Shown: piece by piece, positions 1 to 64,000 of the stretch
How positions within the stretch are numbered: position 1 is the first letter of the stretch
Layout: every line of letters begins with the position of its first letter
Assembly (NCBI GenBank): GCA_947568835.1
Contig: CANOQG010000007.1
Span: 1,364,001-1,428,000, forward strand
Reading direction: 5' to 3'
DNA: 64,000 nucleotides
From: Protonemura montana
Taxonomy: Eukaryota > Arthropoda > Insecta > Plecoptera > Nemouridae
The notes under the pieces: model-generated
Told to the model about the DNA's origin: nothing
Database searches by the model: none
What the model saw: the letters and a program-made list of their open reading frames with translations, nothing else
Position numbers and translations under genes: made by a program

Positions 1-1132
1 TGTCCTGCCCCATGTCCCATGTCCTGCCCCATGTCCTGCCCCATGTCCTGTCCCATGTCCTGCCTCATGTCCTGCCCCATGTCCTGCCCCATGTCCTGCC
101 CCATGTCCTGCCCCATGTCCTGTCCCATGTCCTGCCCCATGTCATGCCCCATGTCCTGCCCCATGTCCTGCCCCATGTCCCATGTCCTGCCCCATGTCCT
201 GCCCTTTGTCCTGTCCCATTTCCTGCCCCATGTCCTGGCCTATGTCCCGCCCCATGTCCTGCCCCATGTCCTGCCCCATGTCCTGCCCCATGTCCTGCCC
301 CATGTCCTGCCCCATGTCCTGCCCTATGTCCTGCCCCATGTCCTGCCCCATGTCCTGCCCCATGTCCTGCCCTATGTCCTGCCCCATGTCCTGCCCCATG
401 TCCTGCCCTATGTCCTGTCCCATGTCCTGTCCCATGTCATGTCCCATGTCCTGCTCCATGTCCTGCCCCATGTCCTGTCCCATGTCCTGCCCCATGTCCT
501 GCCCCATGTCCTGCTTCAAGTCCTGCCTCATGTCCTGCCCCATGTCCTGCCCCATGTCCTGCCCCATGTCCTACCCCATGTCCTGCCCTATGTCCTGTCT
601 TATGTCCTGCCCCATGTCCTGCCCCATGTCCTGCTCCATGTCCTTCCCCTGTCCTGCCCTATGTCCCATGTCCTGCCCCATGTCCTGCCTCATGTCCTGG
701 CCCATGTCCTGCCCTATGTCCTGTCCCATGTCCTGCCCCATTTCCTGCCCCATCTCCTGCTCCATGTCCTGCCCCATGTCCTGCCCCATGTCCCATGTCC
801 TGCCCCATGTCCTGCCCCATGTCCTGTCCCATGTCCTGCCTCATGTCCTGCCCCATGTCCTGCCCCATGTCCTGCCCCATGTCCTGCCCCATGTCCTGTC
901 CCATGTCCTGCCCCATGTCATGCCCCATGTCCTGCCCCATGTCCTGCCCCATGTCCCATGTCCTGCCCCATGTCCTGCCCTTTGTCCTGTCCCATTTCCT
1001 GCCCCATGTCCTGGCCTATGTCCCGCCCCATGTCCTGCCCCATGTCCTGCCCCATGTTCTGCCCCATGTCCTGTCCCATGTCTTGCCCCATGTCCCATGT
1101 CCTGCCCCATGTCCTGCCCCATGTCCTGCCCC

Positions 1133-1156
1133 ATGTCCTTCCCTAAGTCCTGTCCC
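1133..1156 (+). other. Variant pair with TAA (CTTCCCTAAG)
   Basis: ATGTCCTTCCCT is followed by a unit starting AAG instead of ATG, giving TAA at 1144-1146. The same stop-bearing form ends at 8335, 28541 and 35730. In other copies, such as near 4266, 5989 and 11237, the unit reads CTATG and has no stop. Confidence 0.92.
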
Positions 1157-1553
1157 ATGTCCTGCCCCATGTCCTGTCCCATGTCCTGCCTCATGTCCTG
1201 CCCCATGTACTGCCCCATGTCCTGCCCCATGTCCTGCCCCATGTCCTGCCCCATGTCCTGTCCCATGTCCTGCCCCATGTCCTGCCCCATGTCCTGCTTC
1301 AAGTCCTGCCTCATGTCCTGCCCCATGTCCTGCCCCATGTCCTGCCCCATGTCCTGCCCCATGTCCTGCCGTATGTCCTGCACCATGTCCTGCCCCATGT
1401 CCTGCCCTATGTCCTGTCCCATGTCCTGTCCCATGTCATGTCCCATGTCCTGCTCCATGTCCTGCCCCATGTCCTGCCCCATGTCCCATGTCCTGCCCCA
1501 TGATCTGCCCCATGTCCTGCTCCATGTCCTCTCCCTGTCCTGCCCCATGTCCC

Positions 1554-1965
1554 ATGTCGTGCCCCATGTCCTGCCCCATGTCCTGCCCCATGTCCTGCCC
1601 TATGTCCTGTCCCATGTCCTGCCCCATGTCCTGCCCCATGTCCTGCCCTATGTCCTGCCCCTTGTCTTGCCCCATGTCCCATGTCCTGCACCATGTCCTG
1701 CCCCATGTCCTGCCCCATGTCCTGCCCTATGTCCTGCCCCATGTCCTGCCCCATGTCCCATGTCGTGCCCCATGTCCTGCCCCATGTCCTGCCCCATGTC
1801 CTGCCCTATGTCCTGTCCCATGTCCTGCCCCATGTCCTGCCCCATGTCCTGCCCTATGTCCTGCCCCTTGTCTTGCCCCATGTCCCATGTCCTGCACCAT
1901 GTCCTGCCCCATGTCCTGCCCCATGTCCTGCCCTATGTCCTGCCCCATGTCCTGCCCCATTTTCT
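1554..1965 (+). repeat. 206-bp tandem duplication (2 copies)
   Basis: The rare unit ATGTCGTGCCCC starts at 1554 and again at 1760. The following units, including a CCCTTGTCTTG and a GCACCATG, repeat in order. 206 bp equals sixteen 12-bp and two 7-bp units. Unit B (near 8748) has only one copy of this marker. The duplication is inherited in duplicon copy 2 at 28949-29360, so it predates the 27.4-kb event. Confidence 0.9.
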
Positions 1966-3030
1966 GCTCCATGTCCCGCCCCATGTCCTGCTCCATGTCC
2001 CATGTCATGCCCCATGTCCTGCCCCATGTCCTGCCCCATGTCCTGTCCCATGTCCTGCTCCATGTCCTGCCCCATGTCTTACCCCATGTCCCATGTCCTG
2101 CCTCATGTCCTGCCCCATGTCCTGCCCCATATCCTGCCCCATGTCCTGCCCCATGTCCTGCCCCATGTCCTGTCTCATGTCCTGCCCAATGTCCTGCCCC
2201 ATGTCCTGCTCCATGTCCTGCCCCATGTCCTGCCCCATGTCCTGCCCCATGTCCTGCCCCATGTCCTGCCCTATGTCCTGCCCCATGTCCTGCCCCATGT
2301 CCTGCCCCATGTCCTGCCCTATGTCCTGCCCCATGTCCTGCCCCATGTCCTGCCCTATGTCCTGTCCCATGTCCTGTCCCATGTCATGTCCCATGTCCTG
2401 CTCCATGTCCTGCCCCATGTCCTGCCCCATGTCCTGCCCTATGTCCTGCCCCATGTCCTGCCCCATGTCCTGCCCCATGTCCTGCTCCATGTCCTGCCCC
2501 ATGTCCCATGTCCTGCCCCATGTCCTGCCCCATGTCCTGTCCCATGTCCTGCCTCATGTCCTGCCCCATGTACTGCCCCATGTCCTGCCCCATGTCCTGC
2601 CCCATGTCCTGCCCCATGTCCTGTCCCATGTCCTGCCCCATGTCCTGCCCCATGTCCTGCTTCAAGTCCTGCCTCATGTCCTGCCCCATGTCCTGCCCCA
2701 TGTCCTGCCCCATGTCCTGCCCCATGTCCTGCCGTATGTCCTGCACCATGTCCTGCCCCATGTCCTGCCCTATGTCCTGTCCCATGTCCTGTCCCATGTC
2801 ATGTCCCATGTCCTGCTCCATGTCCTGCCCCATGTCCTGCCCCATGTCCCATGTCCTGCCCCATGTCCTGCCCCATGTCCTGCCCCATGTCCTGCTCCAT
2901 GTCCTCCCCCTGTCCTGCCTCATGTCCCATGTCCTTCCCCATGTCCTGCCCCATGTCCTGCCCCATGTCCTGCCCCATGTCCTGTCCCATGTCCTGCCCC
3001 ATGTTTTGCCCCATGTCCTGCCCCATGTCC

Positions 3031-3042
3031 TGTAATATGTCC
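3031..3042 (+). other. AAT marker unit, class TGTAATATG
   Basis: This is one of the most diverged units and the main source of + strand stops. The same class starts at 3031, 10014, 18385, 19838, 21540, 24584, 26286, 30426, 37409, 55705, 61680 and 63121. Sister classes are TGCAATATA (4779, 11750, 14878, 32174, 39145, 42273, 46515, 50757, 58204) and TGCAATATG (6514, 13498, 16626, 26720, 33909, 40893, 44021, 48263, 52505, 56824, 59952). Adjacent markers are often about 1,735-1,760 bp apart, which defines the second-order monomer. Confidence 0.92.
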
Positions 3043-4916
3043 TGTCCCATGTCCTGCCCCATGTCCTGCCCCATGTCCTGTCTCATGTCCTGCCTCATGT
3101 CCTACCCCATGTCCTGCCCTATGTCCTGCCCCATGTCCTGCCCCATGTCCTGCCCCATGTCCTGCCCCATGTCCTGCCCCATGTCCTGCCCCATGTCCTG
3201 CCCCATGGCCCATGTCCTGCCCCATGTCCTGCCCCTTGTCCTGTCCCATTTCCTGCCCCATGTCCTGCCCCATGTCCTGCCCCATGTCCTGCCCCATGTC
3301 CTGCCCCATGTGCTGCCCCATGTCCTGCCCCATGTCTTGCCCCATGTCCCGTGTCCTGCCCCATGTCCTGCCCCATGTCCTGCCCCATGTCCTGCCCTAT
3401 GTCCTGTCTCATGTCCTGCCCCATGTCCTGCCCCATGTCCTGTCCCATGTCATGTCCCTTGTCCTGCTCCATGTCCTGCCCCATGTCCTGCCCCATGGCC
3501 TGCCCTATGTCCTGCCCCATGTCCTGCCCCATGTCCTGCCCCATGTCCTGCCCCATGTCCTGCCCCATGTCCTGCCCCATGTCCCATGTCCTGTCCCATG
3601 TCCTGCCCCATGTCCTGCCCCATGTCCTGCCCCATGTCCTGCCCCATGTCTTGCCCCATGTCCCATGTCCTGCCCCATGTCCTGCCCCATGTCCTACCCC
3701 ATGTCCTGCCCTATGTCCTGTCTTATGTCCTGCCCCATGTCCTGCCCCATGTCCTGCTCCATGTCCTTCCCCTGTCCTGCCCTATGTCCCATGTCCTGCC
3801 CCATGTCCTGCCTCATGTCCTGCCCCATGTCCTGCCCTATGTCCTGTCCCATGTCCTGCCCCATTTCCTGCCCCATCTCCTGCTCCATGTCCTGCCCCAT
3901 GTCCTGCCCCATGTCCCATGTCCTGCCCCATGTCCTGCCCCATGTCCTGTCCCATGTCCTGCCTCATGTCCTGCCCCATGTCCTGCCCCATGTCCTGCCC
4001 CATGTCCTGCCCCATGTCCTGTCCCATGTCCTGCCCCATGTCATGCCCCATGTCCTGCCCCATGTCCTGCCCCATGTCCCATGTCCTGCCCCATGTCCTG
4101 CCCTTTGTCCTGTCCCATTTCCTGCCCCATGTCCTGGCCTATGTCCCGCCCCATGTCCTGCCCCATGTCCTGCCCCATGTTCTGCCCCATGTCCTGTCCC
4201 ATGTCTTGCCCCATGTCCCATGTCCTGCCCCATGTCCTGCCCCATGTCCTGCCCCATGTCCTTCCCTATGTCCTGTCCCATGTCCTGCCCCATGTCCTGT
4301 CCCATGTCCTGCCTCATGTCCTGCCCCATGTACTGCCCCATGTCCTGCCCCATGTCCTGCCCCATGTCCTGCCCCATGTCCTGTCCCATGTCCTGCCCCA
4401 TGTCCTGCCCCATGTCCTGCTTCAAGTCCTGCCTCATGTCCTGCCCCATGTCCTGCCCCATGTCCTGCCCCATGTCCTGCCGTATGTCCTGCACCATGTC
4501 CTGCCCCATGTCCTGCCCTATGTCCTGTCCCATGTCCTGTCCCATGTCATGTCCCATGTCCTGCTCCATGTCCTGCCCCATGTCCTGCCCCATGTCCCAT
4601 GTCCTGCCCCATGTCCTGCCCCATGTCCTGCCCCATGTCCTGCTCCATGTCCTCCCCCTGTCCTGCCTCATGTCCCATGTCCTTCCCCATGTCCTGCCCC
4701 ATGTCCTGCCCCATGTCCTGCCCCATGTCCTGTCCCATGTCCTGCCCCATGTTTTGCCCCATGTCCTGCCCCATGTCCTGCAATATATCCTGTCCCATGT
4801 CCTGCCCCATGTCCTGCCCCATGTCCTGTCTCATGTCCTGCCTCATGTCCTACCCCATGTCCTGCCCTATGTCCTGCCCCATGTCCTGCCCCATGTCCTG
4901 CCCCATGTCCTGCCCC

Positions 4917-4927
4917 ATGAAAGCCCC
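4917..4927 (+). other. Aberrant 11-bp unit ATGAAAGCCCC
   Basis: TCCT of the normal unit is replaced by AAA, shifting the frame and making TGA at 4918-4920. No intermediate form is seen. It occurs only here and, through the 27,395-bp duplication, at 32312. It is a good unique marker for the two duplicon copies. Confidence 0.95.
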
Positions 4928-7526
4928 ATGTCCTGCCCCATGTCCTGCCCCATGTCCTGCCCCATGTCCTGCCCCATGTCCTGCCCCATGGCCCATGTCC
5001 TGCCCCATGTCCTGCCCCTTGTCCTGTCCCATTTCCTGCCCCATGTCCTGCCCCATGTCCTGCCCCATGTCCTGCCCCATGTCCTGCCCCATGTCCTGCC
5101 CCATGTCTTGCCCCATGTCCCGTGTCCTGCCCCATGTCCTGCCCCATGTCCTGCCCCATGTCCTGCCCTATGTCCTGTCTCATGTCCTGCCCCATGTCCT
5201 GCCCCATGTCCTGTCCCATGTCATGTCCCTTGTCCTGCTCCATGTCCTGCCCCATGTCCTGCCCCATGGCCTGCCCTATGTCCTGCCCCATGTCCTGCCC
5301 CATGTCCTGCCCCATGTCCTGCCCCAGGTCCTGCCCCATGTCCTGCCCCATGTCCCATGTCCTGTCCCATGTCTTGCCCCATGTCCCATGTCCTGCCCCA
5401 TGTCCTGCCCCATGTCCTACCCCATGTCCTGCCCTATGTCCTGTCTTATGTCCTGCCCCATGTCCTGCCCCATGTCCTGCTCCATGTCCTTCCCCTGTCC
5501 TGCCCTATGTCCCATGTCCTGCCCCATGTCCTGCCTCATGTCCTGCCCCATGTCCTGCCCTATGTCCTGTCCCATGTCCTGCCCCATTTCCTGCCCCATC
5601 TCCTGCTCCATGTCCTGCCCCATGTCCTGCCCCATGTCCCATGTCCTGCCCCATGTCCTGCCCCATGTCCTGTCCCATGTCCTGCCTCATGTCCTGCCCC
5701 ATGTCCTGCCCCATGTCCTGCCCCATGTCCTGCCCCATGTCCTGTCCCATGTCCTGCCCCATGTCATGCCCCATGTCCTGCCCCATGTCCTGCCCCATGT
5801 CCCATGTCCTGCCCCATGTCCTGCCCTTTGTCCTGTCCCATTTCCTGCCCCATGTCCTGGCCTATGTCCCGCCCCATGTCCTGCCCCATGTCCTGCCCCA
5901 TGTTCTGCCCCATGTCCTGTCCCATGTCTTGCCCCATGTCCCATGTCCTGCCCCATGTCCTGCCCCATGTCCTGCCCCATGTCCTTCCCTATGTCCTGTC
6001 CCATGTCCTGCCCCATGTCCTGTCCCATGTCCTGCCTCATGTCCTGCCCCATGTACTGCCCCATGTCCTGCCCCATGTCCTGCCCCATGTCCTGCCCCAT
6101 GTCCTGTCCCATGTCCTGCCCCATGTCCTGCCCCATGTCCTGCTTCAAGTCCTGCCTCATGTCCTGCCCCATGTCCTGCCCCATGTCCTGCCCCATGTCC
6201 TGCCCCATGTCCTGCCGTATGTCCTGCACCATGTCCTGCCCCATGTCCTGCCCTATGTCCTGTCCCATGTCCTGTCCCATGTCATGTCCCATGTCCTGCT
6301 CCATGTCCTGCCCCATGTCCTGCCCCATGTCCCATGTCCTGCCCCAGGTCCTGCCCCATGTCCTGCCCCATGTCCTGCTCCATGTCCTCCCCCTGTCCTG
6401 CCTCATGTCCCATGTCCTTCCCCATGTCCTGCCCCATGTCCTGCCCCATGTCCTGCCCCATGTCCTGTCCCATGTCCTGCCCCATGTTTTGCCCCATGTC
6501 CTGCCCCATGTCCTGCAATATGTCCTGTCCCATGTCTTGCCCCATGTCCTGCCCCATGTCCTGTCTCATGTCCTGCCTCATGTCCTACCCCATGTCCTGC
6601 CCTATGTCCTGCCCCATGTCCTGCCCCATGTCCTGCCCCATGTCCTGCCCCATGTCCTGCCCCATGTCCTGCCCCATGTCCTGCCCCATGGCCCATGTCC
6701 TGCCCCATGTCCTGCCCCTTGTCCTGTCCCATTTCCTGCCCCATGTCCTGCCCCATGTCCTGCCCCATGTCCTGCCCCATGTCCTGCCCCATGTCCTGCC
6801 CCATGTCCTGCCCCATGTCTTGCCCCATTTCCCGTGTCCTGCCCCATGTCCTGCCCCATGTCCTGCCCCATGTCCTGCCCTATGTCCTGTCTTATGTCCT
6901 GCCCCATGTCCTGCCCCATGTCCTGTCCCATGTCATGTCCCATGTCCTGCTCCATGTCCTGCCCCATGTCCTGCCCCATGGCCTGCCCTATGTCCTGCCT
7001 CATGTCCTGCCCCATGTCCTGCCCCATGTCCTGCCCCATGTCCTGCCCCATGTCCTGCCCCATGTCCCATGTCCTGCCCCATGTCCTGCCCCATGTCCTG
7101 CCCCATGTCCTGCCCCATGTCCTGCCCTATGTCCTGTCCCATGTCCTGCCCCATTTCCTGCCCCATCTCCTGCTCCATGTCCTGCCCCATGTCCTGCCCC
7201 ATGTCCCATGTCCTGCCCCATGTCCTGCCCCATGTCCTGTCCCATGTCCTGCCTCATGTCCTGCCCCATGTCCTGCCCCATGTCCTGCCCCATGTCCTGC
7301 CCCATGTCCTGTCCCATGTCCTGCCCCATGTCATGCCCCATGTCCTGCCCCATGTCCTGCCCCATGTCCCATGTCCTGCCCCATGTCCTGCCCTTTGTCC
7401 TGTCCCATTTCCTGCCCCATGTCCTGGCCTATGTCCCGCCCCATGTCCTGCCCCATGTCCTGCCCCATGTCCTGCCCCATGTCCTGCCCCATGTCCTGCC
7501 CCATGTCCTGCCCTATGTCCTGCCCC

Positions 7527-7538
7527 ATGTCCTAACCC
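7527..7538 (+). other. Variant unit ATGTCCTAACCC
   Basis: Two adjacent changes create TAA at 7533-7535. The same unit is found at 27733-27744 and 34922-34933, matching offsets 20,206 and 27,395 bp. Unit A has the normal form at about 343, so the change separates unit A from B-derived sequence. Confidence 0.93.
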
Positions 7539-10500
7539 ATGTCCTGCCCCATGTCCTGCCCTATGTCCTGCCCCATGTCCTGCCCCATGTCCTGCCCTAT
7601 GTCCTGTCCCATGTCCTGTCCCATGTCATGTCCCATGTCCTGCTCCATGTCCTGCCCCATGTCCTGTCCCATGTCCTGCCCCATGTCCTGCCCCATGTCC
7701 TGCTTCAAGTCCTGCCTCATGTCCTGCCCCATGTCCTGCCCCATGTCCTGCCCCATGTCCTACCCCATGTCCTGCCCTATGTCCTGTCTTATGTCCTGCC
7801 CCATGTCCTGCCCCATGTCCTGCTCCATGTCCTTCCCCTGTCCTGCCCTATGTCCCATGTCCTGCCCCATGTCCTGCCTCATGTCCTGGCCCATGTCCTG
7901 CCCTATGTCCAGTCCCATGTCCTGCCCCATTTCCTGCCCCATCTCCTGCTCCATGTCCTGCCCCATGTCCTGCCCCATGTCCCATGTCCTGCCCCATGTC
8001 CTGCCCCATGTCCTGTCCCATGTCCTGCCTCATGTCCTGCCCCATGTCCTGCCCCATGTCCTGCCCCATGTCCTGCCCCATGTCCTGTCCCATGTCCTGC
8101 CCCATGTCATGCCCCATGTCCTGCCCCATGTCCTGCCCCATGTCCCATGTCCTGCCCCATGTCCTGCCCTTTGTCCTGTCCCATTTCCTGCCCCATGTCC
8201 TGGCCTATGTCCCGCCCCATGTCCTGCCCCATGTCCTGCCCCATGTTCTGCCCCATGTCCTGTCCCATGTCTTGCCCCATGTCCCATGTCCTGCCCCATG
8301 TCCTGCCCCATGTCCTGCCCCATGTCCTTCCCTAAGTCCTGTCCCATGTCCTGCCCCATGTCCTGTCCCATGTCCTGCCTCATGTCCTGCCCCATGTACT
8401 GCCCCATGTCCTGCCCCATGTCCTGCCCCATGTCCTGCCCCATGTCCTGTCCCATGTCCTGCCCCATGTCCTGCCCCATGTCCTGCTTCAAGTCCTGCCT
8501 CATGTCCTGCCCCATGTCCTGCCCCATGTCCTGCCCCATGTCCTGCCCCATGTCCTGCCGTATGTCCTGCACCATGTCCTGCCCCATGTCCTGCCCTATG
8601 TCCTGTCCCATGTCCTGTCCCATGTCATGTCCCATGTCCTGCTCCATGTCCTGCCCCATGTCCTGCCCCATGTCCCATGTCCTGCCCCATGATCTGCCCC
8701 ATGTCCTGCTCCATGTCCTCTCCCTGTCCTGCCCCATGTCCCATGTCGTGCCCCATGTCCTGCCCCATGTCCTGCCCCATGTCCTGCCCTATGTCCTGTC
8801 CCATGTCCTGCCCCATGTCCTGCCCCATGTCCTGCCCTATGTCCTGCCCCTTGTCTTGCCCCATGTCCCATGTCCTGCACCATGTCCTGCCCCATGTCCT
8901 GCCCCATGTCCTGCCCTATGTCCTGCCCCATGTCCTGCCCCATTTTCTGCTCCATGTCCCGCCCCATGTCCTGCTCCATGTCCCATGTCATGCCCCATGT
9001 CCTGCCCCATGTCCTGCCCCATGTCCTGTCCCATGTCCTGCTCCATGTCCTGCCCCATGTCTTACCCCATGTCCCATGTCCTGCCTCATGTCCTGCCCCA
9101 TGTCCTGCCCCATATCCTGCCCCATGTCCTGCCCCATGTCCTGCCCCATGTCCTGTCTCATGTCCTGCCCAATGTCCTGCCCCATGTCCTGCTCCATGTC
9201 CTGCCCCATGTCCTGCCCCATGTCCTGCCCCATGTCCTGCCCCATGTCCTGCCCTATGTCCTGCCCCATGTCCTGCCCCATGTCCTGCCCCATGTCCTGC
9301 CCTATGTCCTGCCCCATGTCCTGCCCCATGTCCTGCCCTATGTCCTGTCCCATGTCCTGTCCCATGTCATGTCCCATGTCCTGCTCCATGTCCTGCCCCA
9401 TGTCCTGCCCCATGTCCTGCCCTATGTCCTGCCCCATGTCCTGCCCCATGTCCTGCCCCATGTCCTGCTCCATGTCCTGCCCCATGTCCCATGTCCTGCC
9501 CCATGTCCTGCCCCATGTCCTGTCCCATGTCCTGCCTCATGTCCTGCCCCATGTACTGCCCCATGTCCTGCCCCATGTCCTGCCCCATGTCCTGCCCCAT
9601 GTCCTGTCCCATGTCCTGCCCCATGTCCTGCCCCATGTCCTGCTTCAAGTCCTGCCTCATGTCCTGCCCCATGTCCTGCCCCATGTCCTGCCCCATGTCC
9701 TGCCCCATGTCCTGCCGTATGTCCTGCACCATGTCCTGCCCCATGTCCTGCCCTATGTCCTGTCCCATGTACTGTCCCATGTCATGTCCCATGTCCTGCT
9801 CCATGTCCTGCCCCATGTCCTGCCCCATGTCCCATGTCCTGCCCCATGTCCTGCCCCATGTCCTGCCCCATGTCCTGCTCCATGTCCTCCCCCTGTCCTG
9901 CCTCATGTCCCATGTCCTTCCCCATGTCCTGCCCCATGTCCTGCCCCATGTCCTGCCCCATGTCCTGTCCCATGTCCTGCCCCATGTTTTGCCCCATGTC
10001 CTGCCCCATGTCCTGTAATATGTCCTGTCCCATGTCCTGCCCCATGTCCTGCCCCATGTCCTGTCTCATGTCCTGCCTCATGTCCTACCCCATGTCCTGC
10101 CCTATGTCCTGCCCCATGTCCTGCCCCATGTCCTGCCCCATGTCCTGCCCCATGTCCTGCCCCATGTCCTGCCCCATGGCCCATGTCCTGCCCCATGTCC
10201 TGCCCCTTGTCCTGTCCCATTTCCTGCCCCATGTCCTGCCCCATGTCCTGCCCCATGTCCTGCCCCATGTCCTGCCCCATGTCCTGCCCCATGTCCTGCC
10301 CCATGTCTTGCCCCATGTCCCGTGTCCTGCCCCATGTCCTGCCCCATGTCCTGCCCCATGTCCTGCCCTATGTCCTGTCTCATGTCCTGCCCCATGTCCT
10401 GCCCCATGTCCTGTCCCATGTCATGTCCCTTGTCCTGCTCCATGTCCTGCCCCATGTCCTGCCCCATGGCCTGCCCTATGTCCTGCCCCATGTCCTGCCC

Positions 10501-11176
10501 CATGTCCTGCCCCATGTCCTGCCCCATGTCCTGCCCCATGTCCTGCCCCATGTCCCATGTCCTGTCCCATGTCCTGCCCCATGTCCTGCCCCATGTCCTG
10601 CCCCATGTCCTGCCCCATGTCTTGCCCCATGTCCCATGTCCTGCCCCATGTCCTGCCCCATGTCCTACCCCATGTCCTGCCCTATGTCCTGTCTTATGTC
10701 CTGCCCCATGTCCTGCCCCATGTCCTGCTCCATGTCCTTCCCCTGTCCTGCCCTATGTCCCATGTCCTGCCCCATGTCCTGCCTCATGTCCTGCCCCATG
10801 TCCTGCCCTATGTCCTGTCCCATGTCCTGCCCCATTTCCTGCCCCATCTCCTGCTCCATGTCCTGCCCCATGTCCTGCCCCATGTCCCATGTCCTGCCCC
10901 ATGTCCTGCCCCATGTCCTGTCCCATGTCCTGCCTCATGTCCTGCCCCATGTCCTGCCCCATGTCCTGCCCCATGTCCTGCCCCATGTCCTGTCCCATGT
11001 CCTGCCCCATGTCATGCCCCATGTCCTGCCCCATGTCCTGCCCCATGTCCCATGTCCTGCCCCATGTCCTGCCCTTTGTCCTGTCCCATTTCCTGCCCCA
11101 TGTCCTGGCCTATGTCCCGCCCCATGTCCTGCCCCATGTCCTGCCCCATGTTCTGCCCCATGTCCTGTCCCATGTC

Positions 11177-14100
11177 TTGCCCCATGTCCCATGTCCTGCC
11201 CCATGTCCTGCCCCATGTCCTGCCCCATGTCCTTCCCTATGTCCTGTCCCATGTCCTGCCCCATGTCCTGTCCCATGTCCTGCCTCATGTCCTGCCCCAT
11301 GTACTGCCCCATGTCCTGCCCCATGTCCTGCCCCATGTCCTGCCCCATGTCCTGTCCCATGTCCTGCCCCATGTCCTGCCCCATGTCCTGCTTCAAGTCC
11401 TGCCTCATGTCCTGCCCCATGTCCTGCCCCATGTCCTGCCCCATGTCCTGCCGTATGTCCTGCACCATGTCCTGCCCCATGTCCTGCCCTATGTCCTGTC
11501 CCATGTCCTGTCCCATGTCATGTCCCATGTCCTGCTCCATGTCCTGCCCCATGTCCTGCCCCATGTCCCATGTCCTGCCCCATGTCCTGCCCCATGTCCT
11601 GCCCCATGTCCTGCTCCATGTCCTCCCCCTGTCCTGCCTCATGTCCCATGTCCTTCCCCATGTCCTGCCCCATGTCCTGCCCCATGTCCTGCCCCATGTC
11701 CTGTCCCATGTCCTGCCCCATGTTTTGCCCCATGTCCTGCCCCATGTCCTGCAATATATCCTGTCCCATGTCCTGCCCCATGTCCTGCCCCATGTCCTGT
11801 CTCATGTCCTGCCTCATGTCCTACCCCATGTCCTGCCCTATGTCCTGCCCCATGTCCTGCCCCATGTCCTGCCCCATGTCCTGCCCCATGTCCTGCCCCA
11901 TGTCCTGCCCCATGTCCTGCCCCATGTCCTGCCCCATGTCCTGCCCCATGTCCTGCCCCATGGCCCATGTCCTGCCCCATGTCCTGCCCCTTGTCCTGTC
12001 CCATTTCCTGCCCCATGTCCTGCCCCATGTCCTGCCCCATGTCCTTACCCATGTCCTGCCCCATGTCCTGCCCCATGTCCTGCCCCATGTCTTGCCCCAT
12101 GTCCCGTGTCCTGCCCCATGTCCTGCCCCATGTCCTGCCCCATGTCCTGCCCTATGTCCTGTCTCATGTCCTGCCCCATGTCCTGCCCCATGTCCTGTCC
12201 CATGTCATGTCCCTTGTCCTGCTCCATGTCCTGCCCCATGTCCTGCCCCATGGCCTGCCCTATGTCCTGCCCCATGTCCTGCCCCATGTCCTGCCCCATG
12301 TCCTGCCCCATGTCCTGCCCCATGTCCTGCCCCATGTCCCATGTCCTGTCCCATGTCTTGCCCCATGTCCCATGTCCTGCCCCATGTCCTGCCCCATGTC
12401 CTACCCCATGTCCTGCCCTATGTCCTGTCTTATGTCCTGCCCCATGTCCTGCCCCATGTCCTGCTCCATGTCCTTCCCCTGTCCTGCCCTATGTCCCATG
12501 TCCTGCCCCATGTCCTGCCTCATGTCCTGCCCCATGTCCTGCCCTATGTCCTGTCCCATGTCCTGCCCCATTTCCTGCCCCATCTCCTGCTCCATGTCCT
12601 GCCCCATGTCCTGCCCCATGTCCCATGTCCTGCCCCATGTCCTGCCCCATGTCCTGTCCCATGTCCTGCCTCATGTCCTGCCCCATGTCCTGCCCCATGT
12701 CCTGCCCCATGTCCTGCCCCATGCCCTGTCCCATGTCCTGCCCCATGTCATGCCCCATGTCCTGCCCCATGTCCTGCCCCATGTCCCATGTCCTGCCCCA
12801 TGTCCTGCCCTTTGTCCTGTCCCATTTCCTGCCCCATGTCCTGGCCTATGTCCCGCCCCATGTCCTGCCCCATGTCCTGCCCCATGTTCTGCCCCATGTC
12901 CTGTCCCATGTCTTGCCCCATGTCCCATGTCCTGCCCCATGTCCTGCCCCATGTCCTGCCCCATGTCCTTCCCTATGTCCTGTCCCATGTCCTGCCCCAT
13001 GTCCTGTCCCATGTCCTGCCTCATGTCCTGCCCCATGTACTGCCCCATGTCCTGCCCCATGTCCTGCCCCATGTCCTGCCCCATGTCCTGTCCCATGTCC
13101 TGCCCCATGTCCTGCCCCATGTCCTGCTTCAAGTCCTGCCTCATGTCCTGCCCCATGTCCTGCCCCATGTCCTGCCCCATGTCCTGCCCCATGTCCTGCC
13201 GTATGTCCTGCACCATGTCCTGCCCCATGTCCTGCCCTATGTCCTGTCCCATGTCCTGTCCCATGTCATGTCCCATGTCCTGCTCCATGTCCTGCCCCAT
13301 GTCCTGCCCCATGTCCCATGTCCTGCCCCAGGTCCTGCCCCATGTCCTGCCCCATGTCCTGCTCCATGTCCTCCCCCTGTCCTGCCTCATGTCCCATGTC
13401 CTTCCCCATGTCCTGCCCCATGTCCTGCCCCATGTCCTGCCCCATGTCCTGTCCCATGTCCTGCCCCATGTTTTGCCCCATGTCCTGCCCCATGTCCTGC
13501 AATATGTCCTGTCCCATGTCTTGCCCCATGTCCTGCCCCATGTCCTGTCTCATGTCCTGCCTCATGTCCTACCCCATGTCCTGCCCTATGTCCTGCCCCA
13601 TGTCCTGCCCCATGTCCTGCCCCATGTCCTGCCCCATGTCCTGCCCCATGTCCTGCCCCATGTCCTGCCCCATGGCCCATGTCCTGCCCCATGTCCTGCC
13701 CCTTGTCCTGTCCCATTTCCTGCCCCATGTCCTGCCCCATGTCCTGCCCCATGTCCTGCCCCATGTCCTGCCCCATGTCCTGCCCCATGTCCTGCCCCAT
13801 GTCTTGCCCCATTTCCCGTGTCCTGCCCCATGTCCTGCCCCATGTCCTGCCCCATGTCCTGCCCTATGTCCTGTCTTATGTCCTGCCCCATGTCCTGCCC
13901 CATGTCCTGTCCCATGTCATGTCCCATGTCCTGCTCCATGTCCTGCCCCATGTCCTGCCCCATGGCCTGCCCTATGTCCTGCCTCATGTCCTGCCCCATG
14001 TCCTGCCCCATGTCCTGCCCCATGTCCTGCCCCATGTCCTGCCCCATGTCCCATGTCCTGCCCCATGTCCTGCCCCATGTCCTGCCCCATGTCCTGCCCC

Positions 14101-14304
14101 ATGTCCTGCCCTATGTCCTGTCCCATGTCCTGCCCCATTTCCTGCCCCATCTCCTGCTCCATGTCCTGCCCCATGTCCTGCCCCATGTCCCATGTCCTGC
14201 CCCATGTCCTGCCCCATGTCCTGTCCCATGTCCTGCCTCATGTCCTGCCCCATGTCCTGCCCCATGTCCTGCCCCATGTCCTGCCCCATGTCCTGTCCCA
14301 TGTC
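11177..14304 (+). repeat. 3,128-bp tandem duplication, copy 1
   Basis: This stretch is followed immediately by a second copy at a constant offset of 3,128 bp. Matching landmarks are the ATATATCC marker (11750 and 14878), the CCTTACCC unit (about 12,043 and 15,171) and the AAT marker (13498 and 16626). Its second occurrence in the window is 38572-41699. Confidence 0.9.
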
Positions 14305-17300
14305 TTGCCCCATGTCCCATGTCCTGCCCCATGTCCTGCCCCATGTCCTGCCCCATGTCCTTCCCTATGTCCTGTCCCATGACCTGCCCCATGTCCTGTC
14401 CCATGTCCTGCCTCATGTCCTGCCCCATGTACTGCCCCATGTCCTGCCCCATGTCCTGCCCCATGTCCTGCCCCATGTCCTGTCCCATGTCCTGCCCCAT
14501 GTCCTGCCCCATGTCCTGCTTCAAGTCCTGCCTCATGTCCTGCCCCATGTCCTGCCCCATGTCCTGCCCCATGTCCTGCCGTATGTCCTGCACCATGTCC
14601 TGCCCCATGTCCTGCCCTATGTCCTGTCCCATGTCCTGTCCCATGTCATGTCCCATGTCCTGCTCCATGTCCTGCCCCATGTCCTGCCCCATGTCCCATG
14701 TCCTGCCCCATGTCCTGCCCCATGTCCTGCCCCATGTCCTGCTCCATGTCCTCCCCCTGTCCTGCCTCATGTCCCATGTCCTTCCCCATGTCCTGCCCCA
14801 TGTCCTGCCCCATGTCCTGCCCCATGTCCTGTCCCATGTCCTGCCCCATGTTTTGCCCCATGTCCTGCCCCATGTCCTGCAATATATCCTGTCCCATGTC
14901 CTGCCCCATGTCCTGCCCCATGTCCTGTCTCATGTCCTGCCTCATGTCCTACCCCATGTCCTGCCCTATGTCCTGCCCCATGTCCTGCCCCATGTCCTGC
15001 CCCATGTCCTGCCCCATGTCCTGCCCCATGTCCTGCCCCATGTCCTGCCCCATGTCCTGCCCCATGTCCTGCCCCATGTCCTGCCCCATGGCCCATGTCC
15101 TGCCCCATGTCCTGCCCCTTGTCCTGTCCCATTTCCTGCCCCATGTCCTGCCCCATGTCCTGCCCCATGTCCTTACCCATGTCCTGCCCCATGTCCTGCC
15201 CCATGTCCTGCCCCATGTCTTGCCCCATGTCCCGTGTCCTGCCCCATGTCCTGCCCCATGTCCTGCCCCATGTCCTGCCCTATGTCCTGTCTCATGTCCT
15301 GCCCCATGTCCTGCCCCATGTCCTGTCCCATGTCATGTCCCTTGTCCTGCTCCATGTCCTGCCCCATGTCCTGCCCCATGGCCTGCCCTATGTCCTGCCC
15401 CATGTCCTGCCCCATGTCCTGCCCCATGTCCTGCCCCATGTCCTGCCCCATGTCCTGCCCCATGTCCCATGTCCTGTCCCATGTCTTGCCCCATGTCCCA
15501 TGTCCTGCCCCATGTCCTGCCCCATGTCCTACCCCATGTCCTGCCCTATGTCCTGTCTTATGTCCTGCCCCATGTCCTGCCCCATGTCCTGCTCCATGTC
15601 CTTCCCCTGTCCTGCCCTATGTCCCATGTCCTGCCCCATGTCCTGCCTCATGTCCTGCCCCATGTCCTGCCCTATGTCCTGTCCCATGTCCTGCCCCATT
15701 TCCTGCCCCATCTCCTGCTCCATGTCCTGCCCCATGTCCTGCCCCATGTCCCATGTCCTGCCCCATGTCCTGCCCCATGTCCTGTCCCATGTCCTGCCTC
15801 ATGTCCTGCCCCATGTCCTGCCCCATGTCCTGCCCCATGTCCTGCCCCATGTCCTGTCCCATGTCCTGCCCCATGTCATGCCCCATGTCCTGCCCCATGT
15901 CCTGCCCCATGTCCCATGTCCTGCCCCATGTCCTGCCCTTTGTCCTGTCCCATTTCCTGCCCCATGTCCTGGCCTATGTCCCGCCCCATGTCCTGCCCCA
16001 TGTCCTGCCCCATGTTCTCCCCCATGTCCTGTCCCATGTCTTGCCCCATGTCCCATGTCCTGCCCCATGTCCTGCCCCATGTCCTGCCCCATGTCCTTCC
16101 CTATGTCCTGTCCCATGTCCTGCCCCATGTCCTGTCCCATGTCCTGCCTCATGTCCTGCCCCATGTACTGCCCCATGTCCTGCCCCATGTCCTGCCCCAT
16201 GTCCTGCCCCATGTCCTGTCCCATGTCCTGCCCCATGTCCTGCCCCATGTCCTGCTTCAAGTCCTGCCTCATGTCCTGCCCCATGTCCTGCCCCATGTCC
16301 TGCCCCATGTCCTGCCCCATGTCCTGCCGTATGTCCTGCACCATGTCCTGCCCCATGTCCTGCCCTATGTCCTGTCCCATGTCCTGTCCCATGTCATGTC
16401 CCATGTCCTGCTCCATGTCCTGCCCCATGTCCTGCCCCATGTCCCATGTCCTGCCCCAGGTCCTGCCCCATGTCCTGCCCCATGTCCTGCTCCATGTCCT
16501 CCCCCTGTCCTGCCTCATGTCCCATGTCCTTCCCCATGTCCTGCCCCATGTCCTGCCCCATGTCCTGCCCCATGTCCTGTCCCATGTCCTGCCCCATGTT
16601 TTGCCCCATGTCCTGCCCCATGTCCTGCAATATGTCCTGTCCCATGTCTTGCCCCATGTCCTGCCCCATGTCCTGTCTCATGTCCTGCCTCATGTCCTAC
16701 CCCATGTCCTGCCCTATGTCCTGCCCCATGTCCTGCCCCATGTCCTGCCCCATGTCCTGCCCCATGTCCTGCCCCATGTCCTGCCCCATGTCCTGCCCCA
16801 TGGCCCATGTCCTGCCCCATGTCCTGCCCCTTGTCCTGTCCCATTTCCTGCCCCATGTCCTGCCCCATGTCCTGCCCCATGTCCTGCCCCATGTCCTGCC
16901 CCATGTCCTGCCCCATGTCCTGCCCCATGTCTTGCCCCATTTCCCGTGTCCTGCCCCATGTCCTGCCCCATGTCCTGCCCCATGTCCTGCCCTATGTCCT
17001 GTCTTATGTCCTGTCCCATGTCCTGCCCCATGTCCTGTCCCATGTCATGTCCCATGTCCTGCTCCATGTCCTGCCCCATGTCCTGCCCCATGGCCTGCCC
17101 TATGTCCTGCCTCATGTCCTGCCCCATGTCCTGCCCCATGTCCTGCCCCATGTCCTGCCCCATGTCCTGCCCCATGTCCCATGTCCTGCCCCATGTCCTG
17201 CCCCATGTCCTGCCCTTTGTCCTGCCCCATGTCCTGCCCTATGTCCTGTCCCATGTCCTGCCCCATTTCCTGCCCCATCTCCTGCTCCATGTCCTGCCCC

Positions 17301-17432
17301 ATGTCCTGCCCCATGTCCCATGTCCTGCCCCATGTCCTGCCCCATGTCCTGTCCCATGTCCTGCCTCATGTCCTGCCCCATGTCCTGCCCCATGTCCTGC
17401 CCCATGTCCTGCCCCATGTCCTGTCCCATGTC
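14305..17432 (+). repeat. 3,128-bp tandem duplication, copy 2
   Basis: This is collinear with 11177-14304. It differs by a few substitutions: TTCTCCCCC at about 16016 against TTCTGCCCC, ATGTCCTGTCCC at about 15849 against ATGCCCTGTCCC, and CCCTTTG at about 17213 against CCCCATG. It departs at about 17433, where copy 1 reaches its CTTGCCCC unit. The same segment recurs at 41700-44827. Confidence 0.88.
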
Positions 17433-17560
17433 CTGCCCCATGTCATGCCCCATGTCCTGCCCCATGTCCTGCCCCATGTCCCATGTCCTGCCCCATGTCC
17501 TGCCCTTTGTCCTGTCCCATTTCCTGCCCCATGTCCTGGCCTATGTCCCGCCCCATGTCC

Positions 17561-18796
17561 TGCCCCATGTCCTGCCCCATGTCCTGCCCCATGTCCTGCC
17601 CCATGTCCTGCCCCATGTCCTGCCCTATGTCCTGCCCCATGTCCTGCCCCATGTCCTGCCCCATGTCCTGCCCTATGTCCTGCCCCATGTCCTGCCCCAT
17701 GTCCTGCCCTATGTCCTGTCCCATGTCCTGTCCCATGTCATATCCCATGTCCTGCTCCATGTCCTGCCCCATGTCCTGCCCCATGTCCTGCCCTATGTCC
17801 TGCCCCATGTCCTGCCCCATGTCCTGCCCCATGTCCTGCTCCATGTCCTGCCCCATGTCCCATGTCCTGCCCCATGTCCTGCCCCATGTCCTGTCCCATG
17901 TCCTGCCTCATGTCCTGCCCCATGTACTGCCCCATGTCCTGCCCCATGTCCTGCCCCATGTCCTGCCCCATGTCCTGTCCCATGTCCTGCCCCATGTCCT
18001 GCCCCATGTCCTGCTTCAAGTCCTGCCTCATGTCCTGCCCCATGTCCTGCCCCATGTCCTGCCGCATGTCCTGCCCCATGTCCTGCCGTATGTCCTGCAC
18101 CATGTCCTGCCCCATGTCCTGCCCTATGTCCTGTCCCATGTCCTGTCCCATGTCATGTCCCATGTCCTGCTCCATGTCCTGCCCCATGTCCTGCCCCATG
18201 TCCCATGTCCTGCCCCATGTCCTGCCCCATGTCCTGCCCCATGTCCTGCTCCATGTCCTCCCCCTGTCCTGCCTCATGTCCCATGTCCTTCCCCATGTCC
18301 TGCCCCATGTCCTGCCCCATGTCCTGCCCCATGTCCTGTCCCATGTCCTGCCCCATGTTTTGCCCCATGTCCTGCCCCATGTCCTGTAATATGTCCTGTC
18401 CCATGTCCTGCCCCATGTCCTGCCCCATGTCCTGTCTCATGTCCTGCCTCATGTCCTACCCCATGTCCTGCCCTATGTCCTGCCCCATGTCCTGCCCCAT
18501 GTCCTGCCCCATGTCCTGCCCCATGTCCTGCCCCATGTCCTTCCCCATGTCCTGCCCCATGGCCCATGTCCTGCCCCATGTCCTGCCCCTTGTCCTGTCC
18601 CATTTCCTGCCCCATGTCCTGCCCCATGTCCTGCCCCATGTCCTGCCCCATGTCCTGCCCCATGTCCTGCCCCATGTCCTGCCCCATGTCTTGCCCCATG
18701 TCCCGTGTCCTGCCCCATGTCCTGCCCCATGTCCTGCCCCATGTCCTGCCCTATGTCCTGTCTCATGTCCTGCCCCATGTCCTGCCCCATGTCCTG
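17561..18796 (+). repeat. Block homologous to 2207-3442
   Basis: The offset is a constant 15,354 bp. The series of CCCTATG units, the CTTCAAG unit and the AAT marker (3031 and 18385) keep their spacing. Differences are point changes such as CATATCCC near 17749, GCCGCATG near 18063 and a TTCCCC unit near 18541. The 17433-17560 interval upstream is ordinary array with no special landmark apart from the TCATGCCCC and CCCTTTG units seen elsewhere. Confidence 0.8.
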
Positions 18797-19200
18797 CCCC
18801 ATGTCCTGCCCCATGTCCTGCCCCATGTCCTGCCCCATGTCCTGCCCCATGTCCTGCCCCATGTCCCATGTCCTGCCCCATGTCCTGCCCCATGTCCTGC
18901 CCCATGTCCTGCCCCATGTCCTGCCCCATGTCTTGCCCCATGTCCCATGTCCTGCCCCATGTCCTGCCCCATGTCCTACCCCATGTCCTGCCCTATGTCC
19001 TGTCTTATGTCCTGCCCCATGTCCTGCCCCATGTCCTGCTCCATGTCCTTCCCCTGTCCTGCCCTATGTCCCATGTCCTGCCCCATGTCCTGCCTCATGT
19101 CCTGCCCCATGTCCTGCCCCATGTCCTGCCCTATGTCCTGTCCCATGTCCTGCCCCATTTCCTGCCCCATCTCCTGCTCCATGTCCTGCCCCATGTCCTG

Positions 19201-20249
19201 CCCCATGTCCTGCCCCATGTCCTGTCCCATGTCCTGCCTCATGTCCTGCCCCATGTCCTGCCCCATGTCCTGCCCCATGTCCTGCCCCATGTCCTGTCCC
19301 ATGTCCTGCCCCATGTCATGCCCCATGTCCTGCCCCATGTCCTGCCCCATGTCCCATGTCCTGCCCCATGTCCTGCCCTTTGTCCTGTCCCATTTCCTGC
19401 CCCATGTCCTGGCCTATGTCCCGCCCCATGTCCTGCCCCATGTCCTGCCCCATGTTCTGCCCCATGTCCTGTCCCATGTCTTGCCCCATGTCCCATGTCC
19501 TGCCCCATGTCCTGCCCCATGTCCTGCCCCATGTCCTTCCCTATGTCCTGCACCATGTCCTGCCCCATGTCCTGCCCTATGTCCTGTCCCATGTCCTGTC
19601 CCATGTCATGTCCCATGTCCTGCTCCATGTCCTGCCCCATGTCCTGCCCCATGTCCCATGTCCTGCCCCATGTCCTGCCCCATGTCCTGCCCCATGTCCT
19701 GCTCCATGTCCTCCCCCTGTCCTGCCTCATGTCCCATGTCCTTCCCCATGTCCTGCCCCATGTCCTGCCCCATGTCCTGCCCCATGTCCTGTCCCATGTC
19801 CTGCCCCATGTTTTGCCCCATGTCCTGCCCCATGTCCTGTAATATGTCCTGTCCCATGTCCTGCCCCATGTCCTGCCCCATGTCCTGTCTCATGTCCTGC
19901 CTCATGTCCTACCCCATGTCCTGCCCTATGTCCTGCCCCATGTCCTGCCCCATGTCCTGCCCCATGTCCTGCCCCATGTCCTGCCCCATGTCCTGCCCCA
20001 TGTCCTGCCCCATGGCCCATGTCCTGCCCCATGTCCTGCCCCTTGTCCTGTCCCATTTCCTGCCCCATGTCCTGCCCCATGTCCTGCCCCATGTCCTGCC
20101 CCATGTCCTGCCCCATGTCCTGCCCCATGTCCTGCCCCATGTCTTGCCCCATGTCCCGTGTCCTGCCCCATGTCCTGCCCCATGTCCTGCCCCATGTCCT
20201 GCCCTATGTCCTGTCTCATGTCCTGCCCCATGTCCTGCCCCATGTCCTG
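19201..20249 (+). repeat. 1,702-bp-period higher-order unit, core of copy 1
   Basis: This is collinear with 20903-21951 at an offset of 1,702 bp. The shared order is a CCCTTTG unit, a GGCCTATG unit, a CTTCCCTATG-CAC junction, the CTCCCCCTG 11-bp unit, the AAT marker (19838 and 21540) and ATGGCC. Homology extends leftwards with small indels. The offset drops to about 1,695 bp near 18976/20671 because 7-bp and 12-bp units were gained or lost. Confidence 0.85.
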
Positions 20250-20385
20250 TCCCATGTCATGTCCCTTGTCCTGCTCCATGTCCTGCCCCATGTCCTGCCC
20301 CATGGCCTGCCCTATGTCCTGCCCCATGTCCTGCCCCATGTCCTGCCCCATGTCCTGCCCCATGTCCTGCCCCATGTCCTGCCCC

Positions 20386-20725
20386 ATGTCCCATGTCCTG
20401 CCCCATGTCCTGCCCCATGTCCTGCCCCATGTCCTGCCCCATGTCCTGCCCCATGTCTTGCCCCATGTCCCATGTCCTGCCCCATGTCCTGCCCCATGTC
20501 CTACCCCATGTCCTGCCCTATGTCCTGTCTTATGTCCTGCCCCATGTCCTGCCCCATGTCCCATGTCCTGCCCCATGTCCTGCCCCATGTCCTGCCCCAT
20601 GTCCTGCCCCATGTCCTGCCCCATGTCTTGCCCCATGTCCCATGTCCTGCCCCATGTCCTGCCCCATGTCCTACCCCATGTCCTGCCCTATGTCCTGTCT
20701 TATGTCCTGCCCCATGTCCTGCCCC
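20386..20725 (+). repeat. 170-bp tandem duplication (2 copies)
   Basis: A 7-bp ATGTCCC unit starts at 20386 and again at 20556. The ATGTCCTACCCC and TCTTATG landmarks follow in both. 170 bp equals thirteen 12-bp and two 7-bp units. Confidence 0.9.
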
Positions 20726-20902
20726 ATGTCCTGCTCCATGTCCTTCCCCTGTCCTGCCCTATGTCCCATGTCCTGCCCCATGTCCTGCCTCATGTCCTGC
20801 CCCATGTCCTGCCCTATGTCCTGTCCCATGTCCTGCCCCATTTCCTGCCCCATCTCCTGCTCCATGTCCTGCCCCATGTCCTGCCCCATGTCCCATGTCC
20901 TG

Positions 20903-21951
20903 CCCCATGTCCTGCCCCATGTCCTGTCCCATGTCCTGCCTCATATCCTGCCCCATGTCCTGCCCCATGTCCTGCCCCATGTCCTGCCCCATGTCCTGTC
21001 CCATGTCCTGCCCCATGTCATGCCCCATGTCCTGCCCCATGTCCTGCCCCATGTCCCATGTCCTGCCCCATGTCCTGCCCTTTGTCCTGTCCCATTTCCT
21101 GCCCCATGTCCTGGCCTATGTCCCGCCCCATGTCCTGCCCCATGTCCTGCCCCATGTTCTGCCCCATGTCCTGTCCCATGTCTTGCCCCATGTCCCATGT
21201 CCTGCCCCATGTCCTGCCCCATGTCCTGCCCCATGTCCTTCCCTATGTCCTGCACCATGTCCTGCCCCATGTCCTGCCCTATGTCCTGTCCCATGTCCTG
21301 TCCCATGTCATGTCCCATGTCCTGCTCCATGTCCTGCCCCATGTCCTGCCCCATGTCCCATGTCCTGCCCCATGTCCTGCCCCATGTCCTGCCCCATGTC
21401 CTGCTCCATGTCCTCCCCCTGTCCTGCCTCATGTCCCATGTCCTTCCCCATGTCCTGCCCCATGTCCTGCCCCATGTCCTGCCCCATGTCCTGTCCCATG
21501 TCCTGCCCCATGTTTTGCCCCATGTCCTGCCCCATGTCCTGTAATATGTCCTGTCCCATGTCCTGCCCCATGTCCTGCCCCATGTCCTGTCTCATGTCCT
21601 GCCTCATGTCCTACCCCATGTCCTGCCCTATGTCCTGCCCCATGTCCTGCCCCATGTCCTGCCCCATGTCCTGCCCCATGTCCTGCCCCATGTCCTGCCC
21701 CATGTCCTGCCCCATGGCCCATGTCCTGCCCCATGTCCTGCCCCTTGTCCTGTCCCATTTCCTGCCCCATGTCCTGCCCCATGTCCTGCCCCATGTCCTG
21801 CCCCATGTCCTGCCCCATGTCCTGCCCCATGTCCTGCCCCATGTCTTGCCCCATGTCCCGTGTCCTGCCCCATGTCCTGCCCCATGTCCTGCCCCATGTC
21901 CTGCCCTATGTCCTGTCTCATGTCCTGCCCCATGTCCTGCCCCATGTCCTG
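20903..21951 (+). repeat. 1,702-bp-period higher-order unit, core of copy 2
   Basis: This matches 19201-20249, with a substitution at about 20943 (CATATCC instead of CATGTCC). It ends where copy 1 reads TGTCCC-ATGTCATG and copy 2 continues with plain units. From about 21979 the sequence becomes collinear with 16926 onward (offset 5,053 bp) up to about 23.3 kb. Confidence 0.83.
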
Positions 21952-21978
21952 CCCCATGTCCTGCCCCATGTCCTGCCC

Positions 21979-23330
21979 CATGTCTTGCCCCATTTCCCGT
22001 GTCCTGCCCCATGTCCTGCCCCATGTCCTGCCCCATGTCCTGCCCTATGTCCTGTCTTATGTCCTGCCCCATGTCCTGCCCCATGTCCTGTCCCATGTCA
22101 TGTCCCATGTCCTGCTCCATGTCCTGCCCCATGTCCTGCCCCATGGCCTGCCCTATGTCCTGCCTCATGTCCTGCCCCATGTCCTGCCCCATGTCCTGCC
22201 CCATGTCCTGCCCCATGTCCTGCCCCATGTCCCATGTCCTGCCCCATGTCCTGCCCCATGTCCTGCCCCATGTCCTGCCCCATGTCCTGCCCTATGTCCT
22301 GTCCCATGTCCTGCCCCATTTCCTGCCCCATCTCCTGCTCCATGTCCTGCCCCATGTCCTGCCCCATGTCCCATGTCCTGCCCCATGTCCTGCCCCATGT
22401 CCTGTCCCATGTCCTGCCTCATGTCCTGCCCCATGTCCTGCCCCATGTCCTGCCCCATGTCCTGCCCCATGTCCTGTCCCATGTCCTGCCCCATGTCATG
22501 CCCCATGTCCTGCCCCATGTCCTGCCCCATGTCCCATGTCCTGCCCCATGTCCTGCCCTTTGTCCTGTCCCATTTCCTGCCCCATGTCCTGGCCTATGTC
22601 CCGCCCCATGTCCTGCCCCATGTCCTGCCCCATGTCCTGCCCCATGTCCTGCCCCATGTCCTGCCCCATGTCCTGCCCTATGTCCTGCCCCATGTCCTGC
22701 CCCATGTCCTGCCCCATGTCCTGCCCTATGTCCTGCCCCATGTCCTGCCCCATGTCCTGCCCTATGTCCTGTCCCATGTCCTGTCCCATGTCATGTCCCA
22801 TGTCCTGCTCCATGTCCTGCCCCATGTCCTGCCCCATGTCCTGCCCTATGTCCTGCCCCATGTCCTGCCCCATGTCCTGCCCCATGTCCTGCTCCATGTC
22901 CTGCCCCATGTCCCATGTCCTGCCCCATGTCCTGCCCCATGTCCTGTCCCATGTCCTGCCTCATGTCCTGCCCCATGTACTGCCCCATGTCCTGCCCCAT
23001 GTCCTGCCCCATGTCCTGCCCCATGTCCTGTCCCATGTCCTGCCCCATGTCCTGCCCCATGTCCTGCTTCAAGTCCTGCCTCATGTCCTGCCCCATGTCC
23101 TGCCCCATGTCCTGCCCCATGTCCTGCCCCATGTCCTGCCGTATGTCCTGCACCATGTTCTGGCCTATGTCCTGCCCTATGTCCTGTCCCATGTCCTGTC
23201 CCATGTCATGTCCAATGTCCTGCTCCATGTCCTGCCCCATGTCCTGCCCCATGTCCCATGTCCTGCCCCATGTCCTGCCCCATGTCCTGCCCCATGTCCT
23301 GCTCCATGTCCTCCCCCTGTCCTGCCTCAT
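21979..23330 (+). repeat. Block homologous to 16926-18277 (offset 5,053 bp)
   Basis: The offset is shared by a TTGCCCCATTTCCCG landmark (start 16926 and 21979), the ATGGCC unit, the CTTCCTCA and CTTCAAG units and the CTCCCCCTG unit. Distinct changes here are CATGTTCTGG at about 23157 and a TCCAATG near 23212. It includes the first copy of the 241-bp duplication. Confidence 0.8.
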
Positions 23331-23504
23331 GTCCCATGTCCTGCCCCATGTCCTGCCCCATGTCCTGCCCCATGTCCTGCCGTATGTCCTGCACCATGTT
23401 CTGGCCTATGTCCTGCCCTATGTCCTGTCCCATGTCCTGTCCCATGTCATGTCCAATGTCCTGCTCCATGTCCTGCCCCATGTCCTGCCCCATGTCCCAT
23501 GTCC
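23094..23504 (+). repeat. 241-bp tandem duplication, second copy truncated
   Basis: The landmark run GTATG, GCACC, GTTCTGGCCTATG and TCCAATG occurs at 23141 and again at 23382. The GTTCTGGCC and TCCAATG variants occur nowhere else that I noticed, so this is a local, young event. The second copy is cut where the 4.75-kb duplicate starts. Confidence 0.85.
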
Positions 23505-26500
23505 TGCCCTATGTCCTGTCTCATGTCCTGCCCCATGTCCTGCCCCATGTCCTGCCCCATGTCCTGCCCCATGTCCTGCCCCATGTCCTGCCCCATGTCC
23601 TGCCCCATGTCCTGCCCCATGTCCCATGTCCTGCCCCATGTCCTGCCCCATGTCCTGCCCCATGTCCTGCCCCATGTCCTGCCCCATGTCTTGCCCCATG
23701 TCCCATGTCCTGCCCCATGTCCTGCCCCATGTCCTACCCCATGTCCTGCCCTATGTCCTGTCTTATGTCCTGCCCCATGTCCTGCCCCATGTCCTGCTCC
23801 ATGTCCTTCCCCTGTCCTGCCCTATGTCCCATGTCCTGCCCCATGTCCTGCCTCATGTCCTGCCCCATGTCCTGCCCTATGTCCTGTCCCATGTCCTGCC
23901 CCATTTCCTGCCCCATCTCCTGCTCCATGTCCTGCCCCATGTCCTGCCCCATGTCCTGCCCCATGTCCTGTCCCATGTCCTGCCTCATGTCCTGCCCCAT
24001 GTCCTGCCCCATGTCCTGCCCCATGTCCTGCCCCATGTCCTGTCCCATGTCCTGCCCCATGTCATGCCCCATGTCCTGCCCCATGTCCTGCCCCATGTCC
24101 CATGTCCTGCCCCATGTCCTGCCCTTTGTCCTGTCCCATTTCCTGCCCCATGTCCTGGCCTATGTCCCGCCCCATGTCCTGCCCCATGTCCTGCCCCATG
24201 TTCTGCCCCATGTCCTGTCCCATGTCTTGCCCCATGTCCCATGTCCTGCCCCATGTCCTGCCCCATGTCCTGCCCCATGTCCTTCCCTATGTCCTGCACC
24301 ATGTCCTGCCCCATGTCCTGCCCTATGTCCTGTCCCATGTCCTGTCCCATGTCATGTCCCATGTCCTGCTCCATGTCCTGCCCCATGTCCTGCCCCATGT
24401 CCCATGTCCTGCCCCATGTCCTGCCCCATGTCCTGCCCCATGTCCTGCTCCATGTCCTCCCCCTGTCCTGCCTCATGTCCCATGTCCTTCCCCATGTCCT
24501 GCCCCATGTCCTGCCCCATGTCCTGCCCCATGTCCTGTCCCATGTCCTGCCCCATGTTTTGCCCCATGTCCTGCCCCATGTCCTGTAATATGTCCTGTCC
24601 CATGTCCTGCCCCATGTCCTGCCCCATGTCCTGTCTCATGTCCTGCCTCATGTCCTACCCCATGTCCTGCCCTATGTCCTGCCCCATGTCCTGCCCCATG
24701 TCCTGCCCCATGTCCTGCCCCATGTCCTGCCCCATGTCCTGCCCCATGTCCTGCCCCATGGCCCATGTCCTGCCCCATGTCCTGCCCCTTGTCCTGTCCC
24801 ATTTCCTGCCCCATGTCCTGCCCCATGTCCTGCCCCATGTCCTGCCCCATGTCCTGCCCCATGTCCTGCCCCATGTCCTGCCCCATGTCTTGCCCCATGT
24901 CCCGTGTCCTGCCCCATGTCCTGCCCCATGTCCTGCCCCATGTCCTGCCCTATGTCCTGTCTCATGTCCTGCCCCATGTCCTGCCCCATGTCCTGTCCCA
25001 TGTCATGTCCCTTGTCCTGCTCCATGTCCTGCCCCATGTCCTGCCCCATGGCCTGCCCTATGTCCTGCCCCATGTCCTGCCCCATGTCCTGCCCCATGTC
25101 CTGCCCCATGTCCTGCCCCATGTCCTGCCCCATGTCCCATGTCCTGCCCCATGTCCTGCCCCATGTCCTGCCCCATGTCCTGCCCCATGTCCTGCCCCAT
25201 GTCTTGCCCCATGTCCCATGTCCTGCCCCATGTCCTGCCCCATGTCCTACCCCATGTCCTGCCCTATGTCCTGTCTTATGTCCTGCCCCATGTCCTGCCC
25301 CATGTCCCATGTCCTGCCCCATGTCCTGCCCCATGTCCTGCCCCATGTCCTGCCCCATGTCCTGCCCCATGTCTTGCCCCATGTCCCATGTCCTGCCCCA
25401 TGTCCTGCCCCATGTCCTACCCCATGTCCTGCCCTATGTCCTGTCTTATGTCCTGCCCCATGTCCTGCCCCATGTCCTGCTCCATGTCCTTCCCCTGTCC
25501 TGCCCTATGTCCCATGTCCTGCCCCATGTCCTGCCTCATGTCCTGCCCCATGTCCTGCCCTATGTCCTGTCCCATGTCCTGCCCCATTTCCTGCCCCATC
25601 TCCTGCTCCATGTCCTGCCCCATGTCCTGCCCCATGTCCCATGTCCTGCCCCATGTCCTGCCCCATGTCCTGTCCCATGTCCTGCCTCATATCCTGCCCC
25701 ATGTCCTGCCCCATGTCCTGCCCCATGTCCTGCCCCATGTCCTGTCCCATGTCCTGCCCCATGTCATGCCCCATGTCCTGCCCCATGTCCTGCCCCATGT
25801 CCCATGTCCTGCCCCATGTCCTGCCCTTTGTCCTGTCCCATTTCCTGCCCCATGTCCTGGCCTATGTCCCGCCCCATGTCCTGCCCCATGTCCTGCCCCA
25901 TGTTCTGCCCCATGTCCTGTCCCATGTCTTGCCCCATGTCCCATGTCCTGCCCCATGTCCTGCCCCATGTCCTGCCCCATGTCCTTCCCTATGTCCTGCA
26001 CCATGTCCTGCCCCATGTCCTGCCCTATGTCCTGTCCCATGTCCTGTCCCATGTCATGTCCCATGTCCTGCTCCATGTCCTGCCCCATGTCCTGCCCCAT
26101 GTCCCATGTCCTGCCCCATGTCCTGCCCCATGTCCTGCCCCATGTCCTGCTCCATGTCCTCCCCCTGTCCTGCCTCATGTCCCATGTCCTTCCCCATGTC
26201 CTGCCCCATGTCCTGCCCCATGTCCTGCCCCATGTCCTGTCCCATGTCCTGCCCCATGTTTTGCCCCATGTCCTGCCCCATGTCCTGTAATATGTCCTGT
26301 CCCATGTCCTGCCCCATGTCCTGCCCCATGTCCTGTCTCATGTCCTGCCTCATGTCCTACCCCATGTCCTGCCCTATGTCCTGCCCCATGTCCTGCCCCA
26401 TGTCCTGCCCCATGTCCTGCCCCATGTCCTGCCCCATGTCCTGCCCCATGTCCTGCCCCATGGCCCATGTCCTGCCCCATGTCCTGCCCCTTGTCCTGTC

Positions 26501-26624
26501 CCATTTCCTGCCCCATGTCCTGCCCCATGTCCTGCCCCATGTCCTGCCCCATGTCCTGCCCCATGTCCTGCCCCATGTCCTGCCCCATGTCTTGCCCCAT
26601 GTCCCGTGTCCTGCCCCATGTCCT
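23498..26624 (+). repeat. ~4.75-kb-offset copy of 18740-21878
   Basis: The offset is 4,758 bp at its left end (18751 and 23509). It becomes 4,746 bp after one 12-bp unit present near 19120 is missing here. It then stays collinear through two AAT markers (19838/24584 and 21540/26286) and the 170-bp duplication. It ends at 26625, where G in the older copy (21879) is replaced by T and the sequence switches to a 6419-like block. Confidence 0.85.
25132..25471 (+). repeat. 170-bp tandem duplication, copy carried by the 4.75-kb duplicate
   Basis: The structure is the same as at 20386, displaced by 4,746 bp, with CTACCCC landmarks at 25247 and 25417. Confidence 0.9.
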
Positions 26625-27395
26625 TCCCCATGTCCTGCCCCATGTCCTGCCCCATGTCCTGCCCCATGTCCTGTCCCATGTCCTGCCCCATGTTTTGCCC
26701 CATGTCCTGCCCCATGTCCTGCAATATGTCCTGTCCCATGTCTTGCCCCATGTCCTGCCCCATGTCCTGTCTCATGTCCTGCCTCATGTCCTACCCCATG
26801 TCCTGCCCTATGTCCTGCCCCATGTCCTGCCCCATGTCCTGCCCCATGTCCTGCCCCATGTCCTGCCCCATGTCCTGCCCCATGTCCTGCCCCATGGCCC
26901 ATGTCCTGCCCCATGTCCTGCCCCTTGTCCTGTCCCATTTCCTGCCCCATGTCCTGCCCCATGTCCTGCCCCATGTCCTGCCCCATGTCCTGCCCCATGT
27001 CCTGCCCCATGTCCTGCCCCATGTCTTGCCCCATTTCCCGTGTCCTGCCCCATGTCCTGCCCCATGTCCTGCCCCATGTCCTGCCCTATGTCCTGTCTTA
27101 TGTCCTGCCCCATGTCCTGCCCCATGTCCTGTCCCATGTCATGTCCCATGTCCTGCTCCATGTCCTGCCCCATGTCCTGCCCCATGGCCTGCCCTATGTC
27201 CTGCCTCATGTCCTGCCCCATGTCCTGCCCCATGTCCTGCCCCATGTCCTGCCCCATGTCCTGCCCCATGTCCCATGTCCTGCCCCATGTCCTGCCCCAT
27301 GTCCTGCCCCATGTCCTGCCCCATGTCCTGCCCTATGTCCTGTCCCATGTCCTGCCCCATTTCCTGCCCCATCTCCTGCTCCATGTCCTGCCCCA
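26625..27395 (+). repeat. Block homologous to 6419-7189 (offset 20,206 bp)
   Basis: This joins the 4.75-kb duplicate to the large duplicon copy 2. It carries the AAT marker of the TGCAATATG class at 26720 (6514 in unit A) and the TTTCCCG and ATGGCC units in the same order. The 20,206-bp collinearity continues past 27395, because 7190 onward and 1 onward are themselves homologous. Confidence 0.85.
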
Positions 27396-28948
27396 TGTCC
27401 TGCCCCATGTCCCATGTCCTGCCCCATGTCCTGCCCCATGTCCTGTCCCATGTCCTGCCTCATGTCCTGCCCCATGTCCTGCCCCATGTCCTGCCCCATG
27501 TCCTGCCCCATGTCCTGTCCCATGTCCTGCCCCATGTCATGCCCCATGTCCTGCCCCATGTCCTGCCCCATGTCCCATGTCCTGCCCCATGTCCTGCCCT
27601 TTGTCCTGTCCCATTTCCTGCCCCATGTCCTGGCCTATGTCCCGCCCCATGTCCTGCCCCATGTCCTGCCCCATGTCCTGCCCCATGTCCTGCCCCATGT
27701 CCTGCCCCATGTCCTGCCCTATGTCCTGCCCCATGTCCTAACCCATGTCCTGCCCCATGTCCTGCCCTATGTCCTGCCCCATGTCCTGCCCCATGTCCTG
27801 CCCTATGTCCTGTCCCATGTCCTGTCCCATGTCATGTCCCATGTCCTGCTCCATGTCCTGCCCCATGTCCTGTCCCATGTCCTGCCCCATGTCCTGCCCC
27901 ATGTCCTGCTTCAAGTCCTGCCTCATGTCCTGCCCCATGTCCTGCCCCATGTCCTGCCCCATGTCCTACCCCATGTCCTGCCCTATGTCCTGTCTTATGT
28001 CCTGCCCCATGTCCTGCCCCATGTCCTGCTCCATGTCCTTCCCCTGTCCTGCCCTATGTCCCATGTCCTGCCCCATGTCCTGCCTCATGTCCTGGCCCAT
28101 GTCCTGCCCTATGTCCTGTCCCATGTCCTGCCCCATTTCCTGCCCCATCTCCTGCTCCATGTCCTGCCCCATGTCCTGCCCCATGTCCCATGTCCTGCCC
28201 CATGTCCTGCCCCATGTCCTGTCCCATGTCCTGCCTCATGTCCTGCCCCATGTCCTGCCCCATGTCCTGCCCCATGTCCTGCCCCATGTCCTGTCCCATG
28301 TCCTGCCCCATGTCATGCCCCATGTCCTGCCCCATGTCCTGCCCCATGTCCCATGTCCTGCCCCATGTCCTGCCCTTTGTCCTGTCCCATTTCCTGCCCC
28401 ATGTCCTGGCCTATGTCCCGCCCCATGTCCTGCCCCATGTCCTGCCCCATGTTCTGCCCCATGTCCTGTCCCATGTCTTGCCCCATGTCCCATGTCCTGC
28501 CCCATGTCCTGCCCCATGTCCTGCCCCATGTCCTTCCCTAAGTCCTGTCCCATGTCCTGCCCCATGTCCTGTCCCATGTCCTGCCTCATGTCCTGCCCCA
28601 TGTACTGCCCCATGTCCTGCCCCATGTCCTGCCCCATGTCCTGCCCCATGTCCTGTCCCATGTCCTGCCCCATGTCCTGCCCCATGTCCTGCTTCAAGTC
28701 CTGCCTCATGTCCTGCCCCATGTCCTGCCCCATGTCCTGCCCCATGTCCTGCCCCATGTCCTGCCGTATGTCCTGCACCATGTCCTGCCCCATGTCCTGC
28801 CCTATGTCCTGTCCCATGTCCTGTCCCATGTCATGTCCCATGTCCTGCTCCATGTCCTGCCCCATGTCCTGCCCCATGTCCCATGTCCTGCCCCATGATC
28901 TGCCCCATGTCCTGCTCCATGTCCTCTCCCTGTCCTGCCCCATGTCCC

Positions 28949-29360
28949 ATGTCGTGCCCCATGTCCTGCCCCATGTCCTGCCCCATGTCCTGCCCTATGT
29001 CCTGTCCCATGTCCTGCCCCATGGCCTGCCCCATGTCCTGCCCTATGTCCTGCCCCTTGTCTTGCCCCATGTCCCATGTCCTGCACCATGTCCTGCCCCA
29101 TGTCCTGCCCCATGTCCTGCCCTATGTCCTGCCCCATGTCCTGCCCCATGTCCCATGTCGTGCCCCATGTCCTGCCCCATGTCCTGCCCCATGTCCTGCC
29201 CTATGTCCTGTCCCATGTCCTGCCCCATGTCCTGCCCCATGTCCTGCCCTATGTCCTGCCCCTTGTCTTGCCCCATGTCCCATGTCCTGCACCATGTCCT
29301 GCCCCATGTCCTGCCCCATGTCCTGCCCTATGTCCTGCCCCATGTCCTGCCCCATTTTCT
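28949..29360 (+). repeat. 206-bp tandem duplication in duplicon copy 2
   Basis: This is the same pair of ATGTCGTGCCCC units, starting at 28949 and 29155. Its first copy has the private T to G change at 29024. Confidence 0.9.
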
Positions 29361-32311
29361 GCTCCATGTCCCGCCCCATGTCCTGCTCCATGTCCCATGT
29401 CATGCCCCATGTCCTGCCCCATGTCCTGCCCCATGTCCTGTCCCATGTCCTGCTCCATGTCCTGCCCCATGTCTTACCCCATGTCCCATGTCCTGCCTCA
29501 TGTCCTGCCCCATGTCCTGCCCCATATCCTGCCCCATGTCCTGCCCCATGTCCTGCCCCATGTCCTGTCTCATGTCCTGCCCAATGTCCTGCCCCATGTC
29601 CTGCTCCATGTCCTGCCCCATGTCCTGCCCCATGTCCTGCCCCATGTCCTGCCCCATGTCCTGCCCTATGTCCTGCCCCATGTCCTGCCCCATGTCCTGC
29701 CCCATGTCCTGCCCTATGTCCTGCCCCATGTCCTGCCCCATGTCCTGCCCTATGTCCTGTCCCATGTCCTGTCCCATGTCATGTCCCATGTCCTGCTCCA
29801 TGTCCTGCCCCATGTCCTGCCCCATGTCCTGCCCTATGTCCTGCCCCATGTCCTGCCCCATGTCCTGCCCCATGTCCTGCTCCATGTCCTGCCCCATGTC
29901 CCATGTCCTGCCCCATGTCCTGCCCCATGTCCTGTCCCATGTCCTGCCTCAAGTCCTGCCCCATGTACTGCCCCATGTCCTGCCCCATGTCCTGCCCCAT
30001 GTCCTGCCCCATGTCCTGTCCCATGTCCTGCCCCATGTCCTGCCCCATGTCCTGCTTCAAGTCCTGCCTCATGTCCTGCCCCATGTCCTGCCCCATGTCC
30101 TGCCCCATGTCCTGCCCCATGTCCTGCCGTATGTCCTGCACCATGTCCTGCCCCATGTCCTGCCCTATGTCCTGTCCCATGTCCTGTCCCATGTCATGTC
30201 CCATGTCCTGCTCCATGTCCTGCCCCATGTCCTGCCCCATGTCCCATGTCCTGCCCAATGTCCTGCCCCATGTCCTGCCCCATGTCCTGCTCCATGTCCT
30301 CCCCCTGTCCTGCCTCATGTCCCATGTCCTTCCCCATGTCCTGCCCCATGTCCTGCCCCATGTCCTGCCCCATGTCCTGTCCCATGTCCTGCCCCATGTT
30401 TTGCCCCATGTCCTGCCCCATGTCCTGTAATATGTCCTGTCCCATGTCCTGCCCCATGTCCTGCCCCATGTCCTGTCTCATGTCCTGCCTCATGTCCTAC
30501 CCCATGTCCTGCCCTATGTCCTGCCCCATGTCCTGCCCCATGTCCTGCCCCATGTCCTGCCCCATGTCCTGCCCCATGTCCTGCCCCATGTCCTGCCCCA
30601 TGGCCCATGTCCTGCCCCATGTCCTGCCCCTTGTCCTGTCCCATTTCCTGCCCCATGTCCTGCCCCATGTCCTGCCCCATGTCCTGCCCCATGTCCTGCC
30701 CCATGTGCTGCCCCATGTCCTGCCCCATGTCTTGCCCCATGTCCCGTGTCCTGCCCCATGTCCTGCCCCATGTCCTGCCCCATGTCCTGCCCTATGTCCT
30801 GTCTCATGTCCTGCCCCATGTCCTGCCCCATGTCCTGTCCCATGTCATGTCCCTTGTCCTGCTCCATGTCCTGCCCCATGTCCTGCCCCATGGCCTGCCC
30901 TATGTCCTGCCCCATGTCCTGCCCCATGTCCTGCCCCATGTCCTGCCCCATGTCCTGCCCCATGTCCTGCCCCATGTCCCATGTCCTGTCCCATGTCCTG
31001 CCCCATGTCCTGCCCCATGTCCTGCCCCATGTCCTGCCCCATGTCTTGCCCCATGTCCCATGTCCTGCCCCATGTCCTGCCCCATGTCCTACCCCATGTC
31101 CTGCCCTATGTCCTGTCTTATGTCCTGCCCCATGTCCTGCCCCATGTCCTGCTCCATGTCCTTCCCCTGTCCTGCCCTATGTCCCATGTCCTGCCCCATG
31201 TCCTGCCTCATGTCCTGCCCCATGTCCTGCCCTATGTCCTGTCCCATGTCCTGCCCCATTTCCTGCCCCATCTCCTGCTCCATGTCCTGCCCCATGTCCT
31301 GCCCCATGTCCCATGTCCTGCCCCATGTCCTGCCCCATGTCCTGTCCCATGTCCTGCCTCATGTCCTGCCCCATGTCCTGCCCCATGTCCTGCCCCATGT
31401 CCTGCCCCATGTCCTGTCCCATGTCCTGCCCCATGTCATGCCCCATGTCCTGCCCCATGTCCTGCCCCATGTCCCATGTCCTGCCCCATGTCCTGCCCTT
31501 TGTCCTGTCCCATTTCCTGCCCCATGTCCTGGCCTATGTCCCGCCCCATGTCCTGCCCCATGTCCTGCCCCATGTTCTGCCCCATGTCCTGTCCCATGTC
31601 TTGCCCCATGTCCCATGTCCTGCCCCATGTCCTGCCCCATGTCCTGCCCCATGTCCTTCCCTATGTCCTGTCCCATGTCCTGCCCCATGTCCTGTCCCAT
31701 GTCCTGCCTCATGTCCTGCCCCATGTACTGCCCCATGTCCTGCCCCATGTCCTGCCCCATGTCCTGCCCCATGTCCTGTCCCATGTCCTGCCCCATGTCC
31801 TGCCCCATGTCCTGCTTCAAGTCCTGCCTCATGTCCTGCCCCATGTCCTGCCCCATGTCCTGCCCCATGTCCTGCCGTATGTCCTGCACCATGTCCTGCC
31901 CCATGTCCTGCCCTATGTCCTGTCCCATGTCCTGTCCCATGTCATGTCCCATGTCCTGCTCCATGTCCTGCCCCATGTCCTGCCCCATGTCCCATGTCCT
32001 GCCCCATGTCCTGCCCCATGTCCTGCCCCATGTCCTGCTCCATGTCCTCCCCCTGTCCTGCCTCATGTCCCATGTCCTTCCCCATGTCCTGCCCCATGTC
32101 CTGCCCCATGTCCTGCCCCATGTCCTGTCCCATGTCCTGCCCCATGTTTTGCCCCATGTCCTGCCCCATGTCCTGCAATATATCCTGTCCCATGTCCTGC
32201 CCCATGTCCTGCCCCATGTCCTGTCTCATGTCCTGCCTCATGTCCTACCCCATGTCCTGCCCTATGTCCTGCCCCATGTCCTGCCCCATGTCCTGCCCCA
32301 TGTCCTGCCCC

Positions 32312-32322
32312 ATGAAAGCCCC
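32312..32322 (+). other. Aberrant 11-bp unit, second occurrence
   Basis: This is identical to the unit at 4917 and exactly 27,395 bp downstream, with the same flanks. Confidence 0.95.
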
Positions 32323-35300
32323 ATGTCCTGCCCCATGTCCTGCCCCATGTCCTGCCCCATGTCCTGCCCCATGTCCTGCCCCATGGCCCATGTCCTGCCC
32401 CATGTCCTGCCCCTTGTCCTGTCCCATTTCCTGCCCCATGTCCTGCCCCATGTCCTGCCCCATGTCCTGCCCCATGTCCTGCCCCATGTCCTGCCCCATG
32501 TCTTGCCCCATGTCCCGTGTCCTGCCCCATGTCCTGCCCCATGTCCTGCCCCATGTCCTGCCCTATGTCCTGTCTCATGTCCTGCCCCATGTCCTGCCCC
32601 ATGTCCTGTCCCATGTCATGTCCCTTGTCCTGCTCCATGTCCTGCCCCATGTCCTGCCCCATGGCCTGCCCTATGTCCTGCCCCATGTCCTGCCCCATGT
32701 CCTGCCCCATGTCCTGCCCCAGGTCCTGCCCCATGTCCTGCCCCATGTCCCATGTCCTGTCCCATGTCTTGCCCCATGTCCCATGTCCTGCCCCATGTCC
32801 TGCCCCATGTCCTACCCCATGTCCTGCCCTATGTCCTGTCTTATGTCCTGCCCCATGTCCTGCCCCATGTCCTGCTCCATGTCCTTCCCCTGTCCTGCCC
32901 TATGTCCCATGTCCTGCCCCATGTCCTGCCTCATGTCCTGCCCCATGTCCTGCCCTATGTCCTGTCCCATGTCCTGCCCCATTTCCTGCCCCATCTCCTG
33001 CTCCATGTCCTGCCCCATGTCCTGCCCCATGTCCCATGTCCTGCCCCATGTCCTGCCCCATGTCCTGTCCCATGTCCTGCCTCATGTCCTGCCCCATGTC
33101 CTGCCCCATGTCCTGCCCCATGTCCTGCCCCATGTCCTGTCCCATGTCCTGCCCCATGTCATGCCCCATGTCCTGCCCCATGTCCTGCCCCATGTCCCAT
33201 GTCCTGCCCCATGTCCTGCCCTTTGTCCTGTCCCATTTCCTGCCCCATGTCCTGGCCTATGTCCCGCCCCATGTCCTGCCCCATGTCCTGCCCCATGTTC
33301 TGCCCCATGTCCTGTCCCATGTCTTGCCCCATGTCCCATGTCCTGCCCCATGTCCTGCCCCATGTCCTGCCCCATGTCCTTCCCTATGTCCTGTCCCATG
33401 TCCTGCCCCATGTCCTGTCCCATGTCCTGCCTCATGTCCTGCCCCATGTACTGCCCCATGTCCTGCCCCATGTCCTGCCCCATGTCCTGCCCCATGTCCT
33501 GTCCCATGTCCTGCCCCATGTCCTGCCCCATGTCCTGCTTCAAGTCCTGCCTCATGTCCTGCCCCATGTCCTGCCCCATGTCCTGCCCCATGTCCTGCCC
33601 CATGTCCTGCCGTATGTCCTGCACCATGTCCTGCCCCATGTCCTGCCCTATGTCCTGTCCCATGTCCTGTCCCATGTCATGTCCCATGTCCTGCTCCATG
33701 TCCTGCCCCATGTCCTGCCCCATGTCCCATGTCCTGCCCCAGGTCCTGCCCCATGTCCTGCCCCATGTCCTGCTCCATGTCCTCCCCCTGTCCTGCCTCA
33801 TGTCCCATGTCCTTCCCCATGTCCTGCCCCATGTCCTGCCCCATGTCCTGCCCCATGTCCTGTCCCATGTCCTGCCCCATGTTTTGCCCCATGTCCTGCC
33901 CCATGTCCTGCAATATGTCCTGTCCCATGTCTTGCCCCATGTCCTGCCCCATGTCCTGTCTCATGTCCTGCCTCATGTCCTACCCCATGTCCTGCCCTAT
34001 GTCCTGCCCCATGTCCTGCCCCATGTCCTGCCCCATGTCCTGCCCCATGTCCTGCCCCATGTCCTGCCCCATGTCCTGCCCCATGGCCCATGTCCTGCCC
34101 CATGTCCTGCCCCTTGTCCTGTCCCATTTCCTGCCCCATGTCCTGCCCCATGTCCTGCCCCATGTCCTGCCCCATGTCCTGCCCCATGTCCTGCCCCATG
34201 TCCTGCCCCATGTCTTGCCCCATTTCCCGTGTCCTGCCCCATGTCCTGCCCCATGTCCTGCCCCATGTCCTGCCCTATGTCCTGTCTTATGTCCTGCCCC
34301 ATGTCCTGCCCCATGTCCTGTCCCATGTCATGTCCCATGTCCTGCTCCATGTCCTGCCCCATGTCCTGCCCCATGGCCTGCCCTATGTCCTGCCTCATGT
34401 CCTGCCCCATGTCCTGCCCCATGTCCTGCCCCATGTCCTGCCCCATGTCCTGCCCCATGTCCCATGTCCTGCCCCATGTCCTGCCCCATGTCCTGCCCCA
34501 TGTCCTGCCCCATGTCCTGCCCTATGTCCTGTCCCATGTCCTGCCCCATTTCCTGCCCCATCTCCTGCTCCATGTCCTGCCCCATGTCCTGCCCCATGTC
34601 CCATGTCCTGCCCCATGTCCTGCCCCATGTCCTGTCCCATGTCCTGCCTCATGTCCTGCCCCATGTCCTGCCCCATGTCCTGCCCCATGTCCTGCCCCAT
34701 GTCCTGTCCCATGTCCTGCCCCATGTCATGCCCCATGTCCTGCCCCATGTCCTGCCCCATGTCCCATGTCCTGCCCCATGTCCTGCCCTTTGTCCTGTCC
34801 CATTTCCTGCCCCATGTCCTGGCCTATGTCCCGCCCCATGTCCTGCCCCATGTCCTGCCCCATGTCCTGCCCCATGTCCTGCCCCATGTCCTGCCCCATG
34901 TCCTGCCCTATGTCCTGCCCCATGTCCTAACCCATGTCCTGCCCCATGTCCTGCCCTATGTCCTGCCCCATGTCCTGCCCCATGTCCTGCCCTATGTCCT
35001 GTCCCATGTCCTGTCCCATGTCATGTCCCATGTCCTGCTCCATGTCCTGCCCCATGTCCTGTCCCATGTCCTGCCCCATGTCCTGCCCCATGTCCTGCTT
35101 CAAGTCCTGCCTCATGTCCTGCCCCATGTCCTGCCCCATGTCCTGCCCCATGTCCTACCCCATGTCCTGCCCTATGTCCTGTCTTATGTCCTGCCCCATG
35201 TCCTGCCCCATGTCCTGCTCCATGTCCTTCCCCTGTCCTGCCCTATGTCCCATGTCCTGCCCCATGTCCTGCCTCATGTCCTGGCCCATGTCCTGCCCTA

Positions 35301-38300
35301 TGTCCAGTCCCATGTCCTGCCCCATTTCCTGCCCCATCTCCTGCTCCATGTCCTGCCCCATGTCCTGCCCCATGTCCCATGTCCTGCCCCATGTCCTGCC
35401 CCATGTCCTGTCCCATGTCCTGCCTCATGTCCTGCCCCATGTCCTGCCCCATGTCCTGCCCCATGTCCTGCCCCATGTCCTGTCCCATGTCCTGCCCCAT
35501 GTCATGCCCCATGTCCTGCCCCATGTCCTGCCCCATGTCCCATGTCCTGCCCCATGTCCTGCCCTTTGTCCTGTCCCATTTCCTGCCCCATGTCCTGGCC
35601 TATGTCCCGCCCCATGTCCTGCCCCATGTCCTGCCCCATGTTCTGCCCCATGTCCTGTCCCATGTCTTGCCCCATGTCCCATGTCCTGCCCCATGTCCTG
35701 CCCCATGTCCTGCCCCATGTCCTTCCCTAAGTCCTGTCCCATGTCCTGCCCCATGTCCTGTCCCATGTCCTGCCTCATGTCCTGCCCCATGTACTGCCCC
35801 ATGTCCTGCCCCATGTCCTGCCCCATGTCCTGCCCCATGTCCTGTCCCATGTCCTGCCCCATGTCCTGCCCCATGTCCTGCTTCAAGTCCTGCCTCATGT
35901 CCTGCCCCATGTCCTGCCCCATGTCCTGCCCCATGTCCTGCCCCATGTCCTGCCGTATGTCCTGCACCATGTCCTGCCCCATGTCCTGCCCTATGTCCTG
36001 TCCCATGTCCTGTCCCATGTCATGTCCCATGTCCTGCTCCATGTCCTGCCCCATGTCCTGCCCCATGTCCCATGTCCTGCCCCATGATCTGCCCCATGTC
36101 CTGCTCCATGTCCTCTCCCTGTCCTGCCCCATGTCCCATGTCGTGCCCCATGTCCTGCCCCATGTCCTGCCCCATGTCCTGCCCTATGTCCTGTCCCATG
36201 TCCTGCCCCATGTCCTGCCCCATGTCCTGCCCTATGTCCTGCCCCTTGTCTTGCCCCATGTCCCATGTCCTGCACCATGTCCTGCCCCATGTCCTGCCCC
36301 ATGTCCTGCCCTATGTCCTGCCCCATGTCCTGCCCCATTTTCTGCTCCATGTCCCGCCCCATGTCCTGCTCCATGTCCCATGTCATGCCCCATGTCCTGC
36401 CCCATGTCCTGCCCCATGTCCTGTCCCATGTCCTGCTCCATGTCCTGCCCCATGTCTTACCCCATGTCCCATGTCCTGCCTCATGTCCTGCCCCATGTCC
36501 TGCCCCATATCCTGCCCCATGTCCTGCCCCATGTCCTGCCCCATGTCCTGTCTCATGTCCTGCCCAATGTCCTGCCCCATGTCCTGCTCCATGTCCTGCC
36601 CCATGTCCTGCCCCATGTCCTGCCCCATGTCCTGCCCCATGTCCTGCCCTATGTCCTGCCCCATGTCCTGCCCCATGTCCTGCCCCATGTCCTGCCCTAT
36701 GTCCTGCCCCATGTCCTGCCCCATGTCCTGCCCTATGTCCTGTCCCATGTCCTGTCCCATGTCATGTCCCATGTCCTGCTCCATGTCCTGCCCCATGTCC
36801 TGCCCCATGTCCTGCCCTATGTCCTGCCCCATGTCCTGCCCCATGTCCTGCCCCATGTCCTGCTCCATGTCCTGCCCCATGTCCCATGTCCTGCCCCATG
36901 TCCTGCCCCATGTCCTGTCCCATGTCCTGCCTCATGTCCTGCCCCATGTACTGCCCCATGTCCTGCCCCATGTCCTGCCCCATGTCCTGCCCCATGTCCT
37001 GTCCCATGTCCTGCCCCATGTCCTGCCCCATGTCCTGCTTCAAGTCCTGCCTCATGTCCTGCCCCATGTCCTGCCCCATGTCCTGCCCCATGTCCTGCCC
37101 CATGTCCTGCCGTATGTCCTGCACCATGTCCTGCCCCATGTCCTGCCCTATGTCCTGTCCCATGTACTGTCCCATGTCATGTCCCATGTCCTGCTCCATG
37201 TCCTGCCCCATGTCCTGCCCCATGTCCCATGTCCTGCCCCATGTCCTGCCCCATGTCCTGCCCCATGTCCTGCTCCATGTCCTCCCCCTGTCCTGCCTCA
37301 TGTCCCATGTCCTTCCCCATGTCCTGCCCCATGTCCTGCCCCATGTCCTGCCCCATGTCCTGTCCCATGTCCTGCCCCATGTTTTGCCCCATGTCCTGCC
37401 CCATGTCCTGTAATATGTCCTGTCCCATGTCCTGCCCCATGTCCTGCCCCATGTCCTGTCTCATGTCCTGCCTCATGTCCTACCCCATGTCCTGCCCTAT
37501 GTCCTGCCCCATGTCCTGCCCCATGTCCTGCCCCATGTCCTGCCCCATGTCCTGCCCCATGTCCTGCCCCATGGCCCATGTCCTGCCCCATGTCCTGCCC
37601 CTTGTCCTGTCCCATTTCCTGCCCCATGTCCTGCCCCATGTCCTGCCCCATGTCCTGCCCCATGTCCTGCCCCATGTCCTGCCCCATGTCCTGCCCCATG
37701 TCTTGCCCCATGTCCCGTGTCCTGCCCCATGTCCTGCCCCATGTCCTGCCCCATGTCCTGCCCTATGTCCTGTCTCATGTCCTGCCCCATGTCCTGCCCC
37801 ATGTCCTGTCCCATGTCATGTCCCTTGTCCTGCTCCATGTCCTGCCCCATGTCCTGCCCCATGGCCTGCCCTATGTCCTGCCCCATGTCCTGCCCCATGT
37901 CCTGCCCCATGTCCTGCCCCATGTCCTGCCCCATGTCCTGCCCCATGTCCCATGTCCTGTCCCATGTCCTGCCCCATGTCCTGCCCCATGTCCTGCCCCA
38001 TGTCCTGCCCCATGTCTTGCCCCATGTCCCATGTCCTGCCCCATGTCCTGCCCCATGTCCTACCCCATGTCCTGCCCTATGTCCTGTCTTATGTCCTGCC
38101 CCATGTCCTGCCCCATGTCCTGCTCCATGTCCTTCCCCTGTCCTGCCCTATGTCCCATGTCCTGCCCCATGTCCTGCCTCATGTCCTGCCCCATGTCCTG
38201 CCCTATGTCCTGTCCCATGTCCTGCCCCATTTCCTGCCCCATCTCCTGCTCCATGTCCTGCCCCATGTCCTGCCCCATGTCCCATGTCCTGCCCCATGTC

Positions 38301-41300
38301 CTGCCCCATGTCCTGTCCCATGTCCTGCCTCATGTCCTGCCCCATGTCCTGCCCCATGTCCTGCCCCATGTCCTGCCCCATGTCCTGTCCCATGTCCTGC
38401 CCCATGTCATGCCCCATGTCCTGCCCCATGTCCTGCCCCATGTCCCATGTCCTGCCCCATGTCCTGCCCTTTGTCCTGTCCCATTTCCTGCCCCATGTCC
38501 TGGCCTATGTCCCGCCCCATGTCCTGCCCCATGTCCTGCCCCATGTTCTGCCCCATGTCCTGTCCCATGTCTTGCCCCATGTCCCATGTCCTGCCCCATG
38601 TCCTGCCCCATGTCCTGCCCCATGTCCTTCCCTATGTCCTGTCCCATGTCCTGCCCCATGTCCTGTCCCATGTCCTGCCTCATGTCCTGCCCCATGTACT
38701 GCCCCATGTCCTGCCCCATGTCCTGCCCCATGTCCTGCCCCATGTCCTGTCCCATGTCCTGCCCCATGTCCTGCCCCATGTCCTGCTTCAAGTCCTGCCT
38801 CATGTCCTGCCCCATGTCCTGCCCCATGTCCTGCCCCATGTCCTGCCGTATGTCCTGCACCATGTCCTGCCCCATGTCCTGCCCTATGTCCTGTCCCATG
38901 TCCTGTCCCATGTCATGTCCCATGTCCTGCTCCATGTCCTGCCCCATGTCCTGCCCCATGTCCCATGTCCTGCCCCATGTCCTGCCCCATGTCCTGCCCC
39001 ATGTCCTGCTCCATGTCCTCCCCCTGTCCTGCCTCATGTCCCATGTCCTTCCCCATGTCCTGCCCCATGTCCTGCCCCATGTCCTGCCCCATGTCCTGTC
39101 CCATGTCCTGCCCCATGTTTTGCCCCATGTCCTGCCCCATGTCCTGCAATATATCCTGTCCCATGTCCTGCCCCATGTCCTGCCCCATGTCCTGTCTCAT
39201 GTCCTGCCTCATGTCCTACCCCATGTCCTGCCCTATGTCCTGCCCCATGTCCTGCCCCATGTCCTGCCCCATGTCCTGCCCCATGTCCTGCCCCATGTCC
39301 TGCCCCATGTCCTGCCCCATGTCCTGCCCCATGTCCTGCCCCATGTCCTGCCCCATGGCCCATGTCCTGCCCCATGTCCTGCCCCTTGTCCTGTCCCATT
39401 TCCTGCCCCATGTCCTGCCCCATGTCCTGCCCCATGTCCTTACCCATGTCCTGCCCCATGTCCTGCCCCATGTCCTGCCCCATGTCTTGCCCCATGTCCC
39501 GTGTCCTGCCCCATGTCCTGCCCCATGTCCTGCCCCATGTCCTGCCCTATGTCCTGTCTCATGTCCTGCCCCATGTCCTGCCCCATGTCCTGTCCCATGT
39601 CATGTCCCTTGTCCTGCTCCATGTCCTGCCCCATGTCCTGCCCCATGGCCTGCCCTATGTCCTGCCCCATGTCCTGCCCCATGTCCTGCCCCATGTCCTG
39701 CCCCATGTCCTGCCCCATGTCCTGCCCCATGTCCCATGTCCTGTCCCATGTCTTGCCCCATGTCCCATGTCCTGCCCCATGTCCTGCCCCATGTCCTACC
39801 CCATGTCCTGCCCTATGTCCTGTCTTATGTCCTGCCCCATGTCCTGCCCCATGTCCTGCTCCATGTCCTTCCCCTGTCCTGCCCTATGTCCCATGTCCTG
39901 CCCCATGTCCTGCCTCATGTCCTGCCCCATGTCCTGCCCTATGTCCTGTCCCATGTCCTGCCCCATTTCCTGCCCCATCTCCTGCTCCATGTCCTGCCCC
40001 ATGTCCTGCCCCATGTCCCATGTCCTGCCCCATGTCCTGCCCCATGTCCTGTCCCATGTCCTGCCTCATGTCCTGCCCCATGTCCTGCCCCATGTCCTGC
40101 CCCATGTCCTGCCCCATGCCCTGTCCCATGTCCTGCCCCATGTCATGCCCCATGTCCTGCCCCATGTCCTGCCCCATGTCCCATGTCCTGCCCCATGTCC
40201 TGCCCTTTGTCCTGTCCCATTTCCTGCCCCATGTCCTGGCCTATGTCCCGCCCCATGTCCTGCCCCATGTCCTGCCCCATGTTCTGCCCCATGTCCTGTC
40301 CCATGTCTTGCCCCATGTCCCATGTCCTGCCCCATGTCCTGCCCCATGTCCTGCCCCATGTCCTTCCCTATGTCCTGTCCCATGTCCTGCCCCATGTCCT
40401 GTCCCATGTCCTGCCTCATGTCCTGCCCCATGTACTGCCCCATGTCCTGCCCCATGTCCTGCCCCATGTCCTGCCCCATGTCCTGTCCCATGTCCTGCCC
40501 CATGTCCTGCCCCATGTCCTGCTTCAAGTCCTGCCTCATGTCCTGCCCCATGTCCTGCCCCATGTCCTGCCCCATGTCCTGCCCCATGTCCTGCCGTATG
40601 TCCTGCACCATGTCCTGCCCCATGTCCTGCCCTATGTCCTGTCCCATGTCCTGTCCCATGTCATGTCCCATGTCCTGCTCCATGTCCTGCCCCATGTCCT
40701 GCCCCATGTCCCATGTCCTGCCCCAGGTCCTGCCCCATGTCCTGCCCCATGTCCTGCTCCATGTCCTCCCCCTGTCCTGCCTCATGTCCCATGTCCTTCC
40801 CCATGTCCTGCCCCATGTCCTGCCCCATGTCCTGCCCCATGTCCTGTCCCATATCCTGCCCCATGTTTTGCCCCATGTCCTGCCCCATGTCCTGCAATAT
40901 GTCCTGTCCCATGTCTTGCCCCATGTCCTGCCCCATGTCCTGTCTCATGTCCTGCCTCATGTCCTACCCCATGTCCTGCCCTATGTCCTGCCCCATGTCC
41001 TGCCCCATGTCCTGCCCCATGTCCTGCCCCATGTCCTGCCCCATGTCCTGCCCCATGTCCTGCCCCATGGCCCATGTCCTGCCCCATGTCCTGCCCCTTG
41101 TCCTGTCCCATTTCCTGCCCCATGTCCTGCCCCATGTCCTGCCCCATGTCCTGCCCCATGTCCTGCCCCATGTCCTGCCCCATGTCCTGCCCCATGTCTT
41201 GCCCCATTTCCCGTGTCCTGCCCCATGTCCTGCCCCATGTCCTGCCCCATGTCCTGCCCTATGTCCTGTCTTATGTCCTGCCCCATGTCCTGCCCCATGT

Positions 41301-41491
41301 CCTGTCCCATGTCATGTCCCATGTCCTGCTCCATGTCCTGCCCCATGTCCTGCCCCATGGCCTGCCCTATGTCCTGCCTCATGTCCTGCCCCATGTCCTG
41401 CCCCATGTCCTGCCCCATGTCCTGCCCCATGTCCTGCCCCATGTCCCATGTCCTGCCCCATGTCCTGCCCCATGTCCTGCCCCATGTCCTG

Positions 41492-44400
41492 CCCCATGTC
41501 CTGCCCTATGTCCTGTCCCATGTCCTGCCCCATTTCCTGCCCCATCTCCTGCTCCATGTCCTGCCCCATGTCCTGCCCCATGTCCCATGTCCTGCCCCAT
41601 GTCCTGCCCCATGTCCTGTCCCATGTCCTGCCTCATGTCCTGCCCCATGTCCTGCCCCATGTCCTGCCCCATGTCCTGCCCCATGTCCTGTCCCATGTCT
41701 TGCCCCATGTCCCATGTCCTGCCCCATGTCCTGCCCCATGTCCTGCCCCATGTCCTTCCCTATGTCCTGTCCCATGACCTGCCCCATGTCCTGTCCCATG
41801 TCCTGCCTCATGTCCTGCCCCATGTACTGCCCCATGTCCTGCCCCATGTCCTGCCCCATGTCCTGCCCCATGTCCTGTCCCATGTCCTGCCCCATGTCCT
41901 GCCCCATGTCCTGCTTCAAGTCCTGCCTCATGTCCTGCCCCATGTCCTGCCCCATGTCCTGCCCCATGTCCTGCCGTATGTCCTGCACCATGTCCTGCCC
42001 CATGTCCTGCCCTATGTCCTGTCCCATGTCCTGTCCCATGTCATGTCCCATGTCCTGCTCCATGTCCTGCCCCATGTCCTGCCCCATGTCCCATGTCCTG
42101 CCCCATGTCCTGCCCCATGTCCTGCCCCATGTCCTGCTCCATGTCCTCCCCCTGTCCTGCCTCATGTCCCATGTCCTTCCCCATGTCCTGCCCCATGTCC
42201 TGCCCCATGTCCTGCCCCATGTCCTGTCCCATGTCCTGCCCCATGTTTTGCCCCATGTCCTGCCCCATGTCCTGCAATATATCCTGTCCCATGTCCTGCC
42301 CCATGTCCTGCCCCATGTCCTGTCTCATGTCCTGCCTCATGTCCTACCCCATGTCCTGCCCTATGTCCTGCCCCATGTCCTGCCCCATGTCCTGCCCCAT
42401 GTCCTGCCCCATGTCCTGCCCCATGTCCTGCCCCATGTCCTGCCCCATGTCCTGCCCCATGTCCTGCCCCATGTCCTGCCCCATGGCCCATGTCCTGCCC
42501 CATGTCCTGCCCCTTGTCCTGTCCCATTTCCTGCCCCATGTCCTGCCCCATGTCCTGCCCCATGTCCTTACCCATGTCCTGCCCCATGTCCTGCCCCATG
42601 TCCTGCCCCATGTCTTGCCCCATGTCCCGTGTCCTGCCCCATGTCCTGCCCCATGTCCTGCCCCATGTCCTGCCCTATGTCCTGTCTCATGTCCTGCCCC
42701 ATGTCCTGCCCCATGTCCTGTCCCATGTCATGTCCCTTGTCCTGCTCCATGTCCTGCCCCATGTCCTGCCCCATGGCCTGCCCTATGTCCTGCCCCATGT
42801 CCTGCCCCATGTCCTGCCCCATGTCCTGCCCCATGTCCTGCCCCATGTCCTGCCCCATGTCCCATGTCCTGTCCCATGTCTTGCCCCATGTCCCATGTCC
42901 TGCCCCATGTCCTGCCCCATGTCCTACCCCATGTCCTGCCCTATGTCCTGTCTTATGTCCTGCCCCATGTCCTGCCCCATGTCCTGCTCCATGTCCTTCC
43001 CCTGTCCTGCCCTATGTCCCATGTCCTGCCCCATGTCCTGCCTCATGTCCTGCCCCATGTCCTGCCCTATGTCCTGTCCCATGTCCTGCCCCATTTCCTG
43101 CCCCATCTCCTGCTCCATGTCCTGCCCCATGTCCTGCCCCATGTCCCATGTCCTGCCCCATGTCCTGCCCCATGTCCTGTCCCATGTCCTGCCTCATGTC
43201 CTGCCCCATGTCCTGCCCCATGTCCTGCCCCATGTCCTGCCCCATGTCCTGTCCCATGTCCTGCCCCATGTCATGCCCCATGTCCTGCCCCATGTCCTGC
43301 CCCATGTCCCATGTCCTGCCCCATGTCCTGCCCTTTGTCCTGTCCCATTTCCTGCCCCATGTCCTGGCCTATGTCCCGCCCCATGTCCTGCCCCATGTCC
43401 TGCCCCATGTTCTCCCCCATGTCCTGTCCCATGTCTTGCCCCATGTCCCATGTCCTGCCCCATGTCCTGCCCCATGTCCTGCCCCATGTCCTTCCCTATG
43501 TCCTGTCCCATGTCCTGCCCCATGTCCTGTCCCATGTCCTGCCTCATGTCCTGCCCCATGTACTGCCCCATGTCCTGCCCCATGTCCTGCCCCATGTCCT
43601 GCCCCATGTCCTGTCCCATGTCCTGCCCCATGTCCTGCCCCATGTCCTGCTTCAAGTCCTGCCTCATGTCCTGCCCCATGTCCTGCCCCATGTCCTGCCC
43701 CATGTCCTGCCCCATGTCCTGCCGTATGTCCTGCACCATGTCCTGCCCCATGTCCTGCCCTATGTCCTGTCCCATGTCCTGTCCCATGTCATGTCCCATG
43801 TCCTGCTCCATGTCCTGCCCCATGTCCTGCCCCATGTCCCATGTCCTGCCCCAGGTCCTGCCCCATGTCCTGCCCCATGTCCTGCTCCATGTCCTCCCCC
43901 TGTCCTGCCTCATGTCCCATGTCCTTCCCCATGTCCTGCCCCATGTCCTGCCCCATGTCCTGCCCCATGTCCTGTCCCATGTCCTGCCCCATGTTTTGCC
44001 CCATGTCCTGCCCCATGTCCTGCAATATGTCCTGTCCCATGTCTTGCCCCATGTCCTGCCCCATGTCCTGTCTCATGTCCTGCCTCATGTCCTACCCCAT
44101 GTCCTGCCCTATGTCCTGCCCCATGTCCTGCCCCATGTCCTGCCCCATGTCCTGCCCCATGTCCTGCCCCATGTCCTGCCCCATGTCCTGCCCCATGGCC
44201 CATGTCCTGCCCCATGTCCTGCCCCTTGTCCTGTCCCATTTCCTGCCCCATGTCCTGCCCCATGTCCTGCCCCATGTCCTGCCCCATGTCCTGCCCCATG
44301 TCCTGCCCCATGTCCTGCCCCATGTCTTGCCCCATTTCCCGTGTCCTGCCCCATGTCCTGCCCCATGTCCTGCCCCATGTCCTGCCCTATGTCCTGTCTT

Positions 44401-45733
44401 ATGTCCTGTCCCATGTCCTGCCCCATGTCCTGTCCCATGTCATGTCCCATGTCCTGCTCCATGTCCTGCCCCATGTCCTGCCCCATGGCCTGCCCTATGT
44501 CCTGCCTCATGTCCTGCCCCATGTCCTGCCCCATGTCCTGCCCCATGTCCTGCCCCATGTCCTGCCCCATGTCCCATGTCCTGCCCCATGTCCTGCCCCA
44601 TGTCCTGCCCTTTGTCCTGCCCCATGTCCTGCCCTATGTCCTGTCCCATGTCCTGCCCCATTTCCTGCCCCATCTCCTGCTCCATGTCCTGCCCCATGTC
44701 CTGCCCCATGTCCCATGTCCTGCCCCATGTCCTGCCCCATGTCCTGTCCCATGTCCTGCCTCATGTCCTGCCCCATGTCCTGCCCCATGTCCTGCCCCAT
44801 GTCCTGCCCCATGTCCTGTCCCATGTCCTGCCCCATGTCATGCCCCATGTCCTGCCCCATGTCCTGCCCCATGTCCCATGTCCTGCCCCATGTCCTGCCC
44901 TTTGTCCTGTCCCATTTCCTGCCCCATGTCCTGGCCTATGTCCCGCCCCATGTCCTGCCCCATGTCCTGCCCCATGTCCTGCCCCATGTCCTGCCCCATG
45001 TCCTGCCCCATGTCCTGCCCTATGTCCTGCCCCATGTCCTGCCCCATGTCCTGCCCCATGTCCTGCCCTATGTCCTGCCCCATGTCCTGCCCCATGTCCT
45101 GCCCTATGTCCTGTCCCATGTCCTGTCCCATGTCATATCCCATGTCCTGCTCCATGTCCTGCCCCATGTCCTGCCCCATGTCCTGCCCTATGTCCTGCCC
45201 CATGTCCTGCCCCATGTCCTGCCCCATGTCCTGCTCCATGTCCTGCCCCATGTCCCATGTCCTGCCCCATGTCCTGCCCCATGTCCTGTCCCATGTCCTG
45301 CCTCATGTCCTGCCCCATGTACTGCCCCATGTCCTGCCCCATGTCCTGCCCCATGTCCTGCCCCATGTCCTGTCCCATGTCCTGCCCCATGTCCTGCCCC
45401 ATGTCCTGCTTCAAGTCCTGCCTCATGTCCTGCCCCATGTCCTGCCCCATGTCCTGCCGCATGTCCTGCCCCATGTCCTGCCGTATGTCCTGCACCATGT
45501 CCTGCCCCATGTCCTGCCCTATGTCCTGTCCCATGTCCTGTCCCATGTCATGTCCCATGTCCTGCTCCATGTCCTGCCCCATGTCCTGCCCCATGTCCCA
45601 TGTCCTGCCCCATGTCCTGCCCCATGTCCTGCCCCATGTCCTGCTCCATGTCCTCCCCCTGTCCTGCCTCATGTCCCATGTCCTTCCCCATGTCCTGCCC
45701 CATGTCCTGCCCCATGTCCTGCCCCATGTCCTG
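41492..45733 (+). repeat. 4,242-bp block, first of three tandem copies
   Basis: This block corresponds to 14097-18338 of duplicon copy 1. It is followed directly by two more copies at exact 4,242-bp offsets. Open frames and landmark units recur at the same offset, for example the TGCAATATA marker at 42273, 46515 and 50757 and the TGCAATATG marker at 44021, 48263 and 52505. I found no substitution between the three tandem copies in the frames I compared. Confidence 0.93.
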
Positions 45734-48700
45734 CCCCATGTCCTGCCCTATGTCCTGTCCCATGTCCTGCCCCATTTCCTGCCCCATCTCCTGCTCCATG
45801 TCCTGCCCCATGTCCTGCCCCATGTCCCATGTCCTGCCCCATGTCCTGCCCCATGTCCTGTCCCATGTCCTGCCTCATGTCCTGCCCCATGTCCTGCCCC
45901 ATGTCCTGCCCCATGTCCTGCCCCATGTCCTGTCCCATGTCTTGCCCCATGTCCCATGTCCTGCCCCATGTCCTGCCCCATGTCCTGCCCCATGTCCTTC
46001 CCTATGTCCTGTCCCATGACCTGCCCCATGTCCTGTCCCATGTCCTGCCTCATGTCCTGCCCCATGTACTGCCCCATGTCCTGCCCCATGTCCTGCCCCA
46101 TGTCCTGCCCCATGTCCTGTCCCATGTCCTGCCCCATGTCCTGCCCCATGTCCTGCTTCAAGTCCTGCCTCATGTCCTGCCCCATGTCCTGCCCCATGTC
46201 CTGCCCCATGTCCTGCCGTATGTCCTGCACCATGTCCTGCCCCATGTCCTGCCCTATGTCCTGTCCCATGTCCTGTCCCATGTCATGTCCCATGTCCTGC
46301 TCCATGTCCTGCCCCATGTCCTGCCCCATGTCCCATGTCCTGCCCCATGTCCTGCCCCATGTCCTGCCCCATGTCCTGCTCCATGTCCTCCCCCTGTCCT
46401 GCCTCATGTCCCATGTCCTTCCCCATGTCCTGCCCCATGTCCTGCCCCATGTCCTGCCCCATGTCCTGTCCCATGTCCTGCCCCATGTTTTGCCCCATGT
46501 CCTGCCCCATGTCCTGCAATATATCCTGTCCCATGTCCTGCCCCATGTCCTGCCCCATGTCCTGTCTCATGTCCTGCCTCATGTCCTACCCCATGTCCTG
46601 CCCTATGTCCTGCCCCATGTCCTGCCCCATGTCCTGCCCCATGTCCTGCCCCATGTCCTGCCCCATGTCCTGCCCCATGTCCTGCCCCATGTCCTGCCCC
46701 ATGTCCTGCCCCATGTCCTGCCCCATGGCCCATGTCCTGCCCCATGTCCTGCCCCTTGTCCTGTCCCATTTCCTGCCCCATGTCCTGCCCCATGTCCTGC
46801 CCCATGTCCTTACCCATGTCCTGCCCCATGTCCTGCCCCATGTCCTGCCCCATGTCTTGCCCCATGTCCCGTGTCCTGCCCCATGTCCTGCCCCATGTCC
46901 TGCCCCATGTCCTGCCCTATGTCCTGTCTCATGTCCTGCCCCATGTCCTGCCCCATGTCCTGTCCCATGTCATGTCCCTTGTCCTGCTCCATGTCCTGCC
47001 CCATGTCCTGCCCCATGGCCTGCCCTATGTCCTGCCCCATGTCCTGCCCCATGTCCTGCCCCATGTCCTGCCCCATGTCCTGCCCCATGTCCTGCCCCAT
47101 GTCCCATGTCCTGTCCCATGTCTTGCCCCATGTCCCATGTCCTGCCCCATGTCCTGCCCCATGTCCTACCCCATGTCCTGCCCTATGTCCTGTCTTATGT
47201 CCTGCCCCATGTCCTGCCCCATGTCCTGCTCCATGTCCTTCCCCTGTCCTGCCCTATGTCCCATGTCCTGCCCCATGTCCTGCCTCATGTCCTGCCCCAT
47301 GTCCTGCCCTATGTCCTGTCCCATGTCCTGCCCCATTTCCTGCCCCATCTCCTGCTCCATGTCCTGCCCCATGTCCTGCCCCATGTCCCATGTCCTGCCC
47401 CATGTCCTGCCCCATGTCCTGTCCCATGTCCTGCCTCATGTCCTGCCCCATGTCCTGCCCCATGTCCTGCCCCATGTCCTGCCCCATGTCCTGTCCCATG
47501 TCCTGCCCCATGTCATGCCCCATGTCCTGCCCCATGTCCTGCCCCATGTCCCATGTCCTGCCCCATGTCCTGCCCTTTGTCCTGTCCCATTTCCTGCCCC
47601 ATGTCCTGGCCTATGTCCCGCCCCATGTCCTGCCCCATGTCCTGCCCCATGTTCTCCCCCATGTCCTGTCCCATGTCTTGCCCCATGTCCCATGTCCTGC
47701 CCCATGTCCTGCCCCATGTCCTGCCCCATGTCCTTCCCTATGTCCTGTCCCATGTCCTGCCCCATGTCCTGTCCCATGTCCTGCCTCATGTCCTGCCCCA
47801 TGTACTGCCCCATGTCCTGCCCCATGTCCTGCCCCATGTCCTGCCCCATGTCCTGTCCCATGTCCTGCCCCATGTCCTGCCCCATGTCCTGCTTCAAGTC
47901 CTGCCTCATGTCCTGCCCCATGTCCTGCCCCATGTCCTGCCCCATGTCCTGCCCCATGTCCTGCCGTATGTCCTGCACCATGTCCTGCCCCATGTCCTGC
48001 CCTATGTCCTGTCCCATGTCCTGTCCCATGTCATGTCCCATGTCCTGCTCCATGTCCTGCCCCATGTCCTGCCCCATGTCCCATGTCCTGCCCCAGGTCC
48101 TGCCCCATGTCCTGCCCCATGTCCTGCTCCATGTCCTCCCCCTGTCCTGCCTCATGTCCCATGTCCTTCCCCATGTCCTGCCCCATGTCCTGCCCCATGT
48201 CCTGCCCCATGTCCTGTCCCATGTCCTGCCCCATGTTTTGCCCCATGTCCTGCCCCATGTCCTGCAATATGTCCTGTCCCATGTCTTGCCCCATGTCCTG
48301 CCCCATGTCCTGTCTCATGTCCTGCCTCATGTCCTACCCCATGTCCTGCCCTATGTCCTGCCCCATGTCCTGCCCCATGTCCTGCCCCATGTCCTGCCCC
48401 ATGTCCTGCCCCATGTCCTGCCCCATGTCCTGCCCCATGGCCCATGTCCTGCCCCATGTCCTGCCCCTTGTCCTGTCCCATTTCCTGCCCCATGTCCTGC
48501 CCCATGTCCTGCCCCATGTCCTGCCCCATGTCCTGCCCCATGTCCTGCCCCATGTCCTGCCCCATGTCTTGCCCCATTTCCCGTGTCCTGCCCCATGTCC
48601 TGCCCCATGTCCTGCCCCATGTCCTGCCCTATGTCCTGTCTTATGTCCTGTCCCATGTCCTGCCCCATGTCCTGTCCCATGTCATGTCCCATGTCCTGCT

Positions 48701-49975
48701 CCATGTCCTGCCCCATGTCCTGCCCCATGGCCTGCCCTATGTCCTGCCTCATGTCCTGCCCCATGTCCTGCCCCATGTCCTGCCCCATGTCCTGCCCCAT
48801 GTCCTGCCCCATGTCCCATGTCCTGCCCCATGTCCTGCCCCATGTCCTGCCCTTTGTCCTGCCCCATGTCCTGCCCTATGTCCTGTCCCATGTCCTGCCC
48901 CATTTCCTGCCCCATCTCCTGCTCCATGTCCTGCCCCATGTCCTGCCCCATGTCCCATGTCCTGCCCCATGTCCTGCCCCATGTCCTGTCCCATGTCCTG
49001 CCTCATGTCCTGCCCCATGTCCTGCCCCATGTCCTGCCCCATGTCCTGCCCCATGTCCTGTCCCATGTCCTGCCCCATGTCATGCCCCATGTCCTGCCCC
49101 ATGTCCTGCCCCATGTCCCATGTCCTGCCCCATGTCCTGCCCTTTGTCCTGTCCCATTTCCTGCCCCATGTCCTGGCCTATGTCCCGCCCCATGTCCTGC
49201 CCCATGTCCTGCCCCATGTCCTGCCCCATGTCCTGCCCCATGTCCTGCCCCATGTCCTGCCCTATGTCCTGCCCCATGTCCTGCCCCATGTCCTGCCCCA
49301 TGTCCTGCCCTATGTCCTGCCCCATGTCCTGCCCCATGTCCTGCCCTATGTCCTGTCCCATGTCCTGTCCCATGTCATATCCCATGTCCTGCTCCATGTC
49401 CTGCCCCATGTCCTGCCCCATGTCCTGCCCTATGTCCTGCCCCATGTCCTGCCCCATGTCCTGCCCCATGTCCTGCTCCATGTCCTGCCCCATGTCCCAT
49501 GTCCTGCCCCATGTCCTGCCCCATGTCCTGTCCCATGTCCTGCCTCATGTCCTGCCCCATGTACTGCCCCATGTCCTGCCCCATGTCCTGCCCCATGTCC
49601 TGCCCCATGTCCTGTCCCATGTCCTGCCCCATGTCCTGCCCCATGTCCTGCTTCAAGTCCTGCCTCATGTCCTGCCCCATGTCCTGCCCCATGTCCTGCC
49701 GCATGTCCTGCCCCATGTCCTGCCGTATGTCCTGCACCATGTCCTGCCCCATGTCCTGCCCTATGTCCTGTCCCATGTCCTGTCCCATGTCATGTCCCAT
49801 GTCCTGCTCCATGTCCTGCCCCATGTCCTGCCCCATGTCCCATGTCCTGCCCCATGTCCTGCCCCATGTCCTGCCCCATGTCCTGCTCCATGTCCTCCCC
49901 CTGTCCTGCCTCATGTCCCATGTCCTTCCCCATGTCCTGCCCCATGTCCTGCCCCATGTCCTGCCCCATGTCCTG
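45734..49975 (+). repeat. 4,242-bp block, second tandem copy
   Basis: It begins at a jump from the equivalent of 18338 back to the equivalent of 14097. The junction is seamless: it falls between complete 12-bp units, as expected of unequal exchange in register. All landmarks match the first copy at +4,242 bp. Confidence 0.93.
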
Positions 49976-52900
49976 CCCCATGTCCTGCCCTATGTCCTGT
50001 CCCATGTCCTGCCCCATTTCCTGCCCCATCTCCTGCTCCATGTCCTGCCCCATGTCCTGCCCCATGTCCCATGTCCTGCCCCATGTCCTGCCCCATGTCC
50101 TGTCCCATGTCCTGCCTCATGTCCTGCCCCATGTCCTGCCCCATGTCCTGCCCCATGTCCTGCCCCATGTCCTGTCCCATGTCTTGCCCCATGTCCCATG
50201 TCCTGCCCCATGTCCTGCCCCATGTCCTGCCCCATGTCCTTCCCTATGTCCTGTCCCATGACCTGCCCCATGTCCTGTCCCATGTCCTGCCTCATGTCCT
50301 GCCCCATGTACTGCCCCATGTCCTGCCCCATGTCCTGCCCCATGTCCTGCCCCATGTCCTGTCCCATGTCCTGCCCCATGTCCTGCCCCATGTCCTGCTT
50401 CAAGTCCTGCCTCATGTCCTGCCCCATGTCCTGCCCCATGTCCTGCCCCATGTCCTGCCGTATGTCCTGCACCATGTCCTGCCCCATGTCCTGCCCTATG
50501 TCCTGTCCCATGTCCTGTCCCATGTCATGTCCCATGTCCTGCTCCATGTCCTGCCCCATGTCCTGCCCCATGTCCCATGTCCTGCCCCATGTCCTGCCCC
50601 ATGTCCTGCCCCATGTCCTGCTCCATGTCCTCCCCCTGTCCTGCCTCATGTCCCATGTCCTTCCCCATGTCCTGCCCCATGTCCTGCCCCATGTCCTGCC
50701 CCATGTCCTGTCCCATGTCCTGCCCCATGTTTTGCCCCATGTCCTGCCCCATGTCCTGCAATATATCCTGTCCCATGTCCTGCCCCATGTCCTGCCCCAT
50801 GTCCTGTCTCATGTCCTGCCTCATGTCCTACCCCATGTCCTGCCCTATGTCCTGCCCCATGTCCTGCCCCATGTCCTGCCCCATGTCCTGCCCCATGTCC
50901 TGCCCCATGTCCTGCCCCATGTCCTGCCCCATGTCCTGCCCCATGTCCTGCCCCATGTCCTGCCCCATGGCCCATGTCCTGCCCCATGTCCTGCCCCTTG
51001 TCCTGTCCCATTTCCTGCCCCATGTCCTGCCCCATGTCCTGCCCCATGTCCTTACCCATGTCCTGCCCCATGTCCTGCCCCATGTCCTGCCCCATGTCTT
51101 GCCCCATGTCCCGTGTCCTGCCCCATGTCCTGCCCCATGTCCTGCCCCATGTCCTGCCCTATGTCCTGTCTCATGTCCTGCCCCATGTCCTGCCCCATGT
51201 CCTGTCCCATGTCATGTCCCTTGTCCTGCTCCATGTCCTGCCCCATGTCCTGCCCCATGGCCTGCCCTATGTCCTGCCCCATGTCCTGCCCCATGTCCTG
51301 CCCCATGTCCTGCCCCATGTCCTGCCCCATGTCCTGCCCCATGTCCCATGTCCTGTCCCATGTCTTGCCCCATGTCCCATGTCCTGCCCCATGTCCTGCC
51401 CCATGTCCTACCCCATGTCCTGCCCTATGTCCTGTCTTATGTCCTGCCCCATGTCCTGCCCCATGTCCTGCTCCATGTCCTTCCCCTGTCCTGCCCTATG
51501 TCCCATGTCCTGCCCCATGTCCTGCCTCATGTCCTGCCCCATGTCCTGCCCTATGTCCTGTCCCATGTCCTGCCCCATTTCCTGCCCCATCTCCTGCTCC
51601 ATGTCCTGCCCCATGTCCTGCCCCATGTCCCATGTCCTGCCCCATGTCCTGCCCCATGTCCTGTCCCATGTCCTGCCTCATGTCCTGCCCCATGTCCTGC
51701 CCCATGTCCTGCCCCATGTCCTGCCCCATGTCCTGTCCCATGTCCTGCCCCATGTCATGCCCCATGTCCTGCCCCATGTCCTGCCCCATGTCCCATGTCC
51801 TGCCCCATGTCCTGCCCTTTGTCCTGTCCCATTTCCTGCCCCATGTCCTGGCCTATGTCCCGCCCCATGTCCTGCCCCATGTCCTGCCCCATGTTCTCCC
51901 CCATGTCCTGTCCCATGTCTTGCCCCATGTCCCATGTCCTGCCCCATGTCCTGCCCCATGTCCTGCCCCATGTCCTTCCCTATGTCCTGTCCCATGTCCT
52001 GCCCCATGTCCTGTCCCATGTCCTGCCTCATGTCCTGCCCCATGTACTGCCCCATGTCCTGCCCCATGTCCTGCCCCATGTCCTGCCCCATGTCCTGTCC
52101 CATGTCCTGCCCCATGTCCTGCCCCATGTCCTGCTTCAAGTCCTGCCTCATGTCCTGCCCCATGTCCTGCCCCATGTCCTGCCCCATGTCCTGCCCCATG
52201 TCCTGCCGTATGTCCTGCACCATGTCCTGCCCCATGTCCTGCCCTATGTCCTGTCCCATGTCCTGTCCCATGTCATGTCCCATGTCCTGCTCCATGTCCT
52301 GCCCCATGTCCTGCCCCATGTCCCATGTCCTGCCCCAGGTCCTGCCCCATGTCCTGCCCCATGTCCTGCTCCATGTCCTCCCCCTGTCCTGCCTCATGTC
52401 CCATGTCCTTCCCCATGTCCTGCCCCATGTCCTGCCCCATGTCCTGCCCCATGTCCTGTCCCATGTCCTGCCCCATGTTTTGCCCCATGTCCTGCCCCAT
52501 GTCCTGCAATATGTCCTGTCCCATGTCTTGCCCCATGTCCTGCCCCATGTCCTGTCTCATGTCCTGCCTCATGTCCTACCCCATGTCCTGCCCTATGTCC
52601 TGCCCCATGTCCTGCCCCATGTCCTGCCCCATGTCCTGCCCCATGTCCTGCCCCATGTCCTGCCCCATGTCCTGCCCCATGGCCCATGTCCTGCCCCATG
52701 TCCTGCCCCTTGTCCTGTCCCATTTCCTGCCCCATGTCCTGCCCCATGTCCTGCCCCATGTCCTGCCCCATGTCCTGCCCCATGTCCTGCCCCATGTCCT
52801 GCCCCATGTCTTGCCCCATTTCCCGTGTCCTGCCCCATGTCCTGCCCCATGTCCTGCCCCATGTCCTGCCCTATGTCCTGTCTTATGTCCTGTCCCATGT

Positions 52901-54217
52901 CCTGCCCCATGTCCTGTCCCATGTCATGTCCCATGTCCTGCTCCATGTCCTGCCCCATGTCCTGCCCCATGGCCTGCCCTATGTCCTGCCTCATGTCCTG
53001 CCCCATGTCCTGCCCCATGTCCTGCCCCATGTCCTGCCCCATGTCCTGCCCCATGTCCCATGTCCTGCCCCATGTCCTGCCCCATGTCCTGCCCTTTGTC
53101 CTGCCCCATGTCCTGCCCTATGTCCTGTCCCATGTCCTGCCCCATTTCCTGCCCCATCTCCTGCTCCATGTCCTGCCCCATGTCCTGCCCCATGTCCCAT
53201 GTCCTGCCCCATGTCCTGCCCCATGTCCTGTCCCATGTCCTGCCTCATGTCCTGCCCCATGTCCTGCCCCATGTCCTGCCCCATGTCCTGCCCCATGTCC
53301 TGTCCCATGTCCTGCCCCATGTCATGCCCCATGTCCTGCCCCATGTCCTGCCCCATGTCCCATGTCCTGCCCCATGTCCTGCCCTTTGTCCTGTCCCATT
53401 TCCTGCCCCATGTCCTGGCCTATGTCCCGCCCCATGTCCTGCCCCATGTCCTGCCCCATGTCCTGCCCCATGTCCTGCCCCATGTCCTGCCCCATGTCCT
53501 GCCCTATGTCCTGCCCCATGTCCTGCCCCATGTCCTGCCCCATGTCCTGCCCTATGTCCTGCCCCATGTCCTGCCCCATGTCCTGCCCTATGTCCTGTCC
53601 CATGTCCTGTCCCATGTCATATCCCATGTCCTGCTCCATGTCCTGCCCCATGTCCTGCCCCATGTCCTGCCCTATGTCCTGCCCCATGTCCTGCCCCATG
53701 TCCTGCCCCATGTCCTGCTCCATGTCCTGCCCCATGTCCCATGTCCTGCCCCATGTCCTGCCCCATGTCCTGTCCCATGTCCTGCCTCATGTCCTGCCCC
53801 ATGTACTGCCCCATGTCCTGCCCCATGTCCTGCCCCATGTCCTGCCCCATGTCCTGTCCCATGTCCTGCCCCATGTCCTGCCCCATGTCCTGCTTCAAGT
53901 CCTGCCTCATGTCCTGCCCCATGTCCTGCCCCATGTCCTGCCGCATGTCCTGCCCCATGTCCTGCCGTATGTCCTGCACCATGTCCTGCCCCATGTCCTG
54001 CCCTATGTCCTGTCCCATGTCCTGTCCCATGTCATGTCCCATGTCCTGCTCCATGTCCTGCCCCATGTCCTGCCCCATGTCCCATGTCCTGCCCCATGTC
54101 CTGCCCCATGTCCTGCCCCATGTCCTGCTCCATGTCCTCCCCCTGTCCTGCCTCATGTCCCATGTCCTTCCCCATGTCCTGCCCCATGTCCTGCCCCATG
54201 TCCTGCCCCATGTCCTG
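49976..54217 (+). repeat. 4,242-bp block, third tandem copy
   Basis: This is identical to the two preceding copies as far as I can see. Unlike them it reads through at its right end into sequence matching 18339 onward, so it restores the order of the large duplicon after 8,484 extra bases (2 x 4,242). Confidence 0.92.
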
Positions 54218-56248
54218 TCCCATGTCCTGCCCCATGTTTTGCCCCATGTCCTGCCCCATGTCCTGTTATATGTCCTGTCCCATGTCCTGCCCCATGTCCT
54301 GCCCCATGTCCTGTCTCATGTCCTGCCTCATGTCCTACCCCATGTCCTGCCCTATGTCCTGCCCCATGTCCTGCCCCATGTCCTGCCCCATGTCCTGCCC
54401 CATGTCCTGCCCCATGTCCTTCCCCATGTCCTGCCCCATGGCCCATGTCCTGCCCCATGTCCTGCCCCTTGTCCTGTCCCATTTCCTGCCCCATGTCCTG
54501 CCCCATGTCCTGCCCCATGTCCTGCCCCATGTCCTGCCCCATGTCCTGCCCCATGTCCTGCCCCATGTCTTGCCCCATGTCCCGTGTCCTGCCCCATGTC
54601 CTGCCCCATGTCCTGCCCCATGTCCTGCCCTATGTCCTGTCTCATGTCCTGCCCCATGTCCTGCCCCATGTCCTGCCCCATGTCCTGCCCCATGTCCTGC
54701 CCCATGTCCTGCCCCATGTCCTGCCCCATGTCCTGCCCCATGTCCCATGTCCTGCCCCATGTCCTGCCCCATGTCCTGCCCCATGTCCTGCCCCATGTCC
54801 TGCCCCATGTCTTGCCCCATGTCCCATGTCCTGCCCCATGTCCTGCCCCATGTCCTACCCCATGTCCTGCCCTATGTCCTGTCTTATGTCCTGCCCCATG
54901 TCCTGCCCCATGTCCTGCTCCATGTCCTTCCCCTGTCCTGCCCTATGTCCCATGTCCTGCCCCATGTCCTGCCTCATGTCCTGCCCCATGTCCTGCCCTA
55001 TGTCCTGTCCCATGTCCTGCCCCATTTCCTGCCCCATCTCCTGCTCCATGTCCTGCCCCATGTCCTGCCCCATGTCCTGCCCCATGTCCTGTCCCATGTC
55101 CTGCCTCATGTCCTGCCCCATGTCCTGCCCCATGTCCTGCCCCATGTCCTGCCCCATGTCCTGTCCCATGTCCTGCCCCATGTCATGCCCCATGTCCTGC
55201 CCCATGTCCTGCCCCATGTCCCATGTCCTGCCCCATGTCCTGCCCTTTGTCCTGTCCCATTTCCTGCCCCATGTCCTGGCCTATGTCCCGCCCCATGTCC
55301 TGCCCCATGTCCTGCCCCATGTTCTGCCCCATGTCCTGTCCCATGTCTTGCCCCATGTCCCATGTCCTGCCCCATGTCCTGCCCCATGTCCTGCCCCATG
55401 TCCTTCCCTATGTCCTGCACCATGTCCTGCCCCATGTCCTGCCCTATGTCCTGTCCCATGTCCTGTCCCATGTCATGTCCCATGTCCTGCTCCATGTCCT
55501 GCCCCATGTCCTGCCCCAAGTCCCATGTCCTGCCCCATGTCCTGCCCCATGTCCTGCCCCATGTCCTGCTCCATGTCCTCCCCCTGTCCTGCCTCATGTC
55601 CCATGTCCTTCCCCATGTCCTGCCCCATGTCCTGCCCCATGTCCTGCCCCATGTCCTGTCCCATGTCCTGCCCCATGTTTTGCCCCATGTCCTGCCCCAT
55701 GTCCTGTAATATGTCCTGTCCCATGTCCTGCCCCATGTCCTGCCCCATGTCCTGTCTCATGTCCTGCCTCATGTCCTACCCCATGTCCTGCCCTATGTCC
55801 TGCCCCATGTCCTGCCCCATGTCCTGCCCCATGTCCTGCCCCATGTCCTGCCCCATGTCCTGCCCCATGTCCTGCCCCATGGCCCATGTCCTGCCCCATG
55901 TCCTGCCCCTTGTCCTGTCCCATTTCCTGCCCCATGTCCTGCCCCATGTCCTGCCCCATGTCCTGCCCCATGTCCTGCCCCATGTCCTGCCCCATGTCCT
56001 GCCCCATGTCTTGCCCCATGTCCCGTGTCCTGCCCCATGTCCTGCCCCATGTCCTGCCCCATGTCCTGCCCTATGTCCTGTCTCATGTCCTGCCCCATGT
56101 CCTGCCCCATGTCCTGTCCCATGTCATGTCCCTTGTCCTGCTCCATGTCCTGCCCCATGTCCTGCCCCATGGCCTGCCCTATGTCCTGCCCCATGTCCTG
56201 CCCCATGTCCTGCCCCATGTCCTGCCCCATGTCCTGCCCCATGTCCTG
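54218..56248 (+). repeat. Continuation of the large duplicon (matches 18339-20381)
   Basis: The offset is 35,879 bp, which equals 27,395 plus 8,484, and becomes 35,867 after one lost 12-bp unit near 55.0 kb. Private changes are TGTTATATG at 54264 in place of TGTAATATG, and a CCAAGTCCC near 55518 in place of CCATGTCCC. It ends at 56249, where TGTCCC replaces TGCCCC and another block begins. Confidence 0.88.
54264..54275 (+). other. Private AAT-marker variant TGTTATATG
   Basis: This is the only marker of this form in the window. It corresponds to TGTAATATG at 18385. The A to T change removes the TAA, which lets the open frame around it continue to 55709. Confidence 0.92.
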
Positions 56249-56584
56249 TCCCATGTCCTGCCCCATGTCCTGCCCCATGTCCTGCTTCAAGTCCTGCCTC
56301 ATGTCCTGCCCCATGTCCTGCCCCATGTCCTGCCCCATGTCCTGCCCCATGTCCTGCCCCATGTCCTGCCCCATGTCCTGCCCCATGTCCTGCCCCATGT
56401 CCTGCCCCATGTCCTGTCCCATGTCCTGCCCCATGTCCTGCCCCATGTCCTGCTTCAAGTCCTGCCTCATGTCCTGCCCCATGTCCTGCCCCATGTCCTG
56501 CCCCATGTCCTGCCCCATGTCCTGCCGTATGTCCTGCACCATGTCCTGCCCCATGTCCTGCCCTATGTCCTGTCCCATGTCCTG
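56249..56584 (+). repeat. 168-bp tandem duplication (2 copies) at a block junction
   Basis: CTTCAAG landmarks lie at 56285 and 56453, exactly fourteen 12-bp units apart. This pair sits right at the switch between the 18339-20381-like block and the 13091-like block, so it is probably a by-product of that exchange. Confidence 0.88.
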
Positions 56585-59500
56585 TCCCATGTCATGTCCC
56601 ATGTCCTGCTCCATGTCCTGCCCCATGTCCAGCCCCATGTCCCATGTCCTGCCCCAGGTCCTGCCCCATGTCCTGCCCCATGTCCTGCTCCATGTCCTCC
56701 CCCTGTCCTGCCTCATGTCCCATGTCCTTCCCCATGTCCTGCCCCATGTCCTGCCCCATGTCCTGCCCCATGTCCTGTCCCATGTCCTGCCCCATGTTTT
56801 GCCCCATGTCCTGCCCCATGTCCTGCAATATGTCCTGTCCCATGTCTTGCCCCATGTCCTGCCCCATGTCCTGTCTCATGTCCTGCCTCATGTCCTACCC
56901 CATGTCCTGCCCTATGTCCTGCCCCATGTCCTGCCCCATGTCCTGCCCCATGTCCTGCCCCATGTCCTGCCCCATGTCCTGCCCCATGTCCTGCCCCATG
57001 GCCCATGTCCTGCCCCATGTCCTGCCCCTTGTCCTGTCCCATTTCCTGCCCCATGTCCTGCCCCATGTCCTGCCCCATGTCCTGCCCCATGTCCTGCCCC
57101 ATGTCCTGCCCCATGTCCTGCCCCATGTCTTGCCCCATTTCCCGTGTCCTGCCCCATGTCCTGCCCCATGTCCTGCCCCATGTCCTGCCCTATGTCCTGT
57201 CTTATGTCCTGCCCCATGTCCTGCCCCATGTCCTGTCCCATGTCATGTCCCATGTCCTGCTCCATGTCCTGCCCCATGTCCTGCCCCATGGCCTGCCCTA
57301 TGTCCTGCCTCATGTCCTGCCCCATGTCCTGCCCCATGTCCTGCCCCATGTCCTGCCCCATGTCCTGCCCCATGTCCCATGTCCTGCCCCATGTCCTGCC
57401 CCATGTCCTGCCCCATGTCCTGCCCCATGTCCTGCCCTATGTCCTGTCCCATGTCCTGCCCCATTTCCTGCCCCATCTCCTGCTCCATGTCCTGCCCCAT
57501 GTCCTGCCCCATGTCCCATGTCCTGCCCCATGTCCTGCCCCATGTCCTGTCCCATGTCCTGCCTCATGTCCTGCCCCATGTCCTGCCCCATGTCCTGCCC
57601 CATGTCCTGCCCCATGTCCTGTCCCATGTCTTGCCCCATGTCCCATGTCCTGCCCCATGTCCTGCCCCATGTCCTGCCCCATGTCCTTCCCTATGTCCTG
57701 TCCCATGACCTGCCCCATGTCCTGTCCCATGTCCTGCCTCATGTCCTGCCCCATGTACTGCCCCATGTCCTGCCCCATGTCCTGCCCCATGTCCTGCCCC
57801 ATGTCCTGTCCCATGTCCTGCCCCATGTCCTGCCCCATGTCCTGCTTCAAGTCCTGCCTCATGTCCTGCCCCATGTCCTGCCCCATGTCCTGCCCCATGT
57901 CCTGCCGTATGTCCTGCACCATGTCCTGCCCCATGTCCTGCCCTATGTCCTGTCCCATGTCCTGTCCCATGTCATGTCCCATGTCCTGCTCCATGTCCTG
58001 CCCCATGTCCTGCCCCATGTCCCATGTCCTGCCCCATGTCCTGCCCCATGTCCTGCCCCATGTCCTGCTCCATGTCCTCCCCCTGTCCTGCCTCATGTCC
58101 CATGTCCTTCCCCACGTCCTGCCCCATGTCCTGCCCCATGTCCTGCCCCATGTCCTGTCCCATGTCCTGCCCCATGTTTTGCCCCATGTCCTGCCCCATG
58201 TCCTGCAATATATCCTGTCCCATGTCCTGCCCCATGTCCTGCCCCATGTCCTGTCTCATGTCCTGCCTCATGTCCTACCCCATGTCCTGCCCTATGTCCT
58301 GCCCCATGTCCTGCCCCATGTCCTGCCCCATGTCCTGCCCCATGTCCTGCCCCATGTCCTGCCCCATGTCCTGCCCCATGTCCTGCCCCATGTCCTGCCC
58401 CATGTCCTGCCCCATGGCCCATGTCCTGCCCCATGTCCTGCCCCTTGTCCTGTCCCATTTCCTGCCCCATGTCCTGCCCCATGTCCTGCCCCATGTCCTT
58501 ACCCATGTCCTGCCCCATGTCCTGCCCCATGTCCTGCCCCATGTCTTGCCCCATGTCCCGTGTCCTGCCCCATGTCCTGCCCCATGTCCTGCCCCATGTC
58601 CTGCCCTATGTCCTGTCTCATGTCCTGCCCCATGTCCTGCCCCATGTCCTGTCCCATGTCATGTCCCTTGTCCTGCTCCATGTCCTGCCCCATGTCCTGC
58701 CCCATGGCCTGCCCTATGTCCTGCCCCATGTCCTGCCCCATGTCCTGCCCCATGTCCTGCCCCATGTCCTGCCCCATGTCCTGCCCCATGTCCCATGTCC
58801 TGTCCCATGTCTTGCCCCATGTCCCATGTCCTGCCCCATGTCCTGCCCCATGTCCTACCCCATGTCCTGCCCTATGTCCTGTCTTATGTCCTGCCCCATG
58901 TCCTGCCCCATGTCCTGCTCCATGTCCTTCCCCTGTCCTGCCCTATGTCCCATGTCCTGCCCCATGTCCTGCCTCATGTCCTGCCCCATGTCCTGCCCTA
59001 TGTCCTGTCCCATGTCCTGCCCCATTTCCTGCCCCATCTCCTGCTCCATGTCCTGCCCCATGTCCTGCCCCATGTCCCATGTCCTGCCCCATGTCCTGCC
59101 CCATGTCCTGTCCCATGTCCTGCCTCATGTCCTGCCCCATGTCCTGCCCCATGTCCTGCCCCATGTCCTGCCCCATGTCCTGTCCCATGTCCTGCCCCAT
59201 GTCATGCCCCATGTCCTGCCCCATGTCCTGCCCCATGTCCCATGTCCTGCCCCATGTCCTGCCCTTTGTCCTGTCCCATTTCCTGCCCCATGTCCTGGCC
59301 TATGTCCCGCCCCATGTCCTGCCCCATGTCCTGCCCCATGTTCTCCCCCATGTCCTGTCCCATGTCTTGCCCCATGTCCCATGTCCTGCCCCATGTCCTG
59401 CCCCATGTCCTGCCCCATGTCCTTCCCTATGTCCTGTCCCATGTCCTGCCCCATGTCCTGTCCCATGTCCTGCCTCATGTCCTGCCCCATGTACTGCCCC

Positions 59501-62500
59501 ATGTCCTGCCCCATGTCCTGCCCCATGTCCTGCCCCATGTCCTGTCCCATGTCCTGCCCCATGTCCTGCCCCATGTCCTGCTTCAAGTCCTGCCTCATGT
59601 CCTGCCCCATGTCCTGCCCCATGTCCTGCCCCATGTCCTGCCCCATGTCCTGCCGTATGTCCTGCACCATGTCCTGCCCCATGTCCTGCCCTATGTCCTG
59701 TCCCATGTCCTGTCCCATGTCATGTCCCATGTCCTGCTCCATGTCCTGCCCCATGTCCTGCCCCATGTCCCATGTCCTGCCCCAGGTCCTGCCCCATGTC
59801 CTGCCCCATGTCCTGCTCCATGTCCTCCCCCTGTCCTGCCTCATGTCCCATGTCCTTCCCCATGTCCTGCCCCATGTCCTGCCCCATGTCCTGCCCCATG
59901 TCCTGTCCCATGTCCTGCCCCATGTTTTGCCCCATGTCCTGCCCCATGTCCTGCAATATGTCCTGTCCCATGTCTTGCCCCATGTCCTGCCCCATGTCCT
60001 GTCTCATGTCCTGCCTCATGTCCTACCCCATGTCCTGCCCTATGTCCTGCCCCATGTCCTGCCCCATGTCCTGCCCCATGTCCTGCCCCATGTCCTGCCC
60101 CATGTCCTGCCCCATGTCCTGCCCCATGGCCCATGTCCTGCCCCATGTCCTGCCCCTTGTCCTGTCCCATTTCCTGCCCCATGTCCTGCCCCATGTCCTG
60201 CCCCATGTCCTGCCCCATGTCCTGCCCCATGTCCTGCCCCATGTCCTGCCCCATGTCTTGCCCCATTTCCCGTGTCCTGCCCCATGTCCTGCCCCATGTC
60301 CTGCCCCATGTCCTGCCCTATGTCCTGTCTTATGTCCTGTCCCATGTCCTGCCCCATGTCCTGTCCCATGTCATGTCCCATGTCCTGCTCCATGTCCTGC
60401 CCCATGTCCTGCCCCATGGCCTGCCCTATGTCCTGCCTCATGTCCTGCCCCATGTCCTGCCCCATGTCCTGCCCCATGTCCTGCCCCATGTCCTGCCCCA
60501 TGTCCCATGTCCTGCCCCATGTCCTGCCCCATGTCCTGCCCTTTGTCCTGCCCCATGTCCTGCCCTATGTCCTGTCCCATGTCCTGCCCCATTTCCTGCC
60601 CCATCTCCTGCTCCATGTCCTGCCCCATGTCCTGCCCCATGTCCTGTCCCATGTCCTGCCTCATGTCCTGCCCCATGTCCTGCCCCATGTCCTGCCCCAT
60701 GTCCTGCCCCATGTCCTGTCCCATGTCCTGCCCCATGTCATGCCCCATGTCCTGCCCCATGTCCTGCCCCATGTCCCATGTCCTGCCCCATGTCCTGCCC
60801 TTTGTCCTGTCCCATTTCCTGCCCCATGTCCTGGCCTATGTCCCGCCCCATGTCCTGCCCCATGTCCTGCCCCATGTCCTGCCCCATGTCCTGCCCCATG
60901 TCCTGCCCCATGTCCTGCCCTATGTCCTGCCCCATGTCCTGCCCCATGTCCTGCCCCATGTCCTGCCCTATGTCCTGCCCCATGTCCTGCCCCATGTCCT
61001 GCCCTATGTCCTGTCCCATGTCCTGTCCCATGTCATATCCCATGTCCTGCTCCATGTCCTGCCCCATGTCCTGCCCCATGTCCTGCCCTATGTCCTGCCC
61101 CATGTCCTGCCCCATGTCCTGCCCCATGTCCTGCTCCATGTCCTGCCCCATGTCCCATGTCCTGCCCCATGTCCTGCCCCATGTCCTGTCCCATGTCCTG
61201 CCTCATGTCCTGCCCCATGTACTGCCCCATGTCCTGCCCCATGTCCTGCCCCATGTCCTGCCCCATGTCCTGTCCCATGTCCTGCCCCATGTCCTGCCCC
61301 ATGTCCTGCTTCAAGTCCTGCCTCATGTCCTGCCCCATGTCCTGCCCCATGTCCTGCCGCATGTCCTGCCCCATGTCCTGCCGTATGTCCTGCACCATGT
61401 CCTGCCCCATGTCCTGCCCTATGTCCTGTCCCATGTCCTGTCCCATGTCATGTCCCATGTCCTGCTCCATGTCCTGCCCCATGTCCTGCCCCATGTCCCA
61501 TGTCCTGCCCCATGTCCTGCCCCATGTCCTGCCCCATGTCCTGCTCCATGTCCTCCCCCTGTCCTGCCTCATGTCCCATGTCCTTCCCCATGTCCTGCCC
61601 CATGTCCTGCCCCATGTCCTGCCCCATGTCCTGTCCCATGTCCTGCCCCATGTTTTGCCCCATGTCCTGCCCCATGTCCTGTAATATGTCCTGTCCCATG
61701 TCCTGCCCCATGTCCTGCCCCATGTCCTGTCTCATGTCCTGCCTCATGTCCTACCCCATGTCCTGCCCTATGTCCTGCCCCATGTCCTGCCCCATGTCCT
61801 GCCCCATGTCCTGCCCCATGTCCTGCCCCATGTCCTTCCCCATGTCCTGCCCCATGGCCCATGTCCTGCCCCATGTCCTGCCCCTTGTCCTGTCCCATTT
61901 CCTGCCCCATGTCCTGCCCCATGTCCTGCCCCATGTCCTGCCCCATGTCCTGCCCCATGTCCTGCCCCATGTCCTGCCCCATGTCTTGCCCCATGTCCCG
62001 TGTCCTGCCCCATGTCCTGCCCCATGTCCTGCCCCATGTCCTGCCCTATGTCCTGTCTCATGTCCTGCCCCATGTCCTGCCCCATGTCCTGCCCCATGTC
62101 CTGCCCCATGTCCTGCCCCATGTCCTGCCCCATGTCCTGCCCCATGTCCTGCCCCATGTCCCATGTCCTGCCCCATGTCCTGCCCCATGTCCTGCCCCAT
62201 GTCCTGCCCCATGTCCTGCCCCATGTCTTGCCCCATGTCCCATGTCCTGCCCCATGTCCTGCCCCATGTCCTACCCCATGTCCTGCCCTATGTCCTGTCT
62301 TATGTCCTGCCCCATGTCCTGCCCCATGTCCTGCTCCATGTCCTTCCCCTGTCCTGCCCTATGTCCCATGTCCTGCCCCATGTCCTGCCTCATGTCCTGC
62401 CCCATGTCCTGCCCTATGTCCTGTCCCATGTCCTGCCCCATTTCCTGCCCCATCTCCTGCTCCATGTCCTGCCCCATGTCCTGCCCCATGTCCTGCCCCA

Positions 62501-64000
62501 TGTCCTGTCCCATGTCCTGCCTCATGTCCTGCCCCATGTCCTGCCCCATGTCCTGCCCCATGTCCTGCCCCATGTCCTGTCCCATGTCCTGCCCCATGTC
62601 ATGCCCCATGTCCTGCCCCATGTCCTGCCCCATGTCCCATGTCCTGCCCCATGTCCTGCCCTTTGTCCTGTCCCATTTCCTGCCCCATGTCCTGGCCTAT
62701 GTCCCGCCCCATGTCCTGCCCCATGTCCTGCCCCATGTTCTGCCCCATGTCCTGTCCCATGTCTTGCCCCATGTCCCATGTCCTGCCCCATGTCCTGCCC
62801 CATGTCCTGCCCCATGTCCTTCCCTATGTCCTGCACCATGTCCTGCCCCATGTCCTGCCCTATGTCCTGTCCCATGTCCTGTCCCATGTCATGTCCCATG
62901 TCCTGCTCCATGTCCTGCCCCATGTCCTGCCCCATGTCCCATGTCCTGCCCCATGTCCTGCCCCATGTCCTGCCCCATGTCCTGCTCCATGTCCTCCCCC
63001 TGTCCTGCCTCATGTCCCATGTCCTTCCCCATGTCCTGCCCCATGTCCTGCCCCATGTCCTGCCCCATGTCCTGTCCCATGTCCTGCCCCATGTTTTGCC
63101 CCATGTCCTGCCCCATGTCCTGTAATATGTCCTGTCCCATGTCCTGCCCCATGTCCTGCCCCATGTCCTGTCTCATGTCCTGCCTCATGTCCTACCCCAT
63201 GTCCTGCCCTATGTCCTGCCCCATGTCCTGCCCCATGTCCTGCCCCATGTCCTGCCCCATGTCCTGCCCCATGTCCTGCCCCATGTCCTGCCCCATGGCC
63301 CATGTCCTGCCCCATGTCCTGCCCCTTGTCCTGTCCCATTTCCTGCCCCATGTCCTGCCCCATGTCCTGCCCCATGTCCTGCCCCATGTCCTGCCCCATG
63401 TCCTGCCCCATGTCCTGCCCCATGTCTTGCCCCATGTCCCGTGTCCTGCCCCATGTCCTGCCCCATGTCCTGCCCCATGTCCTGCCCTATGTCCTGTCTC
63501 ATGTCCTGCCCCATGTCCTGCCCCATGTCCTGTCCCATGTCATGTCCCTTGTCCTGCTCCATGTCCTGCCCCATGTCCTGCCCCATGGCCTGCCCTATGT
63601 CCTGCCCCATGTCCTGCCCCATGTCCTGCCCCATGTCCTGCCCCATGTCCTGCCCCATGTCCTGCCCCATGTCCCATGTCCTGCCCCATGTCCTGCCCCA
63701 TGTCCTGCCCCATGTCCTGCCCCATGTCCTGCCCCATGTCTTGCCCCATGTCCCATGTCCTGCCCCATGTCCTGCCCCATGTCCTACCCCATGTCCTGCC
63801 CTATGTCCTGTCTTATGTCCTGCCCCATGTCCTGCCCCATGTCCCATGTCCTGCCCCATGTCCTGCCCCATGTCCTGCCCCATGTCCTGCCCCATGTCCT
63901 GCCCCATGTCTTGCCCCATGTCCCATGTCCTGCCCCATGTCCTGCCCCATGTCCTACCCCATGTCCTGCCCTATGTCCTGTCTTATGTCCTGCCCCATGT
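56417..64000 (+). repeat. Block homologous to 13091-20717
   Basis: The offset is 43,326 bp up to about 60.6 kb, then 43,295 after a 31-bp loss (one 7-bp and two 12-bp units), then 43,283 after a 12-bp loss near 62.4 kb. It contains a fifth, slightly shortened version of the 4,242-bp block (57423-61633, 4,211 bp). A private T to C change at about 58114 makes ACGT, one of the rare CpGs. It runs off the window end. Confidence 0.88.
63669..64000 (+). repeat. 170-bp tandem duplication, third occurrence, cut by window end
   Basis: CTACCCC landmarks lie at 63784 and 63954, 170 bp apart. The second copy is incomplete because the window stops. Confidence 0.88.

Follow-up and report, generated by a model that had tools for sequence, protein, structure and literature searches.

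How much order can a satellite build on a unit of only 12 bp, and by what process? The question is raised by the 64,000-bp stretch of Protonemura montana DNA analysed here (the window), which the original prediction read as a nested higher-order repeat on a 12-bp unit. That such a unit underlies the whole stretch is borne out by unit decomposition. The window (1–64000) is one single-strand array, on the plus strand, of the unit ATGTCCTGCCCC, comprising 5,484 units of 71 kinds, of which 412 are variants of 7 or 11 bp. TRF returns a single row for it (16–64000, period 12, 5,481.6 copies). The unit is GC-rich and lacks CpG, and the identity between bases 12 apart is 0.872 (87%) across the window. 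The array extends past both window ends, and the flanking 10-kb stretches (L016 and L017) consist of 100% satellite. The window lies on a 5.5-Mb contig, which we refer to as C18, and the satellite fills 15 of the 16 10-kb stretches sampled there. The window thus belongs to a long head-to-tail array of one monomer, as is typical of satellite DNA. The window contains no tRNAs and no Rfam matches at gathering scores, and a search for exact 24-mers in viral and prokaryote collections gave no matches. Exact 12-mers of ATGTCCTGCCCC do occur in the literature collection searched, in no case within that collection in work whose title and abstract start concern a satellite.

The kilobase-scale structure does not arise by chance. 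The shares of 100-, 200-, 500- and 1000-mers in the window that are repeated at a distance are 0.978, 0.948, 0.864 and 0.736, compared with 0.021–0.033, 0, 0 and 0 in five unit shuffles. Repeated 500-mers thus begin at 86% of positions in the window and at 0% in every shuffle. For the same word sizes, two order-1 and two order-2 Markov strings reach at most 0.39, 0.001, 0 and 0, and two order-4 strings reach up to 0.92, 0.48, 0.015 and 0. Because the order-4 strings produce so much 100-mer repetition, the evidence rests on words of at least 500 bp. Together with the autocorrelation and tiling tests against shuffles described below, these word counts reject chance as the source of the nesting.

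The basic period above 12 bp is that of a higher-order repeat (HOR) with some 150 units. Unit autocorrelation peaks at lags of 147–150 units (0.52–0.62); lags 1–59 stay at the shuffle level, with lag 7 (0.388) slightly above the top shuffle value (0.377). A single 150-unit, 1,748-bp reference copy (14872–16619, plus strand) covers 57,501 of the 64,000 bp in 46 matches including itself, many of them end to end. The multimer therefore repeats in tandem and in register, with scores of 71–502 in the window versus 19–22 in three shuffles. Its 21 near-full-length matches have identities of 0.961–1.000 (gaps aside), so that multimer copies are more alike than the monomers inside them, which stand at 0.872 at 12 bp. 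The ~1.75-kb repeat is a genuine HOR, and the larger blocks are later copies of its runs. It is not a canonical HOR of a single fixed length: copies in the window measure 1,678–1,778 bp, block-deleted copies are also present, and other domains of C18 have other periods.

This modifies the layering as first proposed, in which the levels were set side by side. The nested structure stands, but it has one basic HOR, with the larger blocks copied from its runs. A set of unrelated periods is rejected, since the single 150-unit HOR accounts for most of the window. The proposal that each ~1.4–1.75-kb monomer carries one AAT marker holds in part: the 39 AAT occurrences in the window are often spaced 1,380–1,759 bp apart, but the rule is not strict, and other spacings include 172, 241, 434, 674, 846 and 2,654 bp.

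The diagonals expected from a self dot-plot are all present, at 1,702, 3,128, 4,242, 4,746, 6,971–6,984 and 27,395 bp, and the 3.1-, 4.2-, 4.75- and ~7-kb blocks had been read with exact periods. In exact 100-mer pairs per lag, 27,395 bp is the commonest (17,738), followed by 4,242 (8,432), 3,128 (5,987), 6,984 (3,816), 4,746 (2,672) and 1,702 (1,741). All blocks lie on the plus strand. The largest pair joins 1–18338 to 27396–45733 with 99.97% identity, or 6 mismatches over 18,338 bp. It had been described as a 27.4-kb duplicon; the two copies are indeed near-identical, but the matching part is 18.3 kb long and 27.4 kb is the distance between them. In the 2-kb flank left of the window the match drops (0.53–0.86 identity per kb), as it does beyond 18.3 kb.

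Within this frame, a 4,242-bp block stands three times in tandem (41445–54217; lag 4,242 over 8,531 bp, 0 mismatches), and a 3,128-bp block is present in two copies at 11153–17432 (lag 3,128 over 3,152 bp), a pair that occurs again at 38548–44827 (6 and 7 mismatches). The lag of 4,746 bp derives from a pair of 2,771 bp each (19108–26624, 0 mismatches). The ~7-kb level, within 3133–14304, comprises 3133–4919 with 10104–11890 (lag 6,971, 1 mismatch) and 5064–7320 with 12048–14304 (lag 6,984; 2 mismatches in this pair, 2 or 3 over 2,257 bp at this lag). An additional pair at a lag of 7,416 bp (53197–63664) has copies of 3,052 bp with 2 mismatches.

At the lower end of the scale, local tandem duplications do exist, but as sporadic events. 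The window has eight that are exact over 110 bp or more, at lags of 168–434: one at 1536–1960 (plus strand, lag 206) and others near 20362, 23092, 25108, 26310, 29025, 56181 and 63645. A pervasive 170–240-bp level, as originally predicted, is thus rejected.

We consider it highly probable that the window belongs to a non-coding satellite array of several megabases, probably of insect heterochromatin, whose ~150-unit HOR has been block-copied by in-register exchange. The heterochromatic state and the absence of function are probable readings of the sequence. The sequence shows that 12-bp units make up the 150-unit (1.75-kb) HOR, that runs of this HOR have been copied as 3–7-kb blocks and once as an 18-kb block placed 27.4 kb apart, and that other C18 domains have kilobase repeats of their own. 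Unit boundaries stay aligned in each of the 189 diagonals that reach 800 bp, and odd-length units near block boundaries amount to 0 of 2,442. The copying probably took place by repeated unequal exchange between homologous sequences in register, on sister chromatids or homologues, acting on long tracts. Break-induced replication with gene conversion, or block amplification, could operate in the same register. Exchange of long tracts would keep HOR copies near-identical without homogenising single units individually. The layering would then be a record of this turnover, and a sequence-specific function would not be required. Block boundaries do not favour 7-bp units: the mean distance is 60.0, versus 61.2 at random, over 222 boundary clusters. 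These clusters are interdependent, in that many go back to a single event by copying.

It is unlikely that unpurged haplotypes or mis-joined satellite contigs have made some of these features, namely the duplication at 27.4 kb, the three identical 4,242-bp copies and the changes of strand along C18. Such an origin would fit the absence of mismatches over the 8,531 bp of the 4,242-bp copies and the 6 in 18,338 bp of the larger pair. In its assembled order, C18 switches strand at three or more points, among them 2.65–2.70, 4.55–4.75 and 5.35–5.40 Mb; part of the window's family reappears in minus orientation at 4.50–4.55 Mb, and several contigs have round sizes (e.g. 1,170,000 and 890,000), which suggests manual cuts. 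However, the copies 27.4 kb apart differ at five units, with all departures from the consensus in copy 2, and their flanks differ as well. Kilobase repeats are moreover found in all 15 C18 satellite samples, mostly with differing periods, and the HOR itself is therefore no local error. The window's own 150-unit HOR covers only 7–35% of 10 of these 15 samples, and similarity to the window drops outside local domains.

A centromeric or pericentromeric location, with the higher-order arrangement maintained by a role at the kinetochore, as has been proposed for alpha satellite, is likewise doubtful. The genome holds ~6.7–7.2 Mb of the satellite, and a more homogeneous HOR core with a diverged edge would be in line with such a role: on a second contig, C17, four 120-base probes at 1.10–1.16 Mb differ from the unit by 0.13–0.17 per base, versus 0.05 at 0.9 Mb. 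The C17 array nevertheless comes as close as a few kb to a TTAGG telomere, so at least part of the satellite is terminal. On C2, C3, C4, C11 and C12, the matches among those listed are few and mostly short.

There is only a slim chance that C18, with nearly all of its length in the 12-bp satellite, separately homogenised HOR domains and strand switches on a large scale, represents a real chromosome arm, sex chromosome or B chromosome made up almost entirely of satellite. If so, five or six scales of block amplification would be on record (0.2, 1.75, 3–7 and 27–40 kb, and only suggestively 0.41–0.45 Mb), and the tract-length spectrum of satellite turnover would be readable from a single sequence. 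Marker lags of 408,310, 419,082 and 453,891 bp each occur in three pairs, a number also reached by 16 of 200 jittered sets.

That the repeat spread within a mobile element, with the large array as an expanded part of that element, is very improbable. Arrays of 0.4–1.1 kb are scattered on C2, C3 and C4, but an all-vs-all comparison of flanks from C2 (two), C3, C4 (two), C11 and C12 showed no shared element: one twice-fetched locus aside, the sole matches were a tandem repeat common to C4 and C11 and a 58-bp stretch, 86% identical, between C12 and C11. A mobile-element origin is rejected for these arrays. We dismiss a repetitive protein as the product of the array: although there are 23 ORFs that reach 700 aa, all of them on the plus strand, the consensus unit is stop-free in all six frames, which makes long ORFs automatic, the frame is broken by a 7- or 11-bp unit roughly once in 13, and the array continues for megabases.

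The satellite resembles known systems in its organisation. Alpha satellite is built on a unit of 171 bp, against 12 bp here. Its HOR families are local, and its units are ~70% alike within an HOR versus 97–100% between HOR copies, the same relation as in the window; an HOR of the human Y has, for example, 34 units, compared with 150 here (PMC8122249). FabTR-2 of Lathyrus sativus likewise varies in HOR pattern among arrays of one short-unit satellite, but it is a plant repeat with a longer unit (49 bp), and nested blocks do not appear in the part of its description consulted (PMC7004042). In Tribolium madens, TmSat1 and TmSat2 are insect satellites that occupy megabase regions and switch orientation inside arrays; they differ in having units derived from a ~110-bp sequence and symmetries that span from a few kb to tens of kb (PMC13081366), whereas stretches on one strand reach megabases here, perhaps partly through assembly joins.

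The closest likeness is to human HSat2 and HSat3, which form multi-megabase arrays from a very short ancestral unit with kilobase repeat units that vary between arrays (PMC4022460). The 5-bp ancestor CATTC underlies a 1.77-kb unit in HSat2 (chromosome 1) and a 3.6-kb unit in HSat3 (DYZ1/HSat3A6, Y chromosome). That 1.77 kb lies so near the ~1.75 kb of the present HOR is coincidental. The likeness is in organisation only: the unit ATGTCCTGCCCC is a GC-rich, CpG-free 12-mer of an unrelated organism, and the array does not belong to the CATTC-derived family. Superposed blocks of up to 27–40 kb were measured here, and HSat2 and HSat3 are compared by their published unit sizes alone. A search of one literature collection, in restrictive near-synonymous wording, found nothing on 12-bp satellites with HORs. 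The novelty suggested for deep nesting on so short a monomer is not upheld, by the measure of unit size, given these human repeats (PMC4022460).

Real and striking as the nesting is, HOR satellites from very short units are already known, e.g. in humans, and the array leaves knowledge of satellites unchanged in kind. It carries a warning that genes predicted in it, whose ORFs reach 8,916 aa, arise as by-products of a repeat that lacks stops. The array is also a clear assembled case, outside primates, of very short units building nested higher-order satellites. The simple unit leaves duplication boundaries and private variants readable, and growth models such as unequal exchange, break-induced replication and block amplification could therefore be fitted to one array.

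The window is occupied by one short satellite, for which TRF returned a single row (16–64,000, period 12). Wrap-around decomposition of the window resolved 5,484 units of 71 kinds, and 2,821 of these are exactly ATGTCCTGCCCC. Most units are 12 bp long (5,071), with 347 of 7 bp, 65 of 11 bp and one 4-bp cut end. The GC content is 0.62–0.63 with constant skew, and CpG is depleted (117 observed vs 4,821 expected) because the 12-bp unit contains none. The unit also lacks a stop codon in every frame. All 23 open reading frames of 700 aa or more lie on the plus strand, and the longest (8,916 aa, 34934–61684) is overlapped by others. They therefore carry no weight, and we rejected a coding reading, since these frames arise only from the stop-free unit. 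Giant genes may be called here by automatic annotation. The window gave no tRNA and no Rfam match.

The units are organized in a higher-order repeat (HOR) of about 150 units, or ~1.75 kb. Autocorrelation was information-weighted, with lags counted in units, and the baseline came from 20 shuffles at every seventh lag (mean 0.322, highest 0.377). Lags 1–59 lie at the shuffle level, lag 7 (0.388) being marginal, and the signal reaches up to 0.52–0.62 at lags 147, 149 and 150, with further rises at 268, 363, 598 and 2,349 units. A 150-unit reference segment (14872–16619), aligned across the window at a score threshold of 70, gives 46 matches including itself, which tile 57,501 of the 64,000 bp; many of these matches abut directly. 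Match scores are 71–502, vs 19, 22 and 19 in three shuffled windows. Twenty-one matches, the reference included, are 1,678–1,778 bp long with a base identity of 0.961–1.000, gaps (up to 152 bases) set aside; other copies carry whole-block deletions.

Longer blocks are superposed on the HOR. The commonest exact 100-mer lags in the window are 27,395, 4,242 and 3,128 bp, and those at 6,984, 4,746 and 1,702 bp are also high. The longest diagonal pairs 1–18338 with 27396–45733 at 6 mismatches (the duplicon), and comparison of diagonals places three copies of the 4,242-bp block in tandem. Repeated 500-mers start at 86% of window positions and are absent from five shuffles of its units. The observation rests on long words, because order-4 Markov strings match much of the 100-mer repetition (0.91–0.92) and little of the 500-mer repetition (0.003–0.015). 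On such words the nested periods of the original prediction are confirmed. The 170–240-bp level that it also listed is real but sporadic, with 8 cases in the window. The 3–7-kb and 27-kb levels are copied runs of the ~150-unit HOR.

The window lies at 1,364,001–1,428,000 of contig C18 (5,535,519 bp). Satellite fills 15 of 16 sampled 10-kb stretches of this contig (coverage 0.999–1.000); the first consists of a 35-bp repeat, and the 12-bp satellite follows it immediately from ~10,390. That left end (1–10389) is a different satellite, whose 35-bp unit is broken by an AT-rich segment of ~59 bp; the unit has 209 exact copies in the first 10 kb and 1,233 genome-wide, and also occurs at the starts of C20 and C27. 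Another repeat is found at 5.50 Mb and at the right end; it is degenerate, roughly 30 bp and CTCCAGACACTCTGC-like, as at the start of C8. Probes and samples place the 12-bp satellite on the plus strand at 20 kb–2.65 Mb, minus at 2.70–4.55 Mb, plus at 4.75–5.35 Mb and minus at 5.40 Mb, and therefore indicate at least three strand switches.

The HOR of the window is local. It covers 95, 98, 84 and 94% of four C18 samples at 1.20–1.44 Mb, 69% of the sample at 0.80 Mb and 7–35% of the other ten, mainly by its middle (about units 37–108). A 22-mer HOR marker has 85 plus-strand copies, all on C18 (19 at 0.778–0.877 Mb, 66 at 1.218–1.469 Mb), and 58 minus-strand copies, of which the 15 listed lie at 4.10–4.18 Mb. 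Five pairs of markers in the minus-strand domain lie 40,062 bp apart; 200 jittered sets never gave more than two. All 15 satellite samples repeat 150-mers (0.57–0.93; shuffles 0.000) at mostly different periods, and local amplification has thus occurred many times along the contig.

The assembly (258,480,905 bp, 34 contigs, 11 above 12 Mb) contains ~6.7–7.2 Mb of the satellite, estimated from exact 24-mer counts (138,296 and 37,481) and densities. On C17 (1,170,000 bp), every probe between the contig start and 1.161 Mb hits the satellite, and TTAGG repeat makes up the final 4,000 bases. Among the matches listed are arrays of 0.4–1.1 kb with unrelated flanks on C2, C3 and C4, a broken array on C11, and a C12 array that extends from ~17.031 to at least 17.034 Mb and whose shared marker recurs at 17.20–17.22 Mb. 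C16 starts with CCTAA repeats, and this TTAGG-type telomere runs into CCAAA repeats; the probed ends C1 right and C13 left are pure GGTTT/AAACC. These are telomere-variant (TTTGG) repeats at chromosome ends. 5S rRNA genes lie in the start stretches of C11 (plus strand, 70–188; Rfam, 116.7 bits) and C23 (minus strand, 143–261; 96.5 bits). C34 (15,885 bp), read with the invertebrate mitochondrial code, carries ND2, COX1 and COX2 consecutively, an order typical of insects; with the telomeric repeats of C16 and C17, this suggests an insect genome. A nuclear copy of mitochondrial DNA lies on C4 (5,760,925–5,777,755), with a 4,338-bp stretch around COX1 99.84% identical to C34; further COX1 pieces are on C4, C12, C16 and C3.

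The original prediction also suggested novelty for higher-order structure on so short a monomer. Kilobase units derived from the pentamer CATTC are already reported in human HSat2 on chromosome 1 (1.77 kb) and HSat3/DYZ1 on the Y (3.6 kb; PMC4022460). Array-specific HORs are described on a 49-bp unit (PMC7004042), and inverted arrays within megabase satellite regions in Tribolium (PMC13081366). The window therefore belongs to a known kind, the short-monomer satellite with higher-order organization. Many block sizes are superposed in it, the human arrays being compared by their published unit sizes, and we claim no record.

The duplicon copies differ by 3 per 10,000 bases. The differences are 6 bases in 5 units, all non-consensus in the second copy, with the first consensus throughout. 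The 18-kb duplication is recent relative to the divergence of the units. Divergence from the unit is 0.044–0.055 per base in the 10-kb samples of C18 and 0.05 at 0.9 Mb of C17. Telomere-ward on C17 (1.10–1.16 Mb), four 120-base probes differ from the unit by 0.13–0.17 per base; this gradient, from few and short probes, marks an older edge and a homogenized core. The 1.75-kb HOR and the 3–7-kb blocks are the safest levels; exposure to assembly error is greatest for the 27-kb level and for the strand switches.

Unit boundaries stay aligned in every one of the 189 diagonals that reach 800 bp or more, and units of irregular length near 222 boundary clusters, which are not independent, number 0 of 2,442. 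Duplication boundaries are spread all along the HOR, and the 222 clusters show no preference for 7-bp units, lying no nearer to them than random points. Homology-guided, in-register unequal exchange would copy blocks and leave aligned unit boundaries. Replication restart that keeps the same register would leave a like pattern. In-register boundaries would be the expected trace of unequal exchange or of such restart, and either pathway fits. We infer that the layering documents past turnover and has no sequence-specific function.
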